From Ctena decussata (lineage: Eukaryota; Mollusca; Bivalvia; Lucinida; Lucinidae), in the NCBI GenBank assembly GCA_963989385.1, contig OZ022506.1, forward strand, positions 5,621,415-5,685,414: a stretch of DNA of 64,000 nt. The letters are read 5' to 3'. The position numbers and the translations under genes were made by a program. Each line of letters begins with the position of its first letter. Within the stretch, counting starts at the first letter, position 1. Shown piece by piece: positions 1 to 64,000 of the stretch. A model generated the notes under the pieces. The model saw nothing but the letters and a program-made list of their open reading frames with translations, was not told where the DNA came from and searched no databases.

Positions 1-970
1 ACCTTGCACTTATTTTGACCTTTGACCTACTTTTCATGCTCTAATGACTTCGTAAAATTCTGTGCCAAAAATTACGTTAACCCTACGGTTTAAGTCCATT
101 TCTCTCCATCTATGATAACTGCAATCTTCAAACCTGGTATAAAGTTTTTTCTTAGGATGGTCTAGAGGTGTGTTGCCTTTATTTTGACCTTTGACCTATA
201 TTTTATGCTCTGCTGACTTAGTAAAATTTTACGTCAAAAATTACGTCAACCCTAGCATAGTGGTCCATTTCTCTCAATCTATGATACCTACAGTCATCAA
301 ACCTGGTATAAAGTTTCTACGTCGGTTGATCTAGAGGATGGTTGTGCTTAGTTTGACCCATATTTCATGCTCTGCTGACTTCGTAAATTTTTACTTACAA
401 AATTAAATCGACTCTATCATTTAATCCATTTTTCTCTGACAATCTATGAGATCTAGAATCATCAAACCTGGTATAAAGTTTCATCTTAGAATGAACTCGA
501 GGATTAATGCACTTGCTTCAGCCCTTGACATTTATTTCACGTGCAACTGATTTTGTAAAATTTCACATCCAAAATTGTGTCGACCTTAGGGTTTGAGTCC
601 ATCTCTCTTTAAATACAGTGGGTGTAATCATCAAACCTGGCTTGAAGATTCTCCTGGGATGATGCTATTATATCATGCTGTATTGACGTTGGAAATTTTA
701 TGTCAACCTGGCATCCATGATTATATGGACAAGAGCATTCAAGTCCATTTCTCACTAATTATACCACCAACAATCATCAGACATGGCATAAAATGTTTTC
801 TTAAGCCGGTGTCCTCGATTGTTTGACTACTTTATACCTTTAACCTATATTTTATCTCTGTTGGCTGCATGTAGAGCTTTATGTATAGAACTACATCTTT
901 TCTAGTTTGTAAGTCCAATTTGCTCAAATTTCTACATAAATTTATCAAGCCTAGTGTACACTTTCCTCTA
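1..970. repeat. Satellite, ~165-bp unit, about 6 degenerate copies
   Basis: The landmark AAACCTGGTATAAAGTTT, or a decayed form, recurs near 130, 299, 464, 633, 779 and 946. Spacing is 165-169 bp except for one short 146-bp step. Each unit also carries a TTTGACCTTTGACCTA block, a GACTTCGTAAAATTTTA block and GTCCATTTCTCTC. Copies decay toward the right. The array is probably cut by the window edge, since the first unit is already under way at base 1. Small open frames inside it are not coding. Confidence 0.85.
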
Positions 971-1514
971 ACCATGGTATCTACTACTGAGAAAGCATAA
1001 GGCAGGTGCGACATAGCATTCCGCGGAATTCTTGTTATTCTATTTGGGATAGAAATTCCTGCAAGCAAACAGTGCAGACCCTGTTCAGACGTCACGGTGT
1101 CTGCATTGTTTCCATCTGACCCCAAGACAAGTTTCCAGTCTTTAGAGAGAAAAAGTAATTCAATAGTCATACCAATCTTGCTTATTTGATATTTTCAAAT
1201 CCAGAATGAAAGTAGCAATATGGCAAACCCGTTTTCTCTGTTATTTCGACGTACGGCGAAAATGCAATACATGTATAATGTACCCTCCCGTGCATGTGTA
1301 ATCAGAACATTTTCATTCATATCATCGTTAAATAAATGTTGAGACGTCTGTACAGTAAAATACAAAGACTCTGGCAGTCGACATGGCTTTGCAGACTTAC
1401 ATGAGTCCCCACTATTCTTACATACCGCAAAGCCCCATTTCATTATGTTGAGACATATCTCTTTCTTAAAAGCCGCTCCAACTCGCAGTCTGAATGTTAA
1501 CTTAAAGCTAGCAG
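971..1514. other. Unassigned stretch between satellite and SINE tail
   Basis: No recognisable gene. Two short minus-strand open frames (1170-832 and 1443-1195) show no family motif and lack a convincing pair of splice sites. They could in principle hold a downstream exon of the EGF/lectin-like gene at 1803-5380, whose last visible exon ends at a good donor, but nothing here resembles a lectin, EGF or membrane segment. Confidence 0.3.
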
Positions 1515-1645
1515 ATTAAAAGTGGAGGCGGAATTCTATGCAAGTAGAAAATGGTTCCATTACGCACAGCCTTTCACTATCATCCTTCCATCGACTCGAT
1601 ATGACTTAAATACTGTCGAAAATGCCTCAAAACCCATTCACCGGA
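1515..1645 (+). mobile_element. SINE tail fragment (family G)
   Basis: The stretch containing GGTTCCATTACGCACAGCC, CTTTCACTATCATCCTTCC and ATATGACTTAAATACTGTC matches the body downstream of the tRNA-like head at 24905-25085, in the same order with moderate divergence. No tRNA-like head remains here, so this is a 5'-truncated copy. It ends near CCCATTCA; the longer copy ends in a CATC microsatellite. Confidence 0.55.
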
Positions 1646-1664
1646 TCTACTTACTGGACACATA

Positions 1665-1760
1665 GCGTCTTATCAACACTGATTCAACATTGATTCAAGT
1701 CATGACGTTGAATCAACGTTACTTCAGTGTTGATTCAACGTTGTGTGCTTGCTGGGTAGT
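1665..1760. repeat. TTGATTCAACGTTGAATC-type palindromic minisatellite
   Basis: Repeats of TTGATTCAACGTTG and GTTGAATCAACG alternate over about 90 bp. A second patch of the same motif lies at 52852-52915. It is probably a terminal piece of a foldback transposon. Confidence 0.6.
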
Positions 1761-1802
1761 TATTAAATGGGCAAGCTTCGTGCATTTTTAAACTCTCAAT
1801 TT

Positions 1803-3759
1803 TCAGTAAACTAACCTACCGCCATAAATCTGAACTTCACACAGTTGAAGTTCTGAATTATTTTCCAGCTTCCTGATGACTAGATATCTTCCCCAAACAG
1901 GTTGATGACACGTGATTTCTTGTGACACAAGACCTTCAACCGTCAGCCCTGTCTCTTCATAACAGGTCATGTAGCTTGATGTATTGCCGAAACTGTCATT
2001 GCTGACAGCCACGGTGAAATTGTCTAGGCTCGCTAAAGAAAAAAATAGTTACCGTTAATGAATGCCTCTCAAAACTAATTACAGTGTCGCAATATCCTGA
2101 CTAAATGTACCCCAAATTTTGAATAACTTGCACAAAATAATTGTCTGCAGAAAACACCATATGAACTCTGCAAACCACCGAAATTAATCAAAGACAAAGG
2201 TATACGTTAGCTGGCTGTTTGTTTTGTGGTATAACGGCTCTAAGAGACGGTATTTTAGTCTATATCGATCCGTCTCCTAGAAAGAGAGAGAGAGAGAGAG
2301 AAAAAGAGATACTATAGGAGAGAGAAAAATGGCCAAACAACCCCACCCGCACCTACTGCAAGCGTATTAGGTCCTCAGAATGCCTTGCATTACACTGAGC
2401 AAGCCATATGCTCTCTTTCAGTGGACTTCCATCGTTAGTGAAAATAATAGGATGAAACATTTTAAAAATACAGGGTTATGTATATTATTTGAAAGACAAA
2501 CTTTACATTCTATATACAGTATGGTAACCTAGTTTGAACGCATAATAAGTAGCACAGTGTATTGTCACAAATTCTAGTAGTGTAAGACTGTGGTTGAGGC
2601 GTACACAGAGACTACCAAATAATGCCTTGGTGTTGTCTTAATATAACTTGTCTTTAATCTAATTAAGAGGAATGCAGACCAAGTCTTTGGGTTTTAACCA
2701 ACAGTTCCATTTTAATTAATAGTTACAGTGGACTCCCGTTATCTCAAACACTGGCAGCTCAAAGTACCCTCTATTATCCAAGAACATAGTTTGGACACAT
2801 TTCATATATCTCTTTACCTTTCAGCTTCGTATGTCTCAAACTTCTGGAAGCTCAAAGTATATTTTCTGGAACCAGAAAATTTTCTTTCAGAGATCAGTAG
2901 CTTAAGACGAATTTCGACTTTGAAATATCGAGAATGACTGTACATTTTTGTTCACTTGTTACTTTTATCAATCTAGAACAAATGTCTGGGTGCAGATTTA
3001 ATTGTCAGAGAAAGAAAACCTGTTACCTCCCAGCGGTGTTGTCAGAACCAGACTAACAAGGTATCTGACCTCTCCTAGATCAACACCCCACCAGGCTTCC
3101 TCCAGTGCCAGTGTCTTACTACAAGTATCGCTGTCACCGTCCACAGCACGGCTAGAGTCAAACTGTTCTAACTCCTCAGGATATGTCGAACTCTGGTTAG
3201 TCGGTTTCTCAAACGCTAGATTAACTGTTAGGAAACAATAATATGGGACTGTTCAAGTTATTTTATCCAAGTAGCGAGTGATTTTTTATATAAAAATATA
3301 CAGTTAAGAAACCATTTCAGCTATAAACCTCCTTTTGCCATAACTTAATAGTGCATACACTGCTCACACCATTTTAAGGAGCTCCTAATTTTTCCATAGA
3401 CGACATTGCATCGCATCCCCTCTTTAAAGGGTCATTTACTTTCGATTAAAAGACACGGAATTTCCAGTTATATTGCAATTTTAAAAAGAGGATCCAGACA
3501 ACCGTCAACACAAATTTGATCCATGTTTAGGTAAGAGTCATTTATCATCAGGTGTGTCTGTGTGGGGGGGGGGGGGGCGGGGGGGCGGGTACACTTTCAT
3601 ATGGTTAACCAAAATAAATTTTTCCGACCCAGCCCCCCCCCCCCCCCCCCCGCCCCTCACACACACACCTCAGCCTCGCCAGAATTATTTTTCCGACCCC
3701 CACCGCCAGAAGGTAACAAAACATTTATTACCCCCCCCCATCCCCCATCCCAGCTACCC

Positions 3760-3819
<60 letters not shown>

Positions 3820-5380
3820 ATATTACCTATTTTATGCCAGACTGACCTCAATCAAAATCTGTATGAAACACTAAGAACATTTTCTTATTCGCACAGGTTA
3901 ATTAATCATGTTCTGTTTAAACTTTGACTGCATTTCTTGCACTCTTTCCTGCTTCAGGCCATCCAGAAACCTTTTAGACGAATGCTTAATAATTATAACT
4001 GTTAATAATATTAATTGGGCCTGTTGAGGTGGGTGTCTTGGGGCAAGGCCCCCAGAAGCCACAGTAGTTTTGCTAATGAAAAGTCACATGGAGAGCTGAT
4101 ATCACAAATGCAGGCATTTAACTTAATTGAGAACAAAATCATCTACTTGACATGACTTTAAAGACACTTTCATACTGTTCTAGCAAATCAGTGAAAAGAT
4201 CTGTTTTTTGGACATGAAGCTGTCCAAGTTTTGTGTGTGGTATTTCCACCAATGACTTTAAGTTTTGAGTATGACCAGAAAAGAGTCTGAAATTTATTTT
4301 GCTTACTGTCAAATCCTGTTACTCTTCAAATTGTATTGTAGCATATTGTAGTTTATAGTTAATAAAGTATTGTTTAAAGCAAATTTTAGGAGCAATGGGA
4401 GGTCTGGGGGCTTTGCCCCCAGAAGCTGAGACATTTTTATAAAAATGAAGACTGATGGAAGAATTCTGACCCCACCCCACCCCCAATATGCAGATATGGC
4501 CCCCTGCCCCCCCCCCCCCCCTGCTCCGAGTATTATTGATTTCCGACATCCTACCCCCCCCCTCCTGTACATCACCCAAAAAAAAAATCCGACCCCCCCC
4601 CCCCTAAATGTACCCTCAGGCATCGGTAGTGTTTGAATATTGTTGTCTTAAGCTTCAATGCTTCTTCAAAATGCTGCAACAAAATTGGAAATGGTCGGTC
4701 TCTGCCAGTGGAATTCTTGATGTATGTTGTAGTCTATGGGAAAATATCAGCTGTTATAACAATACATATAGCATGCGCCTTTAATTGGATTTCAGGTGCC
4801 TTGGCACAATAAACCATGATCTTTGAGAGGACGAGGGCGCAGGAGTACAATTGTTCTTTAAATTGAAGAGATCCTTAATTCTAATGTCTGAATATTCAAA
4901 TTCGGCTTTAAACCTATAGGTACTCAATTAATTTAACTTAATACAAGTGAACCTGTGCAATTCCATTGTAATTTTTTAATGTCTTCCCTACTAGTAAAGG
5001 TGCCCTGAGTTTTAAGGAACATTTTTAACTGTGGCCCCAGTTGTGCCGACAAGCAGCAAAAATCCCAACTCAACGTACACACTTCAAGTTGCGTGACTAG
5101 CAAGAAATAACAGACGCAGACATTGAGCAAAAATACCAAGATGATTCATATACAGCAGATGGGAAAATATTATAATCACTGAAAACGGACACTCTTAGAT
5201 AAACACACTGTATCATATACCTACCATATTGACATGCTGGTCCCATCCATCCAGAGGCGCATCCTGAGGGACATTCTCCTTCGATCTGAGAACACTGAGC
5301 GTTGTCTTGACAACGACATCTATACTGACACATATCTCCATAGCTGTGTACACCATTTATACTAACTGGACACTGTGCCC
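1803..5380 (-). CDS. EGF-like plus F5/8C (F-type lectin-like) domain protein, partial, 3 exons
   Basis: Three minus-strand exons join in frame: 5380-5225 (156 nt), 3224-3027 (198 nt) and 2032-1820 (213 nt). Each length divides by three and every junction is phase 1. Acceptors read TTTTAG, AACAG and TTTAG; donors read GTAGG, GTAAC and GTAGG. The first exon encodes an EGF-like module of MEGF type, with paired cysteines, YGDMC, GCASGWMGPAC. The other two encode one F5/8C/FTP domain: NLAFEKPTNQSSTY, RAVDGD, WWGVDLG, then SLDNFTVAVSND, WGRYLVIRK and LCEVQIYG. Members of this family are extracellular or membrane carbohydrate- or ligand-binding proteins. The RxD-x4-R sugar motif normally found before the LDNF segment is replaced by TTPLGA, so fucose binding is doubtful. 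The protein either stops at 1803, just past the last donor, or splices onward to the left. No signal peptide exon was found upstream, so both ends are open. Confidence 0.8.
2205..2400 (+). mobile_element. SINE-like element, family A, degraded copy
   Basis: It holds the family A landmarks: TATAACGGCTC, GAGACGGTATTTTAGTC, a GAGA run (2281-2302), then CCAAACAACCCCACCCGCAC and CTACTGCAAGCG. It lies in the second intron of the EGF/lectin-like gene. A better copy at 27800-28044 has target-site duplications. Direction is reported as read on the plus strand; the shared tail of the family lies at the left end here. Confidence 0.6.
2724..2943. mobile_element. Foldback MITE-like element (TACAGTSGACTCYCG ends)
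   Basis: The left end TACAGTGGACTCCCGTTATC and the inverse of the right end (TACAGTCATTCTCGATATTT) are imperfect inverted repeats about 220 bp apart, with repeated 'GCTCAAAGTA' segments between. It is intronic and non-coding. Confidence 0.5.
3554..3830. repeat. Poly-G, poly-C and (CA)n simple repeats
   Basis: A G run near 3563-3585, C runs near 3633-3655 and 3732-3740, and a long (CA)n tract at about 3762-3819. It lies in the intron between the EGF exon and the lectin-like exons. Open frames through it encode only Pro, Gly or His-Thr runs and are artefacts. Confidence 0.9.
4010..4640. repeat. Low-complexity C-rich repeat with CCCCCAGAAGC blocks
   Basis: Two related blocks (GGGGCAAGGCCCCCAGAAGC at 4041 and GGGGGCTTTGCCCCCAGAAGC at 4405) and several 'TTTCCGACCCCC' segments like those at 3629-3700. 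It looks like decayed copies of one dispersed element inside the intron. No coding signal. Confidence 0.45.
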
Positions 5381-6280
5381 CTAAAAGATAATCGTAATTG
5401 TGCTTGCTTTTCAGGTAGGTAGAAAGGATATTTGTAATATTTTATAGATAGCGTAAATAGTTATATATATATATATATATAAGTCAAGCTCTGCGATTTG
5501 TCCACTGCAAAAGAATATCAGAATTTAACAGTGGGAGAAACGTTGCAATTATGTGTCTAATAATTTAGATTAAGAAGTAAAGGGTAAAGGGAAGGTGGTA
5601 GGTGGGGTATGCATATGTGGAGAAATTCATGCAGTGATCTCAGATAAGTCAATTATTCCTTGAGGGCATTTCCAAAAATATACTTGAATGTGGGATTTGA
5701 TCGTATTAATTCCTGATCATTGCCAATCTTTTTACTTTGAATTAATTTTGTTGTAAAGCATAAATTTCCATAATCTTACTCTATGGTTGCGGGGAAGAAT
5801 ATGATAAGTCAAGAGAATATATTCTCTTTCCCAAATTATTCAAATTTGAAAACAATTAGACATAGGTTGGGCCAAACATTTGCTTTGAGCTTATTTCGTT
5901 ATCAATTTTATGGCCGATTAACTATTACAAATCATGAATACATTTGCCCACTGAAAGCTAACTACGAAACCGAAATAAAGTTTATTGCAATTTCGTGTAA
6001 TCGTGTAAAAGGTGTTCTTATCCCTCAAATCTGAACAACCTAATACGCATGTATAAAAGTAGAAAACTCTTCTTGCATGGATGTTTAACACTACACATAT
6101 TCATTATTCATTCGTTGCATTTTTACATTCAAGTAGTGAATTATTGAATTTTCAATGTTCGACGTTATTTTCCATCAAACGTTTGGAAATATTCCAGCGA
6201 CGTCCACTGGCTTCATTACTCAACGAACGTCGAAAAATATAACTCCAATTTTAGATTTACACTTTATCAGAAATCATAAT
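5381..6280. other. Intergenic or upstream intron, no gene seen
   Basis: Contains a (TA)n tract at about 5463-5482. A short piece at 5685-5745 (GTGGGATTTGATCGTATTAA, CTGATCATTGCCAATC) matches the end of the Penelope-like 3' tails near 29326 and 55620. No signal peptide or further EGF exon was recognised. Confidence 0.5.
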
Positions 6281-6519
6281 TGAGCTGCGACACGAGAAAA
6301 CCAACAATGTGGTTGTGCGCCAAGCACAGACTTAGATCAGCCTGGGCTTCCGCCCAGTCTGATCAGAGTCTTCGCTGTCCGCATGGAGATAGCTTAGACC
6401 CTTAGCTACCTTTTGAGCATTTACCAAAGAGTCTGGTCAAACTGGGGGGATGCCCAGGCTGAGCTGAATCTTCGCTGGGCGCACAACCACTTTGTTGCTT
6501 TTGTCTAGTCGCGGCTCAA
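6281..6519. mobile_element. Foldback MITE, family B, copy 1
   Basis: The family runs from TGAGCCGCGACACGAGAAAA to its inverse TTTTCTCGTGTCGCGGCTCA, about 240 bp. The arms carry CCAACAAAGTGGTTGTGCGC, CAGCGCAGACTCAGATCAGC and CTGGGCATCCGCCCAGTC, each mirrored in the other arm around a centre with AGGTAGCTTAGACCCTTAGC. Nearly the whole element can fold back. Ten copies occur in this window and none encodes protein, so it is a non-autonomous element moved in trans. Confidence 0.85.
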
Positions 6520-6750
6520 TATTATGATTATGCTTCATATTGCTTCTAGTACATATATTTAAAAATACGCAAAGTTATAAGTACAAGATAATTTAACAAC
6601 CGCCTTTCTTTCTCACCCATTGGACAAAGATATCCCTTTCTAGAGGTGTCTAAGATTTTTCTATCTCGGCCTGCTGTCTCAGCCTAGGCTCAGAAAGCTG
6701 TCTAAAAATGCCAGTCATTGCTATATAGTGCAGCCCACTTAATTACTTAA

Positions 6751-8461
6751 GGAATGAATGTTATTTTTTTAACGTTTACTGAAGTATAAACTACATCGGG
6801 TCACGAGCAAAGTAAGTGAACCCCGAAGGGGTTTACGTAAACTTTGCTCGTGACCCGATGTAGTTTATACTTCAGTAAACGTTTAAAAAATAACATTCAT
6901 TCCTTATATTTATATTATTAAACGATGCTTTTGATCAATAAAAAGATAAACAAAATTAACAAATACATATATACAGATTGTTTAAAAAACATTACCGGCC
7001 GAATTTAGCAATAGTTTGGAACAGCCGCATTGTCACTGCCTACCAGTAAATTCCACCTCCTGCTGTAGATTTCGCGTGCAAGTAGGCGTAGCGAGCTGTC
7101 ACTCAATGTTTACTAGCCATTCAAGTATATGGAATGTTGTAGATTTCACGTGCTAGTTAGTGAGATGAGCTGTCACTCTGAAGCGCGTGATACAATGTAA
7201 TTATTGACTTTTAAACAACATTGACGCCCGCATCACTTAATTGGGTTAACAGAGAGCTCTACATTGATAATGTAAATATACACTTTAAATCAGCAAATCA
7301 ACCTGTCACCTTTCATGTAAATTGCAAGCAGAATATGAAATTGACACCCAGTGATGTACAGGAAGTGTCACTGTAGATTTCTGATTAGCTGCCAATCATG
7401 AAAAATGCATGCACAAGGTGAAATTAACACACATGCAAACTATTAATAGAAAATTAGCTTCAAGTTTATAGGAATGGACTCAACAAGAAGCTAAGAATTC
7501 AATAAATATTCTGTTTTATAAAACATGAGTTGAGGCCTTGACAAGGAAATCTCAGGCTCGTTTTCAGATTATTTAAGTCTTATGCTCAGCAAGCCTCGCA
7601 TAAGACTGAATAATCTGACGACTAGCCTGAGATTTCCTTGTCTCGGTCCCAACCCCATCATAGATGCTATTAATTTTAACGTTCAACAGCCGTAATCATA
7701 GCTGAATTGAATGTGACAACCAAAGTCAGATCAATCAGGTATCAAAACGACTATAGTTGTACATCTAGTAGTACATCACGATCCTTCATTGGCAGATGAA
7801 GACAGTCGCTCATAATGAGTATATTTAAGGGAAAACAGTGGCGAGTGAAAATATTTATGCATTAGTACCAAGTTAACGTGTTAGCCTATAGAGTTTTACT
7901 AGATCTGTTCGGTTTAGAGGTATTTATTTCAAAATATTTACATTATCAGTGTAGAGCTCTCTGTTAACCCAATTAAGTGATGCGGGCGTCAATGTTGTTT
8001 AAAAGTCAATAATTACATTGTATCACGCGCTTCAGAGTGACAGCTCATCTCACTAACTAGCACGTGAAATCTACAACATTCCATGTACTTGAATGGCTAG
8101 TAAACATTGAGTGACAGCTCGCTACGCCTACTTGCACGCGAAATCTACAGTAGGAGGTGGAATTTACTGGTAGGCAGTGACAATGCGGCTGTTCCAAACG
8201 ATTGCTAAATTCGGCCAGTAATGTTTTTTAAACAATCTTTATATATGTATTTCTTAATTTTGTTTATCTTTTTATTGATCAAAAGCATCGTTTAATAATA
8301 TAAATATAAGGAATGAATTATTTTTTTAAACGTTTACTGAAGTATAAACTACATCGGGTCACGAGCAAAGTTTACGTAAACCCCTTCGGGGTTCACTTAC
8401 TTTGCTCGTGACCCGATGTAGTTTATACTTCAGTAAACGTTAAAAAAATAACATTCATTCC
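6751..8461. mobile_element. 1.7-kb foldback element with ~510-bp inverted arms and TTAA flanks
   Basis: The left arm (6751 to about 7268) and right arm (about 7950-8461) are near-identical inverted repeats, about 510 bp each, around a roughly 680-bp unique centre. Each outer end is itself a 150-bp palindrome (6751-6903 and 8312-8461) beginning GGAATGAATG and centred on CCCCGAAGGGG or its inverse. TTAA lies immediately outside both ends (6747-6750 and 8462-8465), as expected of a TTAA-specific transposase of piggyBac type. No transposase frame is present. The nested palindromes suggest that a smaller MITE captured or bounded a larger segment. Confidence 0.8.
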
Positions 8462-8465
8462 TTAA

Positions 8466-8563
8466 ATACAAACATATACAGCAGTCAGCCATGCAGGAGA
8501 CTTTGCTGTCTCATTAGACAGCAAAGTCTCCTGCATGGCTGACTGCTGTATATGTTTGTATAT
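8466..8563. repeat. Near-perfect hairpin, ~47-bp arms
   Basis: ATACAAACATATACAGCAGT through CTTTGCTGTCT is followed, after a few bases (CATT), by its exact inverse ending ACTGCTGTATATGTTTGTAT. It directly abuts the TTAA of the 1.7-kb foldback on the left and the 34-bp tandem repeat on the right. Confidence 0.85.
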
Positions 8564-8660
8564 AAACCGAGATTCCGATTTTCTTATGTTTGTATATAAA
8601 CCGAGATTCCGATTTTCTTATGTTTGTATATAAACCGAGATTCCGATTTTCTTATTTGCT
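8553..8660. repeat. 34-bp tandem repeat, 3 copies
   Basis: The unit begins ATGTTTGTATATAAACCGAG and ends with ATTCCGATTTTCTT. Copies start at about 8553, 8587 and 8621 and are identical by eye. The first overlaps the right end of the hairpin, so the array may have grown from the hairpin's end. Confidence 0.85.
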
Positions 8661-9637
8661 TGTATTGTTTGTTTCAATAGCTATAGTTTTAAGACAGTAT
8701 AAAGAGACAGGCAAGTATTGCTTTTCTAAGCCTATATGATAATCATCATCATTACAACATGCTTATTCATGCTGTGTACTCCATAAAAATGCTATTTCAA
8801 AAGCTTGTACAATCCATGGCTGCGAATATGTAAACTAAAAACTATACAACTAGATAACTACTGCAGATCGCAGACGTGTTTGCCAGTGAAATTAGTAGAA
8901 AATATTAACATCACTTCGCTAATACACCGAGTGAGTGGACTTTTAGTTTTATTTACTTATCTTTTTATTTACTTTCCTCTTGAAAATAAAGACAGGAAAG
9001 GTAGTTCTTACCTATTAATTGTATTAGCAAGATCAATCCCCAGCATGTTTCTAAAATATTCATTTCCGATTCGTCGAAACAAGTTCAAGAAGACGGTGGC
9101 TCGCTTCAAATAACCAAAACTTTTTTTCCTAATTAATTCAATATTCATCATGGATAAAATATTCTGATGTCATATCGCCTGAAAATATGTTTGAACCGTA
9201 CCCTGAGAAAAGCACATTACGACATGTCATGTGCAGGTAGTGGCGGTTCAAAGACACCAGTCCGATCTCATTTTCTTGAGTATCTCCTAGATTCGTAGGG
9301 TTCTATAGAGATTTCTTATGCGAATCTGGTTTGGCTGTGTATGAGCACATGCTGATTTGAGTCGGTATTGTCACCGTGCGTTGCCCTCTCTTTTTCTGAC
9401 TCACTTTTATCTAACATGAGACATTGTTTTTATGATATGAATTTATATAAATCAAAAATATATATTTAAAACAACAACAATAATAATAATTTACTAAATG
9501 TATTTAGATTATTAAATATGGGTACAAACTGATCCCGAGGGTGTTTGTGTCAAGATCAGCTCGGCTGAGCCCATGTTAAGGTGTATATCATGATTTTTCA
9601 CCATTTTTGTTAAAAGGAATCAACTTTTGTGACCTTG
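8661..9637. other. No gene recognised
   Basis: A+T-rich unique-looking DNA with a short (AAC)n/(AAT)n tract near 9470-9492. The open frame at 8805-9113 has no family motif, splice context or composition that supports coding. Confidence 0.4.
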
Positions 9638-9857
9638 GGTCGTATTATAATACCACTTTAGTGGTTGCTATGCTGCTGCTAAGGATAAATATCTATGAAG
9701 GAGATTCCCTACAGCTGTGAAATTTGTTCTGGAGAAACAGTCTTTTTTCAGACTGTTCCTTCAGAGCAAATTTCGTAGTTCTAAGGAATCTCCTTTATAG
9801 ACATTCAGCCTTAGAAACAGCAAAGCAACCACTTCAGTCGTTTATCAAATACGGCCC
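9638..9857. mobile_element. Foldback MITE, family E, copy 1
   Basis: Inverted arms: ACCACTTTAGTGGTTGCTAT, GCTGCTAAGG, CTATGAAGGAGATTCC against GGAATCTCCTTTATAG, GCAAAGCAACCACTTCAGTC, around CAGTCTTTTTTCAGACTG. Outer ends read GGTCGTATTATAATACC and inverse GGGGCCGTATTTGATAAACG. A second copy is at 19590-19775. Confidence 0.75.
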
Positions 9858-10083
9858 CTGTTGTTTGCCTCCTTGAGGGCACACCACTATGTTTTCCTGT
9901 CATTTTCGTAAAAGTGAAAAAAATATTTCGTGACTTCCTGTTTGCTTCCTTGTTTGGGCAACGAAAGCCTTCCGAAAGGGGGCTCACTCTTAAAGGAAAG
10001 AATTTGCTTCCAAACTTTAAAAGTTGACCTGTACTGAGCTATGCAAATGCAGAGTTGCTTCCTCTGAAAGTATACCCATTTAT

Positions 10084-10318
10084 GTACCGCGAAATGAGAA
10101 AACAGCAAAGTGGTTGTTCGCCCAGCGCAGACTCAGATCAGCCTGGGCATCCGCCCAGTCTGATCAGAGTCTTCGCTGACCGCAAGGAGGTAGCTTAGGC
10201 CTTAACTGCCCTTTAAGTGCTTAACAAAGGGTCTTATCAGACTGTGCGGCTGCCTATGCTGATCTGAGTCTGCGCTGGGCGCAAATCCACTTTGTTGGTT
10301 TTCTCGTGTCGCGACTCA
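10084..10318. mobile_element. Foldback MITE, family B, copy 2
   Basis: Same arm order as copy 1. The left end is diverged (GTACCGCGAAATGAGAAAAC); the right end TTTTCTCGTGTCGCGACTCA is well kept. Confidence 0.8.
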
Positions 10319-10339
10319 TATGTTTATGCCGCTGCTTTA

Positions 10340-10762
10340 GGGCGCGTTTACACGAGCAAAGTTTCTATGTCACAGAAACTTTAACAAAGAAAGTATGACA
10401 AACATTTTGCGTTTACATGGAGCAAATTATTTGTTAAAGAAAATGTGCCATAGAATCTTTGTCACATAAACTTTGGCAATGAAATATTTGCTGCAGTGTT
10501 CACACGACCAAATATTATTCGTCAAAGTTACCTGCAGCGATGAAACAAAATCTTTGTCACATTTTCCACGCTTGTAGCAATGTTCTTTGTTACATAATCT
10601 TTAGCAAAGTTCTCCGTTTACACGGACAAGTTTAATTTATCAAAGTAACTTTAACATATTTATTTGTCAAAGAAACATTGTCATATTTTGGCATTTACAC
10701 GAGCAAATTTTTCTGTGACAAACCTACTTTGTCATAGAAACTTTGGTCGTGTAAACGCGCCC
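10340..10762. mobile_element. PIF/Harbinger-like MITE with TTA target duplication
   Basis: The left end GGGCGCGTTTACACGAGCAA and the inverse of the right end (GGGCGCGTTTACACGACCAA) match at all but one position, and the match continues through AGTTTCTATG. TTA flanks both sides (10337-10339 and 10763-10765), fitting the 3-bp TWA duplication of PIF/Harbinger elements. Inside, subterminal repeats of 'GTTTACAC..GA.CAAA' and 'CTTTGTCACA' recur. No transposase. Confidence 0.75.
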
Positions 10763-10794
10763 TTACTTTCGTTCACTTATATTTTTTATCGAGA

Positions 10795-10990
10795 AAAGCG
10801 CTTGCGCGAGTGGATAAAGGCGGTCAGTTGTGCTGCAGAAGGCTGTGGGTTCCACTCCTCGGTAGGCCGGCCAGAGACTGATAACGAAGCTTTAAATGGA
10901 TACTTTTTCTAATTGGAAGAGATAGATGCAGCAGAAGGAGAGGGACGGGCTCTCCTTTTCATATGCCGTGACCAAGATTCGTTGGCCACT
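10795..10990 (+). mobile_element. Possible tRNA-derived SINE
   Basis: GCGCGAGTGGATAAAGGCG resembles an A box with D-arm, and GTGGGTTCCACTCC resembles a B box about 45 bases later. This is followed by about 120 bp of unrelated sequence. The cloverleaf is poor, so it is a SINE head rather than a tRNA gene, and the match is weak. Confidence 0.35.
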
Positions 10991-11017
10991 AACGTTCATG
11001 AGTCTATGGCCATAAGG

Positions 11018-11321
11018 CTACAGGAAACCTTTACCTTTTGTATTATAAAACACATGTCGTCTTAACATAAAACAAGTGTTAACTGGGGCTTGGCCAGACC
11101 TATTACTGTTGCGGAAATTCACGTCGTCTAAATGCTTGCACAGTGCGTTGAGTCTTAACCGCAAGGTATATGGATACACTTCTAAGGCGGATAACTTGGA
11201 AATGTAATTATTTGCCTCCCTTATCATACGGGCTACTCTGAAAGAAAGAATTTGCTCCACTCTCCTTTCGTTTAAGAGAGTGCCCCATTGGAGAAGCAAG
11301 AGTGGAGAAGGGGTTCACCTG
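11018..11321 (-). pseudogene. Unrecognised protein-like open frame, possibly a lost exon
   Basis: About 90 codons are open on the minus strand with a balanced, non-repetitive composition (WGTLLNERRVEQILSFRVAR, then a segment rich in Leu and Arg). A good acceptor (TTTGTTTATCTTGCAG at about 11322) lies just upstream and a GT follows ACAAAAG at the other end. However, the frame meets TGA immediately after the acceptor, and no ATG opens it. It may be a decayed exon or transposon fragment. No function is assigned. Confidence 0.25.
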
Positions 11322-11336
11322 CAAGATAAACAAATA

Positions 11337-11574
11337 TGAGCCGCGACGCGACAAAATCAACAATGTGGTTGTGCGCCCAGCGCAGACTCAGATCAGTCTG
11401 GGCAGCCGACCAGTTTGAACAGACTCTTCGTTAAGTGCTTAAAGGGTAGCTAAGGGTATAAGCTACCTCCATGCGGACAGCGAATACTCTGAACAGACTG
11501 GGCGGATGCCCAGGCTGATCTGAGTCTGCGCTGGGCGCACAACCACATTGTTGGTTTTGTCGTGTCGCGGCTCA
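11337..11574. mobile_element. Foldback MITE, family B, copy 3
   Basis: Both ends intact (TGAGCCGCGACGCGACAAAA and TTTTGTCGTGTCGCGGCTCA). The CGACGCGAC variant and a centre with AGCTACCTCCATGCGGACAG distinguish this copy. Confidence 0.85.
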
Positions 11575-12740
11575 ATTATCATATTGCATCATATGAAGCC
11601 CCGTAAAAATGGATGTCCAAGTTTCCAGGCCTCTTTTAGACATCGCATATGTTAACCTTTGTTTTAGTACGGCAGGCACCTTACTGTTTTTTTTTTCGCC
11701 GTTTGCATCCAGACGCTTGTAGCTTGAAATAAACTGCTGAAGGGCATGATTTGGCATGCTATAGGCATGCTACTCCAAGCACTCATCATTCGATCCAGTC
11801 CGCGAGCAGGATACACTGAACCGCAATGTGGCACATTAAATAGGACAGTACCAAGCATCCGGAAGGATATGTCTTAACTAGACAGATTAATTGCAAATGT
11901 CTATTTTACAAAACGGGCGTATAAAAATGGCACAACCACAAAGCACAAGCCACTTTAATACCAAAATAAGACGAGAAATACAAACGACACTTTTTAAAAT
12001 ACCTAAAGAAGAACGACAAAAGGTTCTGTTGTTTGTATTTATCTCTCTTTCAATTTCGACAATAAATACTCTTAGTCCAACAACAAACTTCAAAACCACG
12101 CATACACGAAATTCGGTTGGCTTAGAATATCTGACTAAATACATGCATGCTGTTAGCTTGCCTAGCTTCATCAGTCTACCATTCATGTTTTCGCAGATCC
12201 TTTAGTAAATTTTATAAAGAAGCTTTCTGAATACTCTCTAGAAAAGTTATTTGCTTTAATTGAAAACGAAACTTTTTTCTGCTCCTCATGGTTTCTAAAG
12301 TAGATACAATGTCCGACATTGTATTACTATTACTGTTTGGCCTTTAAATGTACCTAATATACTTTCCGTCATACTACCCCTTCCCTAAAAGCATAACTTT
12401 AATTATTAAATTTGGTCGAGAAATCGAAACGGTGGTTTTCTAAAGCAACATTTGCAACATAGTCTATTGACAAATGTCCTACCATAAGAGTTCGCCTTTC
12501 CGACGAGCGGGCCAGCTCGCGATGCTCGCTATCAACAATGGTTCGACAATGCGGTTGTGCTAACAATATTTCAATGTTTTTCACCCTCTTGGAATATTCC
12601 ATGAATGTCCATGCGCCGTTTTTCTTATACGGTTTCATTTTTTCTCGTTAGTATATTGAAAGTTATCGGCATCGCTTGCTTGAATAAAATAAGAAAAAAG
12701 GTTTACCAAATCGCGCGTGTTTGCCGCATATGCAGTTGTT
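11575..12740. other. No gene recognised; 3' flank of gene A
   Basis: A+T-rich sequence downstream of the minus-strand gene A. Open frames on both strands (such as 11891-12205 plus and 12186-11887 minus) are mutual shadows without motifs. No clear minus-strand AATAAA was found within about 140 bp of gene A's stop codon. Confidence 0.4.
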
Positions 12741-14994
12741 TTAATAGCCGTTTCCGTTTCTGTAGCCATTTCCATTGCCGTTTCTGTATCCATTGCCATT
12801 GCCGTTTCTGTAACCATTGCCATATCTGAAACCTCTGCCATATCTGAAACCATTCCCATTACCATTTCCGTAGCCATTACCGTTTCCATTTCCGTAGCCA
12901 TTGCCATTTCCATAGCCATTACCGTTTCTATAGCCATTGCCATTTCCGAAACCATTACCATTTCCGTAGCCATTGCCATTTCCGTAACCATTGCCATTTC
13001 CGTAACCATTGCCATTTCCATAACCATTGCCATTGCCGTAACCATTATCATTACCCCAATCGAAACCGTTGCCATAGCCATTACCGTATCCGTTTCCGTT
13101 TCCCCATCCGTTACCATTTCCGTATCCGTTACCATTACCGTATCCATTGCCATTACCGTTTCCATTACCATTCCCACGGTCATACCCGTTACTGTTATCG
13201 TTTCCATTCCCTTTGTCCCCGTTGTTGTCATTATCGTTGTCTTCTTCGCCTGAAAATCGATTATCCCAAATAACCAGAAAACATTTAATCTGCACTATGA
13301 TGATGTAGAGTTTAGAGTTTATTAGTTATACAGTAGGCAAAAGGCACATGAGTACACCGTTTTAACAACATATAGCAATACAATGAACAATGGTGATCTA
13401 TGTAAACAAGAAAAATATACATATCAGCATGATTAAGCATAAGTACAAATACAATCCAACACGTGTTCTAACAAATTACAAATTTCCAAACATTTGTATC
13501 CCGAATTGAGCATAGACAGTGTCTGCTTAATTTAGCATAAATCGAATTGAATATCTTCAATAAACTTTACCATTACATACAGCTACAGATAAGATGAGGT
13601 TTTGAGGAAAATCCAGAAGCAACCCCTCCCGCCCTCCAACGAATGCACGCGCTGCTATCCCTCACCAGAATCGTCTCGTCGAGACGACTCAAATGAGCGG
13701 CCGCAGCACTCACTTCCATGGAGAACCAGGAGAAAACAAATTCCCAATCTTCCCCGTTACCTCTACCCATCTGGAAGACTACTGCAGTGAAGATTAAATA
13801 AGTTCTTAATGAATACCCTCCGGAGGCAAATTTAATTTGCGATAAGTTTACGATTTGGTAAATAAACTGGCAGACTTGAAGATTTTGGTGCATCGGTGCG
13901 CGACCTATTCTCTGTCTTTGTTATAAGCATCATGTAGTCCATGATCCTCTTTGTTAAATAAATGAGACGCAACGCGACAAAACCAACAATCTGGCTGTGC
14001 GCTCAGCGCAGACTCAGATCAGCCTGGGCATCCGCCCAGTCTGTTAAGAGTCTTCGCTGTCCGCATGAAAGTAGCTTAGTCCCTTAGCTACCTTAAAGTG
14101 CTTAGCGAAGCGTCTGATCTGACTGGGAAAATGCCCAGGCTGATCTGAGTCTGCACTGGGCGCACAACCACATTGTTTGTTTTCTCGTGTCTCGTTTTCT
14201 CGTGTCGCGGCTCAAATTGCAATCAAAGTAAATAAGGCAATGATCAGGAACCGATACAACCGACTTAAATGAAAAAGGCAGACAATGGGCACCATGACAT
14301 AGTTGCTAGGGTAAACCCGAGTAATACCAAGATATTCCTCGGCCTACTCGACCCGAGCAATACCAAGATATTCCTTGGCCTACTCAACCCGAGCAATACC
14401 AAGATATTCCTCGACCTTCTAGACCCGAGCGATACCAAGATATTTCTCGGCCTACTCAACCCGAGCAATACCAAATTATTCCTCGGCCTGCTCGAGTAGG
14501 CAGAGGAATATCTTGGTATTGCTCGGGGTAACCAAAGTAGTTATGCCAAATGTGCCCATTAATGATTGGAAAACAAAGCAAATCAAAACATGCCAAAAAT
14601 CTAAAATTCACCTCTTTCTCTGCAGATAGTAACGAGGCTGTCCTAAACAGGAAGTCAAAGACTAAAAGAAAGCCGACTATAATAATAATAATAATAATAA
14701 TAAGGTCGAGTCGGGTTACTTCAGACAGCAGTTTAAGTTCGGACATACCATTGCAAACACTGAAAGTCCAGATGAGACGGCTCATAATGAGCCGTCCCAT
14801 CAGGATTTTCACTGCTCGACCAGTTAATTTTGTTATAATTCAAAACAACTGACTTATAAAGGAAATAATGTCACTATCCGATTTTACCTGCTGTCCGAAA
14901 TTACCCAACTCGACCCTAATAATAATTATACAAAATTCCTACCTATGGCGATTCCAACAACCACCAGCAGTAGCAAGCAGAGTCTGTATTCCAT
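12741..14994 (-). CDS. Gene A: secreted Gly-Asn-Tyr repeat protein, 186 aa, 2 exons
   Basis: Exon 1 is 14994-14943, encoding MEYRLCLLLLVVVGIAI plus the first base of a Gly codon; its donor is GTAGG. Exon 2 is 13249-12741, after acceptor TTTTCAG, and ends at TAA (12743-12741). The joined length is 561 nt, exactly 187 codons with stop. Residues 1-18 form a signal peptide (MEYR, hydrophobic core, GIAIG). The mature part opens acidic (EEDNDNDNN), then runs as GNGNGYGNGNGYG-type repeats with occasional W, F, D and R; Tyr recurs every 6-8 residues, and the C-terminus gains Arg (FRYGRGFRYGNGY). There are no cysteines after the signal. Such proteins are seen among mollusc shell-matrix, byssal and mucus proteins; which applies here is not known. 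Start, signal exon and 5'UTR match genes B and C. The 1.7-kb intron holds a MITE, the 36-bp repeat and an (AAT)n-linked foldback. Confidence 0.85.
13963..14214. mobile_element. Foldback MITE, family B, copy 4
   Basis: In the intron of gene A. The right end carries a short internal duplication (TTTCTCGTGTCTCG before TTTTCTCGTGTCGCGGCTCA), making this copy slightly longer than its relatives. Confidence 0.85.
14322..14525. repeat. 36-bp tandem repeat, 5 copies, closed by an inverted copy
   Basis: The unit CCCGAGCAATACCAAGATAT TCCTCGGCCTACTCGA occurs five times in a row from about 14322 to 14495. It is followed immediately by the inverse of one unit (GAGGAATATCTTGGTATTGC). The array can therefore fold back on itself. 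The 12-codon pattern PSNTKIFLGLLD is a by-product of a period divisible by three and is not evidence of a gene. Confidence 0.85.
14680..14917. mobile_element. (AAT)n tract and foldback MITE, family M, copy 1
   Basis: (AAT)n at 14680-14702 borders an element whose left end AGGTCGAGTCGGGTTACTTC matches the inverse of its right end (AGGGTCGAGTTGGGTAATTT). The middle holds GAGACGGCTCATAATGAGCC. A related, SINE-interrupted copy lies at 60004-60413. It is in the intron of gene A. Confidence 0.7.
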
Positions 14995-15047
14995 GTTGGC
15001 TGCAGTACCTAGCTTGATCTCTCTGACTAACGGGGACATGTGTGGCC

Positions 15048-15055
15048 ATTTTATA
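15048..15055 (-). promoter_or_regulatory. TATA box of gene A
   Basis: TATAAAAT on the minus strand, 54-61 bases before the ATG. It is followed by a 5'UTR containing ATCAAGCTAGG and ACTGCAGCCAAC directly before the ATG, both shared with gene B and the second also with gene C. Confidence 0.7.
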
Positions 15056-15059
15056 CAGA

Positions 15060-15430
15060 TCTGACAACATTTTGATACATGCGTTTGTTGACAGTTTGGC
15101 ATTAACATGACAGTTTTACAAGAGCAACAAGGAAAATCAAAATGAAATAGTTTAAAAATAAATATTGATCATAATAAAAGTTTAGCTGAATCCAATTTGC
15201 ATAATAGATGCATACTTGTTTAACAAGTGCAACTGAGTGTGTGACACATATGAGGCAAAATAAAGTTCTGTCAAAAATAATCATTGGCTTATTAAAGTCA
15301 AAAATACAAATAATTAAATATGTTTAGAAAGTAAACTTGTAGTTGCCCAGGCGTAGAAAATAAGTGTCAACTGAGGGCATGGGATATTATGCTGAAGACA
15401 ATGCAGCAAACAAAAACAATATGATTGTGG
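15060..15430. other. 5' flank of gene A with upstream segment shared with gene B
   Basis: On the minus strand, ATGCAAAT (15202-15195) is followed by TTTTATTATGATCAATATTT, TTTTTAAACT and CATTTTGATTTTCC. The same order, with substitutions, is seen upstream of gene B from 32937. This looks like a conserved proximal promoter. ATGCAAAT is the classical POU-factor octamer; use by the gene is inferred only. Confidence 0.5.
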
Positions 15431-17140
15431 TTCCGTTCCGTTCCTCAAACTAGTGTTTCCTTAAAGCAAGTGGTATTATACGAAATGGAATGGAACCAGA
15501 AAATTTTCTTTGATAGCATCATTTAAACTGTCTGCAGTTCTTAAACTGCTAATTTTAGTCTCAGTCGCAAAATATCTTCTGTCATCTGCAATATTTCTTT
15601 ACAAAATTTGTTGAACCTCATAGTGTTTCTCAGAGCGTGTAAATATGATTCTGTCCGGGTTTTTTTATTTATTTATTCCTGTGTTGTTCATCTTCGTCTT
15701 AAAACCTCCATAGTTCTACAAGTTTACCTATACCAAAGTTAGTGTAGCAGATGCGTGGTTGTGTATTTATCTTCGTCAGTGTCGCTAAACCCAATCGTCT
15801 GGAAAGGGAGTGAACATTCCTCTCCGAGCCAGACCTACCGGCATATTCCGCGGGATACAGCAGCTGTAGACATCTTGTGAGAGACGTCTGCGTATTAACT
15901 CACGAGCGCTGTAATATCAACAAAACTGCGACAATGAATGGGGCCACGCGGCTGTAGATTTGTTGTTGTTGTTGTTGTTGTAGTTGTTTTTACAATTTTA
16001 TTCAAGTTTATGATATCGAAAGTAGGTAATTTTAGTTATAAAAAAATCCAAATACTTTTTCAAAGTCTATATAGATGAAATTCAATGATGTTTTGTTTAA
16101 ATCGACTAGTCATGGTCATTAACAATAAAGAAACTGTAGTGAGAAGCTAGCGGCGATATCTCGTGACAAAATTTTTCATGACTTTATACCACTGATAGAG
16201 CCATGTGGCCCTTTGATTTGCCCATTACGTTTGTTACAGGAACAATGTGGTTCGTTTCCGTTCCGTAAACCACCAATGCCTCAGAGAAATTGGTATTTTT
16301 CGGAAAGGAACGGAACAAGTGATATAAGTTTCGATACCAACACTTTAGATACAGAATTTGAAGAAGCTTGCATTCCTAGATCTGTTCATTATTTGTCACA
16401 TAGGATGATTCAGCAACGTATTTTGCACTGTGGATTTGCATAAACTTCTTTAAAATGTGGTTTGCTCTGTGGTGTACCACAACGTATGTTAACATATGTT
16501 TGTGTACAGGTGTCCCACAATACCGTTTGCCCTCTTTTTAGTTTTTACTTTTTTTACTGGGAAATACGTTACAAGGTCAATGTATTTTGATTTTATTTTG
16601 CTCCGCAAAATATAATTTGTTTTTCTAACTGTTTCATATTTTTCGAAACGGAATGGGTATAAAGAAACCGATGAAAGTTTAATATGCGTTTTGTGGAAGC
16701 TTATACGAGGGAGAATATTTTGCTGTTTTAGGGATGAAACTGTTGCATATAGTGATTTACTGCCTGAAGAGAATGACACCTTGGTAGGGCCCACTGGTAT
16801 GTTTGAGCTTTTCAGTAATAAAATTACAATGCCTTTATAAGGTATATTTTTGTCTTACTTTTGCCAGGAATGTGCAAGGAAAGAAAACACTCAGTGTGAA
16901 TCCGTTCCCTTCCGTTCCGCAAAGTACCGACCCCTCACAGCGATTCGAAATTTTACAAATGGTCAGAACTAGACTATTTACACTTTAGCCGTCTGCATTC
17001 CTTGGTCTGTTCATGTTGGTCGTTTAATTGTTGTATAATTTGCTTTGTCAGTTAAGAAATATGTATTTACTCATTCTAATTTTTACAAAAGTTATTGACA
17101 CGTTACGGAACGAAACGGAACCAGAACAAAAATGTTTGGC
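15430..17140. repeat. Dispersed, often inverted TTCCGTTCCG motif region
   Basis: Motifs such as GGTTCCGTTCCGTTCC (15431), GAAATGGAATGGAACC (15483), GTTTCCGTTCCGTAAACC (16254), GGAAAGGAACGGAACA (16298), GTTCCCTTCCGTTCCGC (16903) and TTACGGAACGAAACGGAACC (17103) recur in both orientations at intervals of 50-800 bp. They may be termini of several decayed copies of one foldback element. A (TTG)n tract lies at 15958-15982. No gene was recognised; short frames here show no family signature. Confidence 0.45.
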
Positions 17141-17279
17141 AAGAATACTTCCGAGACAAGGACATTGAGCAGTCCTTTTACAATTTTAATCATAGTCTAC
17201 CCTCTAGTGCCCAAACATAGAATGCACTATAAGAAAACATTTATATTCCATCCAGCCACTAGCTTTGGGAAGTCAAACT

Positions 17280-17760
17280 GAAAACAGGGTGTGAATTTGT
17301 GTGGAGGTCCAAGGTTGCTGAGATATACATGTAGCATATATGCTACATTGGGCATTAATTTTTTAAAAGTAGCTTTTTTTCAGGGTGAATAACTAAAATG
17401 TTAACAATAATTACGGGGCACCTTTTTGGATTAAAAAAAGGGTGTATGAAAAAGATTCTATTGGCATATATGTATCAGGGATAACTGAAAAAGTAAAGTC
17501 AATATCACAATTTTTTATTTTATTGCCCGATGTATCATATATGATACATTTTGTGTTTTCAAACTTTGGCGACTTTCGGCGGCTGATAAACGTACTTTAG
17601 ACATATCATTACAACTGGAATGATTTAATCTTATTTCCTGATATCTTAACTGATTATCTAGCTGTATAACATAACATACAAGTCAATATCCTGGTCACGG
17701 CACCAAAACAGAGTTATGTAGCAGATATGATACACCGGGCACTATATTTCAGCATCAATT
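17280..17760. repeat. Degenerate ~190-bp tandem repeat with TGTAKCATATATGMTACA palindrome
   Basis: ATGTAGCATATATGCTACAT (17331), TGTATCATATATGATACA (17530) and ATGTAGCAGATATGATACAC (17715) sit about 190 bp apart. Each is in a similar context and is followed by a TTGGGCATTAATTT- or CGGGCACTATATTT-like piece. This is a short decayed satellite. Confidence 0.5.
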
Positions 17761-18022
17761 TGCCCTTCTCGGTTTGAATACCCTTTGTAAAACTAGAAAC
17801 AGTTAGTTGAAAGACACAGTCGTGATGAATCAAAGTTCGTCATCGTGACGATTCTAAGTTCCAAACAGATTGTCTGAAAGTGGTAGAAACAGTTGCCTAC
17901 CGAAATATGCTTGTGAATAAATATTGAAAAATTTTGAAGAAACGTAGATGCATTAATACATTTGGAGGCTATAGTGAATGGATTATATTGACTTTCATAA
18001 TCAGTTAGATAAGACAATAACT

Positions 18023-18261
18023 TGAGCAGCGCACAGGAAAACCAACAAAGTGGCATGGGTGCCCGGCGAAGACTCCAATCAGCCTGAGCAACCGCCCAGT
18101 CTAGCCATAATATACGCTGTGCGCTTAAAGGGTAGCTAACGGTCTAGGCTACCTCAGTGCGGACAGCACAGATTCTGATCAGACTGTGCGGACGCCAATG
18201 CGGATCTGAGTCTTCGCTGGGCGCACGTGCCACGTTCTTGGTTTTCTCGTGTCGTGTCTCA
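18023..18261. mobile_element. Foldback MITE, family B, copy 5
   Basis: Left end TTGAGCAGCGCACAGGAAAA is diverged; right end TTTTCTCGTGTCGTGTCTCA. The arms pair less well than in copy 1. Confidence 0.8.
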
Positions 18262-18351
18262 TTTGATGTAAGGAGTTGGGTTAAAGTGAATAAGGGAAAG
18301 CATATTGAGGATAATCAGAGACCATCCTGTCAACTCGTATCCACCGACCGG

Positions 18352-18513
18352 GTAGGCGGCAATCGTAAACGCTCTTAACAATTGATTAATGCGGATCAAA
18401 CAGCGTTAGAAACAGCGTTTTCGATTGCCAATTTGCAATCGAATACGCTTTTTCTAACGGTATTTGATCCACGTTCGTCGATTGCACGAGCGTTTTCGAT
18501 TACCGCCTACTCG
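18352..18513. mobile_element. 160-bp foldback MITE
   Basis: GTAGGCGGCAATCGTAAACG is mirrored by CGTTTTCGATTACCGCCTAC, and AACAGCGTTTTCGATTGC by GCAATCGAATACGC, with ATGCGGATCAAACAGCG against ATTTGATCCACG. The centre is GCCAATTTGC. It is non-coding and unlike family B. Confidence 0.7.
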
Positions 18514-18837
18514 ATGTGGTATCAGTCCGGAGAAAACTGTACAGTCACAGTCTTCAGCAGAGCCAGAGAAACATTTCCAGAGGATGACCTGGCCACGGAT
18601 CACGTCAGGCTGAACTGTAACAAGACACCTAAGCCGCTGGGAACTACATACTCTAGATAAAAACTCTTATTTGACCTACAACAATGACAAAGTGGAGCAA
18701 AAACTAAGCACGACTCTCAAAGTCATACGAGAAGCTGAAGACTTTGCTTTGATTTTGCTAATCATTTTAAGTAGATATTATTTGATATAAAAAGACTGGT
18801 TATGATATAGATGCTTTGCGACAAACTGCATTCTTGG

Positions 18838-19480
18838 TGGTTAACCCAATCAAGGTTAGCAGCTTTGCTTACCTCTTCGATTGCACGACGGCGAAGGCGC
18901 CAACCTAAACCGAACATGATAGTATCACAGACGGTTAGCGCCTAACACCCGCACTGGGTCGGGTTGGGTCGAGCCCACCGTGGTTTAACTGGTAGGTTTC
19001 TTCTGCTCCATAATTTCAAGGGTTATTATTTCTGTGAGTCCTCATGTTTGTTCTATCTTACTTTTAATTTTGATTTCTATGTTTCTGAGATTTTTTATTT
19101 CTATGTTTCTGAGATATTCCACTAATGAGCTGGGAATCTTCCACGCAAACCGAACAACTAAGTGTCTGATGAACCATAGTAGAACCAAGGGCGAGGGTTG
19201 GTCGCGACGCAAACAGGTTAAGCCCCCCAGTGATTTCATTTTTAGTTCTTCTTGTTTTTATGTGTTGTTTGTTCCTATGCCTGTTATTGACAAATTGTTT
19301 GCGATATTTAGGCTAGCCCGGCGACCACCTAAATGGGAAATGGCTGTTCATATGGCTGCCGCTAATGTTGTCTTTGGTGGTGACCAGTTGTGTGATGTAT
19401 TTTTCCCACATGTTGTCTTGGGAGGGATCTGGGATTGAATTGTGTCAGTTCCTGAGAATTTTCCTCCTTACTTTTGCAAA
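18838..19480 (+). mobile_element. Penelope-like element 3' end, 5'-truncated copy
   Basis: It opens with the last codons of the Penelope-like frame (VVNPIK, LFDCTT, stop), matching the C-terminus seen in the copy at 47580-48267. The 3' tail follows: CTGGTAGGTTTCTTCTGCTC, GTGAGTCCTCATG, GGTTAAGCCCCCCAGTGATT, GGCGACCACCTAAATGGGAA, GGGATCTGGGATTG and TCAGTTCCTGAGAATTTTC. The same tail recurs at least ten times in this window, usually without any reverse-transcriptase part. Confidence 0.6.
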
Positions 19481-19589
19481 CGTATCAGCAAAGAAGTTTA
19501 TAACCGTATAGGTAATACTGGTGAGGTATATCATGGAGTATGGAGATTCAGTATGGCACTGTTCAAACAGTGACTCCTGGAAAGGCCTG

Positions 19590-19775
19590 AGGCCGTATTC
19601 ATAAAACGACTTAAGTGGTTGCTATGCTGTTGCTAAGGCTGAATTTCTATGAAAGAAGTTCCTACAACTATAAAATTTGCTCTGGACGAACAGTCTCAAA
19701 AATACCTTCTTCCAGAGCAAAGTTCATAGTTGTAGGAAATCTCCTCCATAGAAATTTAGCTTTAGCAACAGTTAT
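19590..19775. mobile_element. Foldback MITE, family E, copy 2
   Basis: GGCCGTATTCATAAAACG, GTGGTTGCTATGCTGTTGCT and CTATGAAAGAAGTTCCTAC face GTAGGAAATCTCCTCCATAG and TTTAGCAACAG. The right end is truncated compared with copy 1. Confidence 0.7.
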
Positions 19776-20089
19776 GCTAGGTTCAATATTTTACTATAAA
19801 TAGATAGGGAAATGGCTAAATAGAGATGTCTAAATAATATTTCGGGGTCATTTTACCACTCACTCTATCACCTATTGCTTGAAATTCTCCCGGCTTGGGA
19901 GGCAATAAATCCTTAGAATAATCTTGTGGTTTTCAGCTAGCTGTCATCATTATCTAATACCACTTTCCATAGTTAATTATTATCCAGATGTCCACAGTAT
20001 CAAGTTTTACACTTCATGCATCCAGCAAATTCTTTGTGTTTTATTTTGAATGAGCGTTAGAACTATAATTCTGTTTGGCAAGAAGAAGA

Positions 20090-20700
20090 AAAAGAAAAGA
20101 AATAAATTTGTGTCAACAGGTATTTTTGTCACCCGATATGACTATAGTAATTACCTTTGCCTATCCGTGCGTGCGTGCGTCCATGTTCTTGAGTCTGTGT
20201 GTACGTGTGTCAGTACATCCGTGCGTTTGTGCATCCATCCGTCCCAAACCTTGTGTCCGCAACCCCTCCAAGGCGCCTCACCTAATTTTCTTGTAACTTT
20301 GCAGGTTTTCTTGCTCTGATATCGGGTGATGCACATGTGGTTTTGGATTTGCGATTCAATCATTTTGGACAGAGTTAAAGCCCTTTTGGACTTAGCAGTT
20401 CGTGTCCACAACTCCTCTTTGGCGCCTCATCCAGTTTTCGTAAAACTTTGAAGGTTTTCTTGCTATTATATGAAGATGTGCTTGTGAGTTTGGATTTTTT
20501 GTTCGATCGTTTTTGATGGTGTTACAGCTGTGTTGAACAGAAGATTTTCTATATAACTGACTTAAACCATGTGTCCGCAACTCCTACCACATCTTCCACC
20601 AAACTGATTCGAATTTTTGCACATTGTTTTCCCATTATTATGAGGTTTGCATGTGATGTTGGAATTTGTACTGTCATATTTTGAAGAGTTAAGCCCCTTT
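20090..20700. repeat. Tandem-repeat-cored element, ~150-170-bp unit, 3 copies
   Basis: GTGTCCGCAACCCCTCC (20252), GTGTCCACAACTCCTC (20402) and GTGTCCGCAACTCCTAC (20571) head units that each carry GGTTTTCTTGCT- and GGATTT-type blocks. A GTGCGTGCGTGCGTCC / CATCCGTCC stretch at 20165-20245 precedes them. This build (G/C hairpin, CCGT repeats, tandem core) is typical of bivalve 'pearl'/Helentron-like elements. Confidence 0.6.
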
Positions 20701-21300
20701 TTATGCCCCAAACTTCGAAGAAGTTGCGAGGGCATATTGCTTCTGGGTTGTCCGTACGTCCGTGCATCCGTCAGTTCGTGCATGCTAGAGTTTTGAAATG
20801 ATTCGTCATCAAAAAACAGCGGACACGTATTTTTTCCTGTCCGAGTTGTCTCCCTTTTTGGAGATATGCCCCTTGAGAAAAAATCGAACTAAAACTTATG
20901 AGCAAGATATCTATAAAAGTATTTTAGCTAGAGCCTAGAAACTTTGCCAGCTTATTATGACTGATGAGTAGATGAACTGATTAACTTTTGAAAAAAAAAC
21001 ATTGTGAATTTTTTACTGAGTAATGCCCCTTTTTCAACTTAGTGCATTGTAAGCCTATGGAACCTGTTATGCATACTATAACCTAGGTTATTTTTTGTTT
21101 TTCTTAAATAATGATCTACGAGCTATCCAATAGCGTTAACAAAACGTGTTTAAGTGTTTACATGATACGCTCATAAGCAAATCTTAATTTTCATACTTGA
21201 GTATTTACTGCGATACGGGTACATGTGAGGGTATTTTATGCCGAAACTTAAAGATACAGTTGCCTGACAAGCATTTAAATTCTATTCTTCATCCTAATGT
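20701..21300. mobile_element. Second tandem-repeat-type element end with hairpin
   Basis: TATGCCCCAAACTTCGAAGA then GTTGCGAGGGCATA forms a terminal hairpin, followed by GTCCGTACGTCCGTGCATCC. The rest is decayed sequence without a clear repeat unit. No gene. Confidence 0.45.
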
Positions 21301-21356
21301 TATTCATTACACAAAAATTAAAACCCAAAAATGTTGCGTTATTTAATGTACTAAGT

Positions 21357-21445
21357 ATAGTTTTACTGGATCCATACCTTGCCCTCTGCTACTGCAGTGG
21401 TTCGAAACATGCAGTAAACCCTTCTTGGACACCCGGAGAAGACCA
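21357..21445 (-). mobile_element. Fragment of Penelope-like 3' tail
   Basis: TTTACTGGATCCATACCTTG and GCAGTGGTTCGAAACATGC match the minus-strand tail piece at 45376-45440. Confidence 0.45.
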
Positions 21446-21924
21446 TTCAACCGTTACAGTAGAAACTTTACTAGAAATGGTATGCCATTTCATCGATAAC
21501 ACTGGACGCTTTGGTGATATTAAGCCGCCTCATCCAGCAGCAAATCTGAAATCTCTCAGTCCGCCATACTGCTTTTAAAATACCGTGTGTCAATTTACCA
21601 TTGAGATAAGTCGTAGCCCAGTGGTTTAATTTGACGTTGGGCCCTTGAATAAAGTGCCCCTTTCGTATAGGCTTAAAACAACACAAATATTCTTGTTTAT
21701 TGGGTGCCATAATTCTATTATGCAACAGTTCATAGAAAATGATATTCAGTCGAAATGTGCCGTCTCACATAGGTAATGACAATATGGCCATAAAACAGCG
21801 CGGAATGTAGGGTGTGTTTTCTATAGCAGAGAATAAATGTCTTCATGCGCTTTCCTGTATTGCGATCGCCTTGTTGTGAAAGAGAGGGTCGATTGTTTTG
21901 CGTGACGTTATCTTTATTTATAAT

Positions 21925-22193
21925 TGAGCCGCGACACGTGAAAACCAACAAAGTGGTTGTGCGCCCTACACAGATTCAGATCAGCCTGGGTATCCGCTAA
22001 GTCTGAGTAGACACTTCACTAAGCGCCTATTATTTATTGGAACGTTTTACCACGTAACTCGACGCAGCAACTATTAATGTGTTGATTAGGGTAGCCGAGG
22101 GTCTAAACTACTTCCATGCGGACAGCGAAGACTCTGATCAGACTGGGCGGATGCCCAGGCTGATCTGAGTCTGCGCTGGGCGCACAACCACTA
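21925..22193. mobile_element. Foldback MITE, family B, copy 6, truncated
   Basis: Left end intact (TTGAGCCGCGACACGTGAAA). About 60 bp of foreign sequence replaces the centre, and the right end stops after GGGCGCACAACCACT, losing the TTGGTTTTCTCGTGTCGCGG terminus. Confidence 0.8.
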
Positions 22194-22199
22194 TGCTCT

Positions 22200-23797
22200 A
22201 TAAACGTAGCTCTTGGTGTTTTTAGAAGACTATGGTCTGTAAATGTGGCACTTCCTTGAAATAGGTAAAATCAATAGCTCGTCTCGTTAATACCCAGTTA
22301 TATGGGGGAAAATGCTATCTGATAAACGCTAGAGTTTTAATGACTCAAGCACGTAGCTGCCTGTACGCAAATACCAAGATGCGTATTAAAATTTTGTCAC
22401 ACTTACAAAGTTTCCAAACACACTTGCGTATGTTGTAAATTGGGTTAGATTTCAATATCATCTGCTGGCAGACATATATGAATTATTTTAGGGGTTATTA
22501 ATTCCTGCATTTCCCTGCAAAGGGTAGAAAACCTTATCGTGCGTATCATATATTTGCGCTAGTTCTGCTCCTTACTGCTATCGTGCGCGTCAACGCTTTG
22601 ATCCGAAATTAATTAAAACAGCCGGTATCGTATTAATTTGTTTATTTATATGCAAATACTAGTGAAGCATAGTTGTTTGATTGTCATATAAACAAGTCAC
22701 TTAACCATAGTTCATGGAAAATGTAATTCGGTTTGTGTGAGAACATTGTCACAGGTTCATTAAAATTTTTGCAGTGTGACAATATTTGTAGCTATGTTTA
22801 TATGTGTTAATTCTGGTATGTTTAAATTACATGTAATAAAGTGCAAATAATTTCATTATCATATTGTTCCAAATACGAATGATAGGTTGAGTCGTCCGCG
22901 TCGTGAGAACACCAGCCTAAAACCACGTGAAGGCTTCACATGCGCACATGCATATGTGCAAAACAACCTTGCATAAATGGGTCTGTGCAAAAGTTGTTGG
23001 CATTCGAAACTCGGAATATATAAGTATAGATTTAGAGAATAAGATAACAGGGAAACACGCGTGAATGCAGGCACGCTTGTATGCATGCACAGCCACGCAC
23101 ACATACCAACCAAAAATGCTGGACATTGCAAGCCTTATTCTTTCAGCACTATAACCGAAATACTTAAAAATTTAGTCCTGAATGCTTTATAAAGTCCAAT
23201 GGTACACGCTTTGTTTATCGCCTTTACCAACAAAGAACTAACACATTAGACTCCGCATTTCCGACTGAATTTGATGTTCTGGAAACTGAATATCTTAAAC
23301 CGCCTATACTCATTAACAATTCGAATTCGTGCAGCTACTTCGCGCAAAACATATTATGTCCATCGAAATGTTTGGAAACAGTAAAAAATAGAAAAGACGG
23401 CTTTCTGTGAGACGTCTCCATACGTTGACTGCCACCTGTTTTTTTTTAGATTTTTACAAAGTTCGTGTATATCAAACACTTCTTTTCTTGTTTTGATGAT
23501 GAACAAAATTATCCAGATTACGAACAGGAAAGATCGGTTTGCGACATTTTGTGGGTGGAAAGAGTAAGAAAGAAACAGAGAATTGGTGGAATCGATGGAT
23601 GCTCCGCGAAACGTGTGCAACAGACGAATGGATATCTTGATGAAGGAGAGATTTTCTGCGTAAGTTAATGCCATTAAAAATGACTGAAAAGGTAGAGGTA
23701 AAATTATAAGAGTATGCAAATCTGCTCGGAATTATCCCAGCAGGCATATAACAACGAAATGACGCCTTTCAACCTGCCGTAATCTTTAAAATATACA
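22200..23797. other. No gene recognised
   Basis: About 1.6 kb of A+T-rich sequence. Open frames at 22859-23131 (minus) and 23354-23747 (both strands) have no recognisable domains. Part of the block around 22590-22700 (TTAATTAAAACAGC) resembles 48810-48900, suggesting an old dispersed repeat. Confidence 0.4.
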
Positions 23798-23798
23798 C

Positions 23799-24115
23799 TG
23801 TAAAAAAATCCGTAGATTTTACGATAGAATGACTGGAAACCAGCTGCCAGTACATTTCCCGTTATTTTTACGGGCGCCTGTAAAAATTGCAGGAACCATC
23901 ACGCACAGTAGGATAGAATAGAGCAAATGCTGTTTTAGTCATATAGCCCTTCAACTATATCAAGTTATTTTCGAGTGCGCTCAGTTAGCATAACACTACC
24001 ATATCGTGATTTCCGAAAATGTCCTACAGGCAAACGCCTGTAAAAATAACGGAAAATGGACTGGCAGCTGGTTGCCAGTTATTCTACCGTAAAATCTACG
24101 GATTGTTTTATAGTA
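23799..24115. mobile_element. Foldback MITE with ACTGTAAAAAAATCCGTAG ends
   Basis: The left arm (ATCCGTAGATTTTACGATAG, CTGGAAACCAGCTGCCAGT, CCGTTATTTTTACGGGCGCC) is mirrored by the right arm (GGCAAACGCCTGTAAAAATA, ACTGGCAGCTGGTTGCCAGT, TACCGTAAAATCTACGGATT). The terminal ACTGTAAAAAAATCCGTAG faces CTACGGATTGTTTTATAGT. The centre is unique. Confidence 0.75.
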
Positions 24116-24222
24116 AAGGCTTATTTGAAGTAAAACTGTCATCAGTCCTTTCAAAGACACAATGTTTTATAGTAAAGGCTTATTTGAAGTAAAACTGTCA
24201 TCAGTCCTTTCAAAGACACAAC
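24104..24222 (+). repeat. 59-bp direct duplication
   Basis: The segment starting TGTTTTATAGTAAAGGCTTA and ending TTTCAAAGACACAA occurs twice back to back (24104 and 24163) with no visible difference. The first copy begins inside the right end of the adjacent MITE. Confidence 0.9.
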
Positions 24223-24492
24223 TGACAGTCAGAAAAACACTTTAATTAATTTTTCTTATCTCATTATGCACACAGTAATGAAATATGATAATTGTCGTAT
24301 AAAGGTTGATGCAATGTGCACCGAGTTTAAAAGATGTTTGAACGTTGTGTGCAATTTAATTGTATTTGTTTGCATTTTGCTCAAGCATGAAATATTTGAG
24401 TAAAAAGCAACCGAATGCACAATTTTCGACAGCAAAGAATTCGATACTCTAGTCAAATTGCCAAAAACCGTTTTGCAGCGTTTCTCTATAAT

Positions 24493-24692
24493 TGAGCCCC
24501 GACACGAGAAAACCAACACAGTAGTTGTGCGCCCAGCACAGACTTCACTGTCTGCATGAAGGTAGCTTAGACCCTTAGCTACCCTTTAAGCGCTTAGCAA
24601 AGAGTCTGTTCGGACTGGGTGGAGGCCCAGGCTGATCTGAGTCTTCGCTGGGGGGCACAACCACTTTGTTGGTTTTCTCGTGTCGCGGCTCA
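24493..24692. mobile_element. Foldback MITE, family B, copy 7, shortened
   Basis: Both termini kept (TTGAGCCCCGACACGAGAAA and TTTTCTCGTGTCGCGGCTCA), but about 40 bp of the left arm after GCACAGACTTCACTG are missing. Confidence 0.85.
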
Positions 24693-24904
24693 TATATATA
24701 TAATAATCAGTGCATCAAAAGATCGGTGGCAGTTTTCCTTTGATATTTCGAGCACAACGATACTTATTAAAATCTGCTGTGAGCATGTTTGAAGACAAAA
24801 GTAAAGTAACTCCACTCGCTCTCTATCCCATGCCTCCACCTTGCTGTGACGATTTGTTTTTCAAATATCTTGAACTGAACATATTTCGTCGTTTCACTGC
24901 CCAG

Positions 24905-25085
24905 AAGGAGCCCGGAAGCTCATTAGCGCTGGCCTGCTAATCTAGGGGTCCCAGATTCGAGACCCCGCTTGAGGTGGAAATTTTTTCAACAGTAAACAGG
25001 GTTCCATTGCATACAACCTTTCATTATCACTCTTCCATCATCCTGATATGACTGAAATATTGTTAAAAAGACGTAAAATTGCAAG
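24905..25085 (+). mobile_element. tRNA-derived SINE, family G
   Basis: CATTAGCGCTGGCCTGCTAA and CCAGATTCGAGACCCC resemble degenerate A- and B-box regions. The body then has GGTTCCATTGCATACAACC, CTTTCATTATCACTCTTCC and ATATGACTGAAATATTG. A CATCCATCCATCC microsatellite follows. A headless copy is at 1515-1645. Confidence 0.5.
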
Positions 25086-25270
25086 TCATCCATCCATCCA
25101 TTTCATTGCCAGAAAAGCTCATAATGAAAAACAACAAGTTAATAACAATAATATTTTCATCAAGGAATTATGAATTTGCACCAGAAAGAAACTGATGGGA
25201 AAATGCACAGATACATAATTGCTTTTATTTTGACTGTGTTTGATTAATTTTGAAAGCTGAAAGGAAAATT

Positions 25271-25507
25271 AAGACGCGATACGAGAAAACCAACAAAGTA
25301 GTTGTGCACCAAGCACAGACTCAGATCAGCCTGGGCATCCGCATAGTCTGATCAGAGTCTGCGTTGTCTGCATGTAGGTAGCTTAGATCCTTATCTACCC
25401 TTTAAACGCTCAGTGCAGAGTTTGATCAGACAGGGTGGATGCCCAGGCTGATATGACTCTGCGCTGGGTGCACACCCACTTTGTTGATTTTCTCGTGTCG
25501 CCACTCA
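25271..25507. mobile_element. Foldback MITE, family B, copy 8
   Basis: Left end AAGACGCGATACGAGAAAAC is diverged; right end TTTTCTCGTGTCGCCACTCA. It lies just downstream of the 3' end of minus-strand gene B. Confidence 0.8.
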
Positions 25508-25669
25508 AATGTCTGAACATGAAATCGTCTCGCCTTGTATCTTCCCCATAGTAATGGTCTGTATTGCGAGAGGAAAGATAATTTCTTGCATTTTTGATAG
25601 TCTTATATTTTTTGCCTTAACAACTACTGCAATTTTCCATTTTAATTTTGTTCCCTAGCCGTTTTCATT

Positions 25670-28600
25670 TTAGTTCCAGTCGTTGCCATTTCCCCAACCA
25701 TTGCCATTTCCCCAGCCGTTGTCATTCTCCCAACCATTCCCGTTCTCTCGGCCGTTTCCATTCCCCCAATCATTTTCCCAGTCATTACCATTTCCATTAT
25801 CGTATCCGTTGTTGTTGTTTTCGTCACCTGGAAAGAGTACACAGTAATAACGGGTTTATATAATAGCGAAAGAAAACTGGAAAAATTAAAAGTAAGAGAA
25901 TTTTCAGGAACTGACAAAAGGAGCTGGAAAAAGTAAAAGTAAGCAGGAAAAGCCTTTTCAGGAACTGCCACATCAAACCCAGACCCCACCCTAGACACCA
26001 TCTGGGAAAAAAGACAACAAAAAATTAGTCACCATCAAAGGCGTTATCAGCGGCAGCTATGTAAATGGTTCTTTCCAATGTTGGTGTTAACCTGGCTAGA
26101 CTTAACACCACAAACAATGTATCAATAATAGACGCTGCAGCACACACCACATAGAACAACCAAGAAGAACCAAAACAGAAGTGCCGCCTGGGACGGCCAG
26201 TGATGAAATTGCTGGGTTGGGGAAGGGGGGGGGGGGTCGAGGGGCTTAACCGGTTTGCGCTCTAACCAACCCTCGCCCTTTGTTCTGTTTTGGTTCATCG
26301 GATACGCATTTGTTCAATTTGCGTGGAAGATGTTAATGTATGAACACTAAATACAAAGTGCCAGTAAATAAGGTTTATTGACAACACTTCAACACTACAT
26401 GCACACTCCAAGAGGTAACGTCATCACTATGACAACATGACGTTGGTGACGTCATAGTACTGTTTAAGTAACTCGACAATTATGATAATGTATAAACATA
26501 GTTGTGTTCCTTATGATGTACATGGAAATTAACAGAAGATTCCTAGATCATATGCGTAATATATCAGAAACATGAAAATCACAATTAAAACCAAGATTTA
26601 ACAAACATGAGGACTCACAGAAATAGCAACACTGAAATTCCGGAGCAGAAGAAACCTACCAGTTAAACCACGGATGGCCCAAGCCAAGAAGTCCCGGAAC
26701 AGGTGTCAGGCGCAAACCGTCTGGCTACTGTTATGTTCGGTTTCGGTCGGTTTGAGGTCCGACCCACCGCCATGCAGTCAAGAGGTATAGAAAGCTGTTT
26801 ACCTTGATTGGGTTAACCGCCATTCTGTCCATTATATTTAGACACTAAGGCCCGATTTAACGTCACCTTAAGCACTCATCAATGACTAGTGTTGCATAAC
26901 GGTAACGGTAAATTATTCGATAACTAAAAGTTAGTCAATGTTGCATAACGGTAACGGTAAATTATTCGATAACTAAAAGTTAGTCAATGTTGCATAACGG
27001 TAACGGTAAATTATTCGATAACTAAAAGTTAGTCGATGTTTTAAGGCGACGTGAAATCGGGCCTAAGTCGAAATGACGTTGATCAAATGTTTTAAGGCGA
27101 CGTGAAATCGGGCCTTAGTCGAAATGACGTTGATAAAATTTTGAAAACGCTTTTTTGAGAAACTTTATTACGCATTTTATGTCATAAACATGACTGGACA
27201 CACGAGCAAAATGTATAAGCTGAGAAATATAAACACCATAGGATGTAAAATGAGGAACAGCGCTATCTAAAGATGGAAAATTAACAATATCAAAATCATC
27301 TCGCTTATCGTAAATTTTGGTTGTGACATCCGAAACAGATAAATATGAATAAAAAAAATGAGGCCTCGGTATCTGAGACGCTGGCCTTATTCAACTGAAT
27401 TTCAGAAGGGTAGATTTGATTGGCCATGCTATCAAAGAAGTTATTGTCAATATTCAATAGGTCATCCAGATACCGAGAAGTAGAATGGAAAGCTTCAATA
27501 ACTTCAGATTGGGTGTCCCCTGAAAGAAACATCATGAAGTCTCTCTCATAACAGAATAAAAACATATCAACTACAAGAGGGTCACAATTAGTGCCCATAG
27601 GAATACCTACAATTTGTCTATATATTTAAGAGCCAAATCTGATATAAATTTTGTCCAAAAGAAAGGTGAGAGCTTCACACCCTTTCTGACAACACCATAA
27701 ATCATAATTCTTGACCGCTTCTGAGGTAAAGAAAGTACGCCTATCAATACATGCAATATATAGAGAGCCTTCCCTTTGAAAAACTCTTTCAGTTAAATTT
27801 TGGTTGGTTGATTGTTTTGGGTTTAACGGCCCTTTGAGACAGTATTTCAGTCCATATCGGGCCGTCTCCCAGAGAGAGGAAGAAAGATAAAAGAAATGAT
27901 AGACGACAGAAAAAAATCCAAACTACCCACCCGCACCTACCGCAAGCACAGTGGGCCCTTCTTTTATCCAAATATGTAGGACGCCCCGGCACTGGAAGTT
28001 ATAACAAGCACCATCGCCGGACCCCCCCCCCCCCCCCCCCCCCATTTCAGTTAAATTCGCTATTTTATCCTTAATAAGATTGTGGGACAAGGTAATATAA
28101 TGTCGAAAAATCCCCGAAAAAATCATTTGTAGACAAACTGGACGAACGAAAACCTTGTGGTTTCAGCTTATGTATCATCCCATATGAATTTTTAAGTGAC
28201 CAAAAAATCTTTTACCTGACCTTTCATACACTTTTTCACAATGTTTAATAACATGATTTTTGATGGCGGTAGGACAAGAAGTAAGCAATTTAGAAAGCTC
28301 GGTAGTCGTGTATGAGCTAGAGTTAGCAATCAATCAAGTCGTATACGGTCGTTTATGAAGTTTAGGTACCAGTAGAATGCAGACAGTCTCTCTTGATCTT
28401 CATCATATTATCTAAACGAAACGATTTAGTGTCCAAAAACACATGCTGTTTTGTCGGAATTGTAGTTGTGGACGCTGCATTTGTAAGAAAGCTGTTACTC
28501 TCGTTCAGAGAGGCTGTTAAGGTCGCACTACTATTTGTCCAATTTATATCATTATCGTCTATCAGTCTTGGCGATGTAAATGTGTGAGCTGCACAGACTG

Positions 28601-31600
28601 CAACAAATGTCCTACCCATAAATATATTTGCATATACCGGTGCTTTCTTTTAGCCCTTAGATATGTATCGGAGCTGAAGATCTAAACTGCTGTACTTTAG
28701 TAAGAGAGTGAGCAGTTTGAACAGAATCTGAGGCGATTGTTTTAATTGACTTTTCCTTCCAATAAGTCATGGCATGCCTGGATGCCATCCTCATGCAAAA
28801 TGTTGGTTTAAAGGATTTGACATGAATATCACATCATACACATCAACGCCACCTGTGTACATTGTAGCTGCCCACTTTGCTTCCTATTATGTTTTCCGAT
28901 AGAAAAATAGAAAATAGGTAAAAATAGATGTTTAATGTTTTCGAATAATATATTCTTATTGTCCAAAATGATGCTTTTTTGGTCAGTTGTGTGGATGGTA
29001 ATTGTTTTATGTTCACCAGTAACCTTTCGTTGACCGTTCCAAGCAGTTACTTCTGTTGTGGTTCCTCAGTGTTACATACTGCTATGTCTCCTTGTCTATG
29101 GTCTCTAGCAGTCTGGTCCCCTGAATAGCTGCCCATTCTGCTTTCTGTTTTGTTTTGTTTTATAATTTAAAATAATAAAAAGGAAAAGAAAGATTGCTGC
29201 TGTTTTTCATTTGGGTAGCTAAACAACCACCATCTTTGGGAAAGAACTACTCATTCGGTTTACTGTGCGTGCCTTTCGTGATTTTTGTCAATCTTTTTGT
29301 GTGTGCTTCTTTCTCTTTTAGTTTTGAGAGTGGGATTTGATAGTATTAATTCCTTATCATTGCCTATCTTTTTATTTTGAACATGAGTATGAAGATCCAA
29401 TGCAATAAATTCTGTTTTATTATTATTATTTTTTATTTATTTATTTATTTATTTATTATCTATTTTATTTCATTTTATTTTTTTTGTATGATGGCACAAA
29501 ACAGACCAGTACGTTGTCGATTATAGATTCACCAAGAACAACACAGAGAAAGTGTACATCAATACAACACCTCTATTTCTATTCTATTCTATCCCATCAC
29601 CTTACTTGGTCGTTGGGGCACCACAGATGACTTCAAAACAATCCTTTTCCACTTTGTCCTGTCTTCAGCTGCCCTAGTGGAGCTGGTAAAATCCATTCCT
29701 GTCCACTCCTTGATATTGTCTTCCCACCTCTTCTTCTGTCTACCTCTTCTTCTACTTCCTTTCACTGTGCCCTGAAGAATTGTCTTTGCTAAACCAGAAG
29801 ACCTTGAGACGTGGCCAAACCACCTAAGTTTCCGTTTCTTGACCAGCGTAAGGAGTTCATCATATTCTCCAATGGCTGCTTGGATCTTCCTGTGAACCTC
29901 CTCATTGGTTATATGGTCCTTGTACGATATGTTCAGTAACCTTCGGTAGTATCTCATCTCAAAGGCCTGCGTTCTTTTCTCTAACTCTGCTGTCAAGGTC
30001 CATAATTCACAGGCATACAGAAATATAGAAATGACCAGGAAGCGCATAAGTTTCACCTTTGATCCAAGAGATATATTGTTATCTCTCCAAATTGGTTTCA
30101 GCTTAGTAAGAGCTGAAGTGGCTTGTGCAATCCTTGAGAGAACCTCTTGTTTTGAGCCATCATCTGAGACAACTGCTCCAAGGTATTTGAAGCTGCTTAC
30201 GGTACCCAGCTTCTGCCCTTTTACCTAGATCTCCCTCAGGATGCCGTCTGCGCTGTTCGTCATCAGTTTGGTCTTCTCAGCACTGAGCTCCATCTTATAC
30301 CTTGTGCAGGTTTGGTCGAGACTTTCAACTAGAGCTTCCAGTTCCTGCTCTTCCTCAGCTAGAGCATCTATGTCATCGGCAAACCGCAGATTGGTAATGT
30401 TTCTGCCACCTATGCTAACCTTTCCTTCATGTTCTTCCAGAGCATCATACATGATCCGTTCGAGAAAAATGTTGAAGAGGGTGGGTGACAGAAGACATCC
30501 TTGTCTTACTCCAACTGTTGTTCTGAACCATTCTCCTGTGCTGCCATTTATCAGGACTGCACTTGTAGCCTTGTCAAATAGCTGCTCAATGGTGCGAACT
30601 AGATTTGCACTGATATTGTACTTCCGCATGGTGGCCCATAAGGCTGCATGCCATACCCTGTCAAAGGCTTTTTTGAAATCAATGAAGACATGGTACAAAT
30701 TCTGCTGATGTTGGAGATACTTTTCACACAGGATTCTAAGGTTGAAGATTTGTTCTGTGGTGCTCCTTCCTGCTCGGAACCCAGCCTGTTCCTCAGCAAT
30801 TATCTCCTCGGCTTGTGGTTTAAGCCTGTTCAAGATGACTTTCAGCATGACTTTGCTTGAATGACTGATGAGGCTGATGGTTCTGTGGTTCTGGCAGAGC
30901 TGCAACACCTCAAAAACCGTAGAAATACATAAAACACAAATTACATCCATTTTACCTATTTTCTAATTTAAGGTCGGATGCGGCCTAAACAGGACCTAGA
31001 GGCATATGCAGCCTTGCAAAAAAATGAATGTTTAAGAAGAATCCGAGTCTCCGATTTTTTTCTTTTCTATGTGTTTTTCGTTTCCAAAAGCAACCATTAT
31101 AAATGTAGGTACAACTGACTTTATTGCAGCTAGCCTTAAGTGCCGTGTGGCGACCTGTACTTCATCACAGTGCAGATTCAATTTTTCATTTATCACTGAT
31201 GAGCCCATTACTGTAACTTGCAAAAGCGAATACCGCTTTAACTCGGCGCTAGAGATCGGGGCATGTTGGTGGATGGGGCGGGGGAGGAGGGCGTATGCAG
31301 CCTTAAAACAGAAACACCGTTTTTTTGTCCTCAGTTAGTGTAGTGTTGAAAGGAAACCTTCCATTTTGCATAGGTAAATAACAAATAGAACAAACTTCAG
31401 AAGGTTTAACATCACCAAAACAAAACACAGTGCGTCTCAAAAAACGTGGACCTTTCTTGAAATTGCTGTATTTCCTTTATTAATCAAGAAATCTTTTTTC
31501 AAAATTGTGTTTGGTTGTAGGAAAATGATACTACTTTGCTCTGGTAAAGCTTCTTTTTAAATCAGTGCTTCAACAGAAAGTGACGTAATAATGACGTCAA

Positions 31601-32676
31601 ATTGTATCTATGACTTTATTCTATATTCAGTTGGTGACACAATTAGCTACAAGCTACTATTCCTTGAGGCCCACTTAACAAAATATACTTAAGGACAAAA
31701 GTTCTGCACGGATGTTAAATTAAAATTCCGTGCAGAACTTTTGTCCTTAAGTATATGTACAAATGACAATAATTTCTGTAGTCCACACCGTTGAAAACAC
31801 AAAATGGCATAAAGTGAAAAAGTACACAGCTTCAGGAAGTTCTCAGGTCTGCATTTTCAGGTAACAAACATTTAACATATGTCAAGTAATGAACGAAAGT
31901 GAAAAAGGGAACCGAGTGGTCAAATGAGCTGCTTTGTTATGTTTGAATTGGGCTGTTCGTGGCTATACCTGAAAGTTTAGCAGGGAAAAGGCAAGTAGAG
32001 TCAAACAAAGTTATTTTCAAAATTCATTAAAGAAATGAAAATGGCAAAGCACTGAATATTATCTTGCCATTTTCCTTTAAGTTTCGTACCAACGACTTTC
32101 ATGTTTTGACATGATTCGGTTCATTTTCAATGACCTTGAAGAAAATTTTATGTTGGCAAACAACTTCCCTGCTAAGTAAGCTCTACTTTTTTATTATGAA
32201 CATGCCATTTCGTCTTAGGTCTTTAAACCAAGACTGAGACAATTCGGCATCTGACATTGTCCTTCTTTCCTGGAATATTAGCCTTGGAACGCTTTGAACT
32301 TAGTTTTTATTTCACTTGAGGCCAGTTTGCAGTTTCAGCAGCACAGAAAACAGGAAATGAAATCAAGTATAAGCCTGCAACCTTATGACGCCACTTCCTG
32401 TAAACAGCGCCACCTGATGATAAAACTTTATTGGTGAAAAGGGGTATCAACTTGCTACAATCAAAGAAAATATGAAAAGTTTCCTCCGTATATAAAGGAA
32501 CTACAGCAATTTTATAAAATGTTCACGATCTTTTTAGACAACCTGAAATTCACTCTGTGTGCTGTAAGGTGTGATGGACATGCTCGTCTAATGCTCATAT
32601 ACAATAAGGTTTATGTCCTACCTGTTGCGAGACCAACGACCACCAACATTAGAAGCAATCCGATTCTGTATTCCAT
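25670..32676 (-). CDS. Gene B: secreted Gly-Asn-Trp acidic protein, 70 aa, 2 exons
   Basis: Exon 1 is 32676-32622 (MEYRIGLLLMLVVVGLAT plus the first base of a Gly codon; donor GTAGG). Exon 2 is 25827-25670 (acceptor CTCTTTCCAG; stop TAA at 25672-25670). The joined length is 213 nt, exactly 71 codons. The signal peptide is residues 1-19. The mature part opens GDENNNNGYDNGNG and has six tryptophans in DW/GW steps among GNG and END units. It has no Cys and no Lys, and acidic residues dominate. The frame stays open for four more codons (NENG) after the TAA, so the stop may be recent. The 6.8-kb intron is long because it holds a Penelope-like fragment, an RTE-like LINE and several MITEs. The pairing of the exons rests on phase, the shared design with genes A and C, and strand; a nearer second exon cannot be excluded. 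Confidence 0.75.
25828..26160. other. Intron of gene B, unassigned part
   Basis: A+T-rich sequence with no recognisable repeat or exon. The minus-strand frame running into exon 2 from here is the intron read-through upstream of the acceptor. Confidence 0.4.
26160..26828 (-). mobile_element. Penelope-like 3' tail, minus strand
   Basis: Read on the minus strand, it begins VNPIKVNSF (last codons of the element's frame), then CTGGTAGGTTTCTTCTGCTC, GAGTCCTCATG and further tail blocks down to the G-run near 26224-26237. It is separated from the Penelope-like coding fragment on its right by the MITE at 26845-27118. Confidence 0.55.
26845..27118. mobile_element. MITE with internal 49-bp (x3) and 51-bp (x2) tandem repeats
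   Basis: The left end CTAAGGCCCGATTTAACGTC faces GACGTGAAATCGGGCCTTAG. Inside, GTTGCATAACGGTAACGGTA starts units at 26891, 26940 and 26989 (49-bp period), and TGTTTTAAGGCGACGTGAAA starts at 27037 and 27088 (51-bp period). The right end lies within the Penelope-like frame just after codons for FYQRHF, so the MITE inserted into that element. Confidence 0.75.
27119..28345 (-). pseudogene. Penelope-like element reverse transcriptase, degraded, SINE-interrupted
   Basis: On the minus strand, from 28345 leftward: KLHKRPY and LIANSSSYTTTELSKLL; after a SINE insertion (27800-28044), the FTSEAVKNYDLW region, GTNCDPLVVDMF, then the catalytic stretch SRYLDDLLNIDNNFFDSMAN, and finally KIYDKRDDFDIVNFP and YGVYISQLIHFAR in a shifted frame. 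Such enzymes copy the element's RNA into chromosomal ends or breaks. Several stops and frameshifts make it non-functional. Assignment to the Penelope-like group rests on the PMGTN...YLDD arrangement and is probable rather than certain. No GIY-YIG nuclease motif was seen. Confidence 0.65.
27800..28044 (-). mobile_element. SINE-like element, family A, with 13-bp target duplications
   Basis: TTTCAGTTAAATT flanks both sides (27787-27799 and 28045-28057). Read on the minus strand, it runs from a G run, CTTCCAGTGCCGGGGCGTCC, then GGTAGGTGCGGGTGGGTAGT and CTGGGAGACGGCCCGATATG, to a tail ending GTTAAACCCAAAACAATCAA. Variable-length duplications point to LINE-dependent retroposition. It interrupts the Penelope-like frame, so it is younger. 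Confidence 0.75.
28346..28860. other. Gene B intron, unassigned
   Basis: The minus-strand frame 28619-28362 is Ser/Thr/Asn-rich and could be an upstream part of the Penelope-like element, but no motif confirms it. The remainder is non-coding. Confidence 0.35.
28860..29395 (+). mobile_element. Penelope-like 3' tail
   Basis: GCCCACTTTGCTTCCTATTA, GAAAATAGGTAAAAATAGATG, CAGTAACCTTTCGTTGACCG, GGGAAAGAACTACTCATTCG, GTGGGATTTGATAGTATTAA. A longer match is the copy at 55205-55665. Confidence 0.5.
29400..29480. repeat. (ATTT)n / (ATT)n simple repeat
   Basis: ATTATTATTATTTTTTATTT and following TTTA units. Non-coding. Confidence 0.85.
29574..30902 (-). pseudogene. RTE-like LINE, 5'-truncated, with 9-bp target duplications
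   Basis: One long minus-strand frame with a single in-frame TAG near 30227. Motifs in order: CQNHRTISLISHSSKVML, EEQAGFRAGRSTTEQIF, VFIDFKKAFDRVW, GVRQGCLLSPTLFNIFLE, the catalytic RFADDIDALAEEE, SAEKTKLM, then LYACELWTLTAELEKR, RKLRWFGHVSRS, RRRGRQKKRWEDNIKEWTG and a stop at the end of PSKVMG. A GAATAG-type repeat tail follows directly. CAACACCTC flanks both ends (29565-29573 and 30903-30911). Upstream endonuclease sequence is missing. Apart from the TAG the frame is intact, so insertion into the gene B intron may be fairly recent. Clade is assigned from overall resemblance only. Confidence 0.8.
31010..31680. other. Gene B intron, unassigned with possible Tc1-type terminus
   Basis: CAGTGCGTCTCAAAAAACGT at about 31429 resembles a Tc1/mariner terminal sequence, but no matching partner end was found nearby. 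The frame at 31032-31338 is not recognisable. Confidence 0.3.
31683..31756. mobile_element. Perfect 30-bp inverted repeat with 14-bp loop
   Basis: ATATACTTAAGGACAAAAGT + TCTGCACGGA is followed, after TGTTAAATTAAAAT, by its exact inverse. It is probably a tiny MITE or the fused ends of a deleted transposon. Confidence 0.8.
31757..32618. other. Gene B intron 5' part, nothing recognised
   Basis: A+T-rich sequence lying just after the exon 1 donor on the minus strand. No repeats or exons identified. Confidence 0.4.
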
Positions 32677-32732
32677 ATTGGCTGTGCAGTGCCGAGCTTG
32701 ATACTTCTGATCGACAGGGCAAGTCTGTAGTC

Positions 32733-32739
32733 CTTTTAA
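32733..32739 (-). promoter_or_regulatory. TATA-like box of gene B
   Basis: TTAAAAG on the minus strand, about 60 bases before the ATG, at the position TATAAAA holds in genes A and C. The following 5'UTR has ATCAAGCTCGG and ACTGCACAGCCAAT just before the ATG. Confidence 0.5.
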
Positions 32740-33120
32740 CTAAGAGTTTTAGTGTATATTTCTCAAGGACTCGACATTAGATTAAAATATATTCTTGCTT
32801 GTTTTTCCTATAGACAGATTACAACGCCAGATTGACAGTTATAGCACTTTGTTTATTGGAAAAGAAGCAGAAAAACAAAATGTCAGTTTTAAAATGATAT
32901 TGATAATAGAAAGAGTCAAATCAGTACTCATTTGCATTTTTGCACCATTCTATTTTTACACAGCACAACTGATTACATGACAACTTAAAATATCAAATGC
33001 TGAATTAATGTAAAAAAGACTTATTAAATGATTCTGAGGTCTGAGGGGGGAGGGGGGCGTGCGTTGTCAGCCGAGACTTCCAAAACAATTTCGTCAGTTT
33101 TGTCATGGAAGTGCACAATA
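32740..33120. other. 5' flank of gene B with segment shared with gene A
   Basis: Minus-strand ATGCAAAT (32937-32930) is followed by CTATTATCAATATCATTTT, AAAACTGACATTTTG and TTTTTCTGCTTCTTTT, which align with the gene A flank. The rest is A+T-rich and has no gene. Confidence 0.5.
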
Positions 33121-33125
33121 ATAAT

Positions 33126-33363
33126 TGAGCCGTGACAAGAGAAAACCAACTAAGTTGCATCTGCACAAAGCAAAGACTCAGATCAACCTGGGCATCCACC
33201 CACTCTGAACGGAGTCTTCGCTTTGAGCTTAAAGGGTAGCTAAGGGTCTAAGCTAGCTTCATGCGGACAGCAAAGACTGATCAGACTGGGTGGATGCCCA
33301 GGCTTATCTTAGTCTTTGCTGGGCACACATGCTACTTTGTAGGTTTTGTCGTGTCGCGGCTCA
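33126..33363. mobile_element. Foldback MITE, family B, copy 9
   Basis: TTGAGCCGTGACAAGAGAAA to TTTTGTCGTGTCGCGGCTCA. It contains CAACTAAGTTGCATCTGCAC, a diverged form of the usual CAACAAAGTGGTTGTGCGC. Confidence 0.8.
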
Positions 33364-33548
33364 GTTTGCTTAGCATTATGCACATCTCCACCGAAGAGCT
33401 GATAACTTTTCAGTCTATTACAGCCAATGTTATCTTATAAATTTAGGAATAAATTCAAGTGCTGAGGTGATACATATCACAAAATAAAAGTTAATGGCTT
33501 GCAGCGGTTCAAACTGGTATTTAAAATTTGTGGTAAAGAGGTTAGCAT

Positions 33549-33860
33549 TTCCAAGCAAAGCACCTGGTCGTCTATCGGACTGAGTGTTCGCCTTTCACAC
33601 AGGGAGTCGTGGGTTCGACTCCGCCGGCGGAACATGTCCGACCAATTTCGTCAATCCATAAACCAGGAATTCTGCGCCAAGGGTGTCCTGACCTTGAAAA
33701 AGTGGTAACAAGATGACCGTTTGTGATTGCAGGATCAAACAGGTAAATTTTACATGAGCACGCAAAACACAACACAACGAGGTAATATGCATTTGATGGT
33801 TTCGTACCCAGAGGACTGTGACCTCGTAAAACAAGCACGACTGGACCAATCAATCAGGTT
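33549..33860 (+). mobile_element. tRNA-derived SINE (tRNA-Val-like head)
   Basis: GGTCGTCTATCGGACTGAGT, CGCCTTTCACACAGGGAG and GTGGGTTCGACTCC resemble A box, anticodon arm and B box, and the head ends GCGGAACA, like the 3' side of tRNA-Val. About 220 bp of body follow (ACCAATTTCGTCAATCCATA, CCAAGGGTGTCCTGACC). Extra bases in the anticodon arm argue against a working tRNA gene. Confidence 0.5.
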
Positions 33861-34239
33861 ACATTTCCTTCGTCAATTTTTTCATTGAATTCCTTAAAGT
33901 GTCGAGGTTTTAGTGAACTTTGGTGCTCTTTAATGATCTAAATTCTCCAAGTACTGAGTGAGTTTCTTCTTTGCAAACGTTCCAATCGCCTAGTTATGTT
34001 GTCTACTTCTAATTTTTGCTATTTCTTCTTGAGCATGCTATTTTTTTTTGTTGTTGTTGTTGTTTTTTTGTTTTCTTCTTTTCTACTTTGTGGGAGTGTC
34101 TACAAAACAAACACTGAAACTATATTTCTTTCCTTTTAACCTCATAGCACTCCAATGATAACATTTATTTTAGTATCCTTTATCCATTTCATAGTCTTTT
34201 TAATGCTACTACTACTCTTTCTTTTTTTCAGAATCTTAT

Positions 34240-35900
34240 CCTTCACTTACGTTCCACGGGGAATGCCAGTATATCTGGTCGTGGGCTTAGCAAAGATGTT
34301 TTTGGAGGTCCTACACTTTCATCTCTGAAGGAAATGTAATATCTCATTGATTGTATTACATGACTGACATTTCTGATCATAGGATGCGTATAGGACTTCA
34401 TTACCATCCCCATCATAGGATTAAAGGGCTGAATCTATTTTCAGTATTTGAATTTCTGATAGTTTTATCTCTCCTGGTTTTGAAAAGTGGGGATATAGAG
34501 ACTACTCCAGGTCCTGCATCAGGGCAGTCTTTTACATCTGTAAGTTCAACTATGTGTCCAAATGAATCCATAACCAAGAATAAATTCTCTCTTGTACACT
34601 ACGACGTTCAAAGCTTATCTAATAAAAAAAAGATATTCTATTTTCAGAACTATCCAACTTTTATATTATTAGCCTAACTGAAACTTGGGTTGATCAAAGA
34701 ACACCCGACAATGATATTGAACTTAACGGCTACAAAACATACGGTAGACGAGACCGTGAAGGTGATAGTCTTGGAGGGGTTTGTGTATACGTTAACAATT
34801 ACATATAAATGATTTAGAAGTACCTTACATCAAATGCATCTGGGTTGAAGTAGTTACACATTCTAAAAGACTCTTAATAGGGACATTTTATAGACCCCCA
34901 AATTCTCCATCAGCAGCTTTCACAGCGTTCGAAGACTCCGTCGGGCTAGCTTCTGATATAAATTTTAATGATATACTTATTACTTGTGACTTTAATTAAG
35001 ATATGACAGGATATAGAAGCAGCCGGAAAGTCGGTGATTTATGTCAACAGTATAACTTATCACAACTCATCTCTTAACAAACCCATTTTACTGAAAATTG
35101 AAGTTCTCTAATTGAATAATTTTGACGTCTAACGCGAACGACACTCTTTTAAGCGGAGTAGGAGTTTCATTTCTAGATCAAAACATTAGATTCCATTCCC
35201 TGTATTCTGTATTTTAACCTTTATAAACACAAAACTAATCCAATAAAAAACATATATGGTTATATGATCATGGTGATTACCAGTCTCATTCAGGTGAATT
35301 ATCCTGGGTTCGATACCTGGTCCGGCCACTTACTTTCATTTCTTTTTCCGTTGATTCAAGAAGGGCAGTTGTCAGTTACTAGTGAAAATAAGTGCATTTA
35401 GTACTGGTTAACCGCTTAGCCAAGGAATAGTGTGGTTAGGTTAACTGACCGTCCCGACATGACCATAGCTGCTTACCGTGGACGTTAAACAATAACACAC
35501 ATTACACACACACTCAGGTGAATTAATAGTAATAAATAATGTAATACAACACTTACTCAATCTTTCAGACAAGCATATTCCAAATAAAATGATACATGTA
35601 AGACAGTCAGACCCTATTTGGATGAATACTCATGTTGAAAAACTAATAAGGAAAAGGAAAAGACTTTACAAAAGATACAAACAAACTAAAACCAATATGG
35701 ACTATGACAAATATAAAAAGGATAAGGAAACACATAAACAACGAAACTCGGAACTAAAAAAATGCAAATGATAAATTAGCAGACAAACTTAGAAGTGACA
35801 ATTTGGGACCCAAGGACTGGTGGTGGAAAACATTAAAAAACGTTATAAAATCCCCAGACTCAACAAATATACCACCCCTCTGTATACAAGGAAATATCTT
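34240..35900 (+). pseudogene. CR1-like LINE, 5' part, with 2A-like motif, degraded
   Basis: From an ATG at 34351 the frame has a hydrophobic stretch, then SGDIETTPGP (34486-34515), a 2A-like oligopeptide, then KFSLVHYDVQSLSNK, SLTETWVDQRTPDNDIE, GGVCVYVNNYI, LLIGTFYRPPNSPS and ILITCDFN, which are exonuclease-endonuclease-phosphatase signatures of a LINE endonuclease. After a SINE insertion (35302-35513) the linker follows: IPNKMIHVRQSDP, RKRKRLYKRYK, then LGPKDWWWKTLKNVIKSP. Multiple stops and frameshifts make it inactive. 2A motifs at LINE N-termini normally read DVExNPGP; here Asn is Thr. Reverse transcriptase is absent: the element breaks off near 35905 at a Tc1 remnant. The complementary 3' half of a similar LINE is at 52981-55200. 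Confidence 0.75.
35302..35513 (+). mobile_element. SINE, family D, head-truncated, with 12-bp target duplications
   Basis: TCAGGTGAATTA lies on both sides (35290-35301 and 35514-35525). The copy begins inside the tRNA-like T arm (CTGGGTTCGATACCTGGTCC) and runs through GAAGGGCAGTTGTCAGTTAC, GTACTGGTTAACCGCTTAGC and GACCGTCCCGACATGACC to TTACCGTGGACGTTAAAC. Confidence 0.8.
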
Positions 35901-35904
35901 TTCA

Positions 35905-36170
35905 GTACGTTTAACAAGGCAGTTTTTATGTCAGAGCAGCGTTACGATGTTACCTTGGCTGGCCTATTCTCCAGAGATGAGCCCAATAGAACAGGTGTGG
36001 GACTTTCTGGGAAGGCAGTGTCACAACGTACAACAATTACGTAATGCCCTTCAGCAGCAATGGATCGCCTTACCAAATGCACTAAAATTAAAAGGCTGAT
36101 TGGATTGATTAGGCGCCGTTGTACTGCTGTTCTGCAGGCTAACAGTGGGCATACAAGATGCTTAAGAACG
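35905..36170 (+). pseudogene. Tc1/mariner transposase C-terminal remnant
   Basis: The frame reads WLAYSPEMSPIEQVWDFLGR, then NVQQLRNALQQQWIALP, and in a shifted frame RRRCTAVLQANSGHT. The SPxxSPIEQVWD block is the usual region of the third catalytic acidic residue of Tc1-like transposases. The N-terminal DNA-binding part and the first two catalytic positions are missing. The piece joins the LINE fragment without a visible boundary. Confidence 0.7.
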
Positions 36171-36409
36171 AACTTTCTCTGAAGAAAGTCGGTTCTGACA
36201 GTGCCTTACTTTGGGCATGTGTTTAACTGATACGGATAGACTTAATGTGGCACTTTTACAAACATTCTGAGAGAAAATGAATTCGAGATATAAACTGTAA
36301 TTATAATAAACGAGTAATTTTCTGATAATAATCATCAAAATAAACTTGGGAAACGATATGCGTTTCATTTGCTGTTGTGTTGAATATATAAAAGTCCGTA
36401 AAGTACTGT

Positions 36410-36775
36410 TTGGTCGAACACAATCCGGTTAAGCCCCCCCCCCCCCCACCCCACCCCACACTCCACACACACACACCACCAGTAATTTCATTACTGGCCG
36501 TCCACAGGCAGCACTGCTGTGTTTTTTTTGTTTTTTTTTCTTGGTTGTTTTATGTCTTGTTTGTTGCTGTGTCTGTTATTAATATATTGATTGTGACGTT
36601 AAGGCTAGCTTGGTGACCACCTATATGGGAAATGGCTGTTCACTAGACTGCTGCTGATGATGTCTTTGGTTGTGACTAATTTCGTGTTGTTGTTTTTTCC
36701 ACAAGGTGTTTTTGGTGGGATCTGGGATTTACTTTTGTCTGTTCCTGAGAATTTTCTGACTTACTTTTGATAATA
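36410..36775 (+). mobile_element. Penelope-like 3' tail
   Basis: CCGGTTAAGCCCCCCC with a long C run, AGTAATTTCATTACTGGCCG, GTGACCACCTATATGGGAAA, GGTGGGATCTGGGATTTAC and CTGTTCCTGAGAATTTTC. The order is the same as in 19200-19480. Confidence 0.55.
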
Positions 36776-36869
36776 ATAATATCCTCGGCTTTCAAATCAT
36801 TAGATCTGTGCATCAAATGCACGGATACTCCTTCAAATGAAAACAATATAAGAAAACTGAAATAGAGCA

Positions 36870-37080
36870 TTGGAGATGCAGTGGTCGAGTGGTCAGAGCA
36901 CTATGCTTCAGTGCAGAAGGTCGTAGGTACAAATTCTAGAGGCCCACGCCTTCAAACTGTCTCTTTCGACCAAAGAGAGACGATTAAATGAAATAAGTGG
37001 AGATGGGTGGATTCGGGGCGCCCCGAACAATCATCCTGCATCGAACATCAAATGGGAAGAGTATAACCGAGATCACACCA
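36870..37080 (+). mobile_element. Possible tRNA-derived SINE head and body
   Basis: GCAGTGGTCGAGTGGTCAGA is a good A-box/D-arm, and GGTCGTAGGTACAAATTC a weak B box. Downstream are CGACCAAAGAGAGACGATT and GGGTGGATTCGGGGCGCCCC. The cloverleaf is not closed. Confidence 0.45.
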
Positions 37081-37850
37081 GGATAAATTTATCTATGAAG
37101 TTTCTTCGTTGAAGTGAAACGTAACTGTAAGATAATGATCTCGTTAATCAAAGACTTTTGGCTTATGCTCATCAGCCAGGAAGAATTTTCTTTCATAATT
37201 GTTTGTTAGCATACTGGTAGATACCAAACAATCATTCACTCGAAAGGGATTCAAGAAAGCCAGATTAAAAACAAGGGGAAACGTCAATTTTCTAACTTTG
37301 CAAATCTCAGACTTGTAGCATATTCAATGTTTCAAACGTTTTCCTTTATTCTAACAACAGAACAGATGCGCCATAATGGCTTTGGCTTTTGCACATGTAA
37401 AAAAATGTCCTTTACATGGAATGGTCTTAAAAACTGACGCCAGTGTAGTACAAACGCTGCATTTGATCATTCTTGAATTTGAACCTGGCAATCCATTTTT
37501 GACGATCTGCGCTTAAATTTTTCAGGAATAAAGTGACAGTAAAAGCCTAATACGATTGTTTTGGCACATACAACACAATTGCTAAATTTATTTTGCATAG
37601 TACAAAAACGGAAAGTAAATACTGAGTTAAAACTAGAGATGGCAGTAAGCATGGCTTACTAAATACCTCCCGCATTTAGCACTTAGTTCGCTTTGTCATC
37701 CAACTTTTACATATACACAGCATTTAAGTTACATGTTAAAAAAACATTATACAGCTCATCCTTAAAGTTCTAGCAAGCAAAACTGATCAAATCTGAAAGA
37801 AATCAGAGAAAGAATGACCAATAAAAAGATTTAGAACTGTCGGAGAATCC
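37081..37850. other. No gene recognised
   Basis: A+T-rich intergenic sequence. The 61-codon frame on the minus strand has no supporting features. Confidence 0.4.
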
Positions 37851-37853
37851 GAC

Positions 37854-39628
37854 TATACCCCCGCTTCACTGCTTAAATCAAATGGTGTTATTTGCGTTAC
37901 AATAACCATAGAAAGAGAACTCATTGTCACCATGTATACCAAATATCAACAAACTTCTATGTAATACGGAATAAAATGATTTCACATTGAAAGAAAGAAA
38001 AAATAATAAATACATGTAAGACATAAATCTTTATCAGTCTGTATACCAAATATGAACATTCAAACTTGAATGGTTGCTGTGAAATCTGTTACAAAAAATT
38101 GCATTATTCAAAGTCCAGAGAGAAAGAAAATTGAAAAAATATAGGGAAGAATAAGCAGGAGAAGACTGGTTCTCAATCCCACAATACAACAAGTTATCAT
38201 TAACCTGCATACAAAATATCCCTACTCTAACTTACAGATGCATAGAAATCTTTTGCAAAAATTTCATTATTCAAAGTATGGAAAGAAAGAAAATTGGACA
38301 AAAACAGGGAAGAATAAGAGGAGTAGGCCGATTTGCACTCTCACAATACAATAAGCTTCGATTCACCTACATAACAAATATGTCTACTCTAGCTTGAACG
38401 GTTGTGGAGAAATCTTTGACGAAAAATTTCTTTATTCAAAGTATGGACAGAAAGAAAATTGGACAAATAAAGAGAAGAATAAGAGGAGAAGGCCGGTTTG
38501 CAATCCCACGATTCATTGAGTTGTCATTTACCTACATCCCAAATATGACTACTCTAACCTGCACGGTTGTGGAGAAACCTTTGACGAAAAATTTCATTAT
38601 TCAAAGTATGGAAAGAAAGAATATTCGACAAATACAGGGATGAATAAGCAGGAGAAGGCAGGTTCTCAATCCCACGATACAACATGTCGTCATCAACCGG
38701 CATACCAAATATGACTACTCTAGCTTGCACAGTTGTGAAGAAATCTTTGACGAAAAATTTCATCATTCAAAGTATGGACTGAAAGAAAATTGAACAAATA
38801 CAGGGAAGAATAAGCAGGAGAATGCTGGTTATCAATCCCAGGATACAACATGTTGTCATCAACCTGCATACCAAATATGACTACTCTAGCTTGCATGGTT
38901 GTGGGGAAATCTTTGACGAAATATTTCATTATTCAAAGTATAGAAAGAAAGAAAATCGGACAAATACAGGGAAGAATAAGCAGGAGAAGGCTGGTTCTAA
39001 ATACCACAATACAACATGTTGTCATGAACCTGCATACCAAATATGACTACTCTAGCTTATGGTTGTGGAGAAATCTTTGACAAAAAAATTCATTATTCAA
39101 AGTATGGAAAGAAAGAAAATCGGACAAATACAGGGACAAATAAACAGGAGAAAGCTGGTTCTCAATCCCACAATACAACATGTCGTCATCAACCTGTATG
39201 CAAATATGACCAGTCTAGCTTATGGTTGTAAAGAAATCTTTGCCGAAAAATTTGATTAAAAGGTGACGGAAGAACGGTTGGTTGGTTGGTTGATTTGATG
39301 CTTAACGTCCACGGTAAACAACTAAGGTCATGTCGGGACGGTCAGTTAACCTAACAACACTATTCCTGGGCAGGCTTAGACCTCCTAAGCGGTTAACCAG
39401 TACTAAGTGCACATACTTTCGCCAGTAACTGACAACTGCCCTTCTTGAATCAGCGGAAGGAGAAACGAAAGTATGTGGCCAGACCGGGATTCGAACCCAG
39501 GACATCTGACTTACGAGTCAGGTGCCCTACCGATTGCGCTACCCGGCCCAGCCGGAAGAACGGAAGAACGACGGACGGACGGATAGATGTAAACCAGTAT
39601 ACCCCCACTTTTTCAAAGCGGGGGTATA
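37854..39628. mobile_element. Tandem-repeat-cored element (pearl/Helentron-like), ~166-bp unit x8
   Basis: The ends TATACCCCCGCTT (37854-37866) and AAGCGGGGGTATA (39616-39628) are inverted. The core repeats a unit containing CATACCAAATATGACTACTC, GAGAAATCTTTGACGAAAAA, ATTCAAAGTATGGAAAGAAA and AATACAGGGAAGAATAAGCA. The anchor falls near 38041, 38208, 38370, 38535, 38701, 38867, 39033 and 39197. A GACGGACGGACGG run precedes the right hairpin. A SINE interrupts the right end. This layout matches non-autonomous bivalve elements with satellite cores. Confidence 0.75.
39278..39553 (-). mobile_element. SINE, family D, full head, with 10-bp target duplications
   Basis: GGAAGAACGG flanks both sides (39268-39277 and 39554-39563). 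Read on the minus strand, the head GGCCGGGTAGCGCAATCGGT, CTGACTCGTAAGTCAG, TGGGTTCGAATCCCGG folds as a tRNA. The anticodon loop CTCGTAA is one base from tRNA-Met CTCATAA. The body and the tail GACGTTAAGCATCAAATCAA follow. The sister at 60485-60757 keeps CTCATAA. Confidence 0.8.
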
Positions 39629-39925
39629 ATAAATAAATGAATACAAATTCAGAGCAAAACAACAACTGAAAAGGGACATAACTCAGAAAAAATGCTGAAG
39701 TTTCAAACCTATAATTCAACAGACATCTATAGACCAATACGTGTTCACACTATAAATTTTAAAAATGTCACAGAAAAGTTTAGGAGAAGAAGTAGCAACT
39801 CTTTTTTCAATAACCATAAAGGGGCATAACTAAGCCAGACAACTCTACTTGAAAAAGCTGAAAAAATATATGTCATCTGTTGTATCAATGCACCAAATAG
39901 GAATAAAATCGAAGCAACATGACCA

Positions 39926-40959
39926 AACAAGAGGCCCACGGGCCACAAAGCTCAACAGATCTCTAACTCAAAATTGCTATCAAATTCGTATAGGCTCAAA
40001 ATTGCTGTCACATTTGCACAGGCTAATACAAAATATACAACTACACAGTCAGTCTGACAGTCTCTTGAGTTGATAACAAAATATATAACTATTTTCCATA
40101 TATTGATTGCAGTAAATGCCATTTTTTAATTTTCCCCATTACAAGTCGATGCAACTCTGAGTTGCCATAGCAACCAAACTAAAGAGCAGATTTAATATAA
40201 AAAACACATAAATTTTCAATCCCCCAGCCTAAGGATACTCGGATGAAATATGGGCCTTATCGGCCCTATGAATTCTGAGGAGATAAAAAAAATTTCAAGT
40301 ATTTTTCCCCATCTTTTTTTTTCATTTTGGTTTCCATGGCAACCAATAAAAGGAACAGTAGTCAAAAAAAACATAGCTAACAAGAAACGTCTCAAGGAAC
40401 AATCTATAAAAGTTTTGTCAACATATCTGCAATGGCTTTGTAGTAAACGCAATTTTCCAATTTTCCCAATTATAAGTCATTGTAACTCTAAGTTGCCATA
40501 GCAACCAAACTAAAGGACCGATTTTCATAAAAAAAAACACAAACTTTCAATCCCCCAGCCCAAGGATGCCACAGCTGAAATCTTGGCCTTATCGGCCCAA
40601 TGGCTTCAGAGGAGATAATTTTTTAAGTATTTTTTCCATTTTTTTACATTTCGGTTTCCATGGCAACCAATAAAAGGAGCAGTGGGAAAAAAACATATAG
40701 CTGATAGAAGACATCTCAAGGAACATTTCTATAACTGTTTTATCAACACTTCTGCAATGGTTTGGCAGAAAATGCCATTTTTCAATTTTCCCCATTATAA
40801 GTCAATAGGAACTCTAAGTTGCCATAGCAACCAAACTAAAGGGCCAATGATTATAAAAAACATAAACTTACAATCCCCCCGTCCAAAGATGCAACAGATG
40901 AAATCTGGGCCTTATCGGCCCAGTGGCTTCAGAGGAGATAATTGTTTAAGTATTTCTTT

Positions 40960-40998
<39 letters not shown>

Positions 40999-41408
40999 AT
41001 TTCGGTTTCCATGGCAACCAATAAAAGGAACAGTGGGCCTGACACATATAGCTGATAGAAGACATCTCAAGGAACGTTTCTATAAAAGTTTTTTTTTTTC
41101 AATATATCTGCAATGGCTTGGCAGAAATTGCCATTTTTCAAATTTTTGACCATTGTAAGTCAATGGGAACTCTAAGTTGCCATAGCAACCAAACTAAAAG
41201 GCCAAATTTCATATAAAAAAACACAAACTTTCAATCCCCCAGCCCAAGACTGCCACAGATGAAATTTGGGCGCAATCGGCCCAGTGGCTTCAGAGGAGAT
41301 GTCGTTTAAAAGTGTTGACGGACGACAGACGACGACGACATACGACGACGACGACGGACCACTGCCTATCCTATAAGCTCCCCCGGAGCCTTCGGCTCTG
41401 GTTAGCTA
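39926..41408. mobile_element. Tandem-repeat element Z, ~330-bp unit x4, inside X
   Basis: The anchor GTTGCCATAGCAACCAAACT recurs at 40161, 40492, 40818 and 41176. Other shared blocks are CAATCCCCCAGCCCAAGGAT, GGCCTTATCGGCCCAATGGC and GTTTCCATGGCAACCAATAA. The left end has AGAGGCCCACGGGCC; the right end has GACGACGAC repeats and the hairpin CTCCCCCGGAGCCTTCGGCT. A poly-T run at about 40968-40996 lengthens one unit. Confidence 0.7.
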
Positions 41409-41511
41409 AAAATCCTATGTAAAAAGAACATCAAATATCAAAAAGGGACATAACTCATGCAAAAAGGGTTGGTCATCAAAATTATAACCTTAATGCACAT
41501 CTTTAGGGGAC

Positions 41512-41990
41512 CTCCGTACGAACCGAACTACCAACTAATTGTGTGCTCCGCATCGGAGGGTGAGGGTGAAGGTGAAGGTTTTGGCCCAGTAAAACCGGTT
41601 TAAACCCCCAGTAGTTATTACTGACCGTCCCAAGGCGGTACTTTCGTTGCGGTTGCATTTGTTTTATGTTCGGTGCTGTTTAATTTATTGTGTTTTTATT
41701 CTAACCCTTCTATAATAAAAATAGAAAATAGGTAAAAATAATTGTTAAAGGTTTTTCGTATAATTTGCTTAGTCTGTTGTAACCCTTCTGTTGGTCTAAA
41801 TTATTTAGTTCAATAAAGATAGCTGAGTTGCCACCTATTTGGGAAAGAGCTGCTGACTCGGCTTATCACTTGTAATTTATTGTTTGTTGGGATGTCTTTG
41901 TCAATCTTTCCCTTTGATGTTGGGGATAGGGTTTGGGATCTGATTCAGTCAGTTCCTGAAGTGTAGTTACTCTTTAAATTTTCATATCAA
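41512..41990 (+). mobile_element. Penelope-like 3' tail inside X
   Basis: GTAAAACCGGTTTAAACCCC, ACTGACCGTCCCAAGGCGGT, ATAGAAAATAGGTAAAAATA, GGGAAAGAGCTGCTGACTCG, GGGATCTGATTCAGTCAGTT. From AAGGCGGTACTTTCG onward it is nearly identical to 49322-49663, so the two insertions are close in age or source. Confidence 0.65.
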
Positions 41991-42685
41991 TATTTGTTCA
42001 TATACTTAGTTTCAAGAAAATCTGTCAAACATTTTGGAGGAGTAGCGATAACAAACTTTTACACTAAAAATTTCCAAGGGGAATAACCTAACCCAGCAGG
42101 CAAATGCTTCCGGAAAAAAACTGGAAAACATGTGTCAACTATTTTCTTATGCTGCATCAATGAACCAAATTTGAATAAATGACTAAAATAACCCCGAAAA
42201 TTAGGGCAAAAAATGTCAAAAAGGGGCATAACTCAGGCACGATGGGTCAGATTTCAAAATGGAAACCTTAACGCACATCTTCATACCAATATGTGTTCAC
42301 ATACTTAATTTCAAGAAAATCGGTCAAGAGGTCTAGGAGGATTTGCGATATTATTTTTTTTTTTTTACAAAAAGTATAAAAGGGGCATAACTCAGCGGGC
42401 AAATGTTTCCAGGAAAAACTGGAAAACATGTGTCAACTATTTTCCTATGTTGGGTCTATGAACCAAATTTGAATAAAATTAAAGCAAAAATGACGAAAAT
42501 AAACCCCAAAATTAATGCAAAAAATGTAAAAAAGGGGCATAACTCAGGCACTCAGGCAAGATGTATCAGATTTCAAAAAGGAAACCTTAATGCACATCTT
42601 CATACCAATATGTGTTCACATACGTAATTTCCAGAAATTCGGTCAAGTGGTCAAGGAGGGGTTGCCATAACAAACTTTTTTTACA

Positions 42686-44372
42686 ACTAGACAATCACTA
42701 AAGGTGATGAATGCCCCCGCCATATGCCTCACTAGATGAGTAATGTGTTAAAACTGTGTGAAATTACATCAAAATCTTCAATAAATAATGGTGCTAAAGG
42801 GATGACAAAGTTTTTTTTTCTAAAAATAGCAACTGTAGCCTTGACCTCGGATCTACAACCCTGAAAGGTGAACTTATCCATGATACTGTTATACTTAATA
42901 TTTGTGTGAAGTTATATCAAAATCAGTTAACAAATAAAGGCGCTAGACCAATGACAAAGATTTACATGTACCTATAATAGCCTATGTGACCTTGACCTTG
43001 GACCAAAAATGCTGAAACATGAATTTGTCCCAGAAATTGTCATGATAAATATTTGTGTCAAGTTCTGTCAAAATCATTCCAGATGCATGACAACGTATTT
43101 TCTAAAAATAGCAAATGTGACCATGACCTTGACCCTAAAATTCTGGCTCGCGAACTTGTCCAAGATATTGCCCACTATACATTTGAGTGAAGTTACATTA
43201 CAATTGTTAATAAATAAAGGGGCTAGAGGGATGATAAAGTTTTTTTCTAAAAATAGCAACTGTGGCCTTGACCTTAGATCCGGGAGCTAAAACGGTATTT
43301 TATTAAAGATACTGTTATATTTTCCATTTATGTGAAGTTACATCAAAATCGATCCATAAATAAAAGCGCTAGAGCGATGCCAAAGTTTTTCTGAAAATAG
43401 TAACTGTGACCTTGACCTTAATCCTACCAACCTAAAATGCAAACAAGTTCGAGGTACTGTCATACCCAATATAGCTGTGATGTAATACGAAAATTGGTTG
43501 ATAAATGAGGCCACTAGAGCGATGACAAAAGGTGAGCTTGTATATGAGCCATGGAAATATGGTGAAAATATGTATGTCATTCAAGGGGACATAATTCTGC
43601 AAAAACGACCTAACTTAAAGTTCTGTTTCCTTTATGCACATGTTCAATGCATGTCTGAACTTTGTTGGAAGTTCCAAATCCCAACACCAAATACTATTGG
43701 AGGAGTTGCAGAGACAAGAACAGTACTACAAAGTGTGAAATACAGTAAAAATATGTATGTCATTCAAAGGGATATAATTCTGCCATAATGACCTAGATGA
43801 AAGTTCCGTTTCCTTTATGCACATGTTTGATGCATGTCTGAACTGTGTTGCAAGTTTCAACTCCCTGCATCAAATACTGTAGAAGGAGTTGAGGAGACAC
43901 AAACAGTACTACATATGTGAAATATAGTCAAAATATGTATGTGATTCAAGGGGACGTAATTCTGTAATAAAGACCTAAATCAAAGTTCTGTTTACTTTAT
44001 GCACATGTTCAATGCATGTCTAAGCTGTGTTGCAAGTTTCAACTCCCTGCATCAAATACTGTAGGAGGAGTTGCGGAGACAAGAACAGTACTACAAATGT
44101 GAAATATGGTCAAAATATATATGTTATTCAAGGGGACATAATTTTGCAATAAAGATCTAAATCAAAGTTCTGTTTCCTTTATGCACATGTTCAATCCATG
44201 TCTGAACTGTGTTGCAAGTTTCAACTCCTTGCTTTGAATACTGTAGGAGGAGTTGCGGAGACAAGAACAGTACTACAAAGTGTGACGGACGGAGGGACGT
44301 ATGTAAGGACGAACGTACGGACGGACAAGGGCAAAACTATATGCCCCTCCCAACTTCGTGGCCGGGGCATAA
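42686..44372. mobile_element. Tandem-repeat element Y, two repeat cores, inside X
   Basis: Left end ACTAGACAATCACTAAAGGT, ATGCCCCCGCCAT; right end CGGACGGACAAGGGCAAAAC with ATGCCCCTCCCAACTTCGTG, GCCGGGGCAT. The first core (about 42690-43520) repeats every ~150 bp around TCTAAAAATAGCAACTGTGR, CCTTGACCTT and ATCAAAATC, five units. The second (43540-44284) repeats every ~182 bp around GTTCTGTTTCCTTTATGCAC and GGAGTTGCGGAGACAAGAAC, four units (anchors 43621, 43805, 43986, 44168). Confidence 0.7.
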
Positions 44373-44575
44373 AAATATAAAGGGGAATAACTCAGCAGTA
44401 AAACTCATCTGCGGAAATCTGAAAAATACAACTCTTTTCACATGCTGCATCCATGGACAAAATTTGAAACAAATCGGAGCAAGTTTAATGTGTTGCGGAC
44501 GGACGGAATGACGGACGGACGGACAACGTGAAAACAGTATACCCCCCCTCAAACATAGTTTGCGGGGGGTATAAC

Positions 44576-45130
44576 AAGATGGGCATTTAAGAGCAAGAAC
44601 AGCACTTCAACGATGGAGCAAAAGAAGTCAAACAGTTTATCCCCTATGGCCCGACCAACGACTGAGTATCAAAACAGGCCTACACGCACTATTTCAAAGT
44701 AAAAGGATAGGAAATGAGCAGGAATTAATACAATCAAATCCCATATCCCGATCTCAAAACCAATAGGGAAAGAAGAACACACACACGGAAAAAACTGACA
44801 CAAGTTCACGAAAGACATGCACGGTAGACCCAATCAGCAGCTCTTTCAAAAACAACATTAACATCTTTTTTATCTTTTTTATTTTTAACTTACAAAACAA
44901 AACAAAATGCAGATTGGGTAGCAAAACAGGTGACCGAACCGCCAAAGAACATAGACACGCGGACATAGCACAATGTTACATCAAAGAACATCAACATAAG
45001 TACCGCCTTGGAACGGTAAGCAAGGGATTACTGGGGGCTTAAACATGTTTAACTGGATCCAAACCTCGCCCTTAGCCTCCGTAATGGTTTAACCAAACCA
45101 CAACAATTGCAGTTCACTGAACAAACCAAT
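44576..45130 (-). mobile_element. Penelope-like 3' tail, minus strand
   Basis: Inverse-strand tail blocks: GAATTAATACAATCAAATCC, GACCCAATCAGCAGCTCTTT, GTACCGCCTTGGAACGGTAA, ACTGGGGGCTTAAACATGTT. It begins after AACAAGATGGGCATTT. The plus-strand reading has no coding value. Confidence 0.55.
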
Positions 45131-45477
45131 GAATGCAACAATGTGGACATTTAGAACCAATAAATACAAAACATTTTACATCTATTTTTACTTATTTTCT
45201 AATTTTTACTATAAAGCATGTCCGGAAGCAAAGTGGGCAGCTATACAGGTGGCCAGATTGCTAGCGGACCAGACAAATATTCACAAGAACAACAGTGAAG
45301 AACCACAGCAGAAGTACCGCCTTGGAACGATCAGTAATAAATTACTTGGAGTTGGGGGGGGGGGGGCTTAAACATGTTTTGCTGGATCCATACCTCGCCC
45401 TCTGCTTCTGCAGTGGTTCGAAACATTTAGTTAGCTGTTTGGACCGCATGATGGAGCAAACGAAAACCATCCATTAG
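45131..45477 (-). mobile_element. Penelope-like 3' tail belonging to copy 2
   Basis: TTTACTTATTTTCTAATTTT, AAGCAAAGTGGGCAGCTATA, GTACCGCCTTGGAACGATCA, a G run at 45355-45366, and TGGATCCATACCTCGCCCTC. It lies directly 3' of the coding fragment at 45478-47015 in the same orientation. Confidence 0.55.
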
Positions 45478-45971
45478 ACCCCGACTAACCAAGCAACAGG
45501 CAAGGCAAACTCCGGCCACAACTAACTAAACGAAGTAGCTTTATGTCGGGCCCATCATTGAGTCTGATACCTGACCAGCCAGCGTACAATCAAAGAGGAA
45601 AGCAATGCAGACTATAGCATTGCATTTATGTTATATCCAGTACGTTTGTAACGTACTACAATATTTTTAACTGATCAGAAAAATCAGAGCTACAAACATT
45701 TTTTTTGAAGTTAACCAAGTGACCAACCCCGACTAACCAAGCAACAGGCAAGGCAAACTCCGGCCACAACTAACTAAACGAAGTAGCTTTATGTCGGGCC
45801 CATCATTGAGTCTGATACCTGACCAGCCAGCGTGCAATCAAAGAGGAAAGCAATGCAGACTATAGCATTGCATTTATGTTATATCCAGTACGTTTGTAAC
45901 GTACTACAATATTTTTTACTGATCAGAAAAATCAGAGCTACAAACATTTTTTTGAAGTTAACCAAGTGACC
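45478..45971. repeat. 248-bp direct tandem duplication
   Basis: The segment from ACCCCGACTAACCAAGCAAC to TGAAGTTAACCAAGTGACCA occurs twice (about 45478 and 45726) with only a few differences (for example CAGCGTACAATC against CAGCGTGCAATC). It duplicates the 3' end of Penelope-like copy 2. Confidence 0.9.
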
Positions 45972-47015
45972 ATAAAATTCGGATTCCGATAGACCCAGTT
46001 GCAAAAGATTTTTTAATCCGATCTTGAATTTAGAAATAAATTAATAGTGTCGGCGATAGAATTTTGAAAAACCTTTTCGAAGTTTATGATACCGATAGCC
46101 CTGTTGCAGAAGCTTAGCAGTTAATTACGGGCATTTAAGTCAGTCACATAACTAGACACTCTAGCAAACCGAATAAGTTGAGAAATATAACCCCACAAGA
46201 AGAACAGAGAGCATTAACATCCAAAAATGGAACATTTACGATGTCAAAATCACAGTCATTGCGTTTATCACAAATTCCTGGTTGAAACAAATCCTTTTAA
46301 ATAGATAAATGTAAATCCAAAAATGGGGCTTCAGTATAGGCTGCGTGAGTTTTGTTTAACTGCAGCTCAGGTGGATAAATTCTATTCACCATGCCTTCAA
46401 AGTAAGGATTGTCAATATTTAAAAGATCATCTAGATGAATTAAAAGCCACAATAATTTCAGATAGTTTATCATTAGAAAGAGAAGCCATGAAATCTCTTT
46501 CACAGCAAAATAAAAACAAATCCGCTACAAGAGGAGCACAGTTAGTACCCATCGGAATACCAACAATTCGTCTGTATAATTTAGAACCAAATCTAATGTA
46601 AATATTATCTTTAAGATATGTTAAGACTTCACACATATTTTGACATGACCAAAGTTTATATCGGTTTTGGTGTTCAGAAGTAAAGAAAGCGTTTCTTTCG
46701 TTACAGGCAAGGAAAGGCGAACCTTCCTTTTGGAACGTCCACTCAATTAAATCTTTAAGTTTTTCCTTGATCAAATAATGTGGCAAAGTAGTATAGAGTG
46801 TAGAGAAATCATAAGTTGACAAACTGGTCGCAAGGAACCCTATCAACTTCAGTTTATTAATTACGAGTACCTCAGCAGAATTTTAAATAGATCAAAAGAA
46901 ATTTTACCTGACCTTTCATAAACTTTCTCACAGTACCTTATGACATGATTTTTGACAGCAGTGAGGCAAGACGTTGATGATTTAGAAGTTCAGTAGTAGT
47001 ACCAGAACTAGAATT
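45478..47015 (-). pseudogene. Penelope-like element, copy 2, degraded reverse transcriptase
   Basis: On the minus strand: STYDFSTLYTTLPHYLIKEK, LIEWTFQKEGSPFLACNE, FFTSEHQNRYKLW, IYIRFGSKLYRRIVGIPMGT, NCAPLVADLFLFC, then after a frameshift HLDDLLNIDNPYFEGMVNRI, YPPELQLNKT and EAPFLDLHLSI. These are the palm and catalytic blocks of the enzyme. A 248-bp direct duplication spans the 3' end (45478-45971). Frameshifts and stops make it inactive. Confidence 0.7.
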
Positions 47016-47579
47016 GGGAACAAAGTACAGTAAAAGTAAAAAGTATGCAAAGACCAGGAACTGAAACAATCAAAATCCAAATCCAGCCCTCAAACCATAG
47101 TTGGAAACAACTAAGATTACAAATAATCAAGATACAGAGAACATATGGCCAACCGAGTGAGCAGCTTGTTCCCAAAAGGTGGCCACTCAGCAACCCAAAC
47201 CGAACCAAAAATAATAAGAACATACATAAGGTAAAACATCACAGAAACTCTGACACCAAAAACAGGCAACAGAGAACCACAACAGAACTACCGCCTTGGA
47301 ACGGTCAGTAATGAATTACTGGGGGGCATAAATCGATTTTACAGGCCCAACCTCACCCTCAGTTTCTGAAGTGGTACAAAACATTTAGTTGGTTGTTCGG
47401 TTCGCATGATAACCCTCTAACTCGTCAATGAATCATCACGGTAAACACATAAATCAAATTTCAACATCATGAAGAAGCAAAGACGAGGACTCAACAGATA
47501 CAACGGGCCGTCTGACAGGTGGAGATCGCTGTCCTGCCAAACAACCCCACTGGAAATCTGAAGCAAAAGAACGTCACCA
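47016..47579 (-). mobile_element. Penelope-like 3' tail belonging to copy 3
   Basis: AGTGAGCAGCTTGTTCCCAA, GTGGCCACTCAGCAACCC, CTACCGCCTTGGAACGGTCA, ATGAATTACTGGGGGGCATA, CTCACCCTCAGTTTCTGAAG. The order and orientation follow the coding fragment immediately to the right. Confidence 0.55.
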
Positions 47580-48270
47580 GTTGAGCCCCGGTGGACCAAG
47601 CAACAGACAAAAAGGCTCCGGTCCCAACCAACTAAAATATATAGCTTTAGGTCGGGGCCATCATAGAGTCTGACGACCGATCCCCCGGTGTGCAATTAAA
47701 GAGTGCAGCAAAGTTATCAACCGTGATTGGGTTAATCACTAAGCATGCAGACTGTCGCATAACATTTAAATTATAGCCAATACGTTTGTGACGTATTATT
47801 ATTTTTCAGAATTGATCAGAAAAATCAGTCCTACCCTTAATCTTTTTGAATTTGTATACTAAGTCACCATAAAATTCTGGTTCCGATAGGCCTTGGTGTA
47901 AAAGAAATTTTAATCCGACATCAAATTTTGAAACCAATTCATGGTGTCTGCGATAGAATTTAGAAAAAGCCTTTCTAAGCTTATGATACCGATAGCCCTG
48001 TTGAAGAAGTTTAGCAGTTAAACATTTATTACGAGCATTAAAGTCATCTACATGACTACACACTCTAGCAAATCTTATAAGTTGAGAAATATACACTCCA
48101 TAAGAGGGACGACGTGGAACGTCACCATCCAAAAATGGAAAATTAACTATATCAAAGTCAAAGTCATCACGTTTATCATAAATTTTAGAAGATACAAAAC
48201 CGTTGGAAATAGATAGATGCAAATCCAAAAAGGGGGCCTCGGTATCTGAAGTATTAGCTTTATTCAATTT
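47580..48270 (-). pseudogene. Penelope-like element, copy 3, C-terminal part
   Basis: The minus-strand frame 48267-47806 reads NKANTSDTEAPFLDLHLSIS, KIYDKRDDFDFDIVNFPFLD, SYGVYISQLIRFARVCSHVD, LLQQGYRYHKLRKAFSKFYR and EPEFYGDLVYKFKK. After one in-frame TGA it continues KRIGYNLNVMRQSAC, VINPITVDNF and SSDSMMAPT with a final stop. It covers the region after the catalytic YLDD block. No nuclease domain follows. The N-terminal part is missing at the right end. Confidence 0.7.
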
Positions 48271-48460
48271 AACCTGTCTTAGTGGCCACCTGTCTTAGTG
48301 GCCACCTCTATTAAGCAAGCAACCTGTATTAAGCAAGCATGTTTTAAGTTCCCAAAGCAGACAAGTACATTGAAATGTACCTGTATTAAGCAAGCACCTG
48401 TCTTAAGCAAGCAGATTTTGATTATCCCTTAGGTGCTTGCTTAATACAGGTTGGACTGTA
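48271..48460. repeat. CCTGTATTAAGCAAGC / CCTGTCTTAGTGGCC repeats
   Basis: CCTGTCTTAGTGGCCA occurs twice (48278 and 48290) and ATTAAGCAAGC-type units five times, the last inverted (GCTTGCTTAATACAGG at 48434). The ends are mutually inverted, suggesting a small foldback element. It borders the broken end of Penelope-like copy 3. Confidence 0.7.
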
Positions 48461-49195
48461 AAAAGATAGGCAATGGTCGTGCTTTATACGTTTTTTCATT
48501 AAGCTAAGGTAACCAATACATCATAAGAAGTTTGTCTTGGCGTTCCTTAACATTAACAGAAATTTAAGGGGTAATTGGCTGCAATGTTGCATAACTACAG
48601 CACTCTCTTCTGTAGGTTCTCTTTGTAGGCCCTTGTACTGCCAAGCTCCTGGTTTAAAGTGTATAAGTTTGGGCGAACTTCATATACGCACAGCCATGCG
48701 CATGCGACTAAGGCTGATGCATAATTATAGCTTTCCTGACAACGCAGAATCGGTTTTTGTCGTTAAATAGTTCAAGTTATCATAAGCGCCAACGCTCAAA
48801 TGTGACCTGCGTTTAATTAAAACAGCTAATATAATATTAACATCATTTAATTGCATTGCATCATAAATAAACTGTTGTGTGATTGCTGCATAAACAAATT
48901 ATCCTTGATTCAAAGATAAGTATTTACGTCTCCTCATCTGGGAAACTGGCGTTTGACTTTTAAAGTAAAATAAAACATAATGTAGCAAGGTACAAAAGCC
49001 TATTAGGTCAATAAATCAGTACAATTTATTTCGTTGAATATTCATTACAAATCATATAAGAATGGCAAAACATGTCTTTATGGTTTCTAACAGTACCGCT
49101 AGGAGATATGTTACGCTTTAAAATATGAAAAAACGCATTGAAATTAAGGAAAAAAATACTGCATACAAAAATAAAACTATGTTAATTTTAGCAAG
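48461..49195. other. No gene recognised
   Basis: A+T-rich sequence. The 77-codon plus frame at 48537 lacks any motif. Confidence 0.4.
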
Positions 49196-49321
49196 AGTCG
49201 GAAACACAAAACCGAAGGCGGAGGGATATAGTTTTGTCCATGTCCGTCCGTCCTTCCGACTTTCCGTCCATCCGTCCGAAGCCACTGCTAAGTAACCATT
49301 GAACGATATCTCGTGATATTT

Positions 49322-49663
49322 CCCAAGGCGGTACTTTCGTTGCGGTTGCATTTGTTTTATGTTCGTTGCTGTTTAAATTATTGTGCTCTCATTTTAACCC
49401 TTCTATAATAAAAGTAGAAAATAGGTAAAAATAATTGTTAAATGTTTTTCGTATAATTTGCTTAGTCTGTTGTAACCCTTCTGTTGGTCTAAAGTTTTTA
49501 GTTCAATTGCCACCTATTTGGGAAAGAGCTGCTGACTCGGCTTATCACTTGTAATTTATTGTTTGTTTGGATGTCTTTGTCAATCTTTCCCTTTGATGTT
49601 GGGGATAGGGTTTGGGATCTGATTCAGTCAGTTCCTGAAGTGTAGTTACTCTTTAAATTTAAA
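49322..49663 (+). mobile_element. Penelope-like 3' tail, near-identical to 41632-41975
   Basis: It starts CCAAGGCGGTACTTTCGTTG and ends AGTTCCTGAAGTGTAGTTAC. It differs from the copy at 41632 by few substitutions and by loss of about 14 bp near AGTTCAATTGCCACC. Confidence 0.65.
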
Positions 49664-50047
49664 TAAATGTATATTACTATAAAGCGCTGATGCATGTGAA
49701 GTCTGGTCATACTGGCTTCAGTAATGCACGAGTTATTGCCCTTGAATCAATTCAAAATTGACAAATTTAGCCATAACTAGGTAATCAATGAATGGAATTC
49801 TATGATACATAAACTGAATATATATTATTATACCATGGGGATACATATTAAGTTTTGTTAGACTTGCTTCAATAATGCATGAGTAAATGCCCTTTAATTG
49901 CTTTAAAATAGACAAAACTTAATAACCAATGAACGGAATTTCACGAAACTTAAAACAATTATGTATCATTATAACATGGCAGTGCAAATCAATTTTTGTC
50001 ATGAAGGCATCAGTACTGCATGAGTTACTGCCCTTGGTTTGATTTTC

Positions 50048-51111
50048 GAGGAGTGTTCATTAACTAATGGAAACACCTTTTAGATCATTAAACTTTATAC
50101 ATACATAAATATTGTCCATCTTTTTACTTTCCTGTACTACCAAAGAGTCTCTTTTGAGCTTTCAAATTCATGTTTGAAACTGGTGCTTCAACCTGTAACC
50201 ATAGCAACATATGATGTCACGTTCATGCTGGGTACGGCGTGTGTATATTTTTAACGTCATTCTGTTAAAGAGATGTTCGTATTATGTTTGTAATATAGGC
50301 TATTTAAAATTAGAAACAGCTTCTGTTAAAGTTATGCCTTGGCTTTACAATCATTCTGAAATCTTGTATGAATGAAAGTAAGAACTTTGGTTAAAATATT
50401 CGATTTTTTATTTTGAAGCTGTATTCCGTATTGTTCAGTATTATGCTGAAATTATATGATCGGTTGTCAAGTGCATGATGATTTCGGTCCGTTCTGCTAT
50501 ACAATTATCCCAAGACTTTCCCTGTTAAAATGCAATGACGTCAATTTTTTGGTCCCTCATGCTTAAAATCAGCAAAAAACGTCACATTCTGCTAGACCGG
50601 GACTTGCACGGTCTGTGTTTCTGTCAGGTTTGAGAGCAAGTCATTAATAAGAATGGCTCGAACCCTGATGGCTCGTTCACCCAATCTGGCTAGAACTCTT
50701 TCCTTGGTCCCTAGAGGTCACTTAATATAGAAACAAACCATGGATGGCTAAAACTACCTTTGGCTGGAACTAATTCTCATGGTCCCAAGCATGTTCGAGC
50801 CAATGAAGTTCTACTATATATATTTCTTTAAGTATCTAAGACGTATATCAAGTCATCACACCATGACAAACTTTTATCTATTCTTTGTTGCTTATCAGCA
50901 GCATATATGCATGGAAATTTGAGAAAATTTAGAGAATCAACTCTTCTAAATTTAAGGCATCGTTGCCCTGGCAACTTTATTTCTAAACAATACTTTGGAA
51001 CTGAATTATGTGGCATTTGCTTCCCTATTAGATATTATTTTTCTATAATACTGTTCAAACACACAGCTGATGAAATGTAAGCGAGTTTCCATTATTTAAT
51101 GAACACCCCTC
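50048..51111. mobile_element. ~1.06-kb DNA transposon-like element with 27-bp terminal inverted repeats
   Basis: The left terminus GAGGAGTGTTCATTAACTAA + TGGAAAC and the inverse of the right terminus (GAGGGGTGTTCATTAAATAA + TGGAAAC) differ at two positions. The interior holds only short open frames, such as 51016-50828 on the minus strand, with no transposase motif, so it is probably a deletion derivative. Confidence 0.7.
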
Positions 51112-51345
51112 GTTAAAAACAAAAATTAGCCATAACAAATTAGCCAATGAACAAAATTTCTTGAAACTAGATATAAACAGATATCATCACAGCGCGATGA
51201 GGCAAGTTCTATAGAATCGTCTCACTTATACTTGGGTTTTCGCCCCTTGATTTAAAACCCACAGTCGTACTTAAGTAACCAGTGAACAAAATTTTATCAA
51301 ACTGAAAATAAGCCTAAAACAAATCAGCCTTTTCGGCGGGGGATA

Positions 51346-51765
51346 TAAATTCAATGAATGTACTTGTTTGTTTTGGCCATACCCATGACTTTTTTTGGAA
51401 CCGTTTGAATGCAAACCGGACATTAATTAGATCTCAAGTACCTATTGGTCTAACAAAAAACAAAATACATCTAGTCTAATCATGTCGGGGAACGTTTACA
51501 AAAGGCCATCTTCGATGCGGGGTCCTGGTAATTTTAATAAAATTCGAAGAGCTTATCACATATACTTTTCAAGTGCAGTTTCAGATACAGGCCTAATAGC
51601 CTTATGGTTTAGAAAAAGATATCACCACATATGGCCATGGAGTCCATCATAGTGATGTAATCAAACTTGAAAGTTCTTATTTCACAGATGCTCCATATAA
51701 AGAGTCGAGCAAAGATTTCAATTTTCGTAACGATTTCCCAGGTGGCTCAGCGAAGAAACTTTTGG
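51346..51765. other. No gene recognised
   Basis: Unique-looking A+T-rich sequence between two repeats. Confidence 0.4.
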
Positions 51766-51995
51766 CATTGGAACTTTGGTTGTTGTTATTTTGTTGCTTT
51801 ACGTCTACGGTAAATAGAGCTTTGGATCTTTTTGGCTTAAGAAGGCCAAGGCCCTTCTTTTCTTGTAGCAGGTGCGGATGGGGGGCGTTTTCGGATGCTT
51901 TTCTCGCGCTTATCCTCTCTCTTTTCCATCAATGTCTTTCTGTAAGATGACTCGATATGGACTGAAATACTCTCTCAAACGGCTGTTCAACCGAC
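51766..51995 (-). mobile_element. SINE-like element, family A, degraded
   Basis: GTAGCAGGTGCGGATGGGGG, CTTTTCTCGCGCTTATCCTC, GATATGGACTGAAATACTCT, CTCAAACGGC. The GTTGCTTTACGTCTACGGTA next to it resembles the family D tail, so this copy may be a hybrid or a double insertion. Confidence 0.5.
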
Positions 51996-52850
51996 AAAAA
52001 ACGAACTGTCATATGCAATGTTTTTCGTCTGAAATACCAAGCTGACAATTTGATTAATATAACCGACTGATCATAATCAGGACGTTGTTCATGGTGCGCA
52101 ATGAGACAGAATTAAAGACAATTCAATGTGCTGTTTGTTTATCAATAAGACACTTATTAAGTTTCTACGAGTGTGTCAGTATGACAACTCATGCTGTCTG
52201 TCAAGTTTAGTGTGACCGGCTATCGTATTAAGCGCTAGTTAACAATGATTTTTTTTTCAAAACATAAAACTGATAGAAGTAATGTTAAAGTCTCTTTATT
52301 ATATTATATTTAATGACAACAACAAGCTATTCAAAATCAAAATTATAGTGTTTTTGACTCATATGCATATTGCACGCATTTGCATATAAGTGCTCAAAGT
52401 GCATTTCCGTTTTGCAACAGTGTGACACAATGCAGCTAGGATTGCTTGTGGAATAATTTTAGACCAGATCATGCCAGGCGCAGTGCAACATAGCCAATGG
52501 CTTGTCGCTACCAACTTTGCTTCCTGTTATGTTATGTAAAAAACAAAAAATAGAAAATGGCTAAAACATTTCGTATACATGTAATTTGTTTTATTTACAT
52601 TAGATTAGATTAAACATATTTTATTGTATAAACACAATAGGATTGGACACAAGTTCTAACAACATTATATAGTCCTCTCCCAGCAGTTACAACGTACAGT
52701 ATCATGGTACAACAGTGAATATGTAACATTTGCTTTAAAGAAGAAAACATGTAGTAAGAGAAACAATATACATACATGTGACCAAATATATTTCTCCACC
52801 AAAGAATCACACCCGGTAGGCACACAACGCCGAAACACTTCCGAATAAAA
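51996..52850. other. No gene; possible short Penelope-like tail piece
   Basis: TACCAACTTTGCTTCCTGTT and AAAAATAGAAAATGGCTAAA at 52509-52565 resemble the tail at 28869. The rest is unassigned. The 93-codon minus frame at 52891-52610 has no motif. Confidence 0.4.
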
Positions 52851-52851
52851 G

Positions 52852-52915
52852 CCGATTCAACGTGGTATTCAACGTGGTGACGTTGAATCAACGATTATTC
52901 AATACTGAATCAACT
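52852..52915. repeat. TTGAATCAACG palindromic minisatellite, second patch
   Basis: GATTCAACGTGGTATTCAAC, GTGACGTTGAATCAACGATT, ACTGAATCAACTCGGTGCGC. Same motif as 1665-1760. Confidence 0.6.
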
Positions 52916-52980
52916 CGGTGCGCCCACTTGGACAGTTTACTAGGTCTATCCAGGCATACTGGTAGTAAAGTTATGCACTC

Positions 52981-55200
52981 TTAGGGTTCCTGCCTGAATC
53001 TGCCACTGTCTTTAATAAATTTCAAAACTGCAAGTATGATATTGGTATTAGTTTCTACAGTAAAGTCTGGGCTGCCGTTGACCAATAGATCTAAACTAAT
53101 ATTCGGTACTGTATTTAAAGATAAAAATAATGTGTTGCGTTGATCATTGTAAAGATTACATTCGAATAAGTAGTGTTTTGTATTTTCTACATTAGCTCCG
53201 CAGTCACACGCTGGGTTTTGTATAATATTGACTCTGTAAAGATCTGCATGCAGACTACTACATGAATGCCTAATTCTAGTTAGTAAAATGCTATACTTTC
53301 TTTCGCCAACGAACAGATAACTGGGCGCTTTACTTGGTATGTTCCTTATACTTCTTTTAAAAACTGAGAGAGATTCTGAATTTCGTGTCTGTAAATCAAG
53401 ATGATTCCAAAGGCTTGATGTAGAAGGAAAAAAGGATGATTCAAATGAGCACAGTCGTGAAAAGGGTATAACAAAATTTTGGCTCTTTCTTAAATTATAA
53501 TTAGTATTGTTGTTTATTGTATTTGGTAAAAGCTCTTGAAGATAAGGCGGCGCATCATTATTTACTATTTTATACATTAAACTAAGTTTTTTGTTTTTTT
53601 TTTCGTCTTCCTGTTAAGGTTTCCCAGCCTGTTTCAAGGTAGAGCGAATTTAATGATGCGAACATAGGCAGACCGGTTACTATTCGTGCAGCATTTAGTT
53701 GAACTTGCTCTAATCTGTCACTATCTTTTTGATTGCAACCATCCCATACTTCACTCGCATACTCTTATAGCGGTCGAATATAGACACAATACAATTTATT
53801 TAATGTTTGACCAGAAAATTTATATTTTATCTTTCTTAAAAATGAAATTTGTTTGGTAGCCGATTTTATTAGAGTTTCAATGTGATTCGTCCATTTGTGG
53901 TTAGATGATAACACAACGCCTAAGTGTTTATGAGTGTTTACTATTTGTAGGACCGTATCGTCTATAGTAAGTTCTATGTTTTCCTCAAAATAAATGTTAG
54001 AAATAAACATGACTTCTGTTTTAGAAGGATTAAATGTTACTAATCATTTTTTGGCCCAATCATTAAGTTTGTTCAGATTTTGGTTCATAGTATGTTCGAT
54101 TTCCATGGGGTCAACTGAAGAAAAGCTTAAAAAGGTGTCATCGGCGAATAATCGTGCCAGAGAAGTTAAGTCATCAGAAATATCGTTAATATACAACAGA
54201 AACAATAACGGTCCTAATACAGAACCATGAGGAACACCGGCTGTAACAGATTTATATTCTGAAGAAACACCATTTAGAGATACCTTTTGATTTCGATTAG
54301 TCAAATAATTCTGAAACCGCTCCAAAAGACCTCCTTTTATTCCGTAATTTTCTAACTTTAAAATAAAACCTCGGTGCTATACACGGTCAAATGCTTTAGA
54401 GATGTCACAATATATTTGGCAGTTAATTTCGTGAATTTCTAGAGCTAAACAGGTATGATGGATAGCTTCGATAAGGTGGTGAACGGTAGAGTGACCTGGT
54501 AAGAAACCCGATTGATACTTATGAATAAGTGAATTGGTTAAGAGATGATTATATACATTTTTAAACACAATTTTTTCAAAGGTTTTTCCAACACAACTAG
54601 CAAGGGAAATTGGCTGATAATTACTAACAATGGTTTTATCACCTTTTTTAAAAATTGGCTTTACGCCCGCAAGTTTCCACAGACTTGGGAAAGAGTGTTG
54701 TTGAAGTGACATATTAAACAGACAACACAATGGTTTAGCGACGGTATTACTTGTATATTTCAACATTTTATGGCTAATACCATCAGGGCCGCTCGCCTTA
54801 TTTACTTTCAAAGTAGACAATATATCAGTTACCTTCGACTGGGTAATAGTTATGTTTTGAAGAGAAAAATCAGTTCTATTTAATGCTATATTTGCGTCAT
54901 CGATAGAAGATATAGAACAAAAATAACCATTCAAAGCAGTTACCTTTTCGTCATCGTCAAATGCGTAATTCTCATTCGTCTTTTTTTAAGGGTGGAATTA
55001 CCGAACATGTATTATTCTTTCCCATAAACCGTCCCATTAATTGCCAAAACTTTTTATTACCATTCTCTCCATTTAGTATGATATCTTCTAAGTTATCATT
55101 GTAATTTTCTTAAGCATATTTTTTCATATTATTGACATGATTTCTTTGTTTTTTTATACCGGTTAAGATTTTATCGTCTAAATTGACGCGTTCTTTGGTC
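52981..55200 (-). pseudogene. CR1-like (Jockey superfamily) LINE, 3' part, degraded
   Basis: On the minus strand, in order: NGNKKFWQLMGRFMGKN (linker), DILSTLKVNKASGPDGISHK, FPSLWKLAGVKPIFKKGDKT, PISLASCVGKTFEKIV, HKYQSGFLPGHSTVHHLIEA, YCDISKAFDRV, then GVPHGSVLGPLLFLLYINDI, the catalytic RLFADDTFL (near 54145), HKHLGVVLSSNHKWTNHI, LRKIKYKFSGQTLNKLYCVY, and a C-terminal CxC..H..C block (NPACDCGANVENTKHYLFEC). The end is FIKDSGRFRQEP and stop at 52981. At least three frame breaks separate the blocks. The N-terminal endonuclease is missing, cut at a Penelope-like tail near 55205. Confidence 0.8.
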
Positions 55201-55204
55201 TCTT

Positions 55205-55665
55205 GAGTGGATGGTCATTGGTTTTGGTTACGCCGAACCATTGCGTAAGCAAAGAGCGAGGTTTGGATCCAGAGATACTATTTTAAGCTCACGAGTAACC
55301 ATTTGCTGACCGTTCCTCAACAGTAACCATTTGCTGACCGTTCCAGGGCGATACTTCTGCTGTGGTTCCTCTGTGTTATATGTTGTTATGTCGCTTGTCT
55401 ATGGTCTCCAGCAGTCTGGTCATCTGAAAAGCTGCCCACTCTGCTTTCCCTATGTTTTGTATTATAAAATAAAAATAGATTAAAATAGATGTCGCTGCAG
55501 TTTCTAGTTAGAGTAGCTTAATTACCAGCTATTTGGGAGAGATGCTCATTCGGTTGTCCGTGCATGTCTCTCAATAAATTTTGTCGATTGTTGTGTGTGA
55601 GCTTCTTTCCCTTTTATTGTATTAATTCCTGATCATTGCCTATCTATTTATTTTGTGATCTACTT
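55205..55665 (+). mobile_element. Penelope-like 3' tail
   Basis: GGTCATTGGTTTTGGTTACG, CAGTAACCATTTGCTGACCG (a ~30-bp segment doubled at 55292-55345), GCGATACTTCTGCTGTGGTT, AAAAATAGATTAAAATAGAT, GTATTAATTCCTGATCATTG. It truncates the CR1-like LINE. Confidence 0.55.
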
Positions 55666-55684
55666 TGGCTATACATAAAAGATA

Positions 55685-57194
55685 TACTCGTCAAAACAAG
55701 AAACGCCGCTTTTTTAAGTTACAGTATTAATATAGATTTTGAGCGTTCAAAGTGTGTTTGATATCTGCTGGTTATCGTTATTTCCTTCATACTGTACACA
55801 CACCATACATTTATTGTGGTAAGTCAGCCAAGACGCCTGAATGGGAACATAGTGCGCTTTTCCGTGTTTTTCGAGAACGGGGATTCTCTGTAAGTTACAC
55901 ATGTACAAAATCCTAAAAATAGAAAGGTGGACGATTTTGTTGTACAGAAACATGGAAACATGAGGAATTAAATGTAACTAAGCAATGCCAAGTCTGTCTG
56001 AAGTCGAATGCGAAAGGGCCATAGGAACGCTTCAGGCTAACGTCAGTGTTTCAATTATTAATCGACAGTTTGAATGTCACGAAAGGGCAATCGAACGTCT
56101 AAGAACACGTTTTCGGCAAACTGGGACTACAAAAGACCATCAGCGTGCTGGCCTCCCCGTGTTACGACGCCGCGGCAAGACAGGTACATAAGGACGTCAC
56201 ACCTTCGCAATCATTTCCATCCGGCCACAGTCACTACAAGAACGACGCCAGGACGTCATAATGCGAGAATCAGTGACCAAACAGTGAGAAACCGTTTGCG
56301 CGAGCACGGCATCAGATCTCGCCGTCCTTATGTTGGACCCAAACTAACGTTACGTCATCGCCATAACCGAATGCAGTGGGCCAGAACACATCAACGCTGG
56401 ATATTATAGTAATGGCACCAAGTAGTTTTTGGTGATGAATTGCGTTTCTGCTTAGAAAGTAGTGACGGACACCCTCGGGTATACCGACGTCGTAACTAGA
56501 ATTTGACGGACGCTTGAGTCTCGGAAAGGGACCATTATGGCGGAGGTTCTGTAATGTTTTGGGGATGAATTTCCTCTGCTCGTCGTACAAGACTGATTCC
56601 TCTACAAGGGAATTTGACTGCCGCCGCTTATCGAGACAACGTTTTGGCTGCGGAAGTGGTTCCTTTTGTTAACGCACATCCTAACGTTATTTTCAGCAGT
56701 ACATTGCGCCCTGTCACACGGCTAATGTTTCGCGAATTATCTGAAAAACAATAATATGAATGTGCTACCTTGGCCGTCCAAAAGCCCAGACCTGAACCCT
56801 ATTGAACATCTTTGGGACATTGTAGACAAAAAGATCAGAAGTCTTCCTGTTGTGCCTCAAACTCTGCCAGCACTAGAACAATCACTTGTCCGTGAATGGA
56901 ACTACGTCACTCGGTATGAAATGCGAACTCTATATCCTCCATGAGGAGATGCTGTACCGCAGTCCGACTCAGAGCAACGAAGGACACACCCGTTATTACT
57001 TGGTGTGAATTCGAGACATGACCCCTAGCCTGGCGTAAGCTTTAACACGCTTCACTACAGGTTAGAAACAGACTAATATGACATTTTTCTGATGGAATTT
57101 GCTTTCGGTTTGACTGTTTGCTTTATGAATAAATTGAAGAACTTCTGAATAACAAGCAGTGTTTTTGTGGCTGCGTTTCTTCTTTTGACTAGTA
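55685..57194 (+). mobile_element. Complete Tc1-like transposon with TA duplication, inactive
   Basis: TA flanks both ends (55683-55684 and 57195-57196). Terminal repeats: TACTCGTCAAAACAAGAAAC and inverse TACTAGTCAAAAGAAGAAAC. Length 1510 bp, usual for the group. The transposase starts at 55985 (MPSLSEVECERAIGTLQANV, a helix-turn-helix region). It continues in a second frame (TPGRHNARISDQTVRNRLRE), then VVFGDELRFCLESSDG around the first catalytic position, VMFWG and the block WPSKSPDLNPIEHLWDIVDK holding the late acidic region. The middle catalytic block after HPNVIFSS is corrupted. Several stops and frameshifts make the enzyme non-functional, but the ends could still be cut in trans. Confidence 0.8.
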
Positions 57195-57344
57195 TATCGG
57201 CAAATGATATGACGTCGCTGTTATTCAATAGCTAGCGTTATGTAATAAAATAATATGACCACGTTATATGTATATAGCACTTGGTTATTGGTGTGTAACA
57301 TTATGCTGCCTTCTGTGAAAACGTCAAATTTTATAACACTTTGG

Positions 57345-57545
57345 GTGGTTGGGTCGGGCTCTTTCAGTGTCGGGCCTCTCACTAGTTTGGATCATAGTAG
57401 GATAAGGGCCGGCTGTTCTTGCAGCAGGTGCGGGATGGTTTTTTTTGTATTTTTTATTCTCACCTATCCTAGCTCCCCTCTCTGGAAGACGGAGACTGAA
57501 ACACATGTACTGCATCATGGAACCGTAAAACCCAAAACAACCACC
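57345..57545 (-). mobile_element. SINE-like element, family A
   Basis: GTGTCGGGCCTCTCACTAG, GCAGCAGGTGCGGGATGG, CTCTCTGGAAGACGGAGACT, GTAAAACCCAAAACAACCAC. Confidence 0.6.
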
Positions 57546-57857
57546 CGACCAATTATAGGAATGGGTCTATATAGAACGAAATTTCGTCTGAAGGGTCATT
57601 GTACCAAACCAGTGCTCTGTACACTGTTTAAGTAGAATATGGGCATTCGGGGAACAGTATTGCTGTCCTTACATAGCGTTGTGTTCATCCTAGTGATACT
57701 GTTTTAGCAGTCTTTGAGCATTTGGACTCGATAAGGTCAGTCGTGAAAGAATCAAATCATTGTTCATTTGCTTAGACATGTTTTACATGTACTTTGTTTG
57801 ATTGCCTTGCTATAGCTTTCTGCCATTTTTTCATTTTATAGGTGTTTTTTTGCGAAT

Positions 57858-57893
<36 letters not shown>

Positions 57894-58330
57894 AGGAGGC
57901 GTAAAGCTTAAAGCGCTCGATTGTCCTTTCATTTGCACTGTTTTGTAATTAAATCTCCATGCGCTTGCAAACATTGTCAACGAGCATCTAAAGTAAAATT
58001 TGGCCCCGCCTGCACTAAATTCTATTTGTGTCAAAAATAAAAAGAAGAGAAATTGATGCATTCTGCATGTTGCAGGTTAGTGTGCTACAGTAAGGCGTCA
58101 GACTATTATTTCCTCCTAAATGACATACTTTAGATTATAAAAACTACTGTCAACTACAACATTTTTCCATCATGACTCCATATTGTTTATCAAACAATTA
58201 TTGCTTAATTAGCACTAAACCTAGATGCAAATTACACCTTTTTATTGACATTTTATACATTGCAAAATAATGGCACATATTGTGTCATTTTAAGATTAGA
58301 GCACACTTTTACAAGGGAGATAAATTTGTC
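57546..58330. other. No gene; (GT)n tract
   Basis: (GT)n at about 57862-57888. Otherwise A+T-rich unassigned sequence. Confidence 0.5.
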
Positions 58331-58336
58331 GTTGTT

Positions 58337-58597
58337 GCGTTGTTGTTTTACGTCCACGGTAAACAGCTATGGTCATGTCGGGACGGTCAGTTACCCTAAC
58401 TGCACTATTTCTGGGCAGGCTAAGACCTCCTTAGCGATTAACCAGTACTAAGTGCACATACATTCGCCAGTATTTAACAACTGCCCTTCTTGAATCAGCG
58501 GAAGGAGAAACAAAAGTATGTGACCGGACCGAGTATCGAACCCGGGACCTCTGGCTCCTGAGTCAGACGCGCTACTGACTGCGCCACGCGGTCCGGC
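58337..58597 (-). mobile_element. SINE, family D
   Basis: On the minus strand: GACCGCGTGGCGCAGTCAGT, CTGACTCAGGAGCCAG, GGGTTCGATACTCGGTCC (tRNA-like head), then GAAGGGCAGTT, CTTAGCCTGCCCAGAAATAG, CCGTCCCGACATGACC and CCGTGGACGTAAAACAACAA. Confidence 0.75.
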
Positions 58598-58828
58598 ACT
58601 GAAGTTAAAAGAAGTTATTTTTCTCCTATGATTGATTTAAAAGTAGCGAGTAAGGTACATAAGACAATGGCGAAAATATGCATCTCTGAGCACGCAGATC
58701 TATGCCTACTTTCATATCTCGTTCTTTTTAAACCGATTTATGCCAAGTAAACTATTTTAGCCTTGTCAAATGGTTGAATCCATTTTTTCAATTATGGGAT
58801 GTCTGGTCGAGTATTTTACGGAGAAATA

Positions 58829-58931
58829 TCCATTTGTCTTATGCAAATAGTGTAGACCTTGATCAGACGCCACGTATTGTGGCGTCTGATCTGGTTCTGC
58901 ACTGTTTGCCTATGTCCCATTTATGGGGCAC
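58829..58931. mobile_element. Foldback MITE, family C, copy 1
   Basis: CTTATGCAAATAGTGTAGAC, then the perfect palindrome core GATCAGACGCCACGTATTGT + GGCGTCTGATC, then CTGCACTGTTTGCCTATGTC. The same blocks occur in reverse order and strand at 62781-62885. Confidence 0.65.
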
Positions 58932-59165
58932 TAGACATTAATAAGTTAAAATTGACCGGACTGACTGAGCCATTTTGATAGTGATTAGCACTGTCATATT
59001 TGATCACATCCGGTCAAATCTTTAAAAACAAGCATTAAGCTTGCAAATTGTCCTAAAAATAATAGATCTTCATGTAAGATACCTCATTTCAATACAAATA
59101 GGAGTTTAATGTCACCTTGCGCTTTTACAATGCATTTTCAGTAATGTTGCTACGAACAATAGTTT
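58932..59165. other. No gene recognised
   Basis: Unique-looking sequence between MITE C copy 1 and a SINE. Confidence 0.4.
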
Positions 59166-59167
59166 AA

Positions 59168-59370
59168 ATAATTGGTTGAAACAGCTCTTTGAGAGCGTAT
59201 TTCAATCTGTAAAGAAAAGAGATATGATAGGCGAGAGAAAAAAATGTCCAAACAAGCCTACCCGCATTTACTGCAAGCACAGTAGGCCCTTGCCTTACTA
59301 TTATGCAAATCAGTAGGACGCCCGGCACTGGAAGTTACACAGCACTATCGCCCAACCACCACCACACCCA
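59168..59370 (+). mobile_element. SINE-like element, family A
   Basis: GAGAGCGTATTTCAATCTGT, CAAGCCTACCCGCATTTACT, GCAAGCACAGTAGGCCCTTG, CAGTAGGACGCCCGGCACTG, CACTATCGCCCAACCACC. Reported as read on the plus strand; the retroposon tail is at the left. Confidence 0.65.
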
Positions 59371-59439
59371 GTATAACTAGAAGACTCATAAGTCTTCACC
59401 ATAATGTATATGTTTGCAGATGGACAAAAGCATGACATT

Positions 59440-59665
59440 TGATGTTGATTGGTTGGTTGGTCGTTTTATTATTATCTTTGAAACCATCTCCCAGAGAGAG
59501 AAATAAAGAAAAAAATGTATGATTGGCTAGAGAGAAAATTGTCGAACAAAGCCCACCCGCGCCAACCGCATGCACAGTATGCCCTTGCGCTACTATTATC
59601 CAAATTAGTAGCACGCTCCAACACAGAAAGCTACCCAGCACCATCGCCCGGCCCGACAACGCCCT
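59440..59665 (+). mobile_element. SINE-like element, family A, second of a close pair
   Basis: TTGATTGGTTGGTTGGTCG, ACCATCTCCCAGAGAGAG, CCCACCCGCGCCAACCGCAT, CACCATCGCCCGGCCCGAC. It lies about 70 bp after another copy in the same orientation. Confidence 0.65.
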
Positions 59666-60003
59666 GCACCTTTGAACTTTGTCGTAAATATGTCACTTTG
59701 TTTTGACGTAACACTATGCACATATCTTATTCCTACGATGGCTTTTGTTGCTTTCAAGTTCCACAGGGTACATGTACCATCCTCTACAAATTGGAACATA
59801 TTTGACTTGGGTAATAACAAAGAATCATAGTTCAGTTCAAAGAAGACTTTACTGAGAACGGCATGACACGCAATGCCACTCCACACATGCAAATGTGCTG
59901 ATGAATAGTTGGAAACGACCGACACTAAACATTCCAAGCACCCATCTGACTCGAGGAGACACTTTCATCCAATGCATCCCTGCAGACAGCAACTTAGTAG
60001 GTA

Positions 60004-60413
60004 TGGTAAAGTCGGGTAAATTGTTCAGTGCCGGGGCGTCCTACTGATTTGGAACATTGTAGGACAAGGGCCTACTGTGCTTGCAGTAGGTGCGGGTGGG
60101 AGTTGTTTGGACATTTTTACTCTCGTCTTCATCTCTCCTCTTGCTCCCTCTCTGGGAGACGGTCTGATATAGACTGAAATACTGTCTCAAAGGGCCGTTA
60201 AACCCAAAACAATCAATCAATCAATCGGGTAAATTCGGACAGCGGGTCAATTCGGACAGCGACATTGTTTCCTTTATAAGTAAGTTGTTTGGAATTAAAA
60301 CAAATTTACTGAGCAAACCGTGAAAATCCTGATGAGCCGTCTCATCTGGATTTTCACTGTTTGCAATGGTATGTCATAATTTACCCGCTTTCCGAAGTTA
60401 CCCGATTCTACCT
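60004..60413. mobile_element. Foldback MITE, family M, copy 2, SINE-interrupted
   Basis: Left ATGGTAAAGTCGGGTAAATT, right TTACCCGATTCTACCTTA, with inner GATGAGCCGTCTCATCTGG and GGTAAATTCGGACAGCG as in the copy at 14703-14917. A family A SINE lies in the left arm. Confidence 0.65.
60023..60225 (-). mobile_element. SINE-like element, family A, with 10-bp target duplications
   Basis: CGGGTAAATT is present at 60013-60022 and again at 60226-60235. The copy reads AGTGCCGGGGCGTCCTACTG, GCAGTAGGTGCGGGTGGGAG, CTGGGAGACGGTCTGATATA, GGGCCGTTAAACCCAAAACA, then (ATCA)n. It is the best-preserved example of the family's 3' tail. Confidence 0.8.
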
Positions 60414-60484
60414 TACATCTCATGTCTTCTCTTCTATGCTTCATCCCCATATGATTGCTTTTCATCTCAATATAATTATTTTGA

Positions 60485-60757
60485 TTAATTGATTGATGTA
60501 TTGCTTAACGTCCACGGTAAACAGCTATGCTCATGTCGGGACGGTCAGTTATAACCTAACCACACTATTCCTGGGCAGGCTTAGACCTCCTAAGCGGTTA
60601 ACCAGTACTAAGTGTGCACACTTTCGCCAGTAACTGACAACTGCCCTTCTTGAATCAGCGGAAGGAGAAACAAAAGTATGTGGCCAGACCGGGTATCGAA
60701 CCCAGGATCCCTGATTTATGAGTAGGGTGCCATACCAATTGCGCTACGCGGCCCGAC
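60485..60757 (-). mobile_element. SINE, family D, with tRNA-Met-like anticodon
   Basis: On the minus strand: GGCCGCGTAGCGCAATTGGT, anticodon loop CTCATAA (CAT), GGGTTCGATACCCGG, then the family body and tail GACGTTAAGCAATACATCAA. The CTCATAA loop matches that of elongator tRNA-Met. Confidence 0.75.
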
Positions 60758-61426
60758 AATAATTATTATGTTTGTCTGGCTTTTAGGGTGATGTTGGGAG
60801 CGGGTGTCAGGGAAAGGTGGATGGAGCTTGTAAATGTCAGTTTTGTATGTTATGTCATACACTGTATATGTTTTCGTATCGTCGTTTGTCAGTTGCTCGT
60901 ATGTTGTACTTTACCTCATGGAAATAAGTCAACCTCATTCAGTACAGAGCTGACCACACTTGTGGAACACCAGTTATTTCTTTTCTTTGCAACTCATTTC
61001 TTCACTGGATCTCCCTGCCGGGCAGACACTTGCAATAGTCATATTTAGCAAATTGAAGGCCCTGACTAGACTGTGCAGATGCGCAGGTTGTCTGTGTCTA
61101 TGTTCGCACCTGCCTTGCACATTCTTCTTATGACTCATTTTTTTCTGCCCTTTACCGTTGTTTTATCTTTTTCAAATACAAAATGTAGATCACTGGTCGT
61201 AAATTTAAACGACAATCGATCAATCAGCGTTTGCATTTAACTTGCTGACACTGCACAATGTATGCACATTAAAATTTAGCAAAATTCTATCTTCATCCGT
61301 CATCTTTTTTCCCCAAAATCTTATCTTTGTGTGTGCATTTTTCTTGTCGGAAACCCACATAACTGACATTTTCCTTTTCAACAAAGCCGCTATTATGTCA
61401 CTTTTTATCCTAAACAAGGAATCTCG
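60758..61426. other. 5' flank of gene C, no other gene recognised
   Basis: The frame at 60788-61048 has no motif. AGCGTTTGCATTT at 61227, about 265 bp before the gene C start, resembles the octamer seen upstream of genes A and B but in the other orientation. Confidence 0.4.
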
Positions 61427-61436
61427 TATATAAAAG
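61427..61436 (+). promoter_or_regulatory. TATA box of gene C
   Basis: TATATAAAAG, 60-69 bases before the ATG, followed by a 5'UTR ending GTTCTGCAGCCAACATGG as in gene A. Confidence 0.75.
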
Positions 61437-61495
61437 AGACCCGCCGCAACAGCCCAGGCCCAGTAGGAAGCATTGAGCACTGTTCTGCAGCCAAC

Positions 61496-63313
61496 ATGGA
61501 ATACAGACACTGCGCATGCGTGCTGCTGCTGCTAGGTGTTGTAGGAATGGTGTCAGGTAAGCAACCAGTCGTTTCGATATACGGGAACTTACACGAGTGG
61601 TCTTTTCATATGAAATTTATGATTCGAATTATGATTATCATATGAAATGACCACGAGTGTAAGATTCTGTTTATCATATGACCTTTAAAAATGGGATTTT
61701 AATGCCTTCAGTTTGAACGCGCCAAAATGTTATCACACGTGTGTTCATAGAGGATCTTACATGAGTGCCCTTGTATTATTGAATTTATTAAGCGAGTTGG
61801 GGAAAAAGATAAGATGCGAGGCTCTGCCGAGCATCTTATCGTTTTCACGGACGAGTTTAATAAATTCAATGTTACACGAGCACGAATGCAAGATTCTATT
61901 TATCATATGACACCAAAAATCGCATTTTATTTGCAGATTTTGCACTAAAACGTCACGATTTTGCCATGAGAAAACGCGATGTTTTATGGACGTCAACGCA
62001 TAACGTTACGGAATAATTTGCATATTTAATCCACTAGTGAATTATCATTTTTAATGTATGGCTTTATTACACTCTCAGATGCGACGTCATATGATAAATA
62101 CCATTTTTATGACATGACGTTATCCACTAAATAACAGCGACGTCATATGATAAAAGAAATTATGTTTATATTTTATCTTTATCCAAACTGTGGCAAGCTT
62201 ATAAGATATTCAGGTACAATTGCTTCCTTTCCAGTTTTGTCTCCCTTCTAAAGGGGAGTCAAATCTTTAAGGAATGAGTTTGCTCCCTGAGCGAAATTTT
62301 TGGAACAGCGCAATTTGTGCATGGAAGCTAACAAACTGTCTAATATCACCATCTAATATCACCAAAGTATTATTAGTATCCAAATATTTAGCATGAGATA
62401 CCCCGTCAATCGCACAGTCCACACTGGATATCGTGCTGTGATTAGTTAGACAGAGCATGGTTCGTCCACCTGCACGGTAGATAATTTACTCGCTAAAGCT
62501 CGTGAATTATCTCTCCGCACTTGCGGACATGTCTATCTTTCACTTGTCGTGTGTGTTTTACATTCTTCTTTCTTCTTTGTCATGGCTGAGTTGTAGCTGT
62601 TTCATTATCTTTATAATTATCATAAATATTATTATTATTTGTACATGTAATTATCACTATTATTATTGTTATTATGTGGCCGGTCTCTCTTTCTCTTACA
62701 CACACAAATACGCGCGCGCACACACGCACATAAATTCACGATATTTTAGAGACGTATAAGGTGTTCTCTCTCTTCCTTTGCCAAGCGTCCCATAAAAAGG
62801 ACATAGGCAAACAATGCAGACACAGAGCAGACGCCGCAATACGCGGCGTCTGATCAGGGTCTACACTATTTGCATAAGATAAATTGGTATTTTGCTTAAA
62901 ATAAAATTAAAATAGAATAAAACTAAACTAGAGATCCCTTAATTGACAAATGGACTTATCCATTTGATAAAAATGGATAGTCCACTGGGCATAAATGGAT
63001 TAACTAACTGTAAAAAACAATCATATTAACAGGAGGTAGTCCAGATTATTATAATCAGAGAGATTACAGTACAGATAGAAGAGACGGTAGGGATTACGGA
63101 TATGACAGCAGAGATTCCGGATACAACTATGGAAATTACGGCTATAATTATGGAAACGGTTATGGCAACTATGGAAATGGACGAGGCAACTACGGAAATG
63201 GTTATGACAGCTACGGACGTGGCAACTATGGTAACCGTTATGGCAGCTACGGAAATGGTCGAAGCAACTACGGAAACGGACGCGGCTACAGTGGTTATGC
63301 ACGTGGTAAATAA
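61496..63313 (+). CDS. Gene C: secreted Gly-Tyr-Arg protein, 113 aa, 2 exons
   Basis: Exon 1 is 61496-61556 (MEYRHCACVLLLLGVVGMVS plus the first base of a Gly codon; donor GTAAGC). Exon 2 is 63033-63313 (acceptor ATATTAACAG; stop TAA at 63311-63313). The joined length is 342 nt, exactly 114 codons. The signal peptide is residues 1-21. The mature part starts GSPDYYNQRDYSTDRRDGRD and becomes (N/S)YGNG-type repeats with about 21 Tyr and 11 Arg, ending YARGK; net charge is positive and there is no Cys. AATAAA at 63520-63525 is a plausible polyadenylation signal. It shares start, leader, splice phase and 5'UTR with genes A and B, but the mature chemistry differs: basic and Tyr-rich rather than acidic. 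Tyr/Gly-rich secreted proteins of this type occur in shell matrix and adhesives; actual use is unknown. Confidence 0.85.
61590..62200. mobile_element. Foldback sequences in gene C intron
   Basis: TTGAATTTATTAAGCGAGTT near 61778 is mirrored by CGAGTTTAATAAATTCAA near 61851, with GATAAGATGCGAGGCTCTGC facing GAGCATCTTATC between. CATATGATAA-type motifs recur at about 61670, 61904, 62091 and 62137, partly inverted. Probably one or two nested MITEs. Confidence 0.55.
62600..62725. repeat. (ATT)n and (CA/CG)n simple repeats
   Basis: ATT-rich tract at 62610-62675 and CACACACA/CGCGCGCACACACG at 62699-62728, in the gene C intron. Confidence 0.8.
62781..62885. mobile_element. Foldback MITE, family C, copy 2 (inverted)
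   Basis: GGACATAGGCAAACAATGCA, GCAGACGCCGCAATACGCGG + CGTCTGATC, CTACACTATTTGCATAAG. It is the inverse of copy 1 at 58829 and lies in the gene C intron. Confidence 0.65.
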
Positions 63314-63519
63314 GGAGTTTTGGCGATGGAAGAACGGGAGAATACAGACACGATCAGGTAAGAACTGATCAAACATTAAAGGTAGATACATTGAAGGACG
63401 AGAATAGATGAATGGATCATTTTGGGCTTTAACGACCCTTTCAACCAATTTTAGTCAAATTTTGGGACCGATGGAGGAATGGCTGAATAGCGCTGATGAT
63501 AAGGCAAGTCAGAGAATAG

Positions 63520-63525
63520 AATAAA
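63520..63525 (+). terminator. Polyadenylation signal, gene C
   Basis: AATAAA 207 bases after the stop codon of gene C. Confidence 0.5.
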
Positions 63526-63692
63526 GTCTAACTTGGTCAAAACCGAACCCACGTCTCAGCTTCGTGACAGAGTACGAACGGAAACTCACAAAAACAACCC
63601 CCTCCCCCCACGCACTGTTGTTGTAGTGTTTCACTGTGCTTTCATCAGTTACATCAGTATAAGCCAACACTGATGCTTTTTATATGTAATAT

Positions 63693-63928
63693 GAGCCGCG
63701 ACGTGAGAAAACCAACAATGTGGTTGTGCGCCCAGTGCAGACTCAGATCAGCCTGGGCATCTGCCCAGTCTGACCAGAGTCTTTACTGTCCGCATGAAGC
63801 TAGCTTAGGGTCTAAGCTAGCTTCATGTGGACAGTAAAGACTCTGATTAGACTGGGCGGATGCCCAGGCTGATCTGAGTCTGCACTGGGCGCATAACCAC
63901 ATTGTTGGTTTTCTCACGTCGCGGCTCA
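63693..63928. mobile_element. Foldback MITE, family B, copy 10, nearly perfect
   Basis: TGAGCCGCGACGTGAGAAAA to TTTTCTCACGTCGCGGCTCA. The two arms pair almost perfectly from end to centre, including the inner GCATGAAGCTAGCTTAGG and CTAAGCTAGCTTCATG, so this copy is the least decayed. Confidence 0.9.
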
Positions 63929-64000
63929 TATATGTGTGTAGTATGATTATTACTAAAATATCCTCTTACAGTTTCAATACAAATTTGCCTTTATTATTCG

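What the first reader, a model, noticed from the sequence alone, without database searches (positions are those of the whole stretch)
12741..63313. Three dispersed genes share one leader exon and promoter but encode different low-complexity secreted proteins
Genes A (12741-14994), B (25670-32676) and C (61496-63313) all begin ATGGAATACAGA, have a MEYR-type signal peptide, and split inside the Gly codon at the predicted cleavage site. Exon 2 then diverges: G/N/Y repeats, G/N/W acidic, or G/Y/R basic. Splicing gives exact codon counts of 187, 71 and 114. This is a constant-secretion-leader, fast-evolving-mature design, as in venom or adhesive families. I do not recognise it as a named family, and it could be a new set of clam matrix or mucus proteins.
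Basis: partly seen in the sequence, partly recalled or inferred. Interest (0 to 1): 0.88.

Follow-up and report, generated by a model that had tools for sequence, protein, structure and literature searches.

The report
Clustered secreted glycine-asparagine-aromatic repeat protein genes
Three genes within 51 kb carry closely similar leader exons and each is predicted to encode a small secreted protein built mainly of glycine, asparagine and tyrosine or tryptophan repeats, likely a duplicated family of structural matrix proteins of the sort known from bivalve byssus and shell, with no animal relative found in the databases searched here.

Summary
The sequence observation holds. Genes A (-), B (-) and C (+) each have a leader exon (52, 55, 61 nt) with a predicted signal peptide. 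Each leader ends in a phase-1 GT donor inside a Gly codon, and joined to an AG-acceptor exon gives an intact frame of 186, 70 and 113 residues. A whole-window scan finds three G/N/Y/W-rich stretches, exactly these; 40 shuffled windows gave none. Two claims need correcting. (1) A and B are one design: both repeat a hexapeptide GNGNG-aromatic, Tyr/Phe in A and Trp in B. C has a 7-residue unit, GNYGNG(R/Y). In A and B third codon positions drift while the amino acids are kept, so the mature part looks conserved, not venom-like. (2) A ~170-bp upstream module is clearly shared by A and B only. The best reading is a duplicated family of secreted structural proteins, working like mussel thread-matrix, Dbfp9 or shematrin proteins. 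Asn-Gly is over-represented in A (48 of 54 Asn) and B (11 of 19), which predicts spontaneous deamidation into polyanions. Expression, tissue, species and splice junctions are untested. New member of a known kind.

The parts
14943..14994 (-). Gene A exon 1: leader MEYRLCLLLLVVVGIAI plus first base of split Gly codon, donor GTAGG
12741..13249 (-). Gene A exon 2: 169-residue mature part counted from the split Gly, GNGNG(Y/F) hexapeptide repeats, TAA stop included
32622..32676 (-). Gene B exon 1: leader MEYRIGLLLMLVVVGLAT plus first base of split Gly codon, donor GTAGG
25670..25827 (-). Gene B exon 2: 52-residue acidic mature part, (G/E)N(G/D)NGW hexapeptides, TAA stop included
61496..61556 (+). 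Gene C exon 1: leader MEYRHCACVLLLLGVVGMVS plus first base of split Gly codon, donor GTAAG
63033..63313 (+). Gene C exon 2: 93-residue basic mature part, GNYGNG(R/Y) 7-residue period, TAA stop included
14995..15034 (-). A proximal 5' region (-40..-1) shared with B and C
32677..32716 (-). B proximal 5' region (-40..-1) shared with A and C
61456..61495 (+). C proximal 5' region (-40..-1) shared with A and B
15050..15055 (-). A TATAAA, 61 bp before ATG (candidate TATA box)
   Evidence: function inferred
32733..32739 (-). B TTAAAAG, 63 bp before ATG (weak TATA-like element at the same place)
   Evidence: function inferred
61429..61434 (+). C TATAAA, 67 bp before ATG (candidate TATA box)
   Evidence: function inferred
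15116..15285 (-). A upstream module homologous to B (-291..-122), holds ATGCAAAT at 15195-15202
32856..33025 (-). B upstream module homologous to A (-349..-180), holds ATGCAAAT at 32930-32937
61262..61269 (+). C ATGCACAT at -234, one base off the octamer-like string of A and B
   Evidence: marginal similarity to A

Best explanation
Genes A, B and C carry closely similar leader exons and are predicted to be paralogous two-exon genes for small secreted proteins of glycine-asparagine-aromatic repeats, which likely work as structural components of an extracellular secretion (byssus, periostracum/shell matrix or mucus). Shown here: the similar leader exons and proximal 5' flanks, intact frames across the predicted junctions, no Cys in the mature parts, repeat units of A and B kept at amino-acid level while silent sites drift, an A-B upstream module, and a strong Asn-Gly excess in A and B. 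Inferred: the family arose by gene duplication; the leader is cut at the split Gly; the flexible Gly-rich chain is packed in secretory vesicles and sets outside the cell through its regularly spaced Tyr/Trp (stacking, DOPA or quinone cross-links) and Arg-aromatic contacts in C; the many Asn-Gly pairs of A and B deamidate with time, turning near-neutral A (net -1) towards a polyanion (-49 if all NG react) that could bind Ca2+ or the basic paralogue C (net +4).
For: Frames and junctions; the shared leader with 5' flank; the A-B upstream module, score 241 against a maximum of 156 elsewhere in the window and 0 of 300 shuffles; exactly three G/N/Y/W-rich stretches, each paired with one leader, 0 in each of 40 shuffled windows. 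Repeat periods of 6 codons (A, B) and 7 codons (C), with third-position drift in A and B (A lag 6: 0.80/0.86/0.48; B lag 6: 0.78/0.64/0.31); C at lag 7 gives a weaker contrast (0.56/0.71/0.44). Within chosen units (16 in A, 6 in B, 4 in C) pN/pS is 0.06, 0.15 and 0.13, but the units were picked by protein pattern, which biases the ratio down. No Cys in any mature part; charges -1, -9 and +4. NG dipeptides are 48 of 54 Asn in A (0 of 2000 shuffles), 11 of 19 in B (2 of 2000) and 5 of 14 in C (690 of 2000, not enriched). Published relatives in design: mussel TMP-1 consensus GYGYGNYGYGY and quagga Dbfp9 with GNYG motifs, an acidic N-terminus and a basic C-terminus (PMC6474901 passages); the NG domain of nacrein/N66 (PMC6599672 passages); shematrin-like proteins in zebra mussel mantle (PMC9210306 passages).
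Against: No transcript, proteome or tissue data, so secretion, splicing and role are unproven. No metazoan relative was recognised: three searches gave only P0001, P0002 and P0003, which look bacterial by eye, with unrelated leaders. C is tied to A and B by leader, proximal flank and composition only; its repeat period, charge and NG content differ, its upstream region does not match B's and only marginally A's, and its acceptor has a poor pyrimidine tract. Other phase-1-compatible AG sites lie near the acceptors of A and C, so the exact junction there could shift. The deamidation step is chemistry from recall and does not apply to C.
Confidence: 0.6

Rival explanations
1. The genes encode glycine-rich defence peptides: short secreted chains that kill microbes, as clustered glycine/tyrosine-rich peptides do in nematodes (nlp-29/caenacin type) and spiders (acanthoscurrin type).
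For: Small size, predicted signal peptide, clustering and a basic G/Y/R chain in C (+4). The resemblance to nematode and spider peptides is recalled.
Against: B is acidic (-9) and A near neutral (-1), and A becomes strongly anionic if NG sites react, unlike most membrane-active peptides (recalled). The long repeat array of A suggests a bulk polymer.
Confidence: 0.15
2. The proteins belong specifically to shell mineral matrix: Asn-Gly-rich A and B act like the NG domain of nacrein/N66 or N14, holding Ca2+ and limiting crystal growth.
For: Regular NG pairs; the NG domain of nacrein/N66 is reported as a regulator and Ca2+ concentrator (PMC6599672 passages).
Against: No carbonic anhydrase domain and no Pfam match above cut-off in A, B or C. 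No Cys in the mature part, where N14/N16 have conserved Cys (recalled). High Tyr/Trp fits tanned or adhesive material as well.
Confidence: 0.2
3. The leader exons are copies spread by a mobile element or segmental duplication, and the G/N-rich exons are chance simple repeats that are not translated.
For: The window is rich in transposon fragments and dispersed repeats; A's exon 2 is a tandem array at DNA level.
Against: Outside the 5' side, leader and exon 2, introns and 3' flanks share only short matches, plus one dispersed repeat between the 3' flanks of B and C. Third-position drift in the arrays shows coding constraint in A and B. All three frames stay open through a stop at the end of the array.
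Confidence: 0.05

Closest known systems
[quoted passage not shown]
   Same: Gly/Tyr/Asn-rich repeats in a secreted byssal protein; the reported consensus GYGYGNYGYGY (PMC6474901 passage) is close to C's YGYNYGNYGYNYGNGYG. Asn-Gly instability of TMPs is recalled; that paper is not held.
   Different: TMP-1 is listed at 35 kDa (PMC5343498 passage); mature A, B and C are 17.0, 5.7 and 10.4 kDa. No sequence-level homology was tested, since no TMP sequence was in hand.
Quagga/zebra mussel foot proteins Dbfp9/Dpfp9 (Dreissena byssus)
   Same: 38% Gly, 22% Tyr, 10% Asn, GNYG motifs, acidic N-terminus (PMC6474901 passages); many duplicates of Dpfp9 (PMC9210306 passages).
   Different: Dbfp9 repeats are (Y/S)GYPGN with Pro and a GGGG-rich end; here Pro is one residue in C and absent in A and B, and the unit is GNGNG-aromatic.
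Shematrins and KRMPs (pearl oyster mantle)
   Same: Duplicated secreted families; [quoted passage not shown] KRMP1 and gene 006605 keep signal peptide and Lys-rich region but differ in C-terminal repeats (PMC3120837 passages).
   Different: No Lys-rich region here; Asn is a main residue; the leader is joined by a phase-1 intron to a wholly repetitive exon.
NG domain of nacrein/N66
   Same: Long Asn-Gly-rich stretch in a secreted protein (PMC6599672 passages).
   Different: There the repeat is Gly-Xaa-Asn and is joined to carbonic anhydrase domains; here the hexapeptide stands alone and carries an aromatic residue.

Membership tests
Repetitive low-complexity secreted proteins of bivalve byssus/shell (broad kind) | Signal peptide followed by a low-complexity repeat domain | tested here: met
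   Hydrophobic leader and G/N/Y repeats in all three; the signal peptide is judged by hydropathy and the -3/-1 rule (recalled), not by a trained predictor
Repetitive low-complexity secreted proteins of bivalve byssus/shell (broad kind) | Paralogues differing in repeat motifs | tested here: met
   GNGNG(Y/F), (G/E)N(G/D)NGW and GNYGNG(R/Y)
Repetitive low-complexity secreted proteins of bivalve byssus/shell (broad kind) | Expression in mantle or foot, presence in byssus or shell | not testable with these tools
   No expression or proteome data; species unnamed
Thread matrix proteins (TMP) | Sequence homology to Mytilus TMP | not tested
   No TMP sequence held; only the consensus seen in a passage
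Shematrins | Gly-rich mantle protein, basic, tandem repeats | tested here: inconclusive
   C is basic (+4); A (-1) and B (-9) are not; mantle expression unknown
Nacrein/N66 | Carbonic anhydrase domains | tested here: not met
   No Pfam family above cut-off in A, B or C
N14/N16 (pearlin) | Conserved cysteines in the mature part (recalled) | tested here: not met
   0 Cys in mature A, B and C
Glycine-rich antimicrobial peptides | Microbicidal activity, cationic chain | tested here: inconclusive
   Only C is cationic; activity not testable

The most novel reading that the evidence does not exclude
The cluster is a self-timing secretion kit: one duplicated leader cassette feeds a nearly neutral Asn-Gly polymer (A) that turns itself into a strong polyanion by uncatalysed deamidation after release, a short acidic Trp-rich companion (B) and a basic Tyr/Arg-rich partner (C), so that setting or swelling of the material by polyanion-polycation pairing is clocked by the density of NG pairs written into the repeat.
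Probability: 0.12. Interest if true: 0.75.

Novelty: new member of a known kind. Interest (0 to 1): 0.42.

Why it matters
If expressed, the family adds a very simple building unit (GNGNG plus one aromatic residue) to the bivalve secreted structural proteins and gives a natural Tyr-versus-Trp comparison on the same backbone (A versus B). The extreme Asn-Gly density makes the idea of programmed deamidation in a secreted material directly testable by mass spectrometry. It also gives a small, well-defined gene set for asking how repeat proteins keep their composition while their silent sites drift.

Tried and rejected
Homology search: C alone, 0 hits at E up to 0.01 among 247 candidates. A residues 1-60, 2 hits at E up to 1 among 2707 candidates (P0001 E 2.5e-3, P0002 E 0.53). 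The A/B/C alignment, 1 hit at E up to 0.01 (P0003 E 5.7e-4) among 7988 candidates, a capped list. All three look bacterial by eye (P0001 a charged middle with GN-rich ends, P0002 a two-repeat protein, P0003 an Ala-rich leader) and were set aside as convergent low complexity; their organisms are not named. Pfam at E up to 0.01 gave only TrAA12 for A, below its cut-off (19.6 against 30.9 bits), nothing for B or C. Solved structures: one chance antibody match for C (E 0.73), none for the alignment at E up to 1. The exact 23-nt leader string had 0 matches in viral contigs. Six peptide or leader strings had 0 matches in the paper library. The ten paper searches listed no paper that I recognised as describing this family; of the listed papers I saw listings, abstract starts and, for ten, passages only.

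Rejected: venom-like hypervariable mature part; one shared promoter for all three; mobile-element origin of the leader. The first promoter test, fixed intervals against 300 shuffles, gave for -350..-121 A-B 0, A-C 22, B-C 128 of 300, and for -120..-41 A-B 102, A-C 12, B-C 53 of 300; the later test against real places in the window agrees, and its -120..-41 interval is not significant for any pair. No structure prediction was run, since such chains would give an uninformative model.
Full report
OBSERVATION. ATGGAATACAGA is present at exactly the three stated places. Reading the flanking DNA and joining the stated exons gives intact frames: A 186 residues, B 70, C 113. All three junctions are GT-AG, phase 1, and split a Gly codon (G|GC, G|GT, G|GA). 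A whole-window six-frame scan for G/N/Y/W-rich stretches returned three places, which are the three exons 2; 40 dinucleotide-shuffled windows returned none. A scan for leader exons by general features (ATG, early basic residue, hydrophobic core, phase-1 GGT donor) also returned exactly the three. It is not significant alone: 40 shuffles gave a mean of 1.0 and a maximum of 4. Without the basic-residue rule there are 10 real rows, some overlapping, against a shuffle mean of 2.3 and maximum of 7. The weight lies on shared sequence: for the 40 nt before the ATG only 0 to 2 of 1265 other places in the window score as high, for every pair (0, 3 and 6 of 300 shuffles), and whole leader exons score above every one of 500 shuffles. 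With the first 12 nt removed, A-B (107) and A-C (91) still beat all shuffles, B-C (56) does not. Besides the junctions used, phase-1-compatible AG sites lie near the acceptors of A (-45, +6, +9, +39) and C (+3, +12, +30, +42, +51), none near that of B, so the exact joint in A and C is predicted, not proven.

PROMOTER. TATAAA lies 61 bp before the ATG in A and 67 bp in C; B has TTAAAAG at 63 bp. Further up, A (-291..-122) and B (-349..-180) align over about 170 bp including ATGCAAAT, score 241 against a maximum of 156 for 1255 other places in the window. A against C is marginal (124; 34 of 1255 from A's side, 5 of 1255 from C's side) and B against C is absent (507 and 342 of 1255). A narrower interval (-300..-180) weakens A-B (14 and 27 of 1261), as the two modules are offset by 58 bp, and -120..-41 is not significant for any pair. 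So A and B share an upstream module; that C shares regulation is not shown.

MATURE PARTS. A is 41% Gly, 32% Asn, 12% Tyr; B 37% Asn, 29% Gly, 12% Trp; C 28% Gly, 23% Tyr, 15% Asn, 12% Arg. None has Cys. Net charges are -1, -9 and +4. Comparing codons at nine fixed distances without choosing units, A peaks at 6 codons (amino-acid identity 0.69), B is high at 6 and 18 (0.53 and 0.58) and C peaks at 7 (0.46). A and B are thus one hexapeptide design, GNGNG-aromatic, with Tyr/Phe in most A units and Trp in B (of the listed units A has one ending in Trp, B one ending in Arg). At lag 6 the codon positions of A agree 0.80, 0.86 and 0.48, and of B 0.78, 0.64 and 0.31; at lag 7 those of C agree 0.56, 0.71 and 0.44, a weaker contrast. 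In A and B the protein pattern is held while silent sites vary, which speaks for translation and against recent slippage or a free-running mature part. Ratios of pN to pS from selected units (0.06, 0.15, 0.13) point the same way but are biased by the selection.

ASN-GLY. NG pairs number 48 of 54 Asn in A (shuffle mean 22.1, 0 of 2000 reach it), 11 of 19 in B (mean 5.5, 2 of 2000) and 5 of 14 in C (mean 3.9, 690 of 2000). That Gly after Asn is the fastest context for spontaneous deamidation is recalled. If all NG in A reacted, its net charge would move from -1 to -49. In the shell protein Hic74 of freshwater mussels, Asn deamidation in modern shells is reported as slightly below the 50-70% of most archaeological ones (PMC6542584 passages), so deamidation in secreted bivalve material is real, but nothing here shows that it is used.

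SURROUNDINGS. Introns share only short matches; the 3' flanks of B and C share one 226-bp match that is a dispersed repeat of the window. The 6.8-kb intron of B holds a reverse transcriptase fragment (RVT_1, 5.5e-41), and the window is rich in foldback and SINE-like repeats. Within 400 bp of the stop C has AATAAA at 207; A and B have only variant signals.

RELATIVES. Three protein searches gave no recognisable metazoan relative; the three weak hits look bacterial by eye. No Pfam family passes its cut-off. How many animal proteins the protein database holds is not known to me, so absence says little. The window's own genome could not be reached.

COMPARISON. From passages read: mussel TMP-1 has a consensus GYGYGNYGYGY, and quagga Dbfp9 is 38% Gly, 22% Tyr, 10% Asn with GNYG motifs (PMC6474901). 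Zebra mussel mantle expresses shematrin-like proteins that cannot be aligned to pearl-oyster ones, though they share features (PMC9210306). Nacrein/N66 carry an NG domain next to carbonic anhydrase (PMC6599672). Motifs that are gained, lost and shuffled in duplicated secreted families are a described pattern (PMC4897951), and a KRMP-like gene keeps signal and Lys-rich region with other repeats behind (PMC3120837). The present genes fit that kind. They fail the carbonic anhydrase test for nacrein/N66 and the Cys test (recalled feature) for N14/N16; TMP homology was not tested.

VERDICT. A real, small gene family, most likely duplicated, predicted to make secreted structural proteins; ordinary in kind, unusual in the purity of its repeat and its Asn-Gly density. 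My confidence in the paralogous coding family is about 0.9, in a structural extracellular role about 0.6, in a functional deamidation clock about 0.12.

Noticed in passing
window 30228-30962 (-): Reverse transcriptase domain (RVT_1, E 5.5e-41) inside the long intron of gene B, on the same strand; probably explains part of that intron's length.
   Followed up: partly
window 54380-54985 (-): Second reverse transcriptase fragment (RVT_1, E 5.9e-9).
   Followed up: no
window 56074-56406 (+): Tc-type transposase helix-turn-helix fragment (HTH_Tnp_Tc3_2, E 1e-13).
   Followed up: no
window 63689-63931: Near-perfect foldback: two 120-nt arms, 96% complementary, 3 nt apart; related copies at several other places in the window, one inside gene A's intron at 13958-14194.
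   Followed up: no
window 39476-39548 and 58521-58593 (-): Two tRNA-model matches inside a dispersed 264-nt repeat, so likely a tRNA-derived SINE rather than tRNA genes.
   Followed up: no
window 37991-39222: Tandem array with a unit of about 165 nt.
   Followed up: no
window 6744-8468: Long inverted repeat in two adjoining pairs of arms (397 nt at 97% and 147 nt at 99% complementarity), possibly a young mobile element.
   Followed up: no
window 5100-5441 (-): Cys-rich open frame that looks EGF-like by eye, but no Pfam match at E up to 0.01.
   Followed up: partly
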